From positions 3,348,001 through 3,412,000 of the forward strand of contig NZ_CP007220.1 in assembly GCF_001632805.1 (NCBI RefSeq): a stretch of DNA of 64,000 nt, in the 5' to 3' direction. The translations under genes and the position numbers were made by a program. The first letter of the stretch is position 1, and each line of letters opens with the position of its first letter. A model generated the notes under the pieces. It ran no database searches. It was not told the origin of the DNA and worked only from the letters and a program-made list of their open reading frames with translations. This DNA is from Mycobacteroides chelonae CCUG 47445. Lineage in GTDB: Bacteria; Actinomycetota; Actinomycetes; Mycobacteriales; Mycobacteriaceae. Positions 1-64,000 of the stretch are shown one piece after another.

Positions 1-12
1 ACACTCACTGGC

Positions 13-1911
13 GTGACTGACATCGACGCGTCCATGAGCCAGACTCGTGAACGGCTCATCTTCGCTGCCATTCTGTTGACGATCACCGTGGTGTACCTCT
101 GGGACATCAGCCACAACGGGTGGTCCAACACCTTCTATGCGGCGGCCGTGCAATCAGGCAGTGAAAGCTGGAAGGCTTGGTTCTTCGGGAGCTTCGATCC
201 GCAGAACTACGTGACGGTCGACAAGCCCGCCGGTGGTTTGTGGTTGATGGGATTGTCCGCCAGGATCTTTGGTTTTTCCAGCGCCAGCATGCTGATCCCG
301 CAGGCCATCCTCGCGATCGTCAGCGCCGCACTGATTCGCGCAACGGTACGGCGGCAGGCCGGACCGAGTGCCGGCCTGCTCGCGGCGGCCCTGTTCGCTC
401 TCATCCCGGTGGTCTCGGTGATGTTCCGGCATTCCAATCCCGACGCACCCATGGTGTTTGGCATGGTGGTGGCCGCATACTTCACCACGCGTGCAATCGA
501 TTCCGAGCGCTCACGCAGTGCTGCCGGCTGGCTGGCGCTCGCCGGAGTCGGTATCGGGTTCGCGTTCCTGTGCAAGACACTCGAAGGTCTACTCGTGGCT
601 CCGGCCCTGCTCCTGGCCTATCTGGTGTCCACGAAATGGCCTTGGAAGACAACGCTTATGCATCTTCTGGGTGCGGCCGGCGCCCTCTTGGCCGCATCGG
701 GTTGGTGGATGGCCGCCGTCGCGCTGACCCCGGCAGCCAGTCGCCCCTACGTCGACAACTCCACCGACAACAGTGAATGGACGCTGGCGGTTGGTTACAA
801 CGGCCTGGACCGCCTGCTCGGTGACAACTCGAACGGGATGGGCGGCGGCCGGGGAAGTGGTCCCTCGTTCTCGGGCACCCCGGGCATCTTCCGACTGTTC
901 CAGGACACCCAGGCCGATCACATCGCATGGCTGCTTCCCACTGCGTTCATCGCGCTGATCCTCGGACTTGTCATCGTCAGCAGGACGCCGCAGACCGCAG
1001 GCTGGTTGGGCCGCCTGCGCACCATCACCACCCATCCCGCGGGAGCAGGCCTGGTTTTGTGGGGCACCTGGATGGTGTCCAACTACGTGGTCCTCAGTTA
1101 CATGGCCAAACAATTCCACCCCTACTACACCTCGGCCATGGCCCCTGCCATCGCCGGTTCGCTGGCCATCGGCACGGTGCTGTTGTGGCGGCATCGGTCC
1201 GAGCCCATCGGCAAGTTCGGGCTGAGCGCGCTCACGCTCAGTGCCACCGTCATGGCCTTCGTACTACTGCGGCGCATACCGACCTGGCTGCCCTGGCTGC
1301 GCTGGCTTCTGCTGATCGGCGGGATCCTCGCGGCCGTTGCCCTCGCCCTTAGCGCACTCGAACGTAACGTGCGCCTGCGCTATGCCATTGCCGGACTGGC
1401 CCTTGCAGTTTCATTGGGAGGCTCGCTCGCGTTCACCATCGCCAATGTGACCACCCCGAAGGTCGGGGGGCTCTCGACGTCCGGCCCGGCGATCGCCAAC
1501 GAGGAGAAGTTCGGCGGCCAGGCACCCACGCCGCTGGATCCGGCACTGGCCGCGTTGATCAAGGATTCGGGCGCCAGATGGCCGGTGGCGACGACCAACA
1601 CCCGCACCGCCGCTCCCATTCAGTTGGAGACCAACGCACCCGTGATGGCGATCGGCGGATTCTCCGGCCGCGACAACCCCATCACGCTGCAGCAGTTCAT
1701 CGATTACACGCAGGATGGCACCGTCCAGTTCTATGCCGAATCCGTCAAGGATAAGGACAAAGACAAGGAGCAGGACAAACCGCAACCACAGAAGGACGGC
1801 GACACCAAGCGGGTGGCCGATGATGTCCAGAAGTGGGTCGAAACCCACTTCTCCTCAAAGGATTACGGCGACCTACGAGTATTCGATCTGTCGGTTCCGC
1901 CGAAACCCTAG
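13..1911 (+). CDS. GT39/ArnT-like polytopic membrane glycosyltransferase
   Basis: The 632-residue protein looks like a glycosyltransferase-39 (PMT/ArnT/YkcB-like) enzyme, a family that moves sugars from polyprenyl-phosphate donors to extracytoplasmic acceptors. Many hydrophobic segments follow a short N-terminus, and an early luminal loop contains NYVTVDKPAG, typical of the family and including the acidic residue expected for catalysis. A Gly-rich loop (NGMGGGRGSGPSF) lies near residue 280. A soluble C-terminal domain from about residue 490 carries a Lys/Asp-rich low-complexity stretch (KDKDKDKEQDK). GTG at 13 is the first start inside the window, but the frame is open to base 1, so the true start could lie further left; ATG at 34 is an alternative. 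It converges on ligA with an 8-bp gap. The acceptor cannot be told from sequence. Confidence 0.8.
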   Translation: MTDIDASMSQTRERLIFAAILLTITVVYLWDISHNGWSNTFYAAAVQSGSESWKAWFFGSFDPQNYVTVDKPAGGLWLMGLSARIFGFSSASMLIPQAILAIVSAALIRATVRRQAGPSAGLLAAALFALIPVVSVMFRHSNPDAPMVFGMVVAAYFTTRAIDSERSRSAAGWLALAGVGIGFAFLCKTLEGLLVAPALLLAYLVSTKWPWKTTLMHLLGAAGALLAASGWWMAAVALTPAASRPYVDNSTDNSEWTLAVGYNGLDRLLGDNSNGMGGGRGSGPSFSGTPGIFRLFQDTQADHIAWLLPTAFIALILGLVIVSRTPQTAGWLGRLRTITTHPAGAGLVLWGTWMVSNYVVLSYMAKQFHPYYTSAMAPAIAGSLAIGTVLLWRHRSEPIGKFGLSALTLSATVMAFVLLRRIPTWLPWLRWLLLIGGILAAVALALSALERNVRLRYAIAGLALAVSLGGSLAFTIANVTTPKVGGLSTSGPAIANEEKFGGQAPTPLDPALAALIKDSGARWPVATTNTRTAAPIQLETNAPVMAIGGFSGRDNPITLQQFIDYTQDGTVQFYAESVKDKDKDKEQDKPQPQKDGDTKRVADDVQKWVETHFSSKDYGDLRVFDLSVPPKP

Positions 1912-1919
1912 GGGCAGTT

Positions 1920-3983
<2,064 letters not shown>

Positions 3984-4026
3984 CTAACCCACCCGCCCGA
4001 CAGTCCCCGAACCCTACGATGGGCCC

Positions 4027-4452
4027 ATGGGCACGCATCCCATCATGTTCACCGAGGACGATCCCGGCCTGACGGAACTTCGCCAGTTGGCACTCGCACT
4101 ACCCGAGGCTGCCGAACAGATCTCCTGGGGCCGGCCCGTCTTCAAAGCCGGCAAGATCTTCGCGATGTTCGGCGGCAACGCCAAAGGAGACGCCAAGGGC
4201 GAGATGATCGCCTACCCGTATTCCGTGCTGGTCAAGGTGGATGATTCCGAGCGCCCCGCACTCCTCCAGGACGAGCGCTTCTACTACCCGGCGTACATGG
4301 GGCCCTACGGCTGGCTGGGGCTCGACTTCAGCACCGCCGATGTGGACTGGGATGAGGTCGCCGAGCTGCTCGATGCGTCCTACCGATTGATCGCCACCAA
4401 GCGGCTGATCAAGTTGCTCGATCAGCGTCCGACGGTTGGCCCTGATCGTTAG
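4027..4452 (+). CDS. MmcQ/YjbR family protein
   Basis: The 141-residue protein belongs to the MmcQ/YjbR (CyaY-like fold) family, small proteins annotated as DNA-binding-like but with no firmly established biochemical role. Family features are the N-terminal helix followed by LALALPEAAEQISWGRPVFKAG, the GKIFAMFGG strand, the central DERFYYPAYMGPYGWLGLD segment, and a C-terminal helix ending in YRLIATKRL. It is divergent from ligA across 52 bp and probably has its own promoter in that gap. No partner gene points to a pathway. Confidence 0.85.
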   Translation: MGTHPIMFTEDDPGLTELRQLALALPEAAEQISWGRPVFKAGKIFAMFGGNAKGDAKGEMIAYPYSVLVKVDDSERPALLQDERFYYPAYMGPYGWLGLDFSTADVDWDEVAELLDASYRLIATKRLIKLLDQRPTVGPDR

Positions 4453-4487
4453 CCAGGGCTCAGCACCTCTGCAGCGGCGCCGATCTT

Positions 4488-4516
4488 TTGACAAAGTTGG
4501 TGATCTCATTGAGAAT
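4488..4516 (+). promoter_or_regulatory. Candidate SigA-type promoter of the protease tandem
   Basis: A perfect TTGACA hexamer at 4488-4493 is followed after 17 bp by GAGAAT at 4511-4516 (four of six matches to TATAAT). It lies in the gap upstream of the first protease and predicts a leader of about 100 nt before the ATG at 4626. Confidence 0.5.
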
Positions 4517-4625
4517 TTGCTAACTCACCGACAAAACCTGGTGGGTGGATGATCATAGATTACTCAGAAGAGTCAAAATTGCTTCACTGGCACTGAGGCG
4601 CTTGGCGAAACACAGGGGGTTACCA

Positions 4626-5414
4626 ATGTTCGGTATTGCTGGCAGATTCCCACCGGCGACGGCTCCGTCGGCCCTGCTGGTGGCGGCAGCACTGATATGG
4701 ACTGTGCCCACCGCCGCAACCGCGCACGCGGACGCGCCGCTGGTGTATCCCGGCATGAGAATCAACCAGGGCACACAGAGTTGCACACTGGGCTTCGTCG
4801 ATCCAGGCGCTCGGATCGGGCTTACCGCGGGGCATTGCGCACTCGACTCAGACGGGCCAGTCTACGACGACAGCGGCAACCGCGTCGGCACTGCGGACAT
4901 CGCACACTTCAAGCCCACCCCGCAGGACAAGAGCTTCGCCGAGCAACCCCCCATCGACTACGAGGGCATTGCCTTTTACGAGGACATACCAATCAACAAC
5001 GTGCTTCCCAACGGCCTTGTCCTGGAATCCAATCCAAAAATCGTGCCGGCAATTGGCATGCCGGTGTGCCGTAGCGGTGTCACCACCGGGGAAGCGTGCG
5101 GGGTCATCCTCGAGACCACTGACAGCCTCTTGGTCATCGACGGGCTTCCCGCCGACCACGGTGACTCCGGCAGTCCGGTCTATGCCATCACCGAGCCTGG
5201 CCGCGCGGCAATCGTGGGGATTACCACCGAAGTGCTAACCAGCAAGTCAACGGGCCAGCGGGCAACGATGGCGATCTCCTGGCGGGCAATTTGGCGTCAG
5301 ATCAAGAGCGATATCGACCGGGTGGGACACGCGGATATGCCACCGGACTCACCCAAGAACGCCCGCGAGCCGGCGGAAGACGTTCCCGCCGAACCGCCGA
5401 CCAGCGATGTCTGA
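4626..5414 (+). CDS. Secreted chymotrypsin-fold serine protease, copy 1
   Basis: The 262-residue exported protein is predicted to be a trypsin/streptogrisin-fold protease of the mycobacterial Rv1815 type. ATG at 4626 is chosen because AGGGGGT lies just upstream and a classic signal peptide follows (LLVAAALIWTVPTAATAHA, cleavage near HADAP); the frame extends to 4545 without a comparable ribosome site. A catalytic triad is visible: His in LTAGHC, Asp in the conserved IDYEGIAF and Ser in HGDSGSPVY. Four cysteines (QSCTLGF, GHC, PVC, EAC) could form two disulfides. The acidic Pro-rich tail (DMPPDSPKNAREPAEDVPAEPP) suggests a wall-associated or linker end. It is the first of three tandem paralogues; its substrate is unknown. 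Confidence 0.8.
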   Translation: MFGIAGRFPPATAPSALLVAAALIWTVPTAATAHADAPLVYPGMRINQGTQSCTLGFVDPGARIGLTAGHCALDSDGPVYDDSGNRVGTADIAHFKPTPQDKSFAEQPPIDYEGIAFYEDIPINNVLPNGLVLESNPKIVPAIGMPVCRSGVTTGEACGVILETTDSLLVIDGLPADHGDSGSPVYAITEPGRAAIVGITTEVLTSKSTGQRATMAISWRAIWRQIKSDIDRVGHADMPPDSPKNAREPAEDVPAEPPTSDV

Positions 5415-5795
5415 CTCGATGAGCGCGCGGGACGGTGCACGCCTGGGCAGCTGTGGTCCCGCCGGACGGGATCGACGTTCGCTCGTCGACACGCGGCGCA
5501 AACTCGAGCGACCCCTCATACATCACAAGTGGCGAATTCTCATCCTGCGCGCATGACCTTCAACAGCGCATGATGTGCGAGTATTGGCAATCCTCCCGGA
5601 CGCTGTCGCCCATTCGCATCGCAAAGACAGAAAAGAAGGGGCTGTCAGGGCAACCCATTACCTGAGCACGGTTCCCCCGCCAGTCCACCACCAATTCGCA
5701 TAGGCTCGTAGCGACACGGAGAGTCGTGCCGCGTGCTCTCCTAACACTGGTCGGGGCTTTATTGACGGTGAACGTGGCAGACAGAGAGCTACGGC
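5415..5795. other. Intergenic region between protease copies 1 and 2
   Basis: These 381 bp hold no gene I can support. A 76-codon plus-strand frame (5435-5665) has atypical composition and no recognisable features. The second protease probably has its own promoter here, but I could not identify convincing -35/-10 hexamers. Confidence 0.4.
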
Positions 5796-6653
5796 GTGAC
5801 CAGTGTCGGCGACAACGGTCGACGGACCGAACCGCGGGGACGGTTCCCGGTGTGGGCCGCGGCCCTCATCGTGTTGTGCGGTCTTGGCCTCGCGAACCCG
5901 GCTGCCGCACATGCGGACCCGCTGATTTATCCAGGTATGGAGATCATCCAGCGCCCACCCGGTAAGGAATCACTGAGCTGCACCCTTGGCTTCGTGGATC
6001 CTGCTGCGCGCGTGGGTGTCACCGCGGGTCACTGTGGCGGCAATGGGCCGGTGTTCACCAGTGACGGCGTGCGCATCGGTCAGCTCGCCGTGGCCCAGTC
6101 CAACATAAAGCCCGAAGGACCGTTGTCCCGCGACGACTACCGAATCGACTACGAGGGCATCGCCTTCGACGAGGGCGTGCCGATTAACAACGTGCTGCCC
6201 AACGGGCTGCGGCTCGGGGTCGACCCGGCAGTCGTTCCCCGCGATGGCCTGGCGGTGTGCCGGGTGGGAATCACCACCGGCGAGGCGTGCGGTGCCATCG
6301 CCGGTTTCGGTAATGGCTGGTTCCTCGTCGACGGCCTGCCCGCCGACCACGGCGACTCCGGTAGTGCCGTGTACACCGTCACCTCTCCCGGCAACGCCGC
6401 CATCGTCGGCATCGTGAGCGCGCGCTTCACCGCCAATCAGACCCGCCGGGAGTCCACCGTGGCGTTGTCCTGGCCCACGGTGCAACAGCAGATCCGAAAT
6501 GACATTGCGGCGGCCGCGAGCCGCCCCGAGGTCGCGAGCCCCGTGGCCATCAATCCGCAGGCACCGCCCAATCCGCAGGCGCCGCCGATGGTCCTGCCTC
6601 CCGCGCCCTCCGATGACCGCCCGTCCGGTCCCGCGAGAATGGTTGTCCCCTAG
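5796..6653 (+). CDS. Secreted chymotrypsin-fold serine protease, copy 2
   Basis: The 285-residue protein is closely similar to copy 1 and shares LIYPGM, LSCTLGFVDP, VTAGHC, RIDYEGIAF, INNVLPNGL, GITTGEACG and HGDSGSAVY. His, Asp and Ser are therefore all present. The start is GTG at 5796 with AGAGAG upstream. A longer N-region (MTSVGDNGRRTEPRGRF) precedes the hydrophobic signal core and the AAAHADP cleavage region. The C-terminus has a Pro-rich repeat (NPQAPPNPQAPP) absent from the other two copies and may be an extended linker. The third copy begins 5 bp after its stop, so copies 2 and 3 are probably cotranscribed. Confidence 0.8.
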   Translation: MTSVGDNGRRTEPRGRFPVWAAALIVLCGLGLANPAAAHADPLIYPGMEIIQRPPGKESLSCTLGFVDPAARVGVTAGHCGGNGPVFTSDGVRIGQLAVAQSNIKPEGPLSRDDYRIDYEGIAFDEGVPINNVLPNGLRLGVDPAVVPRDGLAVCRVGITTGEACGAIAGFGNGWFLVDGLPADHGDSGSAVYTVTSPGNAAIVGIVSARFTANQTRRESTVALSWPTVQQQIRNDIAAAASRPEVASPVAINPQAPPNPQAPPMVLPPAPSDDRPSGPARMVVP

Positions 6654-6658
6654 CCCTC

Positions 6659-7339
6659 ATGCGCCCGTTTTTCTGGATAACGACCATCGTCGCTGTGTTG
6701 TGCGCGCTTCCCGTAGCCAACCCCGCGTCGGCTCATGCTGACCCGCCGCTGGTGTATCCCGGCATGCTCATCTATCAGGGCTCGCTGAGCTGCACGCTCG
6801 GGTTCGTCGATCCCGGGCTTCGGGTGGGCATCACGGCCGGGCACTGCGTCAACGGCGACGGGATCGTTCGCAATGGAGACTTCGCGGCGATAGGACACAA
6901 GATCCTCGCCCACGACAACCGTCCCCCTGAGGGCCCGGTCTACGAGAACGAATACACCATCGACTACGAAGCGATCTCGATCGATGACGGATTGCCCGTC
7001 AACGATGTCATGGCCAACGGTCAACGGCTCGAACGCGATGACTCGGTTACTCCCGATATTGGAATGCCGGTCTGCCGCACCGGCTTCACCACAGGCGATG
7101 CGTGTGGATCGGTAACCCGACTTGGCAACGGCTGGTTCAGGTTTAACGGTCCGGTGATCGCCAAGGGCGATTCGGGAGGCCCGGTGTACACCCATGTTGG
7201 CGACCGCACCGTGCTCGTCGGCATCATTCGCGGTTTCATGACAAGCCAGTCCGGAGACGACGTGCAGTCCTGGGCAATGTCCTGGCAGTCGGTGATCAAG
7301 CAGCTCCGCGAGGACCGCAAGGGTCTGCTGCCCGCCTGA
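6659..7339 (+). CDS. Secreted chymotrypsin-fold serine protease, copy 3
   Basis: At 226 residues this is the shortest tandem paralogue. It has a signal peptide (FFWITTIVAVLCALPVANPASAHA split over residues 4-27), LVYPGM, ITAGHC, TIDYEAISI and KGDSGGPVY, so the triad is intact. The oxyanion segment is the classical GDSGGP, whereas copies 1 and 2 have GDSGS. The C-terminus stops soon after the fold, with no Pro-rich tail. It starts 5 bp after copy 2, implying translational coupling. Divergence among copies suggests an older duplication with different substrate preferences. Confidence 0.8.
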   Translation: MRPFFWITTIVAVLCALPVANPASAHADPPLVYPGMLIYQGSLSCTLGFVDPGLRVGITAGHCVNGDGIVRNGDFAAIGHKILAHDNRPPEGPVYENEYTIDYEAISIDDGLPVNDVMANGQRLERDDSVTPDIGMPVCRTGFTTGDACGSVTRLGNGWFRFNGPVIAKGDSGGPVYTHVGDRTVLVGIIRGFMTSQSGDDVQSWAMSWQSVIKQLREDRKGLLPA

Positions 7340-7357
7340 ACCCGTAGGCTCACGCAC

Positions 7358-8179
7358 ATGAGCGACTGGAAAGCCTTCACCGTCGAGACCACGGGGCACA
7401 TCGCCCAGGTCACCCTCATCGGGCCCGGTAAGGGCAATGCGATGGGACCCGATTTCTGGCGGGAACTGCCGCTGATCTTCACCGAACTCGACGCCGACCC
7501 GGAGATACGGGCGATCGTGCTCGCGGCCGCCGGCTCCCATTTCAGTTACGGGCTGGACCTGGCCGCGATGGCGGGCACCTTCATGCCGCTGCTGGCCGAT
7601 AAGGCGCTGGCCAGGCCGCGCACCGAGTTCCTCGACGAGATACGGAGGCTGCAGGCCTCAGTGACCGCCGTAGCAGCCTGCCGCAAGCCCGTGATCGCCG
7701 CGGTGCAGGGCTGGTGCATCGGTGGGGGCGTCGACCTCATCGCGGCCGCCGATATCCGGTATGCAAGTGCCGAGGCGAAGTTCAGTGTGCGCGAGGCAAA
7801 GGTCGCGATTGTCGCCGATATTGGCTCGCTGCATCGTCTTCCACCGATCATCGGTGATGGCCACCTGCGTGAACTGGCCTTCACCGGCAAGGACATCGAT
7901 GCCGCTCGGGCCGAGAAGATCGGTCTCGTCAACGATGTGTTCGACACCCCCGAGGCAACGCTGGAGGCCGCGCATGCCACCGCTGCCGAGATCGCGGCCA
8001 ACCCCCCGCTGGTGGTGCAGGGCGTCAAAGACGTGCTGGGCCGCGAGCGCGAAAGCGTGGTTGCCGACGGCCTCAAGTACGTGTCCACCTGGAACGCCGC
8101 CTTCCTGCCGTCGGAGGACTTGCAGGAAGCCATCGGTGCGGTCTTCGAGAAGCGGGAACCCGACTTCAAGGGACGCTAG
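7358..8179 (+). CDS. Enoyl-CoA hydratase/isomerase (EchA21-like, dienoyl-CoA isomerase type)
   Basis: This 273-residue crotonase-fold protein probably acts on unsaturated fatty acyl-CoA during beta-oxidation. Family signatures are SHFSYGLDL (oxyanion hole), QGWCIGGGVDL and the FSVREAKVAIVADIG segment. The acidic residues in VREAK and VADIG match those that define delta3,5-delta2,4-dienoyl-CoA isomerases (ECH1 type) rather than ordinary hydratases, so isomerase is the likelier activity. The M. tuberculosis relative appears to be EchA21 (Rv3774). It starts 18 bp after protease copy 3 but is probably unrelated in function, and its last 4 nt overlap the convergent bluB. Confidence 0.85.
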   Translation: MSDWKAFTVETTGHIAQVTLIGPGKGNAMGPDFWRELPLIFTELDADPEIRAIVLAAAGSHFSYGLDLAAMAGTFMPLLADKALARPRTEFLDEIRRLQASVTAVAACRKPVIAAVQGWCIGGGVDLIAAADIRYASAEAKFSVREAKVAIVADIGSLHRLPPIIGDGHLRELAFTGKDIDAARAEKIGLVNDVFDTPEATLEAAHATAAEIAANPPLVVQGVKDVLGRERESVVADGLKYVSTWNAAFLPSEDLQEAIGAVFEKREPDFKGR

Positions 8180-8799
8180 GTCTCTCGGTAGCGGCCCCAG
8201 TGCACGGCGTCTTCCAACGGACGCCCGCTGCGCCAGCCGAATCGTTCCAGATCGGGCCGCTCGGCGAACTCACGCACCGGCCCGACGCACAACCAGGCGA
8301 TCGGTCTGATGTGCGTTGGCGCGCCGATTAATTCGGCCAGGAACTGTTCTTCATAGAACGACACCCAGCCGACGCCGATCCCTTCGGTGACCGCGGCGAG
8401 CCACAGGTTCTGGATCGCGAGCACCGCCGAAAACAGGCCCGCATCGGCAATGGTGTGCCGCCCCAAGACATGCGGACCACCACGGCCGTGATCGTAGGTG
8501 ACCACCACCCCGGTACCGCTTTCGCAGATTCCCTCAATCTTGATGGGATCGAAGGTCTTTCGCCGCTCTGAGGGGAGGCTGTCCGCGAATCGCTCACGCT
8601 GCTCGGCAACATGGGCCGCGAAGTTCTCCAGAACCTCGGAATCGCGCACCACCACGAAATCCCAGGGCTGGCTGTTCCCCACGCTGGGCGCGCGATGCGC
8701 GGCCTGCAGCAGCTTCATCAACGTCGCATCGTCGATGACCTCTCCGGTGAACTCCGCGCGTACGTCCCGGCGGGTAGCGATGGCCTGGTAGACGTCCAT
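8176..8799 (-). CDS. bluB: 5,6-dimethylbenzimidazole synthase BluB
   Basis: BluB converts reduced FMN and oxygen into 5,6-dimethylbenzimidazole, the lower ligand of cobalamin. The 207-residue protein is a flavin nitroreductase-fold enzyme with IATRRDVR, APSVGNSQPWDF (FMN binding), the lid segment and the C-terminal RPDLERFGWRSGRPL typical of BluB. The ATG at 8799 is chosen because it gives the family N-terminus (MDVYQAIATRRD) and overlaps the upstream stop as TGATG; a longer frame reading upstream lies inside the neighbouring gene. Cotranscription with a methionine-synthase-like gene links it to corrinoid/one-carbon metabolism. Confidence 0.9.
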   Translation of the reverse strand: MDVYQAIATRRDVRAEFTGEVIDDATLMKLLQAAHRAPSVGNSQPWDFVVVRDSEVLENFAAHVAEQRERFADSLPSERRKTFDPIKIEGICESGTGVVVTYDHGRGGPHVLGRHTIADAGLFSAVLAIQNLWLAAVTEGIGVGWVSFYEEQFLAELIGAPTHIRPIAWLCVGPVREFAERPDLERFGWRSGRPLEDAVHWGRYRET

Positions 8800-9803
8800 C
8801 ACAGCGCGTCCGGGTCGGCATCGATCAGATCGCTGACCTTGCGCGTCAATTCGGTTGCCCTGCGCGCCCACGGGAGATCGGCTCCGGCAAGGCCGCACCC
8901 GGCACTGATGCCGATGCGATCCCGCAGCACCGCGCGCCCGAAGCCCAGTTTGTCGGCGAGCGCCGCGGTACTGGTCGCCAGCACGTCCGATGAGATGGGC
9001 ACGGCGGGCGGAAGGGAGGGAATCACACCGAGTAGCGCCACCTTGCCCGTGTCCAGCACCGAAGCCAGCCCATCGAGTGCCTGCGCATCCGCCACGTACG
9101 CGGCATCCACCGCGACCCCACGAATATCGGCGCCCCGCAAGAGCTCCCAAGGAGGGTCGGCCGCACAGCAATGCACCACCAGTTCACCACCCACCGCGGC
9201 AGCGCACTGGTCCAACAGAGCCGTCGCCGTCGCCGTGTCGACGGGATGCACCGGTGAGAACATGCTGGTTCCAGACAGTCTGCCGTCCAGTGCGGCGGGC
9301 AGCGAGGGTTCGTCGACCTGCACCAGTACGGGAACACCGAGTCGACGAGAAAGCGTGGCTTGATGCTGCGCAAGCCCTTCCGCCAGAGATGCCGTCAGGT
9401 CTCGCACCGCTCCGGGGTCGGTGATCGCGCGATGACCGTTGGCGAGTTCTAATTGTGCGGCGAGCGTCACCGGCCCCGGACCCTGCACCTTCACCGCGCG
9501 TTCGCTCCCCCGATGCCCGCCACGCTCCCACTCCTCTTCGAGTGCGTCCATGTCCTCGTCCAGGAATCCTCGCGCGCGCCGGACCACCGCGCCGGGCCGG
9601 GCGGTCGTCCGGTAACCGGTAGGTGAGACGTCAAGGGCGATATCGACCAGCAGTGCCGCGGCCCGGCCGATCAGATCGGCGCCCACTCCGCGCGCGGGCA
9701 GCTCCACGAGGTGAGGCAGCGATAGCTCGGCCACCACGATCTCGGTCGCGGCTCGCACCTGTAACCCCGGCCAAGAGCCGAGGCCAGTTCCCTTCGCCCA
9801 CAT
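8799..9803 (-). CDS. MetE-like (cobalamin-independent methionine synthase family) protein, Rv3015c type
   Basis: The 334-residue protein matches only the C-terminal catalytic barrel of MetE, which is about 760 residues, so it is a core-MetE-like methyltransferase of the Rv3015c type. Zinc-ligand candidates survive (His and Cys in LVVHCCAADP, Cys in AGCGLAG), as do LVQVDEPSLP and the VQGPGPVTLA segment. ATG at 9803 removes a 58-residue upstream extension that would overlap the permease gene; GTG at 9809 is the alternative. It overlaps bluB by one nucleotide. Its methyl donor and acceptor are unproven. Confidence 0.85.
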   Translation of the reverse strand: MWAKGTGLGSWPGLQVRAATEIVVAELSLPHLVELPARGVGADLIGRAAALLVDIALDVSPTGYRTTARPGAVVRRARGFLDEDMDALEEEWERGGHRGSERAVKVQGPGPVTLAAQLELANGHRAITDPGAVRDLTASLAEGLAQHQATLSRRLGVPVLVQVDEPSLPAALDGRLSGTSMFSPVHPVDTATATALLDQCAAAVGGELVVHCCAADPPWELLRGADIRGVAVDAAYVADAQALDGLASVLDTGKVALLGVIPSLPPAVPISSDVLATSTAALADKLGFGRAVLRDRIGISAGCGLAGADLPWARRATELTRKVSDLIDADPDAL

Positions 9804-9819
9804 GTTCACCCCGAGAACG

Positions 9820-11268
9820 TTAGGTGATGAGAGATTCGATCGGACCCTTGGCGAAGTAGACGACGAACAATCCCGCCACCACGTACAGCAGCGGATGCAC
9901 GGCGCGAAGCCGGGACCCGCGCTCCCCTGATACGACGGCCAGCACCACCCAGCTGATGAACCCCACACCGATGCCATTGGCGATCGAATAGGTAAACGGC
10001 ATGGTCACGACGGTCAGAAAACAGGGCAACGCGTACTCGAAGCGGGTGAGGTCGATGCTGCGCAGCTGGCCGATCATCATGGCGCCCACCACCACCAGGG
10101 CCGGCGCCGCGGCCTCCAGCGGCACCACCGAATACAGCGGGGTGAAGAACATCGCCGCCAGGAACAGCAGGCCGGTCACCACATTGGCCAGCCCGGTCCG
10201 GGCGCCCTCGGCGATACCGGAGGCAGACTCCACGAACACGGTGTTCGAGGACGAGGAGGAGACGCCGCCAACGACCGCACCGACACCCTCCACCGATAGC
10301 GCGCGTCCGATTCCCGGCAGGGTGCCGTGCTCGTCGGTCAGAGCGGCCTCCTTACCCAGACCGGTCATGGTTCCCATCGCGTCGAAGAAGTTCGAGAGCA
10401 CCAGCGCGAACACCAGCACCGTCGCCGACAGCACACCCACCCGGGTGAATGCGCCGAACATGTCCACCTGACCGAGCAGACTGAGGTCCGGCATGCCGCC
10501 CGCCGAGGACGGCCACGCGGGCACGGTGAGGTTCCATCCCTTGGCATCGGCGGGCTGCGCACCGCGTTCGGTCAGCGCCTGCGCGAGCATCGAGATCCCC
10601 GTCATCACGACGATGCCGATGAGCAGTCCGCCACGAACCTTGCACACCACCAGAATTCCCATCAACAGCACGCCAGCGGCGAAGATCAGGGTCGGGATGG
10701 TGGCCACCGAGTTGTCGATTCCCAAACCAACCGGCACGGTGGTGTTCGCCGCGTCGGGGATGCGCCGCACAAACCCGGCGTCGACGAAGCCGATGAATGC
10801 GATGAAGCATCCGATTCCGGCGGCGATCGCCGCCTTCAGCTCATCGGGAATGGCATGGAACACCGCGGTGCGGAAACCTGAGATACCCAGCGCCACAATG
10901 ACCAGGCCGTCGACAATCACCAACCCCATGGCCTCGGGCCAGCTCATCTGCGACGCAAAGGACACCGCGAGCAGACTGTTGATGCCCAGCCCCGCGGCAA
11001 GCGCGAACGGGTAGTTGGCGATGAACCCGAACAGTATGGACATCACCCCGGCGGCCAGGGCCGTTACCGCCGCCACCTGACCCACCGGCAGCACATGGCC
11101 CAGCACGTCAGCGTTGTGCGCGCGTCCCGGCTCGCCACCGATAATGAGCGGGTTGAGCACCACGATGTACGCCATCGCGAAAAAGGTGACGATCCCACCG
11201 CGAACTTCCCGCCCCAGCGTCGACTGCCGCTCGGAGATCCGGAAGAACCGGTCGACTAGGCCATTCAT
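9820..11268 (-). CDS. NCS2 family purine (guanine/hypoxanthine-type) permease
   Basis: The 482-residue inner-membrane transporter belongs to the AzgA-like NCS2 family. It opens with FFRISERQSTLGREVRGGIVTFFAMAYIVVLNP, like bacterial AzgA permeases, and contains SNFFDAMGT and a long run of about twelve to fourteen hydrophobic segments. ATG at 11268 (MNGLVDRFF) is preferred because it reproduces the family N-terminus; the frame runs upstream to 11421 through Arg/Ser-rich sequence unlike a transporter. The upstream ribosome site is weak. Substrate choice among guanine, hypoxanthine, adenine and xanthine is not certain. The stop is 17 bp before the MetE-like start. Confidence 0.85.
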   Translation of the reverse strand: MNGLVDRFFRISERQSTLGREVRGGIVTFFAMAYIVVLNPLIIGGEPGRAHNADVLGHVLPVGQVAAVTALAAGVMSILFGFIANYPFALAAGLGINSLLAVSFASQMSWPEAMGLVIVDGLVIVALGISGFRTAVFHAIPDELKAAIAAGIGCFIAFIGFVDAGFVRRIPDAANTTVPVGLGIDNSVATIPTLIFAAGVLLMGILVVCKVRGGLLIGIVVMTGISMLAQALTERGAQPADAKGWNLTVPAWPSSAGGMPDLSLLGQVDMFGAFTRVGVLSATVLVFALVLSNFFDAMGTMTGLGKEAALTDEHGTLPGIGRALSVEGVGAVVGGVSSSSSNTVFVESASGIAEGARTGLANVVTGLLFLAAMFFTPLYSVVPLEAAAPALVVVGAMMIGQLRSIDLTRFEYALPCFLTVVTMPFTYSIANGIGVGFISWVVLAVVSGERGSRLRAVHPLLYVVAGLFVVYFAKGPIESLIT

Positions 11269-11449
11269 AGCCGTTGAAAGTACAGGTCCCGGTTGCCGGT
11301 CGCCCGCCGCAATCGAACGCGGGATTTCGCGGCGATTTCCGCGTCGGGTCGCACTCGGCGTCCGGTTCGGGAACCAGTGGGAGGAGGGACTTTCCAACCC
11401 CAGGTAGAGGACCTTCGTCACTAGGACGGTGCGCGGCCATCCGGTCGAA

Positions 11450-11471
11450 TATAAGTGTCACTTTCAGACAC
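11450..11471. promoter_or_regulatory. -10 element and inverted repeat upstream of desA1
   Basis: TATAAG (11450-11455) runs straight into the inverted repeat GTGTC-ACTTTCA-GACAC (11455-11471), which would cover the transcription start of the desaturase gene. A repressor bound there would block transcription. This supports the downstream GTG at 11503 as the translation start, because the alternative GTG at 11455 lies inside the repeat. Confidence 0.55.
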
Positions 11472-11502
11472 AGATAACTCGACCGAATCCGAGGACCGCA
11501 CC

Positions 11503-12489
11503 GTGCCGCAGAAGGAATACACCGACCTCGAGCTCCTCCACGAGCTCGAACCCGTGGTGGAGGAGAACACTCATCGCCACCTCGGCGTGTTCAAAGAGTG
11601 GAACCCGCACGACTACATCCCGTGGTCCGAGGGCAAGAACTACAAGGCACTGGGCGGGCAGGACTGGGATCCCGAGCAATGCAAACTCTCCGAGCTCGCC
11701 AAGGTTGCCATGGTCACCAACCTGCTCACCGAGGACAACCTGCCCGCATATCACCGCGAGATCGCCATGAACTTCACCATGGACGGACCATGGGGCACCT
11801 GGGTGAACCGGTGGACGGCAGAAGAACAGCGTCACAGCATCGCGATTCGTGACTATCTCGTCGTCACGCGGTCCGTCGATCCGGTGGAACTGGAGAAGCT
11901 GCGTGTCGAGCAGATGACCCGCGGGTTCTCCCCCGGACAGAACCGCCAGGGCGGCGACCACATGTTCGCCGACAGCCTGTTCGACTCGGTGGCCTATGTG
12001 TCATTTCAAGAGCTGGCCACCCGTGTTTCACACCGCAACACCGGCGTCGCCTGTGCCGAACCCATCGCGCAGGAACTCCTCAAACACATCTCCAATGACG
12101 AGAACCTGCACATGATCTTCTACCGCAACATGGTCGAGGCCGGTCTCGAGATCGCACCCAACCAGGCGGTGAAATCGATTCACAAGGTTCTCGACAACTT
12201 CACGATGCCCGGCTACACGATCCCCGGCTTCCGCCGTAACGCGGTCACCATCGCCACCGGCGGCGTGTACGACCCGCAATCACACCTTGCCGAGGTCGTC
12301 CAGCCGGTGCTGCGCAAGTGGCGCATCTTCGAGCGTGACGACATCAACGGCGAGGGCGAGTGGTACCGCGAAGACCTGCACCGCATCATCACCGGCCTCA
12401 AGAAGACCGCCAGCGATTTCGAAGAGGTCAAGACCAAGTACCTGGAGCGTCAGGCAAGGCGCGCCGAGCGGATGGCCGCCAAGGTGTAA
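11503..12489 (+). CDS. desA1: Acyl-ACP desaturase DesA1-like
   Basis: The 328-residue soluble diiron desaturase is strongly similar to M. tuberculosis DesA1, which introduces double bonds into acyl-ACP for mycolic acid precursors. Shared segments include LLHELEPVVE, WNPHDYIPWS, LTEDNLPAYHREIAMN, WTAEEQRHSIA and SNDENLHMIFYR, which supply the Glu/His iron ligands, and a C-terminal KWRIFERDD. GTG at 11503 with GAGGA seven bases upstream is preferred over the in-frame GTG at 11455. It is monocistronic and divergent from the permease. Confidence 0.93.
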   Translation: MPQKEYTDLELLHELEPVVEENTHRHLGVFKEWNPHDYIPWSEGKNYKALGGQDWDPEQCKLSELAKVAMVTNLLTEDNLPAYHREIAMNFTMDGPWGTWVNRWTAEEQRHSIAIRDYLVVTRSVDPVELEKLRVEQMTRGFSPGQNRQGGDHMFADSLFDSVAYVSFQELATRVSHRNTGVACAEPIAQELLKHISNDENLHMIFYRNMVEAGLEIAPNQAVKSIHKVLDNFTMPGYTIPGFRRNAVTIATGGVYDPQSHLAEVVQPVLRKWRIFERDDINGEGEWYREDLHRIITGLKKTASDFEEVKTKYLERQARRAERMAAKV

Positions 12490-12581
12490 CCCTCGGTAAC
12501 GTCGACATGGGCAAACGGCGATATCCCGTTCAGTACGATTGGACGGGGCCGTCTGCCGGCCGACGGGGATGAGAGGGATAC

Positions 12582-13445
12582 ATGCGCGCGGTCAAGACGC
12601 TCTCGACGGTGTTCGGCATCGCCACGATGTTCGCGGCGACTGTCACCGGCGCTGCGATCGCGTCGGCCGAACCGGTGGCAGGCGCCCAGTTGGTCGCGAT
12701 CGGAGATTCGTTCATGGCGGCGGGTTCTAACGCCGCCGGTATCACCGGCCCGGTCGGCACCGCCTGCAACCAGGCGACCGACAATGTCGCGCATCTGGTC
12801 GCCACGTCATTCCCGCAGATGACATTCGCCGACTACTCCTGTGTCGGCGCGCTCTCCACCGACGTCTACACACCCTCCACACGCGGCCCGCAGAACACGG
12901 GACTGTCCCCGGCCACCAAGGTCGCGATCGTCTCCATCGGCGGCAACGACGCCGGATTCGAGCAGATCGCCACCGACTGCCTGTTCGCGCTGAGCTGCCC
13001 GCCGGAGAAGAAGGCGCAATTCAGCGCCAACGTCGCCTCGGTGGGTCCGAAACTCACGGGCGCGTACGCCGCCATCCGTCAGGCGGCCCCGAACGCGCGC
13101 GTGTTCACGGTGGGCTACCTGCCCATCCTTCCGCCGGACGCCAAGGGATGTCTGGTCGGCCTGATCAACACGCAAGAGACCATCACCTTCCTTAATGGTC
13201 TGCAACGTCAGCTCAACGACACGATCGTCTCCGAATCCTCGAAGGCGGGGTTCACCCCTGTCATCCCGGCGACCAGTAGCGACCACAGCGTGTGCGCATC
13301 CGATTTCCAGCGCTACGTGTCGATGACGGGTACCGGCGTAGGCGATGAGGGAATTCCGATGCACCCGACCGCACCGGGACGGCAGTATGTCGCCGAACGC
13401 ATCGCGATCGCCATGCGTTCAGCGGGAATTCCGTCGGCTTCCTGA
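12582..13445 (+). CDS. Exported SGNH/GDSL-type hydrolase (lipase/esterase)
   Basis: The 287-residue secreted hydrolase has a signal peptide of about 29 residues ending IASAEP. SGNH blocks are visible: block I VAIGDSFMAAG with the nucleophile Ser, block III SIGGNDAGF with Gly and Asn, and block V EGIPMHPTAPGRQY with the Asp/Glu-His pair. Cysteines at CNQ, YSCVG, DCLFALSC, KGC and HSVCAS suggest several disulfides in an oxidising location. GGGATGAGAGG precedes the ATG. The family cleaves lipid or carbohydrate esters; the substrate here is unknown. Confidence 0.85.
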   Translation: MRAVKTLSTVFGIATMFAATVTGAAIASAEPVAGAQLVAIGDSFMAAGSNAAGITGPVGTACNQATDNVAHLVATSFPQMTFADYSCVGALSTDVYTPSTRGPQNTGLSPATKVAIVSIGGNDAGFEQIATDCLFALSCPPEKKAQFSANVASVGPKLTGAYAAIRQAAPNARVFTVGYLPILPPDAKGCLVGLINTQETITFLNGLQRQLNDTIVSESSKAGFTPVIPATSSDHSVCASDFQRYVSMTGTGVGDEGIPMHPTAPGRQYVAERIAIAMRSAGIPSAS

Positions 13446-13449
13446 GACG

Positions 13450-13830
13450 TCAGGCGGACGCCGCCTGGAACGCCTTCGTCATCTCACCCATATCGAAATA
13501 GTCACGCCATACCCGGATCTTTCCGTCGACGAGCTCGAAGATTCCCATCACCGGTAGCGGCACCGCCGCACCGTTGACACGCATCGTGTCGGTACGTTCG
13601 TTCATCACCACCTTCCCCGCAGAGACCTGCTGATGGATCTGAAAATCTATGCCATCGAGCACCGCGGCCCATCCATTCAGGAGGGTCGCGATTGCTTCCC
13701 TACCGACCGCCGGCTCCATCGGAATATTGTGGTAGACAGCGTCATCGGTGAAGAACGTAATCATCTGCTCTACGTCCATCGATGCCCATAGGCCACAGAA
13801 CTCACGAACGATCTCGTCATTGGTTGTCAT
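13450..13830 (-). CDS. SnoaL-like / limonene-1,2-epoxide hydrolase family protein
   Basis: The 126-residue protein has the cystatin-like SnoaL/LEH fold. It shows MDVEQMITFFTDDAVYHNIPMEPAVGREAI, a central pocket strand with NERTDTM and a C-terminal WRDYFDMGEM, which resembles limonene-1,2-epoxide hydrolases (Arg and Asp of the water-activating network appear present). Its ATG overlaps the stop of the upstream oxidoreductase as ATGA, so the two are translationally coupled. Epoxide hydrolase activity is plausible but not certain within this broad fold. Confidence 0.75.
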   Translation of the reverse strand: MTTNDEIVREFCGLWASMDVEQMITFFTDDAVYHNIPMEPAVGREAIATLLNGWAAVLDGIDFQIHQQVSAGKVVMNERTDTMRVNGAAVPLPVMGIFELVDGKIRVWRDYFDMGEMTKAFQAASA

Positions 13831-14975
13831 TTCGTTTCACCTCCCACGCAACGGCTGTCCGGAGAAAGCCCGGGGTCGACACCCATCAGCCCGACACCGG
13901 TAATGATCGGAAGGTCTAAGGCCGACAACAACCCTGGCTTCGCGGCATAGACGGCCGGAATCGCATTGACCATGCGCGCGGCACCGGCAATACGCGCACC
14001 GAGGTCATGGTCGTGGTCTTCGGCCAGCTCGAGCTCGCAGAGAATGTCTGGCGACCCCTTGATCTCGACACGATAGACGCCGCGGCCACTGGCACCACCG
14101 AAACCGAGATCCCTTGGCGCCATGGATATCCGTGGCTGCGGCCAATGCGGCGCCAAGTCATCATGCATTCGGGTGACATGGTCGACGACGATAGTTCGGC
14201 CACCCTCGACATGGCCGGTGAGGATCGACCTCATCGCGCCCACGGTTCCCGCTTCTACACGGCCGGTTGGCGTTTCGAACGATTCTTCGGCCACGAGCCG
14301 TTCCACGCTTTCTTCGATTCTGTCGATCTCGCAGCCGAGTCCATGAGCAATCTGGTGCACCGTCGGGCCCCACCCGAACGTAAAGATGCCCGGCGCCGCC
14401 GCGAAGGCCTCAAACTCGGGAGGTTTTCCAAATCCGAGAATCTCGTAGACCGCGCCCTCATCGGGATAGGTGGCGTAGTTGAACATCTCGGTCACACGAA
14501 CCGAGCTGATAGATCGCGAAATTCCAGACAGCGACAGGGGCAGAACATCATTCGCGAACCCTGTGTCGATTCCTGTCGTGAAGAACGACGATCCACCCTC
14601 CAGCGCAGCGTCAGCCAGAGGCTGGGTCAGTGCGTCATCTACAGCGTCGGGATAGACCAAAGGCACCACCGAGCATGAGACCACATTCTTGCCCGCACGC
14701 AGAAGCGAGACCATATCGGCGATGGCCTCCAGCGGGCGCACATTGGCGGCCGCCGCATAGATCACCACATCCGCATCGCTCTTCACCAGCGAATCCGGGT
14801 CAGCTGTGGCGACGACACCGACAGCCTCGGCCCCGCACAGCTCCCCCGCATCCCGGCCGACCTTCGCATTGCTGTGCACCACCACACCAACCAGATCCAG
14901 GTCGCGATGGTCAATCACCGCCCGGAGCGCGACGACACCCATCGATCCCGGCCCCCATACGCCTACCTTGATCAC
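13827..14975 (-). CDS. DapB-like NAD(P)-binding dehydrogenase/reductase
   Basis: The 382-residue protein has a dihydrodipicolinate-reductase-like Rossmann N-terminus (VGVWGPGSMG, then DADVVIYAAAANVRP) and a long C-terminal domain (HDLGARIAGAARMVNAIPAV). It resembles the family annotated as 2,4-diaminopentanoate dehydrogenase-like or dihydrodipicolinate reductase N-terminus proteins. GTG at 14975 is chosen because AGGAGG lies directly upstream and the nucleotide-binding motif follows; the longer frame runs into the divergent regulator. It is coupled to the epoxide-hydrolase-like gene and divergent from an IclR regulator, so it probably belongs to a small inducible catabolic unit. Confidence 0.7.
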   Translation of the reverse strand: MIKVGVWGPGSMGVVALRAVIDHRDLDLVGVVVHSNAKVGRDAGELCGAEAVGVVATADPDSLVKSDADVVIYAAAANVRPLEAIADMVSLLRAGKNVVSCSVVPLVYPDAVDDALTQPLADAALEGGSSFFTTGIDTGFANDVLPLSLSGISRSISSVRVTEMFNYATYPDEGAVYEILGFGKPPEFEAFAAAPGIFTFGWGPTVHQIAHGLGCEIDRIEESVERLVAEESFETPTGRVEAGTVGAMRSILTGHVEGGRTIVVDHVTRMHDDLAPHWPQPRISMAPRDLGFGGASGRGVYRVEIKGSPDILCELELAEDHDHDLGARIAGAARMVNAIPAVYAAKPGLLSALDLPIITGVGLMGVDPGLSPDSRCVGGETK

Positions 14976-14981
14976 GATCCT

Positions 14982-14999
14982 CCTAATATTTAGAGTAGG
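14982..14999. promoter_or_regulatory. Dyad CCTA-N10-TAGG in the IclR divergent promoter
   Basis: The 64-bp gap between the dehydrogenase and the IclR gene contains CCTA-N10-TAGG (14982-14999) embedded in AT-rich sequence, a possible operator for the regulator on both promoters. It overlaps the leader of the dehydrogenase gene. Confidence 0.3.
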
Positions 15000-15039
15000 T
15001 TCGAAATAATCGGAGGGATCGTAGGGAGGAGACCAAACG

Positions 15040-15897
15040 ATGTCAACGGTCAAATCGCCACCCACGCAACGAGTCGTGGATGTCATTACCGCACTGGCTG
15101 ATTCACCATCGGCTAGTACGCTGACCGAACTGGCGCGCGCCTGTGCGATCACGACGTCGACGTGCTCTTTGCTACTGCATGATCTGGAACAGCGCGGGTG
15201 GGTGCATAGACGCGAGGACCGGCGTTACGCCCTAGGGAGTGGACTACTCCCGGTGGTTCACGGCCTACGGCGGCAGCACCCGCTGCTAGACAAGGGCCGC
15301 GACGCATTGCTGTTCCTCCACGAGATGCTCGGCGCGGCATGTTCGTTGTCGAAGATCGGTTCACGGAACATCTCAGTGATCGATGCGGTGGGGCACCCCA
15401 GCGATGCCGAACTCGACCTCGGGCAGCGCTTTCCCATCGACCCTCCATTCGGATTGGTGGCCATGGCATGGCGCGACCAACCGGCCGTCGACCAGTGGCT
15501 GCGCGAGGTCGAACCGCGGCTGACACGCGCGGACATCGACCAGCACGTGCACGTACTCGCCGACATCCGAGAGCGCGGCTACGGCGCGTGGCGCTTCGAC
15601 AACAATCATCCCGGGCTGCATGAACGGTTGACAGCGATGCTCGAGTCCGTCGACTCAACGTCTCGGCTCGCTCGACAGCTCACCACCCTCATGACCATCG
15701 TCAGCCTACAGTCGGTAACCGCGACCCTTGAAAGTGAGCTTTCGACAACGGAATTCGTCGTGCTGCCGATATTCGGGCGAGATCGCCAGCCTGAATATCA
15801 GATTCAAATCCATCTCGGGCAAAACAATGCACTCTCGCTCCAGCACCTGAACGAGACACTTGAGCGCGTGCAGGCCCGACTAGTGCCCGCACTGTGA
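15040..15897 (+). CDS. IclR family transcriptional regulator
   Basis: The 285-residue regulator has an N-terminal winged helix-turn-helix (TQRVVDVITALADSPSASTLTELAR and TTSTCSLLLHDLEQRGWV) followed by RYALGSGLLPV, the characteristic junction to the IclR effector-binding domain. GGGAGGAG lies eight bases before the ATG. It is divergent from the DapB-like/epoxide-hydrolase-like pair and is the obvious candidate to control it. The C-terminal domain is not well conserved, so the effector cannot be guessed. Confidence 0.85.
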   Translation: MSTVKSPPTQRVVDVITALADSPSASTLTELARACAITTSTCSLLLHDLEQRGWVHRREDRRYALGSGLLPVVHGLRRQHPLLDKGRDALLFLHEMLGAACSLSKIGSRNISVIDAVGHPSDAELDLGQRFPIDPPFGLVAMAWRDQPAVDQWLREVEPRLTRADIDQHVHVLADIRERGYGAWRFDNNHPGLHERLTAMLESVDSTSRLARQLTTLMTIVSLQSVTATLESELSTTEFVVLPIFGRDRQPEYQIQIHLGQNNALSLQHLNETLERVQARLVPAL

Positions 15898-15898
15898 A

Positions 15899-16966
15899 TC
15901 ACCGGGTGATGACGGCGCTGCCGAGAACCTCGTCACCCTCGGCGTCTGGCCGGTACAGCACTACCGTCTGCCCGGGCGCCACACCGCGCAGGGCGGTACG
16001 CAGCCGGACCTGAATCCGCTCGGCTCCCGGTTCGACAACCGCGTCGACCACCGAACCGTGCGCCCGAACCTGAACCTGGCACTCGATGGGCCCGGCCGGT
16101 ACCTGCCCCGAGGTCCACACCACCGGCTCTCCTCCGAATTCCCAAATCTCTAGATCCTCAACGGTTCCCACTCGAACGGTGGCAGTGTCGGCATCGATCG
16201 ATGTGACGTATCGGGGACGGCCGTCGGCGGCAGGGCCTACCAACCCGAGCCCCTTGCGCTGACCGATGGTGAACTCGTGTACCCCCGCATGGGTGGCCAA
16301 CACGCTGCCGTCGGCGTCCACCACATTCCCGCGACGCACGCCGATGCGCGCACCGAGGAAAGCCTGGGTGTCTCCGGAAGGAATGAAGCAGATGTCATGG
16401 CTGTCGGGCTTGTTCGCGACCAGCAGTCCGCGCTGCTCGGCCTCGGCGCGGATATCGGGCTTGGGACTATCGCCCACGGGGAACAGCGCGCGGCCCAGCT
16501 GCTGCGGTGTGAGCACTCCGAGCACATAGGACTGGTCCTTGTCCGCGTCGACCGCACGGCGCAGCCTGCCGTCCTGCAACCGCGCGTAGTGACCGGTGGC
16601 CACGGCATCGAAGCCCAGCGCGATGGCGCGGTCGGCCAGCGCCGCGAACTTGATCTTCTCGTTGCACTTCACACACGGATTGGGGGTGCGCCCCTCGGCG
16701 TAGGCCTCGACGAAGTCGTCGATGACGTCTTCTTTGAATCGATCGGCGAAATCCCATACATAGAAGGGGATTCCGAGCATGTCGGCAACGCGGCGGGCAT
16801 CGGCGGCATCCTCTTTCGAGCAGCATCCCCGCGATCCGGTGCGCAGTGTGCCGGGTGCCGCCGACAGCGCCAGGTGCACACCGACGACATCGTGTCCGGC
16901 ATCCACCATGCGCGCAGCCGCAACCGAGGAGTCCACTCCCCCGCTCATGGCGGCCAGCACCCTCAT
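15899..16966 (-). CDS. mnmA: tRNA-specific 2-thiouridylase MnmA
   Basis: MnmA installs the 2-thio group on U34 of Lys, Glu and Gln tRNAs using sulfur from a cysteine desulfurase. The 355-residue protein starts [18 protein letters not shown] with the PP-loop SGGVDSS. It has the catalytic cysteines in [12 protein letters not shown] and DICFIPSG, the ATGHYAR motif and the [10 protein letters not shown] segment. ATG at 16966 overlaps the upstream iscS stop as ATGA, so the sulfur donor and the thiolase are translationally coupled, as in other mycobacteria (Rv3024c-Rv3025c). Confidence 0.97.
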
Positions 16967-18174
16967 GACCGGCCTCCGGCGCTGGCCAGGGCAGCGGCCC
17001 GGGCGCGCGGAACAGCGACCTGCAGCGCCTCGACAGCACGGGCCACATCCGAGGCCACGGAGGTGTGGCCGAAGCTGAATCGCAGCGATCCACGCGCGGC
17101 TTGGGGGTCGATACCCATCTCGATGAGCACATGCGAGGGCCGCGCGACCCCCGCCGTGCACGCCGAGCCGGTGGAACACTCGATGCCGTTGGCGTCCAGC
17201 AACATCAGCAGCGAATCGCCCTCGCATCCGGCAAAGGTGAAATGCGCGTTCCCGGGCAATCTGCCGTTTCCGACAGCACCGTTGAGCACGGAACCCTCGA
17301 TCTGGGTCAGCACCTGATCGATCAGCTCGTCCCGAAGCTTTTTCAGTGTCGCGGAACCCTCACACCGTTCGGAGACGGCCTCGACAAGCGCGGTCGACAT
17401 CGCCACGATCGCCGCCGTGTCGGGCGTGCCCGAACGGATGTCACGTTCGTGGCCACCACCGTGAAGCAATGGAACACAAGCGGTTTCACGCCGCAGGAGC
17501 AGTGCACCGACCCCCATCGGGCCGCCGAACTTGTGTGCGGCCACACTCATCGCCGACAGTCCGCTGAGGGCGAAATCGATATCGAGCTGGCCGACCGCAC
17601 CGATGGCATCGCTATGCATCGGAATATCGAACTCGGCAGCGATGGAAGCCAACTCGCAAATGGGGTTGATGGTGCCGACCTCGTTGTTGGCCCACATCAC
17701 CGTGATGAGTGCGACGTCGTCGTGGTCGGCGAGGGCCGCGCGCAGTGCCGCGGCCGTGACGGTGCCGGCATCATCCACCGGCAGCCACGTCACGTCAGCT
17801 CCCTCGTGATCGGCGAGCCACTGCACCGCGTCGAGGACCGCATGATGCTCGACGGCGCCGGCGATGACGCGAGTACGTCGCGCATCGGCATCGCGACGTG
17901 CCCAGTAGATGCCCTTGATGGCGAGATTGTCGCTTTCGGTACCGCCGGCGGTGAAGATCACCTCGGACGGTCGGGCGCCCAGGGCCGCGGCGATCGACTC
18001 CCGCGATTCCTCGACCCGGCGCCGGGCATCACGCCCGGACCCGTGCAGCGAGGCGGCGTTCCCGGTCTGGGCCATGGTGGCCGCCATCGCCTCGATGGCG
18101 GCGGGGCGCATCGGGGTGGTTGCGGCATGGTCCAGGTAGACCGCACCTTCAGCTGGGGTTCGAGCAGCAGACAT
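16963..18174 (-). CDS. iscS: Cysteine desulfurase IscS-like
   Basis: This 403-residue PLP enzyme mobilises sulfur from cysteine for tRNA thiolation and Fe-S clusters. Visible are [44 protein letters not shown], the PLP lysine in [14 protein letters not shown] and the active-site loop with Cys in [15 protein letters not shown] at 18174 gives the family N-terminus; the frame upstream is basic and unlike the family. It is the M. tuberculosis Rv3025c counterpart and lies directly upstream of mnmA. Confidence 0.95.
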
Positions 18175-18220
18175 AACGCATCCAGGATAGGTCCCACCCA
18201 GGTGGGCTCGTCCAATCGCG

Positions 18221-19075
18221 TCAGGCTGCGATCGGTTCCGGGTGCTCCGGGTGGCTGTGGAGCTGCGGGGTTCGGTCACCGGCGCGAACGGCCGCCTCGC
18301 AGCGACTGGCCAGATCACGACGGCTCTCACCGGGCAATTGCAGCCCCGCCACCTGGATATGCGCCACTGTCATCCGTGTGGCCGTGAGGCGGCGAATGGA
18401 GGCCATCAGGGTGTCTTCGCCCACATAAGCCGGAACGGTCGACAGCTCGCCGCCGGGGTAGTGATACGTCAGCCGCAACGGCTGCACCGGCCGCCGCGCG
18501 TCGATGGCGGCCTGGAACATCGCGGGGCGGAACGATCCGTACGCGCGACCGCACCAGGTGGTGCCCTCGGGGAACGCCACCACGGTCTGACCGGCCTGAA
18601 GACGGGTCGCGACGGTGTCAACCACCCGCGGCAGGGTGCGCAGGTTTCCTCGCTCGATCGGGATGACCCGCATCATCCGGGCGATGACGCCCAAACCGGG
18701 CCAATCGATCAGATCTGCCCGGGCCACGAACGAGCCCGGGAGCACGGCGCCGATGGCGAAGACATCGACCCAGGACACATGGCCCGCGACCACCAGGGAA
18801 CCCCGGATATCGCGGATCGGACCGCCGGATACGGAAATGCGGACGCCCAGGCAGCGCAGCATCAACCGGCAGTATCCGCGCTGCCAGCGCACCCGCCCGG
18901 GCAGTGGTATTCCCAGCAACGGCGCAAAGGTGAGCAACGTGATCGCCATCGCAATGCGCGTCGTGGTTCGCAGGGTCCGCGTGAGCCGCCCTGGTTCGTC
19001 GATGGTGTTGGCCCGCATGCAGCTGTCGTCACAGGTTGCCTTCGGCAGCCAGGCGTGAGCGAATTCGGGTGCCAT
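18221..19075 (-). CDS. PlsC-type lysophospholipid acyltransferase (Rv3026c-like)
   Basis: The 284-residue membrane-associated acyltransferase carries the HX4D catalytic motif (HVSWVD) and the acceptor motif FPEGTT, with IPIERGN between them. A hydrophobic anchor ([17 protein letters not shown]) lies near residue 45. ATG at 19075 begins 2 bp after the stop of the OlsB-like gene, so the pair is almost certainly one transcript. Paired with an OlsB-like N-acyltransferase it could be the second (OlsA-type) acyltransferase of ornithine-lipid synthesis, or a phosphatidic-acid-forming enzyme; sequence alone does not decide. Confidence 0.85.
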
Positions 19076-19077
19076 CG

Positions 19078-19950
19078 TTACTCCTGGCCGGCCGCCGCGC
19101 CGATTTCCGACGCCGCACCAACGGACCTCAGCCGTTTGAGATAACGAACATCGGCTTCGTCCTTGTTGAGCAATGCCATGAAGTCGGCCACACCGAAGTC
19201 GGGATCGTGGGCGGGTTCTCCGAGGACCTTCGCGCCGAGCCGCAGATATCCACGCATCAGCGCGGGAACCTGCACTTTGGCGGGCGGCTTGATGTCGTCG
19301 AGCCCCATCCCGTCGACAACGACCGGGTTGTAGGGGCGCACCGTGTGTTCCGGCGCGGCGGCGTGCCGCTTCATCACGAAGTCGCGCACGGCACGCACCT
19401 GGCTGCCGGGTGCGTGTTCGGGGTTGTCCTGCATGGGAACCGAGATGCATCCGGTGACGTAGGTGTAGTCGCAACGGTCCAGGTAGGCCAGAATTCCGGC
19501 CCACATCAGCAGCACAACCGCGCCGTTGCGGTGATCGCCCCGAACCACGGCGCGTCCCATCTCCACCAGCTGGGGACGCAACGCATCGAGCCCACTGATA
19601 TCGAATTCCGTTGCGCTGTAAAGCCCTCCGGCGGCAATGGCGCCGGGCGGGGGCAGCATCCGGTAGCAGCCCACCACGTCACCCGAGGTGTCCTCACGCA
19701 CCAGCAGGTGATCGCAGTGCTCGTCGAAACGGTCGGCGTCGCGTCCCTCGAACGCTGCCGGGGTGCTCGCGAGCTGGAATCCGGGCTCGCTGCTGAACAC
19801 GTCGTATCGAAGCCGTTGTACGGCATCAATATCGGCGGGATCGTTCGACAGCAGCAGGGTGTACCGAGGACCCGGTAGGGCACCTCCGGCACCCTCCGCT
19901 ACGTCTGAGATGGATTGATCTGCGGCGATGAGAACTGAAGCGGTACTCAT
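19078..19950 (-). CDS. OlsB-like GNAT N-acyltransferase (Rv3027c-like)
   Basis: The 290-residue protein resembles the OlsB/hemolysin-type acetyltransferase family, which transfers a 3-hydroxyacyl chain from acyl carrier protein to ornithine. Family features are the RLRYDVF segment, DRFDEHCDHLLVRE, VGCYRML, the EMGRAVV strand and DFMALLNKDE near the end. It is coupled to a PlsC-like acyltransferase with a 2-bp gap. The 278 bp upstream of its start contain no convincing gene, only lower-GC sequence that presumably includes the promoter. Confidence 0.75.
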   Translation of the reverse strand: MSTASVLIAADQSISDVAEGAGGALPGPRYTLLLSNDPADIDAVQRLRYDVFSSEPGFQLASTPAAFEGRDADRFDEHCDHLLVREDTSGDVVGCYRMLPPPGAIAAGGLYSATEFDISGLDALRPQLVEMGRAVVRGDHRNGAVVLLMWAGILAYLDRCDYTYVTGCISVPMQDNPEHAPGSQVRAVRDFVMKRHAAAPEHTVRPYNPVVVDGMGLDDIKPPAKVQVPALMRGYLRLGAKVLGEPAHDPDFGVADFMALLNKDEADVRYLKRLRSVGAASEIGAAAGQE

Positions 19951-20228
19951 GACTGCGAGATTCGCCGAGTTATGCGGCGGAACGGCATCGGAAGCGTGTC
20001 GTGTCCATGCACGATCCGTTAATTGCGGCGTTCAGTACTCCAAATGCGTGCTTGCGCCAGTGAATACCTAAGGCAAACGGGGAGCTAACGGACGCTACGC
20101 CGATACTCGCTCCCCGCCGCACGTGAGCGGTTCCTTCCCCATCGACCAGCACCAACATCACTCGCCGGGTTTGCGCTTCATGGTGACAACGAACCGCGGC
20201 GCGGAGTCGGTGCGGCGGCGCAGCGCGA

Positions 20229-20972
20229 TTACCGGCGGGCGATCCAGTCGGCGAATCTCGTCCGCGCCAGCACCCCGTCATCGCCGGTGACCAGACTGAA
20301 GTCATCCACAGGCGTCCCGAAATAGGTAGCACTCGGGTCGACCACCACCGGTTTGTCGTCACCACGCGCGTCAAGCACTGCCTGCGCCATCTCGGCGAAC
20401 GAAATCTTCTCCGGTCCACCGATATTGATGATGCCGTTGCGCGGCTCGGCCTCCGCGGCCTGGGCCACCTGTGCGGACACATCGTCTGCGGCGATCAGCT
20501 GAATACGGGCGTCAGGCACGCGAACCTCGTCTCCGACGACCAGTGTCTCGGTGATGGACTCTGCGAACTCCTGGAACTGAGTGGCCCGCACGATCGTGTA
20601 CGGCAGTCCGGATTCGATGATGATGTTTTCCTGCGCCACTTTCGCCCTCATGTACCCACTGTCCGGCAGACCATCCGCACCGACAATGGAGAGTGTGACG
20701 TAATGACCGACACCGGTCTGGTTCGCCGCATCAACGAGATTGCGCGCCGCGGCAGTGAAGAAATCCATCACCGGCCCGTCCTCGAAAGACGGAGAATTGA
20801 CAACGTCGACAACCACATTCGATCCAGTGAGCGCGTCCACCAAACCGTCGCCCGTCAACACATTCGCGCCAGCGGATAGCGACGCCGCCACCACTTCATG
20901 ACCGTCGGCGATGAGCAAAGAAACCACCCGCGAACCGATTTGACCGGTGGCACCAACAACTGTGATTTTCAT
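20229..20972 (-). CDS. NmrA-like/atypical SDR NAD(P)-binding protein
   Basis: The 247-residue protein begins MKITVVGATGQIGSRVVSLL, the GxxGxxG dinucleotide motif of atypical short-chain dehydrogenases, and continues with NVVVDVVNSPSFEDG, HYVTLSIVGADGLPDSGY and YTIVRATQFQEF, the pattern of NmrA/NAD(P)H-binding proteins. The usual Tyr-x3-Lys catalytic pair is not obvious, as is common in this subgroup. ATG at 20972 with GAAAGG upstream is chosen over a start 27 bp earlier. It appears monocistronic; function may be redox sensing or reduction of a small carbonyl compound. Confidence 0.8.
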   Translation of the reverse strand: MKITVVGATGQIGSRVVSLLIADGHEVVAASLSAGANVLTGDGLVDALTGSNVVVDVVNSPSFEDGPVMDFFTAAARNLVDAANQTGVGHYVTLSIVGADGLPDSGYMRAKVAQENIIIESGLPYTIVRATQFQEFAESITETLVVGDEVRVPDARIQLIAADDVSAQVAQAAEAEPRNGIINIGGPEKISFAEMAQAVLDARGDDKPVVVDPSATYFGTPVDDFSLVTGDDGVLARTRFADWIARR

Positions 20973-21086
20973 TGTGCGATTACCTTTCTCGTCTCGCATA
21001 CAACAGTCGCAGCTCGGCGCCGGATTGGGAAACGTTCCGCCATTTAATCTGCTGTCTCGGCCCCAGCGCTGAGGGCGCGGCGAGCA

Positions 21087-21857
21087 CTAGGCCGGAACTC
21101 GCGAACGTAGTTCGTTCGCGATCTTCTGCAGGGTGTCTTCGGTCTCGGGTGGACCGGTGAGCATGGCCACCGCCAATGTGTCGCGGGATCCGCCGGAGGT
21201 CGAGGCAAAGGCGCATGTCATCGCGATCCGGACCACGCGCATGCCGTTTCCGAGGGCTCCTGTCATCCGGGCGTAGGACGTGACATCGTCGATCGGCTTC
21301 CAGGCTTGAGCATCGACCGGTAGCTTCGCGCGCACCTTGTCCTGGATCGACTTACCGCATCCGTCGGCGCACCGACTGGAACCGATCCAGCCGGCCGCTC
21401 CACCAACGTTGGCCTCGTCCATGCACGTGATGCGCTTGTCCAGCGGTTTGTTCTCGGTGTGCAGACACCCCCACCCCTTGGGCAGGTTGAAGTCGAACGC
21501 TATGTACGAGGGCATCGAGATGGGCTGGAGTTTCTCGCCCGGCCCGTACGTCGCGCCGCCGAGTGGCCCCGTGGACCCGTTGGGAGGCGGGATCACCCCG
21601 GAGGTCGGTGCGGGAGGCACCGGCGTCCGTGTCACCGGGGACTCCCCCGGGGCCATGACGGCGAAACCCACGATGTTGCGCTGAGACCCGACGGAGACGA
21701 CGCCAATCACCAACCCCAGCACAACCGTGCCCAGAAACGCCGAAAGGACTACCCAGGGCGCTCGACTCGGTGGTCGAGGCTCTGGGTAGTCCAGTGGCAT
21801 ACCGTCAGCCGCCCCCTGAGGTTGGATGTCGCCGGCGTGGCGGCTCCAGGGCTCCAT
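21087..21857 (-). CDS. Membrane-anchored exported protein of unknown function
   Basis: I do not recognise this 256-residue protein. It has a short cytoplasmic Pro-rich N-terminus (YPEPRPPSRAPW), one transmembrane helix (VVLSAFLGTVVLGLVIGVV, residues about 36-54), a Pro/Gly-rich linker and an extracytoplasmic domain with cysteines at GCLH, ITC, RCADGC and MTCAF that could form two or three disulfides. It starts 8 bp after the etfA stop, so it is cotranscribed with the electron-transfer flavoprotein genes, although no functional link is apparent. Confidence 0.7.
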   Translation of the reverse strand: MEPWSRHAGDIQPQGAADGMPLDYPEPRPPSRAPWVVLSAFLGTVVLGLVIGVVSVGSQRNIVGFAVMAPGESPVTRTPVPPAPTSGVIPPPNGSTGPLGGATYGPGEKLQPISMPSYIAFDFNLPKGWGCLHTENKPLDKRITCMDEANVGGAAGWIGSSRCADGCGKSIQDKVRAKLPVDAQAWKPIDDVTSYARMTGALGNGMRVVRIAMTCAFASTSGGSRDTLAVAMLTGPPETEDTLQKIANELRSRVPA

Positions 21858-21865
21858 GGGGTTAT

Positions 21866-22822
21866 TTAGCCCTTGCGAGCCTTCACGGCCTCAGTGAGCT
21901 GCGGTGCGACGTTGAACAGGTCACCCACCACACCGAAGTCGGCGATCTCGAAGATCGGTGCTTCTTCGTCCTTGTTCACCGCGACGATGGTCTTCGAGGT
22001 CTGCATGCCGGCGCGGTGCTGGATGGCGCCGGAGATACCCAGCGCGACGTACAGCTGCGGCGACACGGTCTTACCGGTCTGACCCACCTGGAACTGACCC
22101 GGGTAGTACCCGGAGTCCACCGCGGCACGCGAGGCACCGACAGCGGCACCCAGAGAATCGGCGAGCTCCTCGACGACGCTGAACTTCTCGGCGCTACCGA
22201 CACCACGACCGCCGGACACGACGATGCTGGCCTCGGTGAGCTCCGGACGGTCTCCACCGACCACCGGCTGACGCGAGGTCACCTTGGTGGCGTTCTCGGC
22301 AGGCGCGGGCACCTCAACGGCAACCTGCTCGCCCGCACCGGCGGCCGGCGCGGCCTCGACGGCACCCGGACGCACGGTGATGACCGGGGCGTCGCCGTTG
22401 GCCTGAGCCTCGACGGAGAACGCGCCACCGAAGATCGAGTGCAGGGCCTTGCCGCCCTCACGCACCTCGATGACATCGGTCAGCAGGCCCGAGCCCAGGC
22501 GTGCGGCCAGGCGTCCGGCCACCTCCTTGCCCTCGGTGGTCGCGGCGATCAGGATGCCGGCGGGGCTGGCGGTCTCGGCCAGGCTGGCCAGCAGGTCGAC
22601 CTTGGGGGTCACCAGGTAATTGTCGACGACGTCGGACTCGGCGACGTAGATCTTGGCGGCGCCGGCCTCCTTGAGACCGTCGATCAGCGGCGCGGCGGTA
22701 CCTGCCGGACCGGCCACCACGGCCGAGGGCTCGCCCAGAACGCGGGCGGCGGTGATGAGTTCGGCGCTTACCTTCTTGAGCGCACCCTCTGAATGCTCAA
22801 CGAGCACAAGTACTTCAGCCAT
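21866..22822 (-). CDS. etfA: Electron transfer flavoprotein alpha subunit
   Basis: The 318-residue FAD-binding subunit of the electron transfer flavoprotein accepts electrons from acyl-CoA dehydrogenases. The N-terminus ([20 protein letters not shown]) and the C-terminal FAD domain ([37 protein letters not shown] and [18 protein letters not shown]) are all conserved. It follows etfB by 34 bp. This matches the Rv3028c-Rv3029c order of M. tuberculosis. Confidence 0.97.
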
Positions 22823-22856
22823 AACTTTGCTTTCTCGTTTCTGTATTTAGGGAGTC

Positions 22857-23648
22857 TTAGATGATCTTTTGCGCAACCAGGAACTCGGCGACCTTGGTGC
22901 CGCCTTCGCCCTCGTCGGTGATCTTCTCGCCCGCGGTCTTGGCGGCCTTGGGAGTCGAGGACAGCACGGTCGAACCGGCGTTCGCGACACCCACCTCGTC
23001 GGCCTCCACGCCGATCTCGGCCAGGGTCAACACGGCAACTTCCTTCTTCTTGGCGGCCATGATGCCCTTGAAGGAGGGGAAGCGGGGCTCGTTGATCTTC
23101 TCGGTGACGCTGACGATGGCCGGCAGAGTGGCCTCGACCTCGAACACACCCTCGTCGGTCTCGCGCTCGCCCTTGACGACGCCGCCCTCGACGGTCAGCT
23201 TGCGCAGGTGCGTGAGCTGCGGCAGACCGAGGTACTCGGCGATGATCGCGGGAATGGCACCGGAGCGGCCGTCGGTGGCCTCGTTACCGGCGATAACCAG
23301 CTCGACACCCTCGACCTGACCCAGCGCACGGGCCAGGGCCCAGCCGGTCTGGATGGCATCGGACCCGTGCAGGCCCGGGTCGAGCAGGTGGACTGCCTTG
23401 TCGGCACCCATGGACAGCGCCTTACGGATGGCCTCGGTGGCCTTCTCCGGGCCTGCCGACACGACGGTCACGACCGAGTCGCCACCCTCGCGCTCCTTGA
23501 TGAGCAGCGCTTCCTCAACGGCACGCTCGTTGATCTCGTCGAGTACCGCGTCGGCGGCTTCCCGGTCGAGCGTGAAGTCACCGTCGGTGAGCTTGCGCTC
23601 CGACCAGGTGTCTGGGACCTGCTTGATCAGGACCGCAATGTTCGTCAT
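22857..23648 (-). CDS. etfB: Electron transfer flavoprotein beta subunit
   Basis: The 263-residue beta subunit carries the AMP-binding part of the electron transfer flavoprotein heterodimer. The N-terminus MTNIAVLIKQVPDT, the VIAGNEATDGRSGAIPAIIAEYLG segment, the VEATLPAIVSVTEKINEPRFPSFKGIMAAKKK signature region and the C-terminal KVAEFLVAQ are typical. ATG at 23648 is chosen because the 43 residues encoded upstream are not family-like. It is the first gene of the etfB-etfA-membrane-protein operon. Confidence 0.97.
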   Translation of the reverse strand: MTNIAVLIKQVPDTWSERKLTDGDFTLDREAADAVLDEINERAVEEALLIKEREGGDSVVTVVSAGPEKATEAIRKALSMGADKAVHLLDPGLHGSDAIQTGWALARALGQVEGVELVIAGNEATDGRSGAIPAIIAEYLGLPQLTHLRKLTVEGGVVKGERETDEGVFEVEATLPAIVSVTEKINEPRFPSFKGIMAAKKKEVAVLTLAEIGVEADEVGVANAGSTVLSSTPKAAKTAGEKITDEGEGGTKVAEFLVAQKII

Positions 23649-23747
23649 AAGTCTCCGATCGTCCTTCCTCTTCGCTGTCTGCCAGCGGTGTGCTGGCCAT
23701 CTGCTGCGTGGTGGTTCCGCGCGCACCCGTACTACGCCAGTCGCACT

Positions 23748-23793
23748 GTCACGTTTCGTGACTAATCCGGCGAACAAAGTTACTCACGGGTAA
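23748..23793. promoter_or_regulatory. Two dyads in the etfB / Rv3030-like divergent promoter region
   Basis: GTCACG-TTT-CGTGAC (23748-23762) is a perfect inverted repeat; 17 bp on lies TTAC-N6-GTAA (23780-23793). Both sit in the 252-bp region between etfB and the methyltransferase gene and look like transcription-factor operators. The regulators are unknown. Confidence 0.45.
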
Positions 23794-23900
23794 TATACGG
23801 AGTTCGCCCGTACACCATAGCCGGTTCACCCCTGGTTTCCGGCCTGTGATCTGGGCCACCAGTATTAAGACACGGCGTTCACCCGATAGCCTGCCAAACG

Positions 23901-24719
23901 ATGAACTCGCACCTGACCGACCCGCACCCGGCTGACCCTCTTCGCGCAAGCGGCTCATCAGCCGATGACCCGGACGCCTTGGCGCTGACCGGGGAGCGGA
24001 CCGTGCCCGGGATCGCCGAGGAGAACTACTGGTTCCGCCGCCATGAAGTGGTGTACGAGCGGCTCAGCAGCCTGTGTGCAGAACGCAGGGTGCTCGAGGC
24101 GGGCAGCGGCGAGGGCTACGGCGCCAACATGCTGGCCGGTGTGGCCGAGCACGTCATCGGGCTGGATTACGACGAGTCGGCGATTGCGCATGTGAAGGCC
24201 CGGTATCCGCGCGTGGACATGCGTGCCGGAAATCTGGCGGACCTGCCGCTCACCGATGGTGCGGTGGACGTGGTGGTGAACTTCCAGGTCATCGAGCACC
24301 TGTGGGACCAGGGACAGTTCATCCGCGAGTGCGCCCGCGTGCTCAGCCCCGGCGGCTCCCTTCTGATCAGCACACCGAATCGCATCACCTTCTCCCCCGG
24401 GCGCGATACCCCGCTGAATCCGTTCCACACTCGCGAGCTGAATGCCGCCGAACTCACCGAACTCCTTGTGGAAAACGGCTTTTCGGTGGACGGTGTTTAC
24501 GGTGTCTTTCACGGACCACGGCTTCGCGAGCTCGACGCCAAATACGGCGGTTCGATCATCGATGCGCAGATCGAGCGTGCGGTCGCCGGCGCGCCGTGGC
24601 CACAGGATCTGCTCGCGGACATCACAGGTTTGACCACCGAGGATTTCGAAATCATCGACGCGGGGGAACGCGACATTGACCAGAGTCTGGATCTGGTTGC
24701 CATTGCGGTGATTCCGTGA
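23901..24719 (+). CDS. SAM-dependent methyltransferase, Rv3030-like (methylglucose lipopolysaccharide)
   Basis: The 272-residue class I methyltransferase has motif I VLEAGSGEGYGANML, an acidic loop after LDYDES, and VVNFQVIEHLWDQ in the post-I region. It heads the conserved methyltransferase/GH57/GT4 block known in M. tuberculosis as Rv3030-Rv3031-Rv3032, genetically linked to 6-O-methylglucose lipopolysaccharide, which regulates fatty acid synthase I. A role in methylating that polysaccharide is inferred from this position. Its stop overlaps the next start as GTGA. Confidence 0.85.
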   Translation: MNSHLTDPHPADPLRASGSSADDPDALALTGERTVPGIAEENYWFRRHEVVYERLSSLCAERRVLEAGSGEGYGANMLAGVAEHVIGLDYDESAIAHVKARYPRVDMRAGNLADLPLTDGAVDVVVNFQVIEHLWDQGQFIRECARVLSPGGSLLISTPNRITFSPGRDTPLNPFHTRELNAAELTELLVENGFSVDGVYGVFHGPRLRELDAKYGGSIIDAQIERAVAGAPWPQDLLADITGLTTEDFEIIDAGERDIDQSLDLVAIAVIP

Positions 24720-26269
24720 CGGAGAAGGTTCCTGGGCTGTTCACCATGGTGCTGCATACGCACCTGCCATGGCTTGCCAACCACGGGCGCTGGCCGGTTG
24801 GCGAGGAATGGCTGTATCAGTCCTGGTCGGCCTCCTACCTCCCGTTGTTCAAGGCGCTTCGGACGCTGGCGGCCGAGGGCCGGGAAAACCTGATCACTCT
24901 CGGCATCACACCGGTAGTGGCCGCGCAGCTGGATGATCCACACTGCCTCACCGGGCTGCACAGCTGGCTGGCCAATTGGCAACTGCGCGCCTTCGAGGCC
25001 GCCACCATCACCAGTACCGACGCCGAACCCGGCACCGCCTCCAGCCCGGAGATGCTGCGCGCCTTCGGGGTCCGCGAATACCGCAGCGCCACAAACGCTC
25101 TCGATGAGTTCGATCAGTACTGGCGACATGGTGGCAGCGGGCCGCTGCGCAGCCTCATCGATGCAAGGGCGATTGAGCTGCTGGGCGGTCCCCTCGCCCA
25201 TCCATTCCAGCCGCTACTGCACCCCCGGCTGCGCGAGTTCGCCCTGCGCGAGGGATTGGCCGATGCCGCACAGCGTTTCGGGCATGCACCGACCGGCATC
25301 TGGGCGCCGGAATGTGCCTACGCCCCGGGCATGGAGGAGGGTTACGCGGCCGCAGGGGTCAACCACTTCATGGTGGACGGGCCATCTCTGCAGGGAGACA
25401 CCTCACTGGGCCGTCCGGTGGGCGACTCAGATGTGGTGGCGTTCGGGCGCGATCTGACGGTCAGTTACCGGGTGTGGTCACCGAAGTCCGGCTATCCCGG
25501 CCATGCCGCCTACCGCGACTTCCACACCTACGACCATGACACCGGCCTTAAGCCCGCGCGAGTTACCGGACGCAATGTGGCACCGGAAGCCAAGGCGCCG
25601 TACGACCCCGAGCGTGCCGACGGAGCCATCGACGTCCATGTCCGTGACTTCGTGGATACCGTGCGCCAGCGCCTGATCGCCGAGTCCGACCGCATCGGGC
25701 GGCCCGCGCATGTCATCGCGGCGTTCGACACCGAACTGTTCGGCCATTGGTGGTACGAGGGACCGATGTGGCTCGAACGTGTGCTTCGCGCCCTGCCCGA
25801 GGCCGGAATCCAGGTGGGCACCCTGGAGCAGGCTCGCGAAGGCGGATACGTGGGCAAGCCTTTCGACTTGCCTGCCAGCTCATGGGGTTCCGGTAAGGAC
25901 TGGCATGTGTGGAACGGCGAGAAGGTGGCCGATCTGGTGCAGCTGAACACCGAAGTGGTCGACACCGCCCTCACCGCGGTGGACAAGGCACTCAACGAAC
26001 AACCCGCACCGCACACCCGTAATCGGGTAGCCGATCAGATCCTGCGTGAGGCACTGCTGACCGTCTCCAGCGACTGGCCCTTCATGGTCAGCAAGGACTC
26101 GGCGGCCGACTACGCGCGCTACCGCGCGCATCTGCACGCGCACGCCACCCGCGAGATCGCCGCGGCACTGGCCAGTGGACGGCACGATGCCGCAATCCGT
26201 TTGGCCGACGGTTGGAACCGTGCGGACGGGCTGTTCGGCGCGCTTGATGCCCGGAGGCTGCCACGATGA
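24716..26269 (+). CDS. GH57 1,4-alpha-glucan branching enzyme, Rv3031-like
   Basis: The 517-residue GH57 protein is predicted to introduce alpha-1,6 branches into the glucan of methylglucose lipopolysaccharide. GH57 signatures are HTHLPWLANHGRWP at the N-terminus, TGIWAPECAY with the nucleophile Glu, and IAAFDTELFGHWWYEGP with the catalytic Asp, followed by a helical C-terminal domain containing SSDWPFMVSKDSAADYARYR. GTG at 24716 overlaps the methyltransferase stop by 4 nt. A 28-bp gap separates it from the glycosyltransferase. Confidence 0.9.
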   Translation: MTEKVPGLFTMVLHTHLPWLANHGRWPVGEEWLYQSWSASYLPLFKALRTLAAEGRENLITLGITPVVAAQLDDPHCLTGLHSWLANWQLRAFEAATITSTDAEPGTASSPEMLRAFGVREYRSATNALDEFDQYWRHGGSGPLRSLIDARAIELLGGPLAHPFQPLLHPRLREFALREGLADAAQRFGHAPTGIWAPECAYAPGMEEGYAAAGVNHFMVDGPSLQGDTSLGRPVGDSDVVAFGRDLTVSYRVWSPKSGYPGHAAYRDFHTYDHDTGLKPARVTGRNVAPEAKAPYDPERADGAIDVHVRDFVDTVRQRLIAESDRIGRPAHVIAAFDTELFGHWWYEGPMWLERVLRALPEAGIQVGTLEQAREGGYVGKPFDLPASSWGSGKDWHVWNGEKVADLVQLNTEVVDTALTAVDKALNEQPAPHTRNRVADQILREALLTVSSDWPFMVSKDSAADYARYRAHLHAHATREIAAALASGRHDAAIRLADGWNRADGLFGALDARRLPR

Positions 26270-26297
26270 ACAAGACCGTCGCGCGAGAGGCTCATCA

Positions 26298-27542
26298 ATG
26301 AGAATTCTGATGGTTTCGTGGGAGTACCCACCGGTGGTCATCGGCGGGCTGGGCCGGCATGTGCATCACCTGTCCACCGAGCTGGCCGCGGCCGGGCATG
26401 ACGTGGTGGTACTCACCCGGCGCCCATCAGGTACCGATCCGGCGAGTCACCCGACATCCGACGAGATGTCCGAAGGCGTCCGGGTGGTGGCGGCTGCCGA
26501 GGATCCACACGATTTCGATTTCGGCACCGACATGATGGCCTGGACTCTGGCCATGGGACATGCGATGGTCCGCGCCGGATTGGCCTTGGGCCTCAAGGGT
26601 TCCGGCGATTGGCGGCCCGACGTCGTCCACGCCCACGATTGGCTGGTGGCACACCCCGCGATCACCCTCGCCGAGCATTTCGACGTGCCCCTGGTATCGA
26701 CGTTGCACGCCACCGAGGCCGGCCGGCACAGCGGCTGGGTCTCGGGACGCATCAGTCGACAGGTGCATTCGGTGGAATGGTGGCTGGCCCGCGAATCGGA
26801 CTCGCTGATCACGTGCTCTGCCTCGATGCTCGATGAAGTGACCGAGCTGTTCGGACCGGAGCTGCCCCAGGTTCACGTCATCCGAAATGGCATCGACGTC
26901 ACCCGCTGGGTGTTCGCTCCCCGATTGCCTTCCGACGGCACGGCACCGGTGCTGCTTTTCGTCGGGCGACTTGAATACGAAAAGGGCATCCACGATGCCA
27001 TCGCGGCGCTGCCCAAGATCCGGCGCGCGCACCCCGGAACCGTGTTGGCGGTCGCCGGTGATGGCACTCAACAGGATTGGCTCCTCGAGCAGGCGCGTAA
27101 GCACAAGGTCGTCAAGTCCGTGCAGTTCCTGGGCAATCTGGACCATGAGGGGCTGTTGCAGTGGCTGCACCGCGCCGACGCCATCGTGCTGCCCAGCCAC
27201 TACGAGCCATTCGGCATCGTGGCGCTCGAGGCTGCCGCCGCTGGCACTCCCCTTGTCACATCCAACGTCGGCGGGCTCGGCGAGGCCGTCATCGACGGCG
27301 CGACCGGCTTGTCCTTCACGCCGCGCGATGTGGCGGGAATCGCGGATGCCGTCAAACGCACCCTCGATGACCCGGCCGGTGCCGCCGAACGTGCCGTAGC
27401 GGCGCGCGCACGTCTCACCGCGGACTTCGACTGGGCGACTGTCGCCGACGAAACCGCTCAGGTATATGTGGCGGCCAAGCGTCGCGAACGGGAACCGTTC
27501 GGACGCAGCGTAATCGTCGAGCGTCCGCTGCCGGACCGGTAG
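26298..27542 (+). CDS. GT4 alpha-(1,4)-glucosyltransferase, Rv3032-like
   Basis: The 414-residue GT-B retaining glycosyltransferase is the same length as M. tuberculosis Rv3032, implicated in elongating methylglucose lipopolysaccharide and cell glucan. Motifs are SWEYPPVVIGGLGRHV at the donor-acceptor cleft, VHAHDWLVAHPA, the FVGRLEYEKGIHD domain boundary and the EX7E motif HYEPFGIVALEA. ATG at 26298 gives the family N-terminus MRILMVSWEYPP; a longer frame upstream lies inside the GH57 gene. The carboxylic acid reductase gene starts 11 bp after its stop. Confidence 0.92.
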   Translation: MRILMVSWEYPPVVIGGLGRHVHHLSTELAAAGHDVVVLTRRPSGTDPASHPTSDEMSEGVRVVAAAEDPHDFDFGTDMMAWTLAMGHAMVRAGLALGLKGSGDWRPDVVHAHDWLVAHPAITLAEHFDVPLVSTLHATEAGRHSGWVSGRISRQVHSVEWWLARESDSLITCSASMLDEVTELFGPELPQVHVIRNGIDVTRWVFAPRLPSDGTAPVLLFVGRLEYEKGIHDAIAALPKIRRAHPGTVLAVAGDGTQQDWLLEQARKHKVVKSVQFLGNLDHEGLLQWLHRADAIVLPSHYEPFGIVALEAAAAGTPLVTSNVGGLGEAVIDGATGLSFTPRDVAGIADAVKRTLDDPAGAAERAVAARARLTADFDWATVADETAQVYVAAKRREREPFGRSVIVERPLPDR

Positions 27543-27553
27543 AGAGGCCCCTA

Positions 27554-30500
27554 ATGACCGCCCATATTCAGGCCAACTACGACACCGATGCGGCGGCCCT
27601 GGCGACGAAGCTGTTCGAGTCCGACCCCCAGTTCCGGGCCGCACGGCCGGACCCGGAGGTCATGGATTCTCTGCTGGTGCCCGGCCTGCGGTTGTCACAG
27701 GTGCTTCACGCGCTGCTGACCGGCTACGCCGAACGCCCGGTGATGGGCTTCCGGTCCCGTGAATCGGTCGCCGACCCCGCCACCGGTCGCACCGTTGATC
27801 GATTGTTGCCCGCCTTCGAAACCATCACCTACGGACAGCTTCTCGACAACATCTCGGCGATTCTCGCCGAGTGGCAGCACGGCGAGAATCGCATTGGTAC
27901 CGATGACTTCGTGGCCACCATCGGCTTCTCCAGCCCCGATTACGTCACCCTGGACCTTGCCACTCTCATGAACGGGTCGGTGTCGATACCGCTGCAACAC
28001 AACGCATCGGTGACCCAGCTGCGCATGATGCTGGAGGAGACCAATCCGCGGCTGGTGGCGGCGAGCGCCGACTGTCTGGACCTGGCGGTAGAGGCGGCAT
28101 TGGGACTCACCGATCTGCAGCGGGTGGTGGTGTTCGACTACCGGCCCGACACCGACGATCATCGTGAGAAGCTCGCCGCCGCAAGGGAGCGTCTACAGGC
28201 TGCCGGCATGCGGGTCGTCGTCGAGCCGCTTGCGGAGGTTATTGCGAACGGCCGGCGGCTGCCCGAGCCCGTGCTGTACACGGCCGGAGACGACCAGCGC
28301 ACAGCGCTGATCATGTACACCTCCGGCAGCACCGGCGCCCCCAAGGGCGCCATGTTCACCGAGTGGACGGTGACCCGCTTCTGGTCCTCGGGCGCGGCCC
28401 CCAACCGGGATACCCCAATCATCAACGTCAACTTCCTGCCGCTCAACCACCTCGCGGGCCGAGTGGGACTACTGACCGCCTTCATCCCCGGCGGCACCTG
28501 CTATTTCGTTCCCGAAAGCGATCTATCGACGCTCTTCGAGGACTGGCAGCTGGCCCGCCCCACACACATGGGCGTGGTACCGCGGGTAGTCGACATGCTG
28601 TTCCAGCATTACCAGACACGTGTTGACGCACTCATCGCCGAGGGCGCCGAGGCCGACTCGGCCGATCGCACAGCCAAAGCCGAACTGCGCGAGGACGTGC
28701 TGGGTGGGCGCGTGGTGGCCGGCATGCTCGCGACGGCACCGTTATCCCCTGAGATGAAGACCTTCCTGGAATCCTCTCTCAACTTCCACCTGCTCGACCT
28801 GTATGGCCTCACCGAGGTCGGCGGCGTGTTCCGGGACGGCAAGATCTCTCGTCCGCCGGTGCTCGACTACAAACTCATCGATGTCCCCGAACTCGGGTAC
28901 TACACCACCGACAAGCCCCATCCGCGTGGCGAATTGCTGGTGAAGAGCGCCACCGCGACGCCCGGGTATTACAAGCGGCCCGATGTCACCGCCGAGGTCT
29001 TCGACGCCGACGGTTACTACCGGACCGGCGACGTGATGGCGGAGATCGCCCCCGACGAGCTGGTATACGTGGATAGGCGTAACAACGTCATCAAACTTGC
29101 CCAGGGTGAGTTCGTCGCGGTGGCGAATCTGGAAACGGTGTACGTTGGTGCACCGCTGGTCCGCCAGATATTTGTCTACGGGAACAGCGAACGCGCGTAC
29201 CTGCTCGCGGTGATCGTGCCCACCGAGGAAGCCTTACGCGCCCACCCCGACCCCGTCGACCTGAAGAACTCGATCCGGGAATCGCTGCAGCGGACCGCAC
29301 GCGCCAGTCATCTGCATTCGTATGAGCTTCCCGCCGAATTCATCATCGAGACCACGCCGTTCAGCATCGAGAGCGGCATGCTCGCGGCCGTCGGTAAACC
29401 GATACGCCCCAAGATGATCGAGTACTACGGCGATCGGCTCGAACAGCTCTATGCCGACCTCGCCGAAGCCCGCGTCCAAGAGCTACGACAGCTGCGCGAT
29501 ACCGCGCGGCAGCGACCGGTCATCGAGACCGTCACCGAGGCGGCCCAGGCGCTGCTCGGCATGTCTTCGGACGCGGTACGTCCGGACCACCATTTCATCG
29601 ATCTCGGTGGAGATTCCCTGTCGGCGTTGACCTTTTCAAACCTGCTGCGCGATCTATTCGACGTCGAGGTGCCGGTCGGCGTGATCACCGGACCCGCCGC
29701 TGATCTGCGCAAGCTCGCCGCCTACGTCGAGGGCGCGAGAGAAAGCGGTGCCGCCACCGCGGCCAGCGTGCACGGCTCAGATGTGACTGTCATCAACGCG
29801 AACGAACTCACTCTCGACAAGTTTATTGATGCCGAAACACTCAGCAGTGCAGCGGAACTGGAGCGATTCTCCGGCGCGGTGGGCACAGTCCTGCTCACCG
29901 GCGCCAACGGCTACCTCGGAAGATTCCTCTGTCTGGAGTGGCTGCAGCGACTGGCCCAGTCCGGTGGCCAGCTGATCTGCCTGGTCCGCGGTGATGATGA
30001 CGACGACGCCCTGGCTCGCCTCGAGGCCGCGTATGGCCACACCGATCAGGTGCTGCTCGATGAATTCCGCGCGCTGGCCCGGCGGCACCTGCGAGTAATA
30101 GCCGCCGATATCACCCAGCCACGTCTGGGCATTGACGACGCGACCTGGGAGCAGTTGGCTCGCGAAGTCGACAAGATTGTCCATCCCGCCGCCCTGGTGA
30201 ACCACGTACTGCCCTACAACCAGTTGTTCGGCCCCAATGTTCTTGGCACCGCTGAGGTTATTCGGCTGGCGCTGACGACGCGGATCAAGCCTGTGACCTA
30301 TCTGTCGACAATGGCGGTCGCGATGGCGGTGCCCGATTTCGACGAGGACGGGGACATTCGCACGGTCAGCCCCGTTCGGCATATCGGCCCGGGCTACGCC
30401 AACGGCTATGCCAACAGCAAGTGGGCGGGCGAGGTGCTGCTACGGGAGGCGTACGACCTATGTGGTCTGCCGGTCAGTGTCTTCCGCTCCGACATGATCC

Positions 30501-31075
30501 TCACCCACCGCCAGTACGGTGGTCAGCTCAACGTCACCGATGCCTTCACCCGCATGCTCCTGAGCCTGGTACTGACCGGAATCGCACCACGCAGCTTCTA
30601 TCAAGGTGACGACGACGGCTCCCGTCCCCGGGCCCATTACGAGGGCCTGCCAGTAGATTTCGTCACGGAGGCGATCACCACCCTGGGGCTGGCCAACTCC
30701 GAGGGATTCCGTTCATATGACGTGATGAACCCGCACGATGATGGCATCTCGGTGGACACCTTCGTGGATTGGCTTGTCGAAGACGGCCACACCATCGACA
30801 TCATCGACGACTACGACGAATGGCTGTCGCGTTTCGAGACGGCGCTAAGAGGTCTGCCGGACGACCAACGGCGCAGCTCGGTTCTTCCGCTCCTGGACGC
30901 CTACCGCACCCCGGGCCACCCGCGCCGCGGCGCCGATACGCCCACCGATCAGTTCCGAAAAGCGGTGCAGAACTACAAGATCGGAAGCGACGATGACAGC
31001 GCCGACATTCCCCATATCGACCACGCGCTCATCACCAAATACATATCGGATCTGCGGGCACATGGGTTGCTCTGA
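27554..31075 (+). CDS. car: Carboxylic acid reductase (ATP/NADPH dependent)
   Basis: This 1173-residue three-domain enzyme reduces carboxylic and fatty acids to aldehydes. The adenylation domain (residues about 60-640) shows MYTSGSTGAPKGAM, LYGLTEVGG, YYRTGD and DRRNNVIKLAQGEFV. The carrier domain carries LGGDSLSALTF near residue 690 for phosphopantetheine. The C-terminal thioester reductase begins VLLTGANGYLGRFL and has the YANGYANSKWAGE Tyr-x3-Lys site. Length and order match the Nocardia/mycobacterial CAR (FadD9) family. It needs a phosphopantetheinyl transferase, not in this window. GAGAGG precedes the ATG, and the 11-bp gap suggests cotranscription with the glucan genes. It converges on the formyltransferase with a 15-bp gap. 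Confidence 0.95.
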   Translation: MTAHIQANYDTDAAALATKLFESDPQFRAARPDPEVMDSLLVPGLRLSQVLHALLTGYAERPVMGFRSRESVADPATGRTVDRLLPAFETITYGQLLDNISAILAEWQHGENRIGTDDFVATIGFSSPDYVTLDLATLMNGSVSIPLQHNASVTQLRMMLEETNPRLVAASADCLDLAVEAALGLTDLQRVVVFDYRPDTDDHREKLAAARERLQAAGMRVVVEPLAEVIANGRRLPEPVLYTAGDDQRTALIMYTSGSTGAPKGAMFTEWTVTRFWSSGAAPNRDTPIINVNFLPLNHLAGRVGLLTAFIPGGTCYFVPESDLSTLFEDWQLARPTHMGVVPRVVDMLFQHYQTRVDALIAEGAEADSADRTAKAELREDVLGGRVVAGMLATAPLSPEMKTFLESSLNFHLLDLYGLTEVGGVFRDGKISRPPVLDYKLIDVPELGYYTTDKPHPRGELLVKSATATPGYYKRPDVTAEVFDADGYYRTGDVMAEIAPDELVYVDRRNNVIKLAQGEFVAVANLETVYVGAPLVRQIFVYGNSERAYLLAVIVPTEEALRAHPDPVDLKNSIRESLQRTARASHLHSYELPAEFIIETTPFSIESGMLAAVGKPIRPKMIEYYGDRLEQLYADLAEARVQELRQLRDTARQRPVIETVTEAAQALLGMSSDAVRPDHHFIDLGGDSLSALTFSNLLRDLFDVEVPVGVITGPAADLRKLAAYVEGARESGAATAASVHGSDVTVINANELTLDKFIDAETLSSAAELERFSGAVGTVLLTGANGYLGRFLCLEWLQRLAQSGGQLICLVRGDDDDDALARLEAAYGHTDQVLLDEFRALARRHLRVIAADITQPRLGIDDATWEQLAREVDKIVHPAALVNHVLPYNQLFGPNVLGTAEVIRLALTTRIKPVTYLSTMAVAMAVPDFDEDGDIRTVSPVRHIGPGYANGYANSKWAGEVLLREAYDLCGLPVSVFRSDMILTHRQYGGQLNVTDAFTRMLLSLVLTGIAPRSFYQGDDDGSRPRAHYEGLPVDFVTEAITTLGLANSEGFRSYDVMNPHDDGISVDTFVDWLVEDGHTIDIIDDYDEWLSRFETALRGLPDDQRRSSVLPLLDAYRTPGHPRRGADTPTDQFRKAVQNYKIGSDDDSADIPHIDHALITKYISDLRAHGLL

Positions 31076-31090
31076 ACGCGCACCTGGGGA

Positions 31091-32029
31091 TCAGGTGTGG
31101 CTGTTGAGATATCCCCCGCGCCGGAAGTACTCGTGGCCGCTGTGCTCGTTGCCATCGGCGTCTCGGATGCGGGTGATCACCAGCCCGCGGTTACCCACGC
31201 GGTAGGCATCAGCGCCACACACCACCACCCCGCCTTCTTCTTGCACGATCACCCGCCCCGGCGTACCGCCATAGCGGGCCTCGGAAATCCGCGCCTCCAA
31301 AACCTCAATACGCCCGCCCTCATAGAAAGTGAACGCCCGCGGATACGGATCCGACAACGCCCGCACAAACCGCTCCAGATCCTCGGCCGGCCAACCCCAA
31401 TCAATCGCACTGTCACGCTCAGAACGCTTATGGCAGTACGTGCGCTCCGCCTTGTTCTGCGGCCGCCACAGCGCCTCACCGGACTCCAACGCACCCAGCG
31501 CCTCAGCCAAAACCCCCGGAATCAGATCCATCCCCCGCAACACCAACTCGGTGCCGGTATCAGCCGGACCGATCGGCAGGGAATGCTGCACCAAAATGTC
31601 ACCGGTATCCAAACCGCTATCCATACGATGCACCGTCAACCCGAACTCGGACTCACCACTGATCAACGACCACAAAACAGGCGAGAACCCAGTAAATTTC
31701 GGCAGCAACGAATCATGAAAATTCAGCGTGCCATGCGGCGGGAAATCATAGAGCTCCACCGGCATCCGGTTATACCAACTATTGACCACAATGACATCAG
31801 GCTCAGCACCCTTAACCAATTCGATGGTTTCAGCATCCACCCGCGTCGCCAAATGCACCGGAATACCGTGCTCACGCGCAAGCTCATCAACCGGCGCCGA
31901 CCAAATCGCCTTATACGCTTCCTCACTCGAGGGATGCGTAACCGCCAGCACCACCTCATGCCCCAGATCGATCAACGCCTGCAAAGTCCGATAACCCCAG
32001 ACCTGATACCCAAACGACACGACACGCAC
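31091..32029 (-). CDS. FxbA-like formyltransferase of the metallophore cluster
   Basis: The 312-residue protein is a 10-formyltetrahydrofolate-dependent formyltransferase. The catalytic set is visible: Asn103 and His105 in LNFHDSLLPKFTG and Asp144 in LDTGDIL, with a C-terminal FMT-like domain (GTPGRVIVQEEGGVVVCG). Its position in an iron-regulated NRPS-PKS locus recalls FxbA, the formyltransferase of exochelin synthesis in M. smegmatis, rather than housekeeping Fmt. It starts GTG at 32029 with AAGGGG upstream. Codon use is unlike its neighbours, strongly favouring G or T in third positions, suggesting a separate origin. A 91-bp gap separates it from the methyltransferase, so it may have its own promoter. 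Confidence 0.82.
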   Translation of the reverse strand: MRVVSFGYQVWGYRTLQALIDLGHEVVLAVTHPSSEEAYKAIWSAPVDELAREHGIPVHLATRVDAETIELVKGAEPDVIVVNSWYNRMPVELYDFPPHGTLNFHDSLLPKFTGFSPVLWSLISGESEFGLTVHRMDSGLDTGDILVQHSLPIGPADTGTELVLRGMDLIPGVLAEALGALESGEALWRPQNKAERTYCHKRSERDSAIDWGWPAEDLERFVRALSDPYPRAFTFYEGGRIEVLEARISEARYGGTPGRVIVQEEGGVVVCGADAYRVGNRGLVITRIRDADGNEHSGHEYFRRGGYLNSHT

Positions 32030-32120
32030 TACACGACCCCTTAGCTTTTAAGCGCTGGTCAGGGGCTTGAGCCCTTGCCAACACGGAGGATGCGGACCTA
32101 GATGGTGGCGCGCACCAGGT

Positions 32121-32921
32121 TTACGTTTTCAGATGTGCCACAACTGGCAGGACGGCGCGCAGCGCCGGAACCCGAAGGAACAGTGGCTTAAGCACATTCA
32201 GGGTTCCGTGGACTGCACCGAAACTCCGCACATCGACGCTTGAAATGCCCCCATGCCATTGCTGCAGTAGTGGGGCGATGTCGTCCCGCTTGATTCCCCA
32301 TGGCGCTGGCGGAAATTCGTAGTTTTCAGTCGGCCGGTAACCCTTGACCATCTTCTGGGATATGGCCGGCGAGATCGTGTCGAAAACGATTTCCACACCA
32401 GGGAATCTGTCGATGATGGCAACCAGCAGCTGTCTCACCTGCTCTTCGGGGAGGAACATGAGAAAGCTTTGTGCTGTGATGAGAACGGGCCCGGGCCCTA
32501 CCTGGTCAAACCACGACACGTCGCGAGCATCGGCCGCGACGTAACGACACCGTTCGGTAGGAGCCAGGAATTCTCCCCGCACCGCAATCACTTCTTCGAG
32601 ATCGACACATACCCAAGAAACCGTTCCGTTGTCGAGACGATGAAACTGAGTCTCCAGTCCGGCGCCCAGCTCAACGATTGTGCCGCTGGGGTTCTCGGTC
32701 AGCCACTTACGCACCACGGTGTCGAAGAGACGAGATTTCTCGCCGTGCAATCCGGTCTGGTCTTTCCCGAATTTGCTTTCAAAAGGATAGTCGACCGCTT
32801 CGAACAGCTCGACGCATTGTGGATCCTTCAGGACTCCATCGGGCCGTTGCGCTTCGTTGGCGCGGGTATACAGCGTCCACATCGCCGTCTCGGCTACACC
32901 AGTCAGATCGACCTGTGCCAT
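32121..32921 (-). CDS. LCM/Ppm1-type class I SAM-dependent O-methyltransferase
   Basis: The 266-residue protein resembles the leucine-carboxyl-methyltransferase/TcmP O-methyltransferase group: an early TLYTRANEAQRP segment, motif I TIVELGAGLETQFHRL, WVCVDLEEVI and AQSFLMFLPEEQV. Members typically methylate carboxylates or hydroxyls of small molecules. ATG at 32921 is chosen because GAGGAG lies seven bases upstream. It follows the last megasynthase by 63 bp on the same strand, so it is probably a tailoring enzyme of the pathway, possibly masking a carboxyl or hydroxyl group. Confidence 0.8.
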   Translation of the reverse strand: MAQVDLTGVAETAMWTLYTRANEAQRPDGVLKDPQCVELFEAVDYPFESKFGKDQTGLHGEKSRLFDTVVRKWLTENPSGTIVELGAGLETQFHRLDNGTVSWVCVDLEEVIAVRGEFLAPTERCRYVAADARDVSWFDQVGPGPVLITAQSFLMFLPEEQVRQLLVAIIDRFPGVEIVFDTISPAISQKMVKGYRPTENYEFPPAPWGIKRDDIAPLLQQWHGGISSVDVRSFGAVHGTLNVLKPLFLRVPALRAVLPVVAHLKT

Positions 32922-32984
32922 GTCATCACTCCTCAAATCAGTACAGAAAGAAAAATCACTACATGTAAGAACTCACCTGAGTGC

Positions 32985-35900
32985 CTATGGTGCGCGGCGA
33001 CGGCGACGCGCCTCCTTGCGGATCCGGGCGCGGTCGCTACCCACGCCCGGGTTGGATTCGCTCACCGTGCCGGGCTCGGGATTGCTTGGCTCGGTATCGA
33101 TCTCGCTACTCGACAGATACGCCGCCAGGCTCGACACCGTCGGATAGCGGAACAAGTCGACAAGGGCTATCGGCCGACCGAACTCCTCCTGCACCAACCT
33201 CTGCGCAAGGGCCAGCAGTACCGAGTTCCCTCCGATATCGAAGAAGCTGTCGGTCACTCCGAAGCTGTCAGATCCGAGCACCTGTCGCCAGATCGCCGAA
33301 ACCCGCCGCTCGGTGTCGTCACGCGCAGCCACCCACTGACGAGCCACACCTGCCGACTGGACCCGCGTGGGCACGATGCGGTCATATCTGTCGCGTACTG
33401 GCACATCTGGAAACTCTGGCGCGGCCTGCTTCAGATCTGCCACAAGCACCTGGCCTGCCGGCGCCACACCGCTCAACCGGGCACGGATCGCCGACTTGGT
33501 GTCATCCAGACCGACCAGCACGTGGGGCACATCGTGGGCGAGCGCAACCAGCAGCGAGTTCAGCGCTTCGACGCGGCCTACAACACGGTATCCACTGGCC
33601 CGGGTGCCCTCCAGATGCTCCACCTGAGCCGACATCCCCACGCGGTCCCACATCGTCCACGCAATACTGTGCGCGCTGATACCGCTGCGGCGCTGGTACA
33701 GGGTGAAGGCGTCCAGATAGGCGTTTGCGGCCGAGTACCCGCCGACGGTGGATCCGCCGAAGAATCCGTTGACCGACGAAAAGGATACGAAGCGAATACC
33801 TTTTCGGCGCAAGGCAATATGGTGCAGGACGCGAGCTCCGGCAACCTTCGCCGTCGAGATATCCGTGAGATCGGACTCTGTCGTGGTAGCCAACGGTTGC
33901 TCGCGATACGCGCCGGCCAGATGCCAGATGCCAGACAGCTGGATGCCCCAGCGATCCTCCGCCGACGTGACCGCGTCCCATACCTGATCGGCATCGCGTA
34001 CGTCGGCGACCTCGAACCGGACCGCCTCGTCGCCCGCGATATCGCGTAACCGTTGGTAAGCCGCGGATTGCCGCTCATCTGGATCGCGGTGTCCTACGAG
34101 TAGCACCCGTGCGCCGAAGCGTTCTATCAGCAGCCGGGCCAGCTCATAGGCGAGTCCGCCCAGACCTCCACTAATCAGGTGCAGACCCCCAGAAGGAATC
34201 GCCACACCAGCAGTGGGCTCATCGGGCAGCCGTTCCAGCCCCTTCACCCAGCGAGCACCGGCCCGATAGGCAACCTCAATGTCCTTGGTGGAGTAGCCCA
34301 GTTCACCTGCCACGTGGTCGGCGCCGGCAGCCTGATCTGTGCGATCCAGGTCGACAAAGCGCACACGTAACCCAGGCATTTCGGCTACCGCACTGCGCAG
34401 CAGCACGGGAATCGGAGCGAGCCCAGGATCGGCCTCGTCCGTATCGGTGACCTGCTCGATGCCGCTGCCGATGACATACAGCGCCGGTGGCGTTCCATCG
34501 CCCCGCTCTTCGTCAAAGACAGTTCGGACTATGCGGACCACATCGAAAACACCGACCGGCAATAGTTCTGGGGAACTGTCGGCGATATCACCCTGTGCTC
34601 GCGGTGCGGCGAGGTACACCACGGTACGAATTGCTGTTGTTCCGGAAACCGAACTCAACCCCGCGTCGATGTCCGCCACGGTGGCACGCACCACGCGAAC
34701 GCCCTGCGCGGTCAGCCGGTCTGCCAATTGTGCGCCAAGGTTCCCCGATTCGCCGATAATCAAAACGGCGCCGTCAATCGGTGCACTGGGCCGGAGTCGG
34801 TCACGCCGGTGCCACATCGGACGGAAGAACCAGTTTGGCAGGGAGTTCGCGGACGCGCTGGACGTCTGTACCCTGCGCACGATATCGGCGAACTCACCGT
34901 CATCGAACCGTTGTCTCAGCAGGCTCCGCTGAATCTTTCCGATATCGGTTTTCGGAATACTCTCCGGCGGAACGGGAATGACTAGATCAGGATTTGGGCC
35001 CACCGCCAACACGCGGCTACGGACATCGGCGAGGACCTCCTCGTCCACCGCCCCGGACTGGGGGCTGAACACGATCGCCAGAACGTCGGTATCGCTGCCC
35101 GGCGGCCGTACCGCGATCGCAGCGGCATAGCTGCTGATCACTAGCGGGGATTCTTCGACCGCGGACTCGATCGCGTGGCAGCTGTAGTTCACGCCGTTGA
35201 CGATGATGATGTCCTTGGCGCGACCGGTGAGCGTGAGTGCACCGCCGTGAATCCGGCCAAGGTCGCCCGTGTCGAACCAGCCGTCGGCAGTGAATGCCTC
35301 CCCGGTGCGCTCTGGGTCGGCATAGTATCCGCGCGTAACGGTGGGCCCGCTGATCTGCACTCGCCCAACATCGCCGACGGGAACGGCCGTGTTGTCCATG
35401 TCGACGACACGTATGCGCGTGCCGTGGATCGGCTTTCCGAGTTCGGTGAATTCATCGGTGTCGGTGGTGGTTTCCACCGAAAAGTTCTGGGAGAAAACCA
35501 CACCCGACGATGTCTCCGACATCCCCCATGACGGCCGCATCGCGGTGCGCGGTAAGCCGGAATGCTCCAGCATGCGCAGGAATCGGCGTGCGATGCGTGG
35601 GACGATTGCCTCGCCACCGTTGAGAATGAACCGCAAGCACGTCAGGTCGAATCGGTCGGCGTTAGGCGCCTCCGCGAACCGATCGGCGATCAGGCCGAAC
35701 GCGAAATTGGGGGCCCATGTGTTGGTCACGCGGTAGCGGTCAACGATGGTCAGCCACCGCAGTGGATCCGCCAGCACCCATGAGGTGGCAGCGTGTACCT
35801 GCTGACAACACACGTACACATCCTGAAGATGGGACATGACGATGCCGCCGACATGCTCGAGCGGCATCCAGTTGAACGAGATATCCGCCGGGGCGAACGC

Positions 35901-38900
35901 ATTCGTCTGCGCGGTCGCCGCCGAGCGGCTCAGGATGTTGCGATGCGTCAGCTGCACGCCCTTCGGCTGTCCCGTGCTACCAGAGGTCAGCAAGAGCAAT
36001 GCGACCGCTTCGGGATCGGGCTCATGGTGCGCGGCATCTGGGTCGTGTGCCAAAAGATCGCCGATCGGGACTACCCGCGCCGCCTGGTGTACCGGAGGCT
36101 GCCCGGCCACGTTGATGATCAATGGCTGGTTGAGTGCGCTCCAGGCCGTTGCCGCCTTCTCGGCGCCGCCAACCGCGTTCGGGGCCACCGGCACCGGCAC
36201 GATGCCGCCGAGGAAACATCCCCAGATCGCCGCCACAAACTCGTCGTTGCGGGACAGGTGAACAATCGCCAAATCTCCTGGAACAAGTCCCGCGGCCCGT
36301 AGTCCCCCAAGCACACGCCGCGCGGCATCGAGTACCGCCGCGTACGTCAGTGTGCGCTCGGCACCCGATTCGTCAAGAAAGACCAGCTCTGTCGTGGACG
36401 CATCACGTGCCGCGCGGACGAGCGCATCGGGTAGCGACGCCACGACAGGCACGACCGCCGGCCCGCCATCGAGCATGGATAGCTCGTGGACATCGCGTTG
36501 TGCCGCGGACACTAGCGGCGCCTGCTTGGGCGGTGGCGCTGGATCGCCGACAAGAATGCGCGGCGTGTCGGCGATATCGGGCACAACCTGGATCTGGGTG
36601 GCCTCGGGTAGCCGCGCCGACCACCGGGCAATCAGCTCGTCATCGATCACCGGCAATCGGTATAGCGCCGCGATGTCGAGCGCTCCGGTCGTGGTCACCG
36701 GCAGTGCGGCAACAGGAACGAATGCACGCGGCACCAGCGACGGTGGCAGCACGATGCGTGCGAATTCCGACAACCGTCTCGAGGAGATCGGTGCGGAAGT
36801 TGCTACATAGGCCACCAACTCGGTGGTGCCGGAGATGGTTCGGCGTGACAGTACCGCGCAGTCGTCGATCAATTCGTGCTCCATCAGCACTGCGTCGACA
36901 GTTGCCAGGTCCGCCCAGCGGTGACCGTCCCATGCGCGTCCACGAGAAGAATGTGCGATCTCCACCGAGGAGTCCCTGCGCATGCGTGCCGGAATCCCAG
37001 TAGGGAGCACAGCCTCGCCCGGTCTCCCGACGCATAGTTCCCCCAAGACGCCCGGGGGCGCCAGTCGGCGGTCGGCGGTCAGTACTACCTCCGGAACCGG
37101 TTCCGGATCAACCAGATTGACACTGCCAGAGTGCAATAAGGTGACGAGAATGCCAGCGAGATAGCTATCCAGAAGCCCTATCGACGCATCAGTGTTCAGT
37201 GAATCGGGCGCACCGGCAGGGCGGGCGTCGCCGGTTCCCAGTTGCGCCACGGCGGCATCGTCCACAACGAATGCGGGGGCCAGCTCCCGCAGCGAGCGCT
37301 CCCGGTACGGGGCCGGCAGCGATGTGGGTAACCACGCGACACGGCGTGCACCGGCGGATACCGCCGCTACCAACGCCGCCACGAGGTCTGGTCCGCGTTC
37401 GAGCGCGAGCACAACCGTCCCGCCATGGGCACCCGACATCGCCGCAGCCAATCGCACTGCAGTCCTGCGCAATTCGGTGTGGGTAAGCTCCACGTGGCCA
37501 TCGACGACCGCCACAGAGCTCTCGACATGCTGAAGCACCGGCGCCAAGCTCTGAGCCACACGTGCTTCGTGCGCACCGAGCGGCAGGCAGTCGATCGCCA
37601 GGTGCGGCGACGCGATCGCCGCGCGTAACAGCGCGGTGTAGTCGTCGCGCATTTGCTCCATCGTCGCCGCATCGAATAGTTCGGTGCTATAGACGAACTG
37701 CACCCCGATACTTTCCCCGAGGGGCCAGAAGTGCAGTTCCACATCGGCTCGAGTGGTGCCTGTCGGCACCCCGACAAAGGACACGGGCGTTCCCGCGAAA
37801 TCAAGGTCAGCCGGAGGCGGGCTTTGCATCGCGAACAGCACGGCGACCATCGGATTGCGTCCGGGAAGACGCGCAGGAGCGACCTCGTCGATGATCTGTT
37901 CAAGTGGCAGCTCCTGGTGCTCGTACGCACCCAAAGTCACCTCGCGGACATGGCTGACCAACTCCGCGAACCCGGCGGAGGGATTGATCCTGGCACGCAA
38001 CGGAATTGTGTTCACGAACAGCCCGATGAGCGCCGAGACCCGGTGGTCTTCCCGATTCGCCATCGGAGCGCCGACCACCTGATCATCTGAGCCGCTGTAG
38101 CGGTACAACAGTGTGTAGAACGCCGCGAGCAGCGTCGCAAAGACGGTCACGTCCATATCCCGCCCGAATGCGGCCATCGCTGCCGTGTCCGAGGGCGACA
38201 AGGTGAAGTCTAGGGTGGCACCCTGGAAAACGTTGTCCAATGGCCTGTCTCGATCGAACGGAAGCGCAGGCGAGCTCAGCTCGCCGGCCAACTGCGACCG
38301 CCAGTACGCGAGATGGCGCTCACGCGCGGGCCCGGACATCACGTCGTGCTCTTGTTCTGCCAGGTCGCCGATCTGGTATTCCAGCGGCGGCAGTGCCGCT
38401 GGAATACCTGTTACTTCGGCCCCGTACAGCTGGCGCAGCTCGTCGCACAGCACACCGATGGACCAGCCGTCGACGATGATGTGATGCATCGCCACCACCA
38501 ACAGGAACTCTCCGTCCCGCAGGTCGAGTAGATGCGCCCGCAGCAACGGTCCGGCACTCAGGTCGAACGGCGCGCACACGAGGTCGAGGACTGCCGCGCG
38601 CACCTCGGGACGCTGTATCGGCGGCACAGACTGCGTACTGGAACAATCGATTTCCTTGAGCGGCACTGTAATAACCGTGTCAGCGGCCACCGCCTGCATC
38701 ACTTCGCCGTCGACCTCGACAAAAGTTGTGCGCAGGATCTCATGTCTGGAAACCATTTCGGCGAGGGCGCGTCGCAGTGCGTCCGGACGTACCGCACCGC
38801 GAAAATGCAGAACAATCGGCACGTTGTAGTAATGGCTGTCCGGGTCCAGTCGACTCAGGAACCACATTCGCTGCTGGGCGAATGACGTCCGGAAGAGGAG

Positions 38901-38948
38901 GATCTCCTCCCCCGATGTGGATGCGGGAAGGTAGTCGATAGTGGTCAC
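32985..38948 (-). CDS. Hybrid NRPS: C, decayed A, acyl-ligase-type A, KR, PCP
   Basis: This 1987-residue megasynthase has an unusual domain order. A condensation domain (1-455) has MHHIIVDGWS at 154-163. Residues about 475-800 resemble an adenylation domain that has lost the SGSTG, A4 and A5 cores (pseudo-A). A second, intact adenylation domain of acyl-ligase/FAAL style follows (about 835-1350): TSGSTGQPKG at 988, NWMPLEHVGGIVM, SWGMSETSSG, TGDLGRI, GRAKDIIIVNG and Lys1338 in IGKIQ. Next is a ketoreductase (about 1375-1830) with a structural half, GGLGGL near 1594, Lys1701, Ser1725, Tyr1738 and Asn1742. Last comes a carrier domain (Ser1909 in FFDIGGNSV) and an Arg-rich tail. There is no terminal thioesterase or reductase. 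The layout suggests loading and reduction of a keto acid. Its GTG overlaps the PKS stop by 4 nt. Confidence 0.88.
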   Translation of the reverse strand: MTTIDYLPASTSGEEILLFRTSFAQQRMWFLSRLDPDSHYYNVPIVLHFRGAVRPDALRRALAEMVSRHEILRTTFVEVDGEVMQAVAADTVITVPLKEIDCSSTQSVPPIQRPEVRAAVLDLVCAPFDLSAGPLLRAHLLDLRDGEFLLVVAMHHIIVDGWSIGVLCDELRQLYGAEVTGIPAALPPLEYQIGDLAEQEHDVMSGPARERHLAYWRSQLAGELSSPALPFDRDRPLDNVFQGATLDFTLSPSDTAAMAAFGRDMDVTVFATLLAAFYTLLYRYSGSDDQVVGAPMANREDHRVSALIGLFVNTIPLRARINPSAGFAELVSHVREVTLGAYEHQELPLEQIIDEVAPARLPGRNPMVAVLFAMQSPPPADLDFAGTPVSFVGVPTGTTRADVELHFWPLGESIGVQFVYSTELFDAATMEQMRDDYTALLRAAIASPHLAIDCLPLGAHEARVAQSLAPVLQHVESSVAVVDGHVELTHTELRRTAVRLAAAMSGAHGGTVVLALERGPDLVAALVAAVSAGARRVAWLPTSLPAPYRERSLRELAPAFVVDDAAVAQLGTGDARPAGAPDSLNTDASIGLLDSYLAGILVTLLHSGSVNLVDPEPVPEVVLTADRRLAPPGVLGELCVGRPGEAVLPTGIPARMRRDSSVEIAHSSRGRAWDGHRWADLATVDAVLMEHELIDDCAVLSRRTISGTTELVAYVATSAPISSRRLSEFARIVLPPSLVPRAFVPVAALPVTTTGALDIAALYRLPVIDDELIARWSARLPEATQIQVVPDIADTPRILVGDPAPPPKQAPLVSAAQRDVHELSMLDGGPAVVPVVASLPDALVRAARDASTTELVFLDESGAERTLTYAAVLDAARRVLGGLRAAGLVPGDLAIVHLSRNDEFVAAIWGCFLGGIVPVPVAPNAVGGAEKAATAWSALNQPLIINVAGQPPVHQAARVVPIGDLLAHDPDAAHHEPDPEAVALLLLTSGSTGQPKGVQLTHRNILSRSAATAQTNAFAPADISFNWMPLEHVGGIVMSHLQDVYVCCQQVHAATSWVLADPLRWLTIVDRYRVTNTWAPNFAFGLIADRFAEAPNADRFDLTCLRFILNGGEAIVPRIARRFLRMLEHSGLPRTAMRPSWGMSETSSGVVFSQNFSVETTTDTDEFTELGKPIHGTRIRVVDMDNTAVPVGDVGRVQISGPTVTRGYYADPERTGEAFTADGWFDTGDLGRIHGGALTLTGRAKDIIIVNGVNYSCHAIESAVEESPLVISSYAAAIAVRPPGSDTDVLAIVFSPQSGAVDEEVLADVRSRVLAVGPNPDLVIPVPPESIPKTDIGKIQRSLLRQRFDDGEFADIVRRVQTSSASANSLPNWFFRPMWHRRDRLRPSAPIDGAVLIIGESGNLGAQLADRLTAQGVRVVRATVADIDAGLSSVSGTTAIRTVVYLAAPRAQGDIADSSPELLPVGVFDVVRIVRTVFDEERGDGTPPALYVIGSGIEQVTDTDEADPGLAPIPVLLRSAVAEMPGLRVRFVDLDRTDQAAGADHVAGELGYSTKDIEVAYRAGARWVKGLERLPDEPTAGVAIPSGGLHLISGGLGGLAYELARLLIERFGARVLLVGHRDPDERQSAAYQRLRDIAGDEAVRFEVADVRDADQVWDAVTSAEDRWGIQLSGIWHLAGAYREQPLATTTESDLTDISTAKVAGARVLHHIALRRKGIRFVSFSSVNGFFGGSTVGGYSAANAYLDAFTLYQRRSGISAHSIAWTMWDRVGMSAQVEHLEGTRASGYRVVGRVEALNSLLVALAHDVPHVLVGLDDTKSAIRARLSGVAPAGQVLVADLKQAAPEFPDVPVRDRYDRIVPTRVQSAGVARQWVAARDDTERRVSAIWRQVLGSDSFGVTDSFFDIGGNSVLLALAQRLVQEEFGRPIALVDLFRYPTVSSLAAYLSSSEIDTEPSNPEPGTVSESNPGVGSDRARIRKEARRRRRAP

Positions 38949-41900
38949 TCTCGCGCTCCCTCAAGCAGAATGACGCCGTCTGCAGTACGCAGTGCGGCGC
39001 GCCCCCGACGGGCTGGGGGCGCGGGTTTCGAGGACGTCTCGGGCTCGTCCGACGGTGTTGTCGCGGCTGCGGCCACGTCCGCCACGGTGACTGATTCGAG
39101 CAATTGACGCATGCTCATTTCGATCCCTAGCGCATTGCGCTGCTCCGCGGCGATCTGCATGGCCAATAGCGACTCGCCACCCAGTTCGAGAAAACGATCA
39201 TGGACACCGATCCGGTCGTACCCAAAGAAGCGCTGCCAGATCGCCGCGATACCTTCCTCCAATTTCGACCGCGGCGCGCAGTACTCCGTCGACAGCACCG
39301 GGCGGTGATTGAACGAGACGTTCACCGATGGGGCAGCAGGCGTATCCGGCACCGGTGCCGGCTCCTGCTCAGCACGTGTCGCCACCGTACTCGAACCACC
39401 CAGAACCACCGTGGGTACCGCGGGCGCACCGAGCACCTCACCGAATCGGTCTGGTGGAACGTTCATCTCGTCGTCCGCAGAGGTGTCGACAAAGGTCCAG
39501 TCTCCAACTCCGGCACGGTGCCGAACGGCGAGTGTGCCATGCGCATACCCTTCGGCCAGTGCCGCATCGAGGGAGTCCTCACGTGGCCTCGTGAGCAGCA
39601 TGCGTTGCGCCGACGGTTCGGACGCCGCGATCTCACGCAGCATGGCGACGGCGCGATCGAAGTCCGGATCCAGGACGAGCACCGGCTCAGGACGCTCGGC
39701 GACGATCAACGCATGGTCACCCGCCGGACCGGAATCGTAGACGGCCGAGCCGGTGAATCCGTTCGTGTCGAGTAGCGCTGCCCACTGCTGGGGTGCCACC
39801 AACGGTGAATCCGTCCGCACGTCGTCGTCGAAATCGAGCCATCCGGTCAACAGCGGGTCGATCAGCGAGTCGCAACGCTCCTCAGTCTTGGCTTCCAGCA
39901 AGAACATCAGGCCGCCGGGAGCGGTGAACGCCGCGGTGTTGCGGATAGCGGTCGGCAGATCCGGTGCCACATGCAACACGTTGAACGCCAGGACAACGTC
40001 GAACCCAGCAAGCGGCAGACTCTGCCCGGCCGGATCGTCGACGATATCGAGAGAGGCGAATCGGACGAAATCGAGACCCTCTGCTTCGGCGTGCCGCTGG
40101 GCGGCCACCACAAACGAGCGTCCGATATCGGTGAAGTGGTACTCGACCGAGCCTGCCGGCACGCCGCGCAGCGCGTCGACCACCGGCCACGTCAGGTAGC
40201 CACGGCCGGCGCCGATTTCGAGGATCCGCAGTGGCCGCCCCGGGGTGGCGTTGGCAGCCAGTCCGGCAAGTGTCGTCCCGATCAGATCGCGGTACGTTGC
40301 GAAATCGCTATGCGCGATGCGTTGTTCGGTCAGGCTCCGATACAGACGGTCATCTCCGTTCGGCGTCACAACCTCATTGCCGGCGATCTGCCCGCGCAGC
40401 ACCTGGTCGTAGCCGCGCATGCATTGGTCCAGCAGCTGGGCCCATGTCGCCAGCTCGGGATTATCGGCGCACCAGCGCCCGAGTTCGGGCACATCGGCCA
40501 CCGCCGGCACATCGAGCACGCGCAGCCGGCCGTTCTCGCTGGAGACGATGCCGTCCTCGCTCAAGATGCGCAGGAATGCATCGACAATCTTGTGGTAGTC
40601 CGGTATCACCCCCAGCCGGGCGATCAACTCGTCGCGCGAGTACTCGGTTCCGGGAGTCATCGCGACGCCTGCGCTTCGCAGGTGCGCGCATATATACCGG
40701 GTGCACAGGTCGTCCAGCGCGTTCGACACCTGTGTCGAACCTTGCGGCACCACAACATCAATGGGCTCGGCGCGCAATCCTGTCGCGGCGCTCGACCATG
40801 TTGCGGCCACCCCTTCGACCGGCTCACTGCTGAGGACCCATCGCCGTCCGTTGCGATAAGCCACCGTTCGATCGCCATCCGGAACCGACAGCTCCGCGAC
40901 CAGCGCCTGGGCATCGGTCCGGTCCATGTCCACCACGCTGACGGCGCGCGTTACGCCGTTGCGGCGCAACCATTGTGCGGCGCCAACTGCCAGCCAATGA
41001 CTGACGTCGATGTCCTCCACGCCGGTGACGTCGAAGGCGTTGCCGACACAGACATGCACCGCCACACCCGAACCGGCGGCATCGACCGCGCGCGCCAGTT
41101 GCACGTATCGCTCGCGATCCGGCCGCGTTCCGTGCGCACCGGTAAGGAACACGATGCGCTGGTATTCGGTCGAAGCCGGTGTGAGGCCCGGCCCGAGCAG
41201 ATCAACACCAGTGCTGACTGTGTTGGCAAGTTCCTCGGCGAATCGAGCGGTGGCGGGATCCTCGTCAACCAGAACCAGCCATCGTGCCGCGGACGGCTCT
41301 GCGGCGGAAGCTATCGGTGTACTGCTACGCCACACCGGAACACTCATGTTCGGCCGGACGGGTGGCTGTGCGCCGTCAGACGCTGCGATCCAGTACCGCT
41401 GTCGCTCGAACGGATAGCCGGGCAACTCGACACGTGCCGGGCGGCGGCCTCCCGATATCAGACTCCAGTCGATGTCGATGCCGTGCTCCCAGGCCTTGCC
41501 CACAGCGGCAAGCAATGCACGCCGATCGCTGCGGCGGTCGTCGCGATGCCGCATCGTGGCGAAAGCTGCAAACGACGCGTCACCCTGCGGCTGGGCAAGC
41601 CGCGTCAATGTCTGACCGGGACCCACCTCCAGCAGCACCGCCCCCTGGAGGCCGGCCAATTCGCCGAATCCAGCGGCCAATTGCACAGGCTCACGGCTAT
41701 GCCGGATCCAATAGCCCGGGTCGGTTGCCTCCTCGGGCTGAATCCAGGTGCCCGTGACATTCGACAGATACGGCACACGCGGTGGCCGCAGCGTGACACC
41801 GGCCAAGATGTCGGCGAACTCACCGAGCACGGGATCCAACTCGGGCGAATGCACCGCCATCGATACCCGCACCCGCTGGAATTGGACGCCGCGCAGTTCC

Positions 41901-43999
41901 AATTCCTCTTCCAGTAGCGCGATCTCGGCGGTGGGTCCGGAGACCGTACACGACGATGCGTCGGTGATTCCGGATACAACAAGCCTGCCACTCAACAATG
42001 GGCTGACATCGGCCGCGGACAGCAGGATGCTCGTGGTCGCACCGCCCATTCGGGCGAACAATCGCCCACGCGCCGAAACCAACGGCAGCACTTGGTCGAT
42101 GTCGATGACGCCGGACAGGCACGCCGCCGCGTACTCGCCCAGGCTATGGCCGAGCATCGCGCTCGGTGTCAACCCCCACGCCGCGAGCTGAGTCGCGAGC
42201 GCGTACTCGGTAGCCACCACGGCCGGAAACACCACATCGAGCCGCTGCTCATCGAGCCCACCGTCGCCAAACAGGTGGCTATGCAGGTCGATATCGCAAT
42301 GCTGCGCCAAGATCTGGGCGCACTCGTCGATTGACGACCGGAACACCTCTTCGGTCTCGTAGAGACCGTGACCCATCCCGACGTATTGCGCCCCGCCGCC
42401 GGGGAGCAGCAGAACCAACGGAACTGCACCGTCATTCGCGCGAGTGGCCTGGGCGGGAGCGGTCAGCAGCGATGCCGCCTGTTTCGCCGACCCGCACACC
42501 ACCGAACGCCGATACGGTAATGTACGGCGACCCAATTGCAGGGTGTCGGCAACATCTGCTGGATCAATCTCACTGTTGCTACGCAGATAGTCGGCCAATT
42601 GCGCGGCCTGTTGGTCTAATGCCGATGCGGTGGCGGCCGACAGGACCAGCAAGGACTCGGAGCGATCCGCGGTTGGGAGCGGGTCGCGTTGAGCATCGCG
42701 CGGTGCCTGCTCGAGCACCATATGTACGTTGGTGCCACCGATTCCGAAGGCGCTCACCCCGGCACGGCGCGGTCCGTCTCCCGCAGGCCAGTCGACGGTG
42801 TCGACGGCCACACGGAACGGGCTGTTGGCAAGGTCGAGCAGCGGATTCTCGGCGGTGTAATGCAGATTCGCGGGGATTACACCATGCTCGACGGACAACG
42901 CGGCCTTGATGAGTCCTGCTACTCCGGCCGCGGTGTCGGTATGGCCGATGTTTGTCTTGGCACTGCCCAGCAGGCAGTATCCGGTCTGGTCGGTGGATTC
43001 CCGGAATGCCTTGGTCAGTGCCGACACCTCGATGGGGTCACCGAGCGGTGTTCCCGTTCCGTGAGCCTCGACCATGCCGATCGAACTCGCCTCCACTCCG
43101 GCAACCGCATGTGCGGCGAGGATGACTTCACTCTGCGCGGTGGCGCTGGGCGCGGTGAAACCGGTCTTGTGGCGCCCGTCGTTGTTGACCGCACTTCCTT
43201 TGATGACGGCCCGAATTCGGTCACCATCGGCGAGCGCGTCAGACAAGCGCTTGAGCAGAACAACTCCCACGCCGTCGCCGGGGAACATGCCCGCAGCGTC
43301 GGCGTCGAAGGCCCGGCAACGGCCATCGGGAGAGAGCGGTCCGTTCGGGGTGTACCGGTATCCCTTGCCGGGGTGGGGGTTCAAGCTCACTCCACCAGCC
43401 AGAGCCAGGTCACATCGATAGTCCAGAAGTTCCTGGCACGCCAGATGCACCGCAACCAGTGAGGTCGAGCAGGCGGTGCTCACCGCAACACTCGGACCCG
43501 TCAGATTGAGATGGTACGAGACTCGGCCAGGAAGCGAGCCCGGCGAATTGGCAAACCCCGCGGGTAACGCGTCCGCCGAGGAAGGGCTGAGGCCAAGATG
43601 CGGAAGGACGTTCGCGATGAGATAGTTCGACTGCCCGGAGCCCGCGTAGACGCCGACCAGTCCATCGTATCGATCCGTGTCATAACCGGCCTGTTCGAAG
43701 ACGTGGTACGCACATTCCAGGAAGAGACGTTGCTGCGGATCTATCATCGCGGCCTCGGCCGGCGGGTAACCGAAGAACTTGGCGTCGAATAGTTCGATTC
43801 CCTCGATGACGGCCTCGCGGCGCACTAACCCCGGCGCATCCGCTAAGTCATCCAAAGATCTTGCGCCTTCACGCTTTTCCGTGAGTAGCGACCAGTATTC
43901 ACTGACGTCGCCGGCGCCGGGAAATCGGCACTGCATTCCGATGATGGCAATGTCGGCAAACTCTGTCTCGGTGGTCGGTGTATCCATATCCACTGTCAC
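38945..43999 (-). CDS. Type I PKS: KS, AT, KR structural remnant, C-methyltransferase, ACP
   Basis: The 1684-residue PKS module has a ketosynthase with Cys177 in STACSTS and His residues in EAHGTGT and NIGHT, and an acyltransferase with Ser619 in GHSLGE. The AT selectivity motif reads MAVHS, neither the common malonyl nor methylmalonyl form. Residues about 885-1065 look like only the non-catalytic half of a ketoreductase (no GGxGxxG or Ser/Tyr/Asn site follows). A C-methyltransferase domain comes next (about 1085-1480, ILEIGAGRGYLT at 1259), then an ACP (LGGESLLAMQ near 1615). It should add a C-methylated, unreduced two-carbon unit unless the ketoreductase of the next protein acts in trans. 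GTGA overlaps at both ends couple it to its neighbours. Confidence 0.9.
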   Translation of the reverse strand: MTVDMDTPTTETEFADIAIIGMQCRFPGAGDVSEYWSLLTEKREGARSLDDLADAPGLVRREAVIEGIELFDAKFFGYPPAEAAMIDPQQRLFLECAYHVFEQAGYDTDRYDGLVGVYAGSGQSNYLIANVLPHLGLSPSSADALPAGFANSPGSLPGRVSYHLNLTGPSVAVSTACSTSLVAVHLACQELLDYRCDLALAGGVSLNPHPGKGYRYTPNGPLSPDGRCRAFDADAAGMFPGDGVGVVLLKRLSDALADGDRIRAVIKGSAVNNDGRHKTGFTAPSATAQSEVILAAHAVAGVEASSIGMVEAHGTGTPLGDPIEVSALTKAFRESTDQTGYCLLGSAKTNIGHTDTAAGVAGLIKAALSVEHGVIPANLHYTAENPLLDLANSPFRVAVDTVDWPAGDGPRRAGVSAFGIGGTNVHMVLEQAPRDAQRDPLPTADRSESLLVLSAATASALDQQAAQLADYLRSNSEIDPADVADTLQLGRRTLPYRRSVVCGSAKQAASLLTAPAQATRANDGAVPLVLLLPGGGAQYVGMGHGLYETEEVFRSSIDECAQILAQHCDIDLHSHLFGDGGLDEQRLDVVFPAVVATEYALATQLAAWGLTPSAMLGHSLGEYAAACLSGVIDIDQVLPLVSARGRLFARMGGATTSILLSAADVSPLLSGRLVVSGITDASSCTVSGPTAEIALLEEELELRGVQFQRVRVSMAVHSPELDPVLGEFADILAGVTLRPPRVPYLSNVTGTWIQPEEATDPGYWIRHSREPVQLAAGFGELAGLQGAVLLEVGPGQTLTRLAQPQGDASFAAFATMRHRDDRRSDRRALLAAVGKAWEHGIDIDWSLISGGRRPARVELPGYPFERQRYWIAASDGAQPPVRPNMSVPVWRSSTPIASAAEPSAARWLVLVDEDPATARFAEELANTVSTGVDLLGPGLTPASTEYQRIVFLTGAHGTRPDRERYVQLARAVDAAGSGVAVHVCVGNAFDVTGVEDIDVSHWLAVGAAQWLRRNGVTRAVSVVDMDRTDAQALVAELSVPDGDRTVAYRNGRRWVLSSEPVEGVAATWSSAATGLRAEPIDVVVPQGSTQVSNALDDLCTRYICAHLRSAGVAMTPGTEYSRDELIARLGVIPDYHKIVDAFLRILSEDGIVSSENGRLRVLDVPAVADVPELGRWCADNPELATWAQLLDQCMRGYDQVLRGQIAGNEVVTPNGDDRLYRSLTEQRIAHSDFATYRDLIGTTLAGLAANATPGRPLRILEIGAGRGYLTWPVVDALRGVPAGSVEYHFTDIGRSFVVAAQRHAEAEGLDFVRFASLDIVDDPAGQSLPLAGFDVVLAFNVLHVAPDLPTAIRNTAAFTAPGGLMFLLEAKTEERCDSLIDPLLTGWLDFDDDVRTDSPLVAPQQWAALLDTNGFTGSAVYDSGPAGDHALIVAERPEPVLVLDPDFDRAVAMLREIAASEPSAQRMLLTRPREDSLDAALAEGYAHGTLAVRHRAGVGDWTFVDTSADDEMNVPPDRFGEVLGAPAVPTVVLGGSSTVATRAEQEPAPVPDTPAAPSVNVSFNHRPVLSTEYCAPRSKLEEGIAAIWQRFFGYDRIGVHDRFLELGGESLLAMQIAAEQRNALGIEMSMRQLLESVTVADVAAAATTPSDEPETSSKPAPPARRGRAALRTADGVILLEGARE

Positions 44000-46900
44000 T
44001 GACGTTGTTCTCCCACATTGGTATTGCTGCCACAGCGTCGCTGCACCAGATCGACAAGATCGGCAAGAGTCGCGCCCTGATCCCAGAGCTCAGCCACCGA
44101 TACCTTGATTCCGCAGCGCTCCCCTATCGCTGTCACGATGCGAGCGGCGATCAGCGAATCGCCTCCCAGGTCGAAGAAATTGTCGTCCGGTTCAACGCTT
44201 GCCACACCCAGTGCCTCACACCAGATCTGCTCGACCGCCACGGTCGGCGAGACATCGGCCTGGGGGGCCGTCTCGGTCACCGTCGACACCTGTTTGGCAG
44301 GCGCCGCCGGTGCCTGCCTTGCGGGCCGGCTGGCGACGGGCTTCGGCGGAATCATCCACAACCGCTCCCGCTCGAACGGATATGTGGGCAGAGGCACCCG
44401 CGGCTGTGGCGCACCGAAGTGCTGCCACACCAGCTCAGCACCAGCGGCCCACAGGCGTCCTGCTGCCGCTATCGCAACGGTCGCACTGTCACCGGTCCGA
44501 TCCCCGAGCATCGAAACGACCTCCGGTTCCTGAGTATTCGCCGCGACGATGCCGCGCAAGGTGTGACCGGGACCGGCCTCCACAAGCACCGCATCCGGGT
44601 ACTCGGCACACAGCACCGCCAGGCCGGAGGCGAACTGCACCGTCTCACGCAACTGCCGTCCCCAATACTCGGGGTCGGTGGCCTGCGCCCCGGTGATCCA
44701 GGTACCCGTGACATTGGACATGAAAGGAACCTGCGGCGGTTGCAATCGCAGCCGCGCCACAGCAGCCGAGAAACTGCCGACCGCCGGATCGACGAGGGCG
44801 GAATGGAAACCCCGATTCACCGGTAAACGCGTGCAGCGCACGCCGGTACTCGCCGCCTCCTGCACGAGCGCTTCGATCCCCTCCGCGCTGCCGGCAACAA
44901 CGACCTGCTCCGGGCCGTTGACCGCCGCAACCGATACCCCAACCGGAAGCATCGCGGTGACGGCATCGAGCGATGCCCCGACGGCAGCCATGGCACCGGA
45001 CTCACACTGCTGAATCAGTTCGCCGCGCAGCGCCGCCAGCTGAACTGCTTCGTCCAGCGTGAATACCCCTGCCACGCAAGCAGCCACCAGTTCACCGATG
45101 CTGTGACCGAGCATGGCCACGGGTTGCACACCCCACTCACCGAGGAGCTGGGTGAGCGCATACCCAACCGTGAACAGTGCGGGCTGGGTCAGGCGGGTCT
45201 GCATGAGCGCAGCGTCGGTGGCCTCGTCACCCTCGCCGCACAGCATCGTGCGCAGATCCACACCGATCAGCGGCTCAAAGCGGATGGCGCACTCGTCGAT
45301 GTGCCGGCGATAGACCGGTGATGTCGCGTAGAGCTGCGCACCCATGCCACTGAACTGGCTTCCCTGCCCGGGAAACAGGAGCACGACGGGGCGGGGCTTG
45401 TCTGAGGCAATCCCGGCGCGAGATGGTGCATATCCCGCGCTTTCGAGGACTTGCCGCGCTTCCGTCGAGTCCGCACAGACTGCGGTAAACCGATGCTTGA
45501 AAGCACGCCGTCCGATGCGCAACGTGGCCGCAACGGCGGCCAGATCTTGTTCGGGATGCTGCTCCAGGTGCCGCGCCAGGTTCTTCCGCGCAGCCTCGAG
45601 CGCCGGTGCCGTTCGCGCCGAGAGCACAAGCAGGTGCGGACCGTCCTGAACTGCAGTGGGCGCCTGTGAAACTGGAGCTTCCTGCAGTACGGCATGAGCA
45701 TTGGTGCCACCCATGCTGTAGGAGCTGACTCCCGCACGACGCGGCTTTCCGTCGGGCGCATTCCAGCGTCGCAGGCGCGTACCCACATAAAAAGGGCTCT
45801 TCGAGAATTCAATCTGCGGATTGGGGGCCGTGAAGTTGACAGCAGGCGGGTACATCCGATGTTGCAGCGCCAGTATCACTTTGATGAGGGCCAGGACGCC
45901 CGAGGCAGGCCCGGTGTGTCCGATGTTCGGCTTCAGGGTGCCCAGTCGACATGCTTCTGTCCGCGTGTCACCCGCTTGGCGAAAGGCATTGTCCAGCGCG
46001 GCGATCTCGATCGGATCGCCCAGTAGCGTCCCGGTGCCATGCGTCTCCACGTAATCGACGGTCTCGGCCGGAACCTCGGCGACGGCCAGCGCCTCGGTGA
46101 TGACCTCAACCTGGCCGCTGACACTCGGCGCCGCGAACCCAGCCTTATTCCCGCCGTCGTTGTTGACGGCGGTTCCCCTGATGATGCCCAGAATAGAATC
46201 ACCATCTGCGACAGCGCTCGACGCGCGTTTCAGCAGGATTACTCCCACTCCGTCACCGACCAATGTGCCGTCGGCGGACGCATCAAACGCACGGCATCGA
46301 CCGGAGGTAGAGATGGCGCCGCTTTCGGTAGCCACGTATCCGGCGGTTTGCGGGAAGGTGATGGAGGCGCCACCGGCCAGCGCCATGTCGGACTCACCCG
46401 ACAAAACGCTTTGCACCGCAAGGTGGATGGCCACCAGCGAGGTAGAGCAACCGGTGCCCAGCGATATGCTGGGGCCGCGCAGATTCAGCTTGTAGGAAAC
46501 GCGAGGCGCCAGAAAATCGTTCTCGGTCGCCAGCGCCGTCTGCAGATACTCGGTGCCGTTGAGGTTCCCGTAGTCGGTCGACAGATTTGCCCGGTAATAG
46601 GTCGAGCCCGCACTGCCCCCGAACACCCCGACAGAACCGTCGTACCGCTGCAGGTCATAGCCGGACGATTCCACAGCCTCCCAAGCACATTCGAGAAAGA
46701 GTCGTTGCTGCGGATCAATCGAGCGTGCCTCACTCGGGGCGTACGCGAAAAACTTGGGATCGAAGTCGGCCACATCGGCAAGAATCGGCCGAACCCTAAC
46801 CAGCCGCGGATCACCGAGTTCCTCCGGCGAAACCCCCGCCGACAGCAGTTCCTCATCGGTGAAATGCGTGAGCGATTCCTCTCCCGCACAAAGATTCGCC

Positions 46901-47808
46901 CAGAACTCATCCAGATTCGTGGCGCCGGGCACCCGGGCAGCGATGCCGATAACCGCGACGTCGTCGTCGCGAACCTCGTGGTCATCGCCAGTTGCCGAAT
47001 CACCGTCAGCCGTCGCCCGGCTTGAGCCGTGATCGAGTTCCGAGCACCACTGACGCACGTTCTCCAGCACCGCATCTCGCTCGGCAGCGAGGTAGAAGTG
47101 CCCGCCGGGAAATGTTGCCGACCGGTAGCCACCGCGGGTCACGTGCGCCCAAAGATCCATGTCAGCGGGATCGATAGCCTCGTCCTTGCCCCAGAGTGCG
47201 AGGATCGGTGCATCCACGGGTGGCTCCGGGTCAGTTCGATATTGTTCGACCAGCCGGAAGTCGGCCCGCATGCCGGAGATGACCAGATCCCGTAACGCCG
47301 CTACGTCGAATGCGCTGTCCTGCCCCTTTGCGGCGCTCACCTCACCTGTGGCCGAACGCCCGTACGCGATAAATGCGTCATCGTCTAGATCCCGCAGTCC
47401 GCCACTGCGGACGAGATGCGGTGCCGTGTACGAGGAAACACACAGCCGGAGTTGCAGATACCTGCCAGCTGCCTCCAGCCGACGCGCGACCTCGAAGGCG
47501 ACCAGCGCACCCATGCTGTGGCCGAACAAGTACAACGGCCGATCCCCCAGAGTCAGTAACGCCTCGGCCACGCCGTCGGCAAGCGCGCCCAGGCTCGAGG
47601 GGAGCTGTTCAGAAATCCGGTCCTCGCGACCGGGGTATTGCACGATATGCACCGAGAAATCCGGGTTGATCAACCAGGAGCGGTAGAACGAGGCTCCACC
47701 ACCAGCATGCGGGAAGACCACCAACGCCGGATGCCCGTCGGGGTCAAGAGCTCCACCCCGTAACCATGTCCGTTGGAGCTGCTCCGCCGATGTCGAAGAG
47801 TGCTGCAT
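43996..47808 (-). CDS. PKS with N-terminal type II thioesterase: TE, KS, AT, ACP
   Basis: The 1270-residue protein starts with a GrsT/LgrE-like type II thioesterase (1-260, Ser98 in LFGHSMG and His237 in PGGHFYL), normally a stand-alone editing enzyme. A ketosynthase follows (about 282-705, Cys454 in an atypical GTGCSTS context, His590, His631), then an acyltransferase (about 805-1120, Ser903 in GHSIGE, NRGFHS specificity region suggesting malonyl-CoA) and an ACP (FFDLGGDSL near 1220). No reductive domains are present, so the unit added should keep its beta-keto group. It starts 8 bp after the first NRPS stop and overlaps the next gene by 4 nt. Confidence 0.9.
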   Translation of the reverse strand: MQHSSTSAEQLQRTWLRGGALDPDGHPALVVFPHAGGGASFYRSWLINPDFSVHIVQYPGREDRISEQLPSSLGALADGVAEALLTLGDRPLYLFGHSMGALVAFEVARRLEAAGRYLQLRLCVSSYTAPHLVRSGGLRDLDDDAFIAYGRSATGEVSAAKGQDSAFDVAALRDLVISGMRADFRLVEQYRTDPEPPVDAPILALWGKDEAIDPADMDLWAHVTRGGYRSATFPGGHFYLAAERDAVLENVRQWCSELDHGSSRATADGDSATGDDHEVRDDDVAVIGIAARVPGATNLDEFWANLCAGEESLTHFTDEELLSAGVSPEELGDPRLVRVRPILADVADFDPKFFAYAPSEARSIDPQQRLFLECAWEAVESSGYDLQRYDGSVGVFGGSAGSTYYRANLSTDYGNLNGTEYLQTALATENDFLAPRVSYKLNLRGPSISLGTGCSTSLVAIHLAVQSVLSGESDMALAGGASITFPQTAGYVATESGAISTSGRCRAFDASADGTLVGDGVGVILLKRASSAVADGDSILGIIRGTAVNNDGGNKAGFAAPSVSGQVEVITEALAVAEVPAETVDYVETHGTGTLLGDPIEIAALDNAFRQAGDTRTEACRLGTLKPNIGHTGPASGVLALIKVILALQHRMYPPAVNFTAPNPQIEFSKSPFYVGTRLRRWNAPDGKPRRAGVSSYSMGGTNAHAVLQEAPVSQAPTAVQDGPHLLVLSARTAPALEAARKNLARHLEQHPEQDLAAVAATLRIGRRAFKHRFTAVCADSTEARQVLESAGYAPSRAGIASDKPRPVVLLFPGQGSQFSGMGAQLYATSPVYRRHIDECAIRFEPLIGVDLRTMLCGEGDEATDAALMQTRLTQPALFTVGYALTQLLGEWGVQPVAMLGHSIGELVAACVAGVFTLDEAVQLAALRGELIQQCESGAMAAVGASLDAVTAMLPVGVSVAAVNGPEQVVVAGSAEGIEALVQEAASTGVRCTRLPVNRGFHSALVDPAVGSFSAAVARLRLQPPQVPFMSNVTGTWITGAQATDPEYWGRQLRETVQFASGLAVLCAEYPDAVLVEAGPGHTLRGIVAANTQEPEVVSMLGDRTGDSATVAIAAAGRLWAAGAELVWQHFGAPQPRVPLPTYPFERERLWMIPPKPVASRPARQAPAAPAKQVSTVTETAPQADVSPTVAVEQIWCEALGVASVEPDDNFFDLGGDSLIAARIVTAIGERCGIKVSVAELWDQGATLADLVDLVQRRCGSNTNVGEQRQ

Positions 47809-47816
47809 GACTTGAT

Positions 47817-50800
47817 CTACCGCCTTTGTCGTTGCTGTGATAGGCGCTGCACGCGGGCATCTCGCCCACGCTCAGCTCGACTGCGCGCAGCGACGAGACC
47901 GCCGCTACCGCTTACTTCAGATTTGGCGCCCTGATCGCGCGCGCCGTTCAGATACGTGGCGAGCTCCGCGACGGTCGGGTGTGCGTACAGGTCGAGCAGC
48001 GATACCGAAAGCCCAAGCTGCTCCGAAAGCCTGGCTTGAACGCGAGCCAGTAACAGCGAATGACCGCCGATGTCGAAGAAGTTGTCGTCAACGCCGATAC
48101 GGGGAACCTTGAGCACCGCGAGCCACAAGTCAACCAGCACACGTTCCATCGCGTACCGCGGCTCGAGGTAGGGAACGATCGCGGCACTCACTTCGACGGG
48201 AATTCGTTGCACCGCAGCGCGATCGATCTTCCCTGACGGCAGTTGCGGCAGCGCGTCGAGAATGGTTCCGGCCGGGGGTATTAGGTGCTCCGGCAGCCGC
48301 GCACGTAACCAGTCACGCAGCTGCAGCCAGGTCAGCGCGGGGTCCTCGCAGGCACAGTACGCAACCAATCGATCGCCTTGCGCCATGACTGCCGCGCGAC
48401 GGATGGCCGGGTGTGCGGTGAGCGCGTTCTCGATCTCTTCCGGCGCGATCCTGCGGCCCCGGATCTTCAACTGATTGTCCACTCGCCCAAGGAACTCGAT
48501 GGTGCCGTTAGGCAGGAAACGTGCCCTGTCCCCGGTGCGATAGATGCGAGCGCCGGGTGCGCCCGATACCGGATCGGCGACAAACCGCTCGGCGGTGCGG
48601 GCCGGGTCTTCCACATATCCGCGCGCGAGCTGCACCCCCCCGATGTACAGCTCTCCGGATACACCCGGCGGAACCGGCCGGAGAAATCTATCGAGGATGA
48701 AGGCCTGGTTGTTGGCAATCGGCGTACCGATGGTCACACCGTGCCTGGATGAGCCGGCCCGGTAGACCTCGTATGTGCACGCCACAGTCGCCTCGGTGGG
48801 CCCGTACCCGTGATACATGGGAATCTCACAGCGAGTTAGGAACCGCTCGAGAAGCTCTGGGCTCAGCGCCTCTCCACCCGTCCACACCGAAGCCAGCGAG
48901 CGAGTCGCCTCGGTGAACTCGGGCCGGTCCAGCATCGGGTCAAGTAGCGACGGCACCAGGTCGATGAACGTGACACCGGTGCGTGCGATCAGTTCGAGCA
49001 AGTATGCCGGATCTGACTCGGCTCCCACCTTGGGCAGAACCACCGCCGCACCGCAGACGAGCGGGAGGAAGATCTCGTTGATTCCCATGTCGAACCCGAG
49101 CGACGACTTGTGCAGGGCAGCGTCGTCGACCCCGAATCCGAGGACATCGGCTTGCCACAGCAGTCGGTTGCAAATTCCGGCATGAGTCACCATCACCCCC
49201 TTCGGAGTGCCGGTGGAACCGGACGTGAAGACGACATAGGCGAGCTCGGCCATCTGGACGCCCGGCGCTGGATCGTTGTGGTGAGTTGCGTCCCATGGTT
49301 TCTCGTCGAGATTCAGCACTGGTATCTCGAGGCTTGGCAGTCGCGTCGCAGGATCGCCATGGGTAAGCACCGCCGCGAGGCGAGCGTTTGTACACACCTC
49401 CGCTATCCGGCTCGCCGGCCAAGCAGGCTCCAACGGGACGAACGCGGCACCGGCCTTCAACACGGCCAGTAGCGCCACCACGAGGTCCGCCGACCGGTCC
49501 ATGTTGATTCCGACAAGGCTTCCACTACCGATTCCGAGCGAGCGAATCGACGAGACCAACTGCCCGGCAAGCACATCCAGTTCACCGTAACTAAGCTGAC
49601 CATCCTCGGTGACGACGGCGATGGCATTCGGGTTCTGTTGCGCCTGTCGCTCAAACAATGTGTGTAGCGGGATATCGACGAGGTGCCGGGTGTCCCCGGT
49701 GGCATTCCAGTCGCAGAGGATGTGCTGTCGTTGCTGGTCGGTGAGCAAAGGCAGATCACGCACGCTGCACTCCGGATTCACCACCCCATGGGCCAACACT
49801 GTGGCGAGGTGCTCCAGGACTTGCTGTATGAATTCCGGTGCGTATTTGTCGGTTCGGAAAGTAGCGGCCAACGCCGCTCCGTCGACCAGGTCAATGGCGA
49901 GGTCAAACATCGGTGCCGGGTTGGGCAATCCGAGGTCGGTCGTCGTCGTTCCGGCCAAACTCAACTCACTCGTAACCGGCCGAGTTGCCGCGAACATAAC
50001 CTCGAACAGTGGTGAGCGGCCCGTTGTGCGTTGCGGCGCCACTCTTTCGATGACTGTCTCAAAAGGAATGTCACGGTTGTCGTAAGCTTCGAAAAAGGCT
50101 GATCGAGCGCGACCCAGCAAGTCCAGGAAGGTCGTCTGACCATCGACGTTCAGCCGTAGTGCAAGGGTGTTCGTGAAATTGCCCCACACGCCTTCGACTT
50201 CGGACGCATCACGGACCAGCGCCGGAATCCCAATCACCAAATCCGTTGCCTCTGTGTATCGATGCAGGACCGTAGCCAACCCTGCAAGTACAATCGTGTA
50301 GGGCGTGGCCTTGTGAATTCGCGCTAGATCTCGCAGGCCCGCAACGGTGCTGTCTGGCAGCGCATGCCGGTATCGCCCGCTGGCCGTAGCGTGCGACTCC
50401 GGAGACTGAGTCGTCGCCGGAAAGCCTACGGTGGGCGGTAGCGGGGTGAGTCGGTCAACCCAATATTTCAGCTGGTTGTCGAGATGACCATGCTGCAGTC
50501 GTTGTTGCTCCCACACCGCATAGTCTGCGTATTCGAGGCCCGGAGCCGCTGGCGCAGCGCCAGTCTGGCCAGTCTCGAAGGCGTATTGCGCAGATAAGTC
50601 AGCGAACAACAAATCCCAGGTGATCTCGTCCGCCGCGATGTGATGCAGTACCAGAATCAGAACATGCACATGCGCTGAGACACGCAAAAGCTCGACGCGC
50701 AGCGGAGGGTCTGAGGCGAGATCGAAAGGGCGGTCAGCGATCTCCCGCGCGAGAGCCGCGATCGCGTCCTCCAGCATCGCCGACGCCTTGTCATCGATGT

Positions 50801-51185
50801 CAACGACTGAGAGCGCGATATCCCCGGTCTGCTCGATCAGCTGTATCAGCTCACCGTCGGGGCCATGGGTGTAGCGAGTCCGCAGAATCGCGTGCCGACC
50901 GAACAATCGGATCACACTCGTGCGCAACGAATCAAGATCGAGTGGACCATCAATCCGTAGGCCGACCAGCATGTTATATGCCGTGCCCTCCGGAAAAAGG
51001 GCTTGTGCGAACCACATCCGACGCTGTGTCGAAGACAACGGAACCACTGCCGTGCGCGATCGCGCCTGAATGTTCGTGCTCCGGGCACTCGAGGACGCAT
51101 CCGTGAGCCCACGTTCGGTCAGCACTGCCCGCAACAACCGCAAACGCTCTGCCGAGGTCGAATTGCCTGCTCGGGACGACGACAT
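47817..51185 (-). CDS. First NRPS of the cluster: C-A-PCP
   Basis: The 1122-residue NRPS is first in transcription order. The condensation domain (about 45-480) has the active motif HHIAADE (181-187). The adenylation domain (about 505-995) has FTSGSTGTPKG, GYGPTEA, YRTGDRAR and Lys986. Reading the ten specificity positions by eye against GrsA PheA gives D M N D W G G V A K; the leading Asp implies an alpha-amino acid, but I know no matching substrate. The PCP serine is 1043 (FFDIGGHSL). A basic Arg/Gln-rich tail follows. Because it leads the operon, its C domain may be a starter domain that N-acylates the first residue. ATG at 51185 has GGGGAGG upstream. Confidence 0.9.
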   Translation of the reverse strand: MSSSRAGNSTSAERLRLLRAVLTERGLTDASSSARSTNIQARSRTAVVPLSSTQRRMWFAQALFPEGTAYNMLVGLRIDGPLDLDSLRTSVIRLFGRHAILRTRYTHGPDGELIQLIEQTGDIALSVVDIDDKASAMLEDAIAALAREIADRPFDLASDPPLRVELLRVSAHVHVLILVLHHIAADEITWDLLFADLSAQYAFETGQTGAAPAAPGLEYADYAVWEQQRLQHGHLDNQLKYWVDRLTPLPPTVGFPATTQSPESHATASGRYRHALPDSTVAGLRDLARIHKATPYTIVLAGLATVLHRYTEATDLVIGIPALVRDASEVEGVWGNFTNTLALRLNVDGQTTFLDLLGRARSAFFEAYDNRDIPFETVIERVAPQRTTGRSPLFEVMFAATRPVTSELSLAGTTTTDLGLPNPAPMFDLAIDLVDGAALAATFRTDKYAPEFIQQVLEHLATVLAHGVVNPECSVRDLPLLTDQQRQHILCDWNATGDTRHLVDIPLHTLFERQAQQNPNAIAVVTEDGQLSYGELDVLAGQLVSSIRSLGIGSGSLVGINMDRSADLVVALLAVLKAGAAFVPLEPAWPASRIAEVCTNARLAAVLTHGDPATRLPSLEIPVLNLDEKPWDATHHNDPAPGVQMAELAYVVFTSGSTGTPKGVMVTHAGICNRLLWQADVLGFGVDDAALHKSSLGFDMGINEIFLPLVCGAAVVLPKVGAESDPAYLLELIARTGVTFIDLVPSLLDPMLDRPEFTEATRSLASVWTGGEALSPELLERFLTRCEIPMYHGYGPTEATVACTYEVYRAGSSRHGVTIGTPIANNQAFILDRFLRPVPPGVSGELYIGGVQLARGYVEDPARTAERFVADPVSGAPGARIYRTGDRARFLPNGTIEFLGRVDNQLKIRGRRIAPEEIENALTAHPAIRRAAVMAQGDRLVAYCACEDPALTWLQLRDWLRARLPEHLIPPAGTILDALPQLPSGKIDRAAVQRIPVEVSAAIVPYLEPRYAMERVLVDLWLAVLKVPRIGVDDNFFDIGGHSLLLARVQARLSEQLGLSVSLLDLYAHPTVAELATYLNGARDQGAKSEVSGSGGLVAARSRAERGRDARVQRLSQQRQRR

Positions 51186-51331
51186 TCGTATGCCTCCCCT
51201 GTCCACTAAAGCCGCATAATCACAGCGGTTTTTGCATCTTCGGGTTCGCACAGCATTGGACGCAGAGCCGAAAATGCTTCGGAGCGAATAGAATTCACCC
51301 ATACACCGCAGATAGATTAGCCCATCTTTAC

Positions 51332-51350
51332 TTTGGCTAGGCTAGCCTAT
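51332..51350. promoter_or_regulatory. IdeR-like iron box 1
   Basis: TTTGGCTAGGCTAGCCTAT matches 15 of 19 positions of the mycobacterial IdeR consensus TTAGGTTAGGCTAACCTAA. It lies midway between the divergent NRPS operon and irtA, so iron-loaded IdeR could repress both directions. Confidence 0.75.
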
Positions 51351-51359
51351 ATCAATTCG

Positions 51360-51378
51360 TTTGGTTAGGGTGAGCTAA
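51360..51378. promoter_or_regulatory. IdeR-like iron box 2
   Basis: TTTGGTTAGGGTGAGCTAA matches 15 of 19 positions of the IdeR consensus and begins 28 bp after box 1. It ends 2 bp before the first in-frame GTG of irtA, favouring the later ATG at 51420 as the translation start. Confidence 0.65.
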
Positions 51379-51419
51379 GTGTGTCACGCATGCGAGCAGC
51401 ACGAAAGAGGATGCAAAAC

Positions 51420-54023
51420 ATGGGTAGAGGTTTCCAGGGTGCGGTGCTGCGCGGGCTTGGGGCGCGTGATCACGTAGCCACTGTGGTCGATATCAGTCAG
51501 GTTGCACCGAATTGTGTGCGGCTGACGATGTCGGCGCCCACTCTTTTCGAGGACCTGCTACACACGCCGGCCGAATGGCTGCGGTTCTGGTTCCCTGATC
51601 CCGAGGGTGGCGCCACTGAGCATCAGCGGGCGTACACGATCGTCTCCACGGATGCCGAGGTCGGCGAGTTCGCGATCGATGTGGTGATCCACGAGCCCGC
51701 CGGGCCCGCCTGCCGGTGGGCGGGGGCGGCCCAGCCCGGAATGACCATTCCGGTAGTGGCTTTCGGCTCAGCACGTTTTGAGGTTCCCGAGGATCTTCCG
51801 GCCGGATTCCTGCTGATCGGCGATTCGGCGTCTATCCCGGCGATCAACTCCATCCTGGCCGCGCTGCCCGCCGATGTGGATGTCGAGGTCTATCTGGAAC
51901 GCCACAGCCCCGACGATGAGCTCATCCCGCTGACCGAGCATCCCCGGCGGGTTCTGCACTGGGTGGACCGCGTCGATGAAACCTCACTGGCGGGCGCGAT
52001 CGAGGCCCGTGACTGGTCCAACTGGTACGCCTGGGCCGGCTCGGAGGGGGGCTCGCTCAAACATCTGCGCAAGCGCCTCAAAGAACAATTCGGATTCCCC
52101 AAAGCCGACGTACATGCCGCCTCCTACTGGACCTTCGGCCGCGCCATGGGCAGCCGCCGCGGAGACACCCAGGCTCCGCCGACTTTGGACGCCAAGACCT
52201 CCAGCTTGGCCACTCCCTCCGCACCAAAAACACTGGCCGACAACCCCATACCGGTATCCGGTAGCGCGATCCCCCGGGGTCGCTGGCGTTCGCAGGCGGC
52301 GAAGGAGTTGTTGGCGCCGGTCAAGAAGCAGATGATCGCCGGTGGTGTGCTGCAAGCGATCATCACCATGGTCGAGCTGGCACCGTTCGTGGTGCTCGTC
52401 GAGCTCACCCGCCAGCTGCTGGCCGGAGCCGACCAATCCCGGCTATGGCACACCGGATTCATCTTCCTGACACTGCTGGTACTCGGCGCCGCGCTCGGCA
52501 TGGCTCTCACACTGTGGCTGCACGTTGTTGACATCCGATTCAGTACAAGCATCCAGCGCCAGTTGTTGGACAAGCTTTCTCGGGTTCCGTTGGGGTGGTT
52601 CACGCAACGCGGTTCGGGATCGGTCAAGAAGCTGATTCAGGACGACACCCTGTCGCTGCACTATCTGATCACTCACGCGATCCCCGATGCGGTGGCCGCC
52701 GTCGTGGGGCCGGTGGCGGTGCTGATCTACCTCTTCGTCGTCGACTGGCGCCTGACCCTGTTGCTACTGGTGCCCATTCTGATCTACATCGTCACGGCCG
52801 CTGTGCTGATATTCCAGAGCGGCCCGAAGATGATCGAGGCCTCGCGCTGGAGCGAACGGATGAGCGGAGAATCGGCCGCCTATCTTGAAGGCCAGCCGGT
52901 GATCCGCATTTTCGGCGGAGCCTCAGCGTCCTCGTTCAAACGCAAGCTCGACCTGCATCTCACCTTTCTCAACGAATGGCAGTGGCCGTTCATTGGCAGG
53001 AAGACCTTTATGGATCTTGTTACCCGGCCGACGACGTTCCTGTGGTTGATCGCCGGGGCCGGAACGCTGTTGGTCGTCGCGGGGGCCATGGAGCCCACGA
53101 CCCTGCTGCCATTCCTGGTGCTCGGCACCACGTTCGGCACCCGCCTACTGGGAATCGCGTACGGACTGAACGATGTTCGCGGTGGTCTAGGGGCCACACG
53201 CCGTATCGCCGTCGCCCTCGAGGAAACCGAACTCAGCATCACCGAAGCAAAAGCAGCGGCCGATAGTGGCTCATCTGTGTCGTTTGATGCGGTGACGTTT
53301 GGGTATCGGCCGGGGGTGCCGGTTATTCATGGTGTGGATCTGAGGTTGCGGCCGGGAACTGTGACGGCGCTGGTGGGTCCGTCCGGCTCGGGTAAATCGA
53401 CGCTGGCTTCCCTGCTAGCACGTTTCCATGACGTCGACGGCGGCGCTATCTGCATCGATGGCACCGATATCCGCGCCCTGAGCGCCGATGAGCTCTACAC
53501 CAAAGTCGGATTCGTGTTCCAGGACGTACAACTGGTCGCCGGAACCGTCCGCGAAAACATCGCACTGGCCCGCCCCGAAGCCACCGACACCCAGATCCAC
53601 ACCGCCGCCCGCGACGCACAGATCCATGAACGAATCCTGCGGCTACCCAACGGCTATGACACCGTCCTGGACACCAACACCCAACTGTCCGGCGGCGAAA
53701 AACAACGCCTCACCATCGCCCGCGCCCTGCTGGCCGACACCCCCATCCTGATCCTGGACGAAGCCACCGCCTTCGCCGACCCCGAATCAGAATATTTGGT
53801 GCAACAAGCCCTGGGCCGGCTCGTTCACAACCGCACCGTGCTCGTCATCGCCCACCGACTACACACCATCGCCGACGCCGACCAGATCGTGGTCCTGGAC
53901 CAGGGCCACCTCGTAGAAACCGGCACCCACACGCAGCTGCTATCCAACAACGGGCGCTACCGGCGCTTGTGGGACGCACGCCTGCAAGAACCCTCGAGCG
54001 TCCTTGCCGGAGAGAACATCTGA
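51420..54023 (+). CDS. irtA: IrtA-like siderophore importer: FAD-binding SIP domain fused to ABC half-transporter
   Basis: The 867-residue protein closely follows M. tuberculosis IrtA, the inner-membrane importer and reductase of carboxymycobactin. The N-terminal siderophore-interacting domain (1-260) has [24 protein letters not shown] and [10 protein letters not shown]. Six hydrophobic segments follow (about 300-600), then a nucleotide-binding domain with [19 protein letters not shown] and [15 protein letters not shown] at 51420 is preferred because AGAGG precedes it and because MGRGFQG matches family starts; GTG at 51381 abuts an iron box. The stop overlaps irtB as TGATG. Codon use changes visibly inside the gene near 53,270 and again near 53,480. 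Confidence 0.93.
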
Positions 54024-55771
54024 TGCTGACCCACCTGATCCGCCTCATCCCACCCGCACACCGCAACTCCCTCTACACCTACAGCGCACTCTCAGTGCTA
54101 TCCGTAGTACTTCGCGCCGCGGGCTGTCTGCTGCTCGTGCCGCTGCTCGGCGCCCTGTTCAGCACCACCCCCACCGACGCACTGCCCTGGCTCGCCGTGC
54201 TCACCGCGGTCACCGTCGGCGGCTGGATCGTGGACACCGCGCTGGCCCGCATCGGCTACCGCATCGGATTCGCCCTGCTCAACGACTCACAACACCAAGT
54301 CGCCGACCGGCTCACCCACATCCCACTGAGCTGGTTCACCGCCGAACGCACCGCCATGGCCCGCCAAGCCATCTCCTCCGGCGGCCCCGACCTCGTCGGA
54401 TTCATCGCCAACCTACTGACCCCACTGATCGGCGCAGCACTACTACCGGCAGCCATCACCATCGGATTGTTCTTCGTCTCATACAAACTCGGCATCGCCG
54501 CCGCCATCACCTTGCCACTCATAGTCGGCGCGCTACTGGCCAGTATCCGCATCGTGCGCACCGCCGACGAGGCAGACACCAAGGCACACAGTGCACTGAC
54601 CGAACGCATCCTGGAATTCGCACGCACCCAAGCCGCCCTACGAGCCAGCCGACGCGTGAACCCCGCCCGCAGCCAGGCCGGCGAAGCCGTCGCGACAGCA
54701 CGTGGTGCGACCATGCGGCTCTTGCTCTTTCAGATCCCCGGTCAGCTGCTGTTCAGCATCGTCAGCCAGATCACCCTCATCCTGCTCGCCGGCACCACCA
54801 CAGCCCTCGCGGTGCGCGGTGAGATCGGAGCACCCGAAGCCGTCGCACTCATGGTCATCGTGGTCCGATTCCTGGAACCATTCACCGTCCTGGCGGGCCT
54901 GGCCGGCGCCGTCGAAAACTCGCGCGCCATATTCGAGCGTCTCAACACCATCATCACCACCGACGCCGCCGATCAGCCCGGAGACGCCGTCGCATCCCCC
55001 GACACCCCCGCCCCACGCATCGAATTCCGCAACGTCACCTTCCGCTACGACAGCACCAGCGAACACGTCCTCAACGACATCAACTTCATCCTGGAACCAG
55101 GTGCCACCGCCGCCGTCATCGGGCCATCTGGATCCGGAAAGAGCACCATCCTCGCCCTCATCGCCGGGCTGCAACAACCAGAAAGCGGCCAAATCCTCAT
55201 CGACGGAACCGATGTCGCCACAATGGACACCGCCAGCCGCCGCGCCCTGGTCAGCATGGTCTTCCAGCATCCGTACCTCTTCGATGCACCCATCGGCGAC
55301 AACGTCCTAGCTGGACACCCCAACGCCACAGACCACGAAACACACCAAGCCATGACACTGGCTCGCGTCGACGAGATCATCGAACGCCTGCCCGATGCCG
55401 AACAGTCACGTGTCGGCGAAGCCGGCACCGCACTATCCGGCGGTGAACGCCAACGCGTCAGCATCGCCCGAGCACTCATCAAACCCGCCCCGGTCCTGCT
55501 CATCGACGAAGCCACCAGCGCCCTGGACACCGAAAACGAAACCGCAATCACCGACGCCATCAACAACGACCCACGCCCCCGCACCAAAATCATGATCGCC
55601 CACCGGCTCAGCGCAATCCGCAACGCCGATCACGTGCTCTTCATCGACAACGGCCACATCATCGAACAAGGCTCCATCACCGAACTCAGCTCTCTCGGAG
55701 GCCGTTTCTCAGAATTCTGGCGCCAACAAGAATCCACCACCGGATGGCGCATCACCACAAACGCCAACTAG
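54023..55771 (+). CDS. irtB: IrtB-like siderophore importer ABC half-transporter
   Basis: The 582-residue half-transporter forms the heterodimer with IrtA that brings ferri-siderophore into the cytoplasm. An N-terminal membrane domain of six segments (about 15-300) precedes a nucleotide-binding domain with [30 protein letters not shown] and IAHRLSAI. ATG at 54023 overlaps the irtA stop. Codons are unusually rich in C and A at third positions compared with the NRPS-PKS genes, pointing to a different evolutionary source. A weak hairpin (CGGCT-CGGCC-AGCCG, 55776-55790) lies just past the stop, without a T run. Confidence 0.93.
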   Translation: MLTHLIRLIPPAHRNSLYTYSALSVLSVVLRAAGCLLLVPLLGALFSTTPTDALPWLAVLTAVTVGGWIVDTALARIGYRIGFALLNDSQHQVADRLTHIPLSWFTAERTAMARQAISSGGPDLVGFIANLLTPLIGAALLPAAITIGLFFVSYKLGIAAAITLPLIVGALLASIRIVRTADEADTKAHSALTERILEFARTQAALRASRRVNPARSQAGEAVATARGATMRLLLFQIPGQLLFSIVSQITLILLAGTTTALAVRGEIGAPEAVALMVIVVRFLEPFTVLAGLAGAVENSRAIFERLNTIITTDAADQPGDAVASPDTPAPRIEFRNVTFRYDSTSEHVLNDINFILEPGATAAVIGPSGSGKSTILALIAGLQQPESGQILIDGTDVATMDTASRRALVSMVFQHPYLFDAPIGDNVLAGHPNATDHETHQAMTLARVDEIIERLPDAEQSRVGEAGTALSGGERQRVSIARALIKPAPVLLIDEATSALDTENETAITDAINNDPRPRTKIMIAHRLSAIRNADHVLFIDNGHIIEQGSITELSSLGGRFSEFWRQQESTTGWRITTNAN

Positions 55772-55889
55772 ATTCCGGCTCGGCCAGCCGAATGCAGCCT
55801 GATCGTCGCGCACCTCGACGTAATGATCACTGCTCAAACGGATTCGATTCGTCATCCCAGGCAATCCCGCAACCGGAGGTCTCGACAAA

Positions 55890-55908
55890 TTAGGTAAGCC
55901 AATGCTAA
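55890..55908. promoter_or_regulatory. IdeR-like iron box 3, upstream of the PPE gene
   Basis: TTAGGTAAGCCAATGCTAA matches 14 of 19 positions of the strict IdeR consensus, with the outer half-sites TTAGGT and CTAA intact. It lies about 130 bp before the PPE start in a 267-bp gap, giving the PPE gene its own candidate iron control. Confidence 0.6.
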
Positions 55909-55964
55909 TTTACTCGCGCTGATGCGTTGTCGGGCGAGCCTTCAAATCATGGAAAGGCTGTAAG

Positions 55965-56033
55965 TTGAGCAATCAGGAACGGGCAGTTCAGCCCGAATCC
56001 AGCAAGGCCGAGCACATGAGCGCCGGGGGCTAG
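55965..56033 (+). CDS. Possible 22-residue leader ORF upstream of PPE
   Basis: A TTG codon follows GGAAAGG by seven bases and opens a frame reading [22 protein letters not shown] before TAG. The stop lies 5 bp before the PPE ATG, whose own ribosome site is poor, so translational coupling is plausible. The peptide resembles nothing I recognise. It could also be chance. Confidence 0.35.
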
Positions 56034-56038
56034 CGGGG

Positions 56039-57571
56039 ATGTCGGCGCCCATATGGATGGCGTTTCCCCCGGAAGTACATTCGGCACTGCTCAGCGCAGG
56101 CCCGGGCCCAGGCCCGATGCTGGCTTCCGCAGCGCAGTGGCAAGCACTATCAACCGAGTACGCCACGGCAGCAACGGAGTTGACCCAGCTGCTGAGCGCG
56201 GCCGCGGCGGGGGCATGGCAGGGACCCAGCGCCGCCCAATATGTGGCCAGCCATACGCCCTACTTGGCCTGGCTGACTCAGCAGAGCGCAGCGAGCGCCT
56301 CCAACGCTGCGCTGCAGGAGGCAGGCGCCGCGGCCTACACCACGGCGTTGGCGGCCATGCCGACCTTGCCCGAACTGGCCATGAACCACACGATTCACGG
56401 CATCTTGGTGGGCACAAACTTCTTTGGGATCAACACGATCCCCCTCGCACTCAACGAGGCCGACTATCTCCGCATGTGGGTGCAGGCCGCCACCACCATG
56501 GGTGTCTACCAAGGGGTTTCGAGTGCCGCGGTGGCGTCGGCGCCTCCGGCGACTCCCTCTCCGCCCATCATGGAGCCCGCCGGCGCGATGTTGCGCATGG
56601 CTGACATGTCCGGGCTCGCAGCACAGGCCCAAGCCGCGGAAGCCGGTTCGGCACTGGACAGCAGCAACAGCGTTATCGATCAGCTGATGGATTTCTTCCG
56701 CGACCCGCTGGGCACGCTGATCCGAATCATCGGAGATTTCATCCGAAACCCGGGGGCGGCATTGGCCACCTGGCTGCCGTTCCTGCTGATGCTCGGTGTG
56801 ATGGCGTACCTGGTTTTTGCGCAGGTGTTTTGGTTGTTCTGGGCTGCGTTGCTCTCCGCACCACTGTGGCTGCCGCTACTGATCTTGGCGGCCTGGCAGT
56901 ATCTGCAGCCCCCCGCCGTCGAAGCACCGGCCGATGAAGTTCAGCCTGAGCTCCGCAATACCGCCCCCGTACAGCGCGAACACATAGAGTCCCTTCCTGC
57001 GATCGCGTTGGCGCCCACAGGTGTTCCGGTCCCCACTGGGACGGCACCTGCACCATCGGCCCCGGCGCCAGCTCCGGCGCCCACCACCGCAACGGCGGCG
57101 TTTACGCCATACCTCGTCGCCGTGAATCCCGAAGAACCGCCCGCCATTCGTTTCGGACCAACCCTCAATGAGGGCAGCAAGGCCCAGGCCCCGGCCTCCG
57201 GAGTCTCTGCGGCAGCCGCCGCGGCAGCATCTGCCCGGTCGCGAGCTCGGCGCAAACGTGGTGCGCGAGTGAAAGACCCAGCACCGCAGTACATGGACAT
57301 GAACGTCACGGTTGATGCCGACTACGGTGAGCCGCCCAGATCCCCGCAAAGCCAAAGCACCGCGTCAACCCGCGGCACTGGACAACTCGGGTTGGCCGGC
57401 ACCATCCCAAAGACCACCACCGCACCCACCGCGGCCGGGCTCGTCGCGCGCGAGAACGTCGGCAACGACACCGGTGCGATGGATGGCACCAGGACCACGC
57501 CGATGCTCCCGACCACATGGAGCACAGATCCCGATGAAACCCCCTCTCCGCCAACACCGGATGAGCACTGA
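56039..57571 (+). CDS. PPE4-like PPE protein (PPE-PPW subfamily)
   Basis: The 510-residue protein has a canonical PPE domain (Pro10-Pro11-Glu12; AWQGPSA near residue 62) very similar to the ESX-3-linked PPE4, with shared [19 protein letters not shown] and [11 protein letters not shown] strongly hydrophobic stretch (about 240-290, [15 protein letters not shown] and [19 protein letters not shown]) could insert in the outer membrane. The C-terminus contains [10 protein letters not shown] and PMLPTTW, the PPE-PPW end. In M. tuberculosis PPE4 with PE5 and ESX-3 is needed for siderophore-mediated iron use. Here no PE or esx gene accompanies it; it must pair with one elsewhere. Context and the iron box suggest uptake of the cluster's product. 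Confidence 0.9.
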
Positions 57572-57610
57572 CAGGGCTCAACCCATCTTCAGGGCGATTG
57601 TCACGTCCAC

Positions 57611-58051
57611 TCAGCGGCGTGATTTGAGGAGTTTCATGGTCAACCGCGAGTCAACGCGGGCGATCGCCGGGTCGCCCATGAGCTTGATGCTCAACCACTG
57701 CTCATAGGCCGCGAGGTCGGCGGTCTGCACCCGGATGAAGTAGTCGGGAATACCGAACATGCGCCTGAGTTCGGCGACTTCGTCCATCGCGACCAGGCGC
57801 TCCTCGAAGGACGCCACAGTGGCGAGGTCTTTGGCCACGAGATCGGCGTAGATGATCACCTCGAAGTCGCGCCCCAGTGCCGCCGGATTCACCAACGCGG
57901 TGTAGCCGGTGATGACGCCCTCAGCCTCCAAGCGGCGGACGCGTCGCAAGCACGGTGCCGGGGTGAGGCCGACCCGGTCAGCCAACTCCTGATTCGTCAG
58001 GCGACCGCTAACCTGCAGCTCATTGATTATTGCGCGATCAAGCCTGTCCAT
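57611..58051 (-). CDS. Lrp/AsnC family transcriptional regulator
   Basis: The 146-residue regulator has an N-terminal helix-turn-helix (LDRAIINELQVSGRLTNQELADRVGLTPAPCLRRVRRLEAEGVI) and a C-terminal RAM ligand-binding domain (ALGRDFEVIIYADL, PDYFIRVQTADLAAYEQWL). ATG at 58051 gives the standard start; the frame runs 45 bp further upstream. It is divergent from azlC-azlD. In Bacillus subtilis AzlB, also of the Lrp family, controls azlCD, so the same logic probably applies, with a branched-chain or other amino acid as effector. Confidence 0.9.
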   Translation of the reverse strand: MDRLDRAIINELQVSGRLTNQELADRVGLTPAPCLRRVRRLEAEGVITGYTALVNPAALGRDFEVIIYADLVAKDLATVASFEERLVAMDEVAELRRMFGIPDYFIRVQTADLAAYEQWLSIKLMGDPAIARVDSRLTMKLLKSRR

Positions 58052-58057
58052 GCATCT

Positions 58058-58090
58058 ATATTGCCGTAATAGCCTCCCTATGAGCAATAT
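58058..58090. promoter_or_regulatory. Inverted repeat ATATTGC-N19-GCAATAT in the Lrp/azlCD gap
   Basis: The arms are 58058-58064 and 58084-58090, centred between the divergent regulator and azlC. Spacing of two to three helical turns with AT-rich arms is compatible with an Lrp-type operator. Confidence 0.45.
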
Positions 58091-58130
58091 GCACAATCAT
58101 CATGCTCGCATACCACTCTATGATTGCTGC

Positions 58131-58859
58131 ATGAATCAGGAGGTGCTGCCGCCACAGCCTCGACACCGGGATGAGCTGGTCAAAGCAGTCAGCCATGCTG
58201 GCGTTGTCTGGGCAGGGTTGTTTGCCCTCGGTATCGGATTAGGCGTCGTGGTCACCTCTCATGGGCTCCCCTGGTGGCTGGCACCGATCATCTCCGGAGT
58301 CCTGTTCGCAGGCTCGGTCGAGTTCATCCTGATCGGCATGCTGTCCGCGGGCGCATCAGTGCCGGCCATAGCGCTGACGACATTCCTCGTCAATTCCCGC
58401 CATCTCTTCTACGGGATGTCATTCCCCCTTGACCGAGTCGCCAGCCGACTGGGCAAGTCGTACAGCATGTTCGCGCTATGTGACGAGGCCTACGCATTGA
58501 TCACCGCGCTGGACCACCGGGCGTTGAGCTCGCGCCGGATTCTGTGGACCCAATGCGGTCTGCACCTTTCATGGGTTGCGGGGGCGACCACCGGCGGTCT
58601 CGCCGGAGCCTCCTTCCTCAGCGGACTGAAGGGGCTGGATTTCGTGCTCATCGCCATGTTCTTGGTGCTCGTTCTTGACACCTACCGTTTGCGGCCAGAT
58701 ATCCCGGGTATCGCGCTCGCGGTGGTGGCGGCACTCGCGGCACTGGCGATCGCCCCTGGCGCGATGATTCTCGTGGCCATGTGCTGCTACACCGCCACTC
58801 TTGTCGTCCGGCACTACCTCACCCACTCCGGCGCGGAAGAGCGGGCAGGCCATGCCTGA
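58131..58859 (+). CDS. azlC: AzlC family branched-chain amino acid exporter subunit
   Basis: The 242-residue membrane protein matches AzlC, the large subunit of AzlCD exporters. About seven to eight hydrophobic segments are seen, with GLPWWLAPIISGVLFAGSVEFIL, the family motif NSRHLFYGMSFP and FALCDEAYALIT. ATG at 58131 is chosen; there is no good ribosome site upstream, so the message may be leaderless. It overlaps azlD by 8 nt. Confidence 0.9.
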   Translation: MNQEVLPPQPRHRDELVKAVSHAGVVWAGLFALGIGLGVVVTSHGLPWWLAPIISGVLFAGSVEFILIGMLSAGASVPAIALTTFLVNSRHLFYGMSFPLDRVASRLGKSYSMFALCDEAYALITALDHRALSSRRILWTQCGLHLSWVAGATTGGLAGASFLSGLKGLDFVLIAMFLVLVLDTYRLRPDIPGIALAVVAALAALAIAPGAMILVAMCCYTATLVVRHYLTHSGAEERAGHA

Positions 58860-59202
58860 ACCCGCTTACATCGCAGTGGCTTTGGTCTCCGCCGTGGTGA
58901 TCACCTTCGCCTTGCGGGCTCTACCCTTCGCCGCGCGAAACGCCATCAAGAACAGCGAGCTGGCTGCCGACCTGGGACGCTGGATTCCACTGGGCGCCAC
59001 CGCCATTCTTGCCGTATATTGCCTTTCGACGATCAACCTGACGGGACCGTCACACGGCGCCGGGCCCATCGTCGGCGTGGTGACGACAGTGGGCATGCAT
59101 CTCTGGCGACGCAACGCGGTGCTCAGCATCGTGGTCGGCACCCTCGCCTGTCTGGTCATCACCAACGTGGGCGAGACACACCTCGGGCTCATCGCCGGGT
59201 AA
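58852..59202 (+). CDS. azlD: AzlD family small exporter subunit
   Basis: The 116-residue protein has four hydrophobic segments, with the early FALRALPFA motif and PLGATAILAVYCL typical of AzlD. It is the obligate small partner of AzlC. The ATG at 58852 lies inside the last codons of azlC, so the two are coupled. The last part (NAVLSIVVGTLACLVITN) matches the family C-terminus. Confidence 0.88.
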   Translation: MPEPAYIAVALVSAVVITFALRALPFAARNAIKNSELAADLGRWIPLGATAILAVYCLSTINLTGPSHGAGPIVGVVTTVGMHLWRRNAVLSIVVGTLACLVITNVGETHLGLIAG

Positions 59203-59302
59203 ATCCACCTGATGCACCCTGGACGCCTCAAGTGCTCATTGGATCAACAGTGTTCGGCTACGGTCAAGGTATCGCCGCCAAACACTCTGGGAATCAGAGG
59301 AT

Positions 59303-59950
59303 CTAAGACTCAGGGAGCGGATGTAGCTGTGTCGGCGCCGCCAGTCCGTGAGAGAAGAAGCGCACCACATCATCGATGAGGTATTGGTTGCGCTCCCCTT
59401 TCACCAGACCATATTTATCGGCGAGATAGTCCCTGTTCATAGCGTGCATGAGGGACATGCCGAGCATCGTTTCTACGCGGAAAGCTAGGACCTCTGTAGG
59501 TACTTCAGGCAGCAATGGCGATAACGCCGCGACCAGCCGGCCTATCCCCTCTTGGACGATGTCCTCCCGGGTTTGTTCAAACCGCACATCGCCCTCGAGT
59601 ACCGGTTTGACCCCTATTTCCATGAACAAAGCAATCTGCTGCGCGTCGGCAGACACATGCGGCGAAAGAAACGCGACAACAAGATCTTCGACCGTATGGC
59701 CCGGCGTCCGTATCACCTCGTCGAGGCGGCGACTCCGCTCCGCAAGGGCAGGTTCCATGATCCTCAGCATGAGAGCTCGTAAGAGCGCATCCTTGCTTCC
59801 GAACGTGTAGTTGACGGCATTGACGTTCATACCGGCCAGTCCAGTCACCCGACGCACAGATAGCGCCGCCAGACCGTCTTCGAGCAGCACCTGTTCGGTC
59901 GCCTCCAGCAGCCTCGTACGCGCATCCGCCTGGTTCACCAAGTTATTCAA
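59303..59950 (-). CDS. TetR family transcriptional regulator
   Basis: The 215-residue regulator has a TetR helix-turn-helix at the N-terminus (RTRLLEATEQVLLEDGLAALSVRRVTGLAGMNVNAVNYTFGSKDALLRAL) and an all-helical C-terminal ligand domain. It lies 36 bp downstream of the FAD oxidoreductase on the same strand, so it is probably cotranscribed and may regulate that enzyme. The recognition helix sequence (VNAVNYTFGSK) is the variant seen in regulators with C-terminal domains like PF17939, but the ligand is unknown. Confidence 0.88.
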   Translation of the reverse strand: MNNLVNQADARTRLLEATEQVLLEDGLAALSVRRVTGLAGMNVNAVNYTFGSKDALLRALMLRIMEPALAERSRRLDEVIRTPGHTVEDLVVAFLSPHVSADAQQIALFMEIGVKPVLEGDVRFEQTREDIVQEGIGRLVAALSPLLPEVPTEVLAFRVETMLGMSLMHAMNRDYLADKYGLVKGERNQYLIDDVVRFFSHGLAAPTQLHPLPES

Positions 59951-59986
59951 ACATCGCGCGGGGCGTTAGCGGCCAAGCTGCCACGC

Positions 59987-61378
59987 CTAACTTGCTTCGG
60001 ATACCGAACGTAGCGACTCGATACTCTTCGGGTTACTCAGCCCGGACGACAGCACTGGCAGCTGCCGGTATCGGCGTGCTCCGATCCGATGCCCCGGGTA
60101 AGCAACGGCAATCCTCCCGATTTGACGTGCTTGCCATATTGCCGCTTTGGCCGTCGGAGTCAACTGGCCTGGCTTCGTGGCCACCGCTGCGGCAATGTAC
60201 GCGACCATCCGCGAAACGTCCCTTAACCGGAGAGAACTGTGCGGCTTGACGGTACGCGGCAGGATCGCCTGCAGCATCCGCTCCAAAGCCACATCGCTCT
60301 TGCCCAGAGTCCGGAAGGCCGCATCCGTGACGGCCGCAGGATTAGTCAGCTCACCTAGAGTTGATGCGGCCCAATACATTTCCACTGCATCCAGGTCGCG
60401 CCATCGCCACCAGTCCAACAATTCTTTGTCGATGGTGTCGCCGCCCAGTCCTGCCACGATGCGAGCCGCCAAGGACTCGCTCTGGCGGAACGCATCGGCC
60501 ATTCCCTGTCCAGGCGCCGGGTCTTTGAAATGGCCGGCATCGCCCACCAGCACCCAGCCGGGGCCTGCAGCCGTTCGGAAGTAGCCGTGCCAGCGCCGCA
60601 GGATGCGCAACGGCCCCCGGCGCGTCGCTCCCGCGACCGCCTCGGCCATCTCGGGCCAACGTGCCAGCGCGGCATCGAAGTTCGCGTAACGGTCCGCCAG
60701 AAAGGCATCGGCCTTGGCCATCGGTGTACCCATCATGGCGATGTAGATGCCGTTATCCAACGGAAGCGCGATACCGTTCCCCTCCCCGACCCGACCCATC
60801 ACCAGGTCATACGGAGGGGTCGCACCCTCGTAGAAGGACCACGTCGGCATGTACGAGCCAGGGGTGGTCAGATACTCCCGCGCTCCAACACGTTCGGCGA
60901 TTCGCGAATGCTGTCCGTCTGCGCCGACTACGAGTTCGGCGTGGATGGGTCCACTCTGTGTTTCCAGTCCGACGACGCGCCCTTTGTCGGTCAAGACACC
61001 GTCAACGCGACAGCCGGTACGGATCTCAGCGCCCGCACGGGCGACGTGCTCCAGGAGAATCGGGTCGAAGGTCTCGCGCCGAATACCAAGCATTACTCCG
61101 ATGACACCGGGGTCGGGTCGGGTGGTGACGCTCACGTCGTTACTACGCAACCGCATGGTCCGCAGTGGCGTCGCCCCTGCATCCACGACGTCGTCGAGCA
61201 CACCCAAACGCTCCAAAACTGCTGTGCCACTAGGCGTGAAAAGGTGCGTCGAAGCCTTGTCCGTGGGGAATCGAGCCTTATCGAGCAAGCACACCGAGAG
61301 CCCCTGCCGCGCCAGCTGAATGGCGAGCGAGGCGCCAGCGCATCGTGCGCCAACGATCGCCACGTCGAACGTGTCCAT
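59987..61378 (-). CDS. FAD-dependent oxidoreductase/monooxygenase (PHBH fold)
   Basis: The 463-residue flavoprotein has FDVAIVGARCAGASLAIQL (FAD-binding dinucleotide motif with Arg-Cys inserted), VVGADGQHSRIAERVG (the DG motif) and VLVGDAGHFKDPAPGQGMADAF (the GD motif), which place it with para-hydroxybenzoate-hydroxylase/geranylgeranyl-reductase-like proteins. ATG at 61378 is chosen because GGAGGG lies six bases upstream; TTG at 61384 is the alternative. A TetR regulator follows on the same strand. Hydroxylation or reduction of an aromatic or isoprenoid substrate is possible; nothing here decides. Confidence 0.85.
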   Translation of the reverse strand: MDTFDVAIVGARCAGASLAIQLARQGLSVCLLDKARFPTDKASTHLFTPSGTAVLERLGVLDDVVDAGATPLRTMRLRSNDVSVTTRPDPGVIGVMLGIRRETFDPILLEHVARAGAEIRTGCRVDGVLTDKGRVVGLETQSGPIHAELVVGADGQHSRIAERVGAREYLTTPGSYMPTWSFYEGATPPYDLVMGRVGEGNGIALPLDNGIYIAMMGTPMAKADAFLADRYANFDAALARWPEMAEAVAGATRRGPLRILRRWHGYFRTAAGPGWVLVGDAGHFKDPAPGQGMADAFRQSESLAARIVAGLGGDTIDKELLDWWRWRDLDAVEMYWAASTLGELTNPAAVTDAAFRTLGKSDVALERMLQAILPRTVKPHSSLRLRDVSRMVAYIAAAVATKPGQLTPTAKAAIWQARQIGRIAVAYPGHRIGARRYRQLPVLSSGLSNPKSIESLRSVSEAS

Positions 61379-61462
61379 CGACAACCCTCCACCGACTAGA
61401 CCGAATGGTGTAGTGGGCTACGTTAACGAAACTGGGTCAAATGTCAATATGGGCGCTCGCCC

Positions 61463-62500
<1,038 letters not shown>

Positions 62501-62579
62501 CTAACACGTCGGACTCCTCCCGGGAATGGGCATGGAGGCCGTGACGTTTGCCACACCGCACGGCCCGAGGCCCTTGCCG

Positions 62580-63056
62580 TCACACCCGGGTATAGGCCGG
62601 CCCCTCCGGCAGCAGGTGCTTGTCGACGAGCTTGTGCCAGCGCCGCTGTCGATAGCGGAAGATGGCCGTCGCTCCCCTGGCTGCCAGCCCGGTGAGCGGC
62701 CCGGCATCGATGTCTATGGAATCGCTGTACCGGCAGCGACCGTCCCCGAGGGGTTGCACATGAAGGGTGTGGTTCCAGGTGCGCAGAATGCCGCCACGCT
62801 CGTTGGTGCGCACGGTACGGGTCTTCTCGTCGACCTCGATCACGTGAATGGTGTGTCGGTACAACGGAATCAGATGCAACCCCCACAGCCATGCAGTGCC
62901 GATCTCGCCCACCCGCATGGGGTCGGTGCGCCCCGTCAGCGCGGGAATGCCGAACAATCCACGGCACAGATACAGGAAGGTGCCGGCATATCGCATGGCA
63001 CTCCACACCCGGTCGGCATCGGTGGGAAGTTCAGTTTCCAGATAGACCGTCCTCAT
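62580..63056 (-). CDS. SRPBCC/START-fold (polyketide cyclase-like) protein
   Basis: The 158-residue protein has the SRPBCC helix-grip pattern: an N-terminal strand (TVYLETELPTDADRVWSAMRY), a central set of strands around PLYRHTIHVIEVDEKTRTVRTNERGG and a long C-terminal helix (AIFRYRQRRWHKLVDKHLL). Such proteins bind hydrophobic ligands or cyclise polyketides. ATG at 63056 is chosen because GGAAGGA lies eight bases before it; ATG at 63071 is in frame. It is divergent from a TetR regulator across a perfect palindrome, indicating ligand-responsive control. Confidence 0.75.
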   Translation of the reverse strand: MRTVYLETELPTDADRVWSAMRYAGTFLYLCRGLFGIPALTGRTDPMRVGEIGTAWLWGLHLIPLYRHTIHVIEVDEKTRTVRTNERGGILRTWNHTLHVQPLGDGRCRYSDSIDIDAGPLTGLAARGATAIFRYRQRRWHKLVDKHLLPEGPAYTRV

Positions 63057-63093
63057 CTCATTTCCTTCCATATATGCTGGTCAATGACTATTA

Positions 63094-63107
63094 TGAGTAA
63101 TTACTCA
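63094..63107. promoter_or_regulatory. Perfect palindrome TGAGTAATTACTCA, TetR operator candidate
   Basis: This 14-bp perfect palindrome sits midway between the divergent START-fold gene and tetR gene. It extends imperfectly to ATGAGTAATTACTCACAT (63093-63110). It is well placed for autoregulation and control of the START-fold gene. Confidence 0.65.
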
Positions 63108-63145
63108 CATAAGCGGTACTCGCTTTTGGGGAAGGTGCCAGCACC

Positions 63146-63757
63146 ATGCTCAACACCCGGCTACAGCCACGCAAGCAGCCACGACAGGACCGCGCAGGGG
63201 CCACCCGGCGGCGCATCCTCGACGCGGCTGCTCACGTTTTCGCCGACTTCGGTTACGCCGCCGGGACCACCAATCGCATCGCCGAGCGGGCCGATATCTC
63301 GATCGGCTCGCTGTATCAGTACTTCCCCAACAAGGACTCCATCCTCGTCGAGCTGATGACCGCGCACACCGAGGAAGGGTTCGCCCTCATCCAGCGGCAT
63401 CTGTCTGCGGGACTGCCCAATTCGATCGAAGACACCCTGCGAGTCTTTGTCAGGGCAGCCATCGACAACCATCGCGACAACCCACGGTTGCACCGGGTGC
63501 TCTTCGAAGAGGCGCCGCGCCCACCCGAGTTCCTGGCCTTGTTGCATCGGTCGGAAGATGCCGTCGTCGCTGCGGCCGAGACGCTCCTGGCAACACACCC
63601 CGAGGTCCGGATAGCCGAAACAGCCATGGCGGCAAGGATGGTGGTGGCGACCATCGAGTCACTGGTACACCGTCTGGTGGCCGGTCCACGACCGGTCGAT
63701 ACGCAACTGTTCGAGGACGAGCTGGTCAACATGTTGACGCGGTACCTGACACACTGA
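63146..63757 (+). CDS. TetR family transcriptional regulator
   Basis: The 203-residue regulator has an N-terminal basic arm (RLQPRKQPRQDRAGATRRRIL) and a textbook TetR helix-turn-helix (AAHVFADFGYAAGTTNRIAERADISIGSLYQYFPNKDSIL). The C-terminal domain is of the PF17918/TetR_C_33-like type with EEAPRPPEFLAL. It is divergent from the START-fold gene, and the palindrome at 63094-63107 lies 38 bp before its ATG, supporting autoregulation. Confidence 0.92.
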   Translation: MLNTRLQPRKQPRQDRAGATRRRILDAAAHVFADFGYAAGTTNRIAERADISIGSLYQYFPNKDSILVELMTAHTEEGFALIQRHLSAGLPNSIEDTLRVFVRAAIDNHRDNPRLHRVLFEEAPRPPEFLALLHRSEDAVVAAAETLLATHPEVRIAETAMAARMVVATIESLVHRLVAGPRPVDTQLFEDELVNMLTRYLTH

Positions 63758-63760
63758 GGG

Positions 63761-64000
63761 TCAGTGCAAATGATCGGCGATCTGCCCCTGCTCGCCAAAC
63801 AACAGGGCATTCCACTTCGCGATGAGTTCGGTGTTGTCTACCTCATCGGGGTGAAAATCCTTGCGACTGTAGGACATCAATCGCCGGAACACCTCACGTG
63901 AGAAGAACGGCGAACGGAACATCCGGCTAACACTCGGAAAGAAGATCCTGGGGTTGTAGAAGTCCCGATCCCGAAACAGCGAGATGAACGACGCACATGC
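63761..64000 (-). CDS. Predicted metal-dependent hydrolase, partial (C-terminal 79 residues)
   Basis: The last 240 bp on the minus strand read into the window edge without a start and end in TGA at 63761. The visible peptide (FYNPRIFFPSVSRMFRSPFF, then SYSRKDFHPDEVDNTELI) resembles the C-terminus of the family annotated as predicted metal-dependent hydrolases (PF10118), common in mycobacteria. The metal-binding part would lie outside the window. It converges on the tetR gene with a 3-bp gap. The match is from memory, so the family is probable rather than certain. Confidence 0.6.
   Translation of the reverse strand, partial: ACASFISLFRDRDFYNPRIFFPSVSRMFRSPFFSREVFRRLMSYSRKDFHPDEVDNTELIAKWNALLFGEQGQIADHLH

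Follow-up and report, generated by a model that had tools for sequence, protein, structure and literature searches.

A roughly 26.46-kb block of the Mycobacteroides chelonae CCUG 47445 chromosome probably encodes an accessory siderophore (iron metallophore) system that would be under IdeR control and work beside mycobactin, with both the product and its iron binding predicted from sequence. The best reading is that the block is a variant among hybrid NRPS-PKS siderophore systems, neither mycobactin nor exochelin. The first-pass annotation had come to a similar view of an iron-regulated locus distinct from both; that view stands, with iron regulation a prediction, on the window's only IdeR-like boxes, a mycobactin region elsewhere, and a first A domain that is exochelin-like although the remainder of such a locus is missing. 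Its proposal that biosynthesis and import share one locus likewise agrees with IrtAB and PPE4 paralogues lying within the same presence/absence block, but its term “new class” is too strong, because hybrid NRPS-PKS siderophores are already known, mycobactin being one.

The block (positions 31084..57543, no strand assigned, of the window, the whole 64-kb stretch analysed) is missing at the syntenic place in a near relative, G088. By blastn, window positions 15903-31083 match G088 3427010-3442189 at 98.7% identity and 57544-64000 match 3442202-3448658 at 98.0%; these flank matches are separated in G088 by 12 bp where the block would sit, with about nine last codons of the PPE gene retained at the junction. 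The block holds every part described below except those last codons. The interval originally singled out, 31091-57571, nearly coincides with these limits, and Pfam, PDB and box scans recovered all that had been placed there: four coupled megasynthases, an LCM methyltransferase, an FxbA-like formyltransferase, divergent IrtAB and a PPE4-like gene, all open frames, together with three boxes. No direct repeats were found within either edge. The two edges have in common words of up to 8 bases in direct and up to 9 in inverted orientation; shuffled sequence gave a mean of 7.45. The irtAB, PPE and fxbA genes of the block are second copies, with others elsewhere in the same genome (amino acid identities 90-94%, 62% and 98%).

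The megasynthases are encoded on the minus strand. The operon's first gene, P4 (47817..51302; 1161 aa), is an NRPS of C-A-PCP layout by Pfam; P3 (43996..47808; 1270 aa) fuses an N-terminal, type-II-like thioesterase (GHSMG) to a KS-AT-ACP polyketide synthase by Pfam and motifs; P2 (38945..43999; 1684 aa) is a KS-AT-methyltransferase-ACP polyketide synthase by Pfam, which found no ketoreductase in it; and P1 (32985..38948; 1987 aa) reads C, degenerate A, keto-acid-type A, KR, PCP (Pfam; PDB StsA 6ulw/6ulx and McyG 4r0m), with a terminal thioesterase absent. Overlaps of 4 bases join P1 to P2 and P2 to P3, and 8 bases separate P3 from P4. The best PDB matches of the P2 methyltransferase domain are CurJ (135 bits) and DisA (108 bits). 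The active-site motifs searched for are present in the window proteins; the A8 pattern missed its motif in P4, where it is visible by eye, and the P4 C domain motif is HHIAADE.

P1 carries two A domains. The degenerate one (residues ~460-760) lacks the A3 motif, and only one A3 motif occurs in P1 of the window, in that of Nocardia jejuensis, and in all nine further orthologues inspected (12 listed). In the second (~830-1360), alignment shows V1033 where Asp235 would be and Met1143 where a Pro is usual, the same as in StsA, and the KR (1588-1768) precedes the PCP (1882-1945). Replacement of Asp235 and of the conserved Pro is described for alpha-keto acid A domains (PMC11253843). McyG, listed as a Phe domain, also has both substitutions. 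With a hydrophobic residue at Asp235, a non-Pro residue at the position of StsA M415 and a KR before the carrier, the last A domain of P1 resembles, in sequence, those of keto-acid A-KR modules. P1 shares its A-KR arrangement and substitutions with the depsipeptide modules of StsA and the cereulide-type synthetase; unlike them, it begins with a C domain and a decayed A domain and lies in a siderophore-type locus.

The specificity residues of P4, read by alignment, are DMNDWGGVA, identical in the N. jejuensis orthologue. Among 17 distinct A domains (20 rows) set beside it, the P4 domain most resembles the first A domain of two loci (G055 and G136) that we take as exochelin by their content, at 42-46% identity, whereas 14 other domains reach no more than 38%; the exochelin-type domains were placed via tblastn positions. 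Their code, DINYWGGIG, which is that for N5-formyl-N5-hydroxyornithine, has just five of nine residues in common with that of P4. The likeness of the A domain to that of exochelin-type loci points to a hydroxamate as the residue loaded by P4.

Two smaller genes follow P1 on the same strand. The first (32121..32936; 271 aa) encodes an LCM-type SAM methyltransferase, above the Pfam LCM cut-off and below that of TIGR00027, and is probably an O-methyltransferase. The second (31091..32029; 312 aa; Pfam Formyl_trans_N/C), 91 bp 3' of LCM, encodes the FxbA-like formyltransferase, 98% identical to a second chromosomal copy that adjoins another NRPS and 60-61% identical to FxbA of the exochelin-type loci. 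It is the block's outermost gene, and a 992-bp fxbA-homologous segment begins at the block boundary (31083); by blastn its identity is 94.9% with the second copy and 98.7% with that of G088. No FxbA match was found in the 10 kb after P1 in N. jejuensis, and close FxbA relatives (73-100%) have other types of NRPS gene nearby at 12 of the 14 places inspected; because of this the role of FxbA in the block may be accidental. The locus might then still specify a siderophore, with FxbA a hitchhiker copied recently at the block edge, the product unformylated and P4 loading some other residue. We consider this doubtful, as the gene is intact and runs with LCM, the exochelin-type loci to which the P4 A domain is closest also have fxbA, and the N. 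jejuensis fxbA orthologue (72%) sits in a different locus, where IdeR-like boxes have 4-5 mismatches.

The block has no N-hydroxylase, so the pathway must depend on one encoded elsewhere. The nearest candidate, at 1.98 Mb, is a core gene retained in G088, which is without the block, and a scan of the surrounding 38 kb gave no IdeR-like box (up to 5 mismatches). Although it matches 9nns, a chain named MbtG, at 442 bits, we rejected it as the mycobactin lysine hydroxylase, since an NbtG-type gene adjoins the salicylate synthase and the core irtAB.

Divergent from P4 on the plus strand lie the import genes. IrtA (51381..54023; 880 aa; start codon possibly 51411 or 51420) has a siderophore-interacting FAD domain fused to an ABC half (Pfam SIP, FAD_binding_9, ABC), and its five top PDB chains, four of them named IrtA, score 1137.6-1154.3 bits; its partner IrtB (53969..55771; 600 aa) has Pfam ABC domains. 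They are 90.2% and 93.5% identical to the core IrtA (2252927-2255533) and IrtB (2251179-2252978) of the same genome. Given that further copy at 2.251-2.2555 Mb, we rejected the block's IrtAB as the cell's sole mycobactin importer. Downstream on the same strand, the PPE gene (56039..57571; 510 aa) encodes a PPE4-like protein with a PPE-PPW C-terminus (Pfam), whose N-terminal domain, searched against PDB chains only, best matches PPE4 (6uuj, 6.4e-67) and then PPE15 (6.5e-23). It is 62% identical to a PPE gene at 2221643-2223148 of the same genome and 79-89% identical to relatives in M. salmoniphilum, M. abscessus and others. The IrtAB and PPE4 families have siderophore roles in mycobacteria, and their sharing of one presence/absence block supports the siderophore reading.

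Two IdeR-like boxes (51332..51350 and 51360..51378, both plus strand) lie between P4 and irtA and a third (55890..55908, plus strand) upstream of the PPE gene. Each has 4 mismatches to the IdeR consensus, and they are the sole 19-mers with at most 4 mismatches in the 64 kb, against none in each of five first-order resampled windows. The plain consensus has no match in the window at 3 or fewer mismatches, so the boxes are imperfect. A degenerate pattern matches the first and third but misses the second, giving 2 matches versus 0.02 expected. Lying in promoter regions, as expected of an IdeR regulon, these are predicted sites. They count against the idea that the molecule scavenges some other metal, such as zinc or copper, or is a metal-binding antibiotic, with IrtAB serving uptake or self-protection. 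A hybrid-line product with ketone and hydroxy-acid groups could coordinate other metals, and mycobacteria make kupyaphores, a non-iron NRPS metallophore; but beside the boxes (from a scan for IdeR sites), the siderophore-interacting flavin domain of IrtA and the exochelin-like A domain of P4 speak for iron, and we regard this alternative as improbable.

An orthologous core exists in N. jejuensis, where P4-P3-P2-P1-LCM keep their order at 61-70% identity (LCM 66%, in the same position), with one 4-mismatch IdeR-like box upstream (L130:16709) and no irtAB within the fetched stretch. This bears on whether the core might make an unrelated metabolite and have come by chance to adjoin a duplicated iron module of irtAB and PPE, the only genes that the boxes would serve. 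Such a history would fit irtAB and PPE being copies of genes elsewhere, and a box region common to two divergent genes need not act on P4. A box upstream of a Nocardia operon with no irtAB found nearby argues against it, as does the occurrence of PPE (80-89%) and P1 (75-85%) relatives in the same species, M. salmoniphilum and M. abscessus; chance joining thus seems to us an outside prospect. One source has both P1 and PPE relatives, its longest contig being 94,711 bases for both clusters, a co-occurrence that would fit linkage of the two.

The operon is otherwise sparsely distributed. Genome sets that overlap one another (148, 100 and 200 genomes) showed it in the M. chelonae genome only, and among 118 Nocardia genomes in one, judged by LCM. 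Other LCM homologues were rejected as a cluster marker in Nocardia, 23 of the 24 in those 118 genomes being only 43-51% identical; around 15 of the 23 weaker homologues (up to 20 kb each) no P1, P2 or P3 match was found at 1e-30, and two of these surroundings hold an NRPS 28-39% like P4. A scan of genome contigs with P1 gave, in the best 80 of 86 loci, only one (L009) above 47% in its best segment and 24-47% for the other 79. In the literature, no description of the locus was found among the titles and abstract openings of the matches listed, nor any paper combining chelonae, irtB and siderophore.

Among the block's closest points of comparison are the mycobactin/carboxymycobactin and nocobactin systems, with which it shares hybrid NRPS-PKS logic, IrtAB import, a PPE4 link and IdeR-like control; the N. 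jejuensis operon is, moreover, divergent to an mbt-like standalone KS, 49% identical to that of the M. chelonae mbt region. That region, at 2.24-2.256 Mb, is separate and comprises a salicylate synthase (TIGR03494, 569 bits, cut-off 325), an aryl-AMP-ligase-like gene (TIGR02275, 567 bits, below the cut-off of 724), an NbtG-type hydroxylase at ~2.2496-2.2510 Mb (468 bits to the L-Lys monooxygenase 4d7e, which we take to be Nocardia NbtG), an NRPS and irtAB; an MbtD-like PKS lies at 2.08 Mb (719 bits, below the cut-off of 1150). In the block there is neither a salicylate synthase or salicyl-AMP ligase nor a lysine N6-hydroxylase (MbtG/NbtG). The first-pass annotation had noted the lack of salicylate activation, a lysine N-hydroxylase and an MbtH-like protein, and the first two absences were borne out: by tblastn (1e-5) the window has no match to the genome's own salicylate synthase or to its NbtG-type or KtzI-type hydroxylase, while the aryl-AMP-ligase-like gene hits A domains rather than a ligase of its own kind and matches there only the P4 and P1 A domains and a carboxylate reductase (26-36%). 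For the third, a search by motif only found no MbtH-like motif in six frames. The same motif search gave none in four other stretches (L119, L120, L215 and L216) and one beside the second fxbA copy.

With exochelin (fxbA, fxbB, fxbC, exiT) of rapidly growing mycobacteria the block has in common an FxbA-type formyltransferase, a similar first A domain and IdeR-like boxes. Unlike exochelin, it has two PKS modules, a methyltransferase domain, a keto-acid A-KR module and LCM. It lacks the FxbB/FxbC-type multi-module NRPSs and the ExiT-type ABC exporter of that PKS-free system; its own ABC genes are IrtAB, 26-30% identical to the ABC gene of the G055 and G136 loci. Although fxbA, irtAB, NRPS and PKS are all present, that the block is the species' exochelin or mycobactin cluster in disguise is scarcely credible and was rejected on gene content, the mycobactin-type genes lying elsewhere and the hydroxylase, non-IrtAB ABC gene and long A-first NRPS of the exochelin-type loci all missing. 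Variochelin, cupriachelin and crochelin are hybrid NRPS-PKS hydroxamate siderophores that join a hydroxamate amino acid and polyketide in one chelator, as the block's product would; their loci are expected to differ from the block in how the genes are ordered, in the keto-acid module and in the import machinery.

For the accessory siderophore system that we favour, we infer the following route, in which the substrates, order of work, release, product, iron binding and the roles of LCM and PPE are all deduced. The core N-hydroxylase of the KtzI/exochelin type, encoded 1.4 Mb away, would supply N5-hydroxyornithine or a close relative; FxbA would N-formylate this hydroxyornithine-type residue and P4 would load the formylated hydroxamate. 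P3 and P2 would extend the chain by two polyketide units, of which the second would be C-methylated and stay a ketone, and P1 would activate an alpha-keto acid, reduce it with its KR to a hydroxy acid and join it through its C domain. Release without a dedicated terminal thioesterase might proceed by hydrolysis or Dieckmann-type ring closure, and LCM would O-methylate the product. The block's own IrtAB would re-import the ferri-form, whose passage through the outer membrane may be helped by the PPE4 paralogue, a putative type VII (ESX-3-type) substrate. A bolder version, which we advance only tentatively, is that of a third mycobacterial siderophore family beside mycobactin and exochelin, a mixed-ligand molecule linking a formyl-hydroxamate residue via two polyketide units to a hydroxy acid, possibly set free by ring closure as an acyl-tetronate able to bind iron itself; the cassette would have recruited private copies of irtAB, PPE4 and the formyltransferase, gaining its own type VII-linked uptake by duplicating the mycobactin route.

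Siderophore iron uptake in M. abscessus is described via mycobactin in a proteome study whose Table 1 gives mbt, irt and ESX-3 genes under core locus tags only, for a strain that may or may not carry the block (PMC11792503). Judged by protein relatives, an accessory second system is present in M. abscessus and M. salmoniphilum, and it is absent from the near relative G088. Such a system could explain strain differences in low-iron growth, and would complicate drugs against mycobactin synthesis. The paired core and block copies of irtAB and PPE4 would offer a natural test of whether IrtAB and PPE4-type proteins are matched to particular siderophores in mycobacterial outer-membrane transport.

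The window (G000:C1:3348001-3412000, from the single 5,029,817-base contig of M. chelonae) holds nine genes between a carboxylate reductase gene (27554-31075, + strand) and an AzlC gene (58023-58859, + strand). In transcription order on the - strand these are the megasynthases P4 (C-A-PCP), P3 (TE-KS-AT-ACP), P2 (KS-AT-MT-ACP) and P1 (C, A remnant, A, KR, PCP), an LCM-type methyltransferase and an FxbA-like formyltransferase; irtA, irtB and a PPE gene run divergently from P4 on the + strand. The first-pass annotation listed these genes correctly for 31091-57571, and all nine were found there.

The near relative G088 (one contig, 5,061,177 bases) aligns with window 15903-31083 (98.7%) and 57544-64000 (98.0%), with 12 bp between; the missing segment, 31084-57543, is the annotated locus almost to the base. 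Loss in G088 is more likely than gain in G000, as the junction keeps the last nine or so codons of the PPE gene, and this C-terminal sequence also ends the M. salmoniphilum relative (P0242), not the M. abscessus relative (P0246). At 0.632, the G+C of the block is close to that of its flanks (0.644 and 0.615). We found no tRNA in the window, no repeats within either block edge except one short palindrome, and no words longer than 9 bases common to the two edges. Elsewhere in the window, 13432-15902 (about 2.5 kb) has no G088 counterpart aligned over 200 bases, with segments more than 98% identical on both sides, and 11824-11891 matches the Rfam ASdes sRNA (58 bits).

Among the sampled genomes the operon was seen in G000 only. 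P3 matched in 62 of 148 genomes at 1e-200, at 41-45% identity except in G000; P2 DNA matched in 145 of 148 at 0.001, with at most 143 bits versus 5413 in G000; P2 protein (1e-280) matched in 1 of 100 and LCM (1e-95) in 1 of 200, these samples overlapping between scans. At least 12 P1 orthologues (66-97% identity) stood among the matches listed, the other 108 being at 34-44%. These orthologues come from Segniliparus rotundus, Nocardia brasiliensis and Mycobacteroides, with M. salmoniphilum and M. abscessus (cluster P0008, 272 member sequences) among the last. PPE relatives at 79-89% come from M. salmoniphilum, M. abscessus and other sources, the next group being set apart at 66% or less; one source has both a P1 and a PPE cluster, with a longest contig of 94,711 bases in both.

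Nocardia jejuensis carries the whole P4-P3-P2-P1-LCM operon (61-70%), with neither FxbA nor IrtAB beside it in the fetched stretch. Its FxbA orthologue (72%) lies on a different contig, where the neighbouring features are an NRPS, a hydroxylase-like gene, two IrtAB-related ABC genes and three boxes of 4-5 mismatches to the IdeR consensus. Divergent from the operon is a standalone KS (L130:14650-16020), 49% identical to the standalone KS of the G000 mbt region, which may be an extra member of the pathway. LCM exceeded 60% in 1 of 118 Nocardia genomes; in 23 others, LCM methyltransferases are 43-51% identical to it (L153-L178), and at the 15 of these loci whose surroundings were checked no P1-P3 homologues were seen nearby.

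The block consists of a biosynthetic core and of copies of iron and formylation genes that the host also has elsewhere, since G000 has second copies of irtAB, PPE and fxbA. Core irtA and irtB (2.251-2.2555 Mb) are 90.2% and 93.5% identical in amino acids to the block copies, and the core PPE gene (2.2216 Mb) 62%. At the DNA level the irtAB copies share 91.7% over 4342 bp, a similarity that starts at window 51419 and therefore does not take in the promoter. Adjoining core irtAB are a salicylate synthase, which scores 569 bits on TIGR03494 (cut-off 325), an aryl-AMP-ligase-like gene scoring below cut-off, a 1458-aa NRPS and an NbtG-type hydroxylase; at 2.08-2.10 Mb lie more NRPSs and an MbtD-like PKS, whose 719 bits fall short of the 1150 cut-off. 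Locus tags within one M. abscessus study make irtAB, mbtI and ESX-3 neighbours, with mbtB/C/F apart (PMC11792503).

The second FxbA copy (2.958 Mb) is 98% identical in protein and lies beside a 4020-aa NRPS, whose product is possibly a formylated peptide; over the common 992 bp, block fxbA is 94.9% identical to it and 98.7% to its G088 counterpart. FxbA matched at 1e-120 in 32 of 148 genomes of the genus. Surroundings fetched for 16 comprised 14 close relatives (73-100%), with NRPS genes nearby in 12 places and no NRPS match at L195 and L196, and two at 60-61%, which are exochelin-type loci. An MbtH-like motif also adjoins the second copy (L182:937-14315, about 2.946-2.959 Mb). The loci viewed with it are L184 and L187, L188, L190, L193 and L194; in five other mycobacterial genomes, FxbA relatives at 77-82% likewise have NRPS genes of a non-exochelin kind as neighbours.

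We aligned the P4 A domain against 17 other distinct A domains (20 rows) from the fetched loci. Its N. jejuensis orthologue (69-71%) has an identical specificity code; next come the first A domains of G055 and G136 (42-46%), whose loci we take for exochelin loci from their content (fxbA homologue, hydroxylase and ABC gene); the remaining 14 reach at most 38%. The P4 code, DMNDWGGVA, equals that of G055 and G136, DINYWGGIG (presumably for N5-formyl-N5-hydroxyornithine), at 5 of 9 residues. The likeness fits the presence of FxbA in the operon, but agreement at 5 of 9 positions is not a proof.

The MT domain of P2 resembles those of CurJ (135 bits) and DisA (108 bits), which are C-methyltransferases. 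KS patterns went unmatched in N. jejuensis P2 because the motif wording differs slightly there; the KS Cys and His are present. P3 begins with a TE that carries GHSMG, a motif typical of editing (type II) thioesterases, and the domain search found no C-terminal thioesterase or reductase on any of the four megasynthases. The A remnant of P1 shows no A3 motif in G000, in N. jejuensis or in any of the nine further orthologues examined, taken from the 12 among the matches listed. For the second A domain of P1 the best structures are StsA and McyG; V1033 occupies the GrsA Asp235 position and Met1143 replaces the usual proline, as in StsA. Both changes are linked to alpha-keto acid activation in a review (PMC11253843). 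Together with the KR they predict a hydroxy acid, which is not certain because McyG has the same two residues.

The weak links of the proposed pathway are the hydroxylase, absent from the block, the release step, and the doubtful membership of FxbA. A candidate hydroxylase at 1.98 Mb is 54-55% identical to those of exochelin-type loci and has a 98% copy in G088; we recognised no siderophore genes and found no IdeR-like box near it. This KtzI-type Lys/Orn N-hydroxylase gene (L001; G000:C1:1980198-1981202) is directly downstream of a GNAT-like gene.

Against the IdeR consensus, three 19-mers with at most 4 mismatches occur in the 64 kb, all where expected: at 51332 and 51360 between P4 and irtA, and at 55890 upstream of the PPE gene. 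At that threshold there was no match in five first-order resampled windows, a degenerate pattern recovered two of the three versus 0.02 expected, and the plain consensus at 3 mismatches had no match in the window. Core irtA also has a box with 4 mismatches, as does the stretch upstream of the N. jejuensis operon (L130:16709); the box in the G000 mbt region has 2.

The first-pass observation holds, and its interpretation is supported in part: the irtAB and PPE4 copies and the IdeR-like boxes support a siderophore-type locus, but in principle the system is no new class. The strongest argument that the product would be a siderophore imported by an Irt/ESX-3-type route is that these irtAB and PPE4 copies share the block with the operon. 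As far as our literature searches show, the block is an undescribed, third type of siderophore system for mycobacteria.
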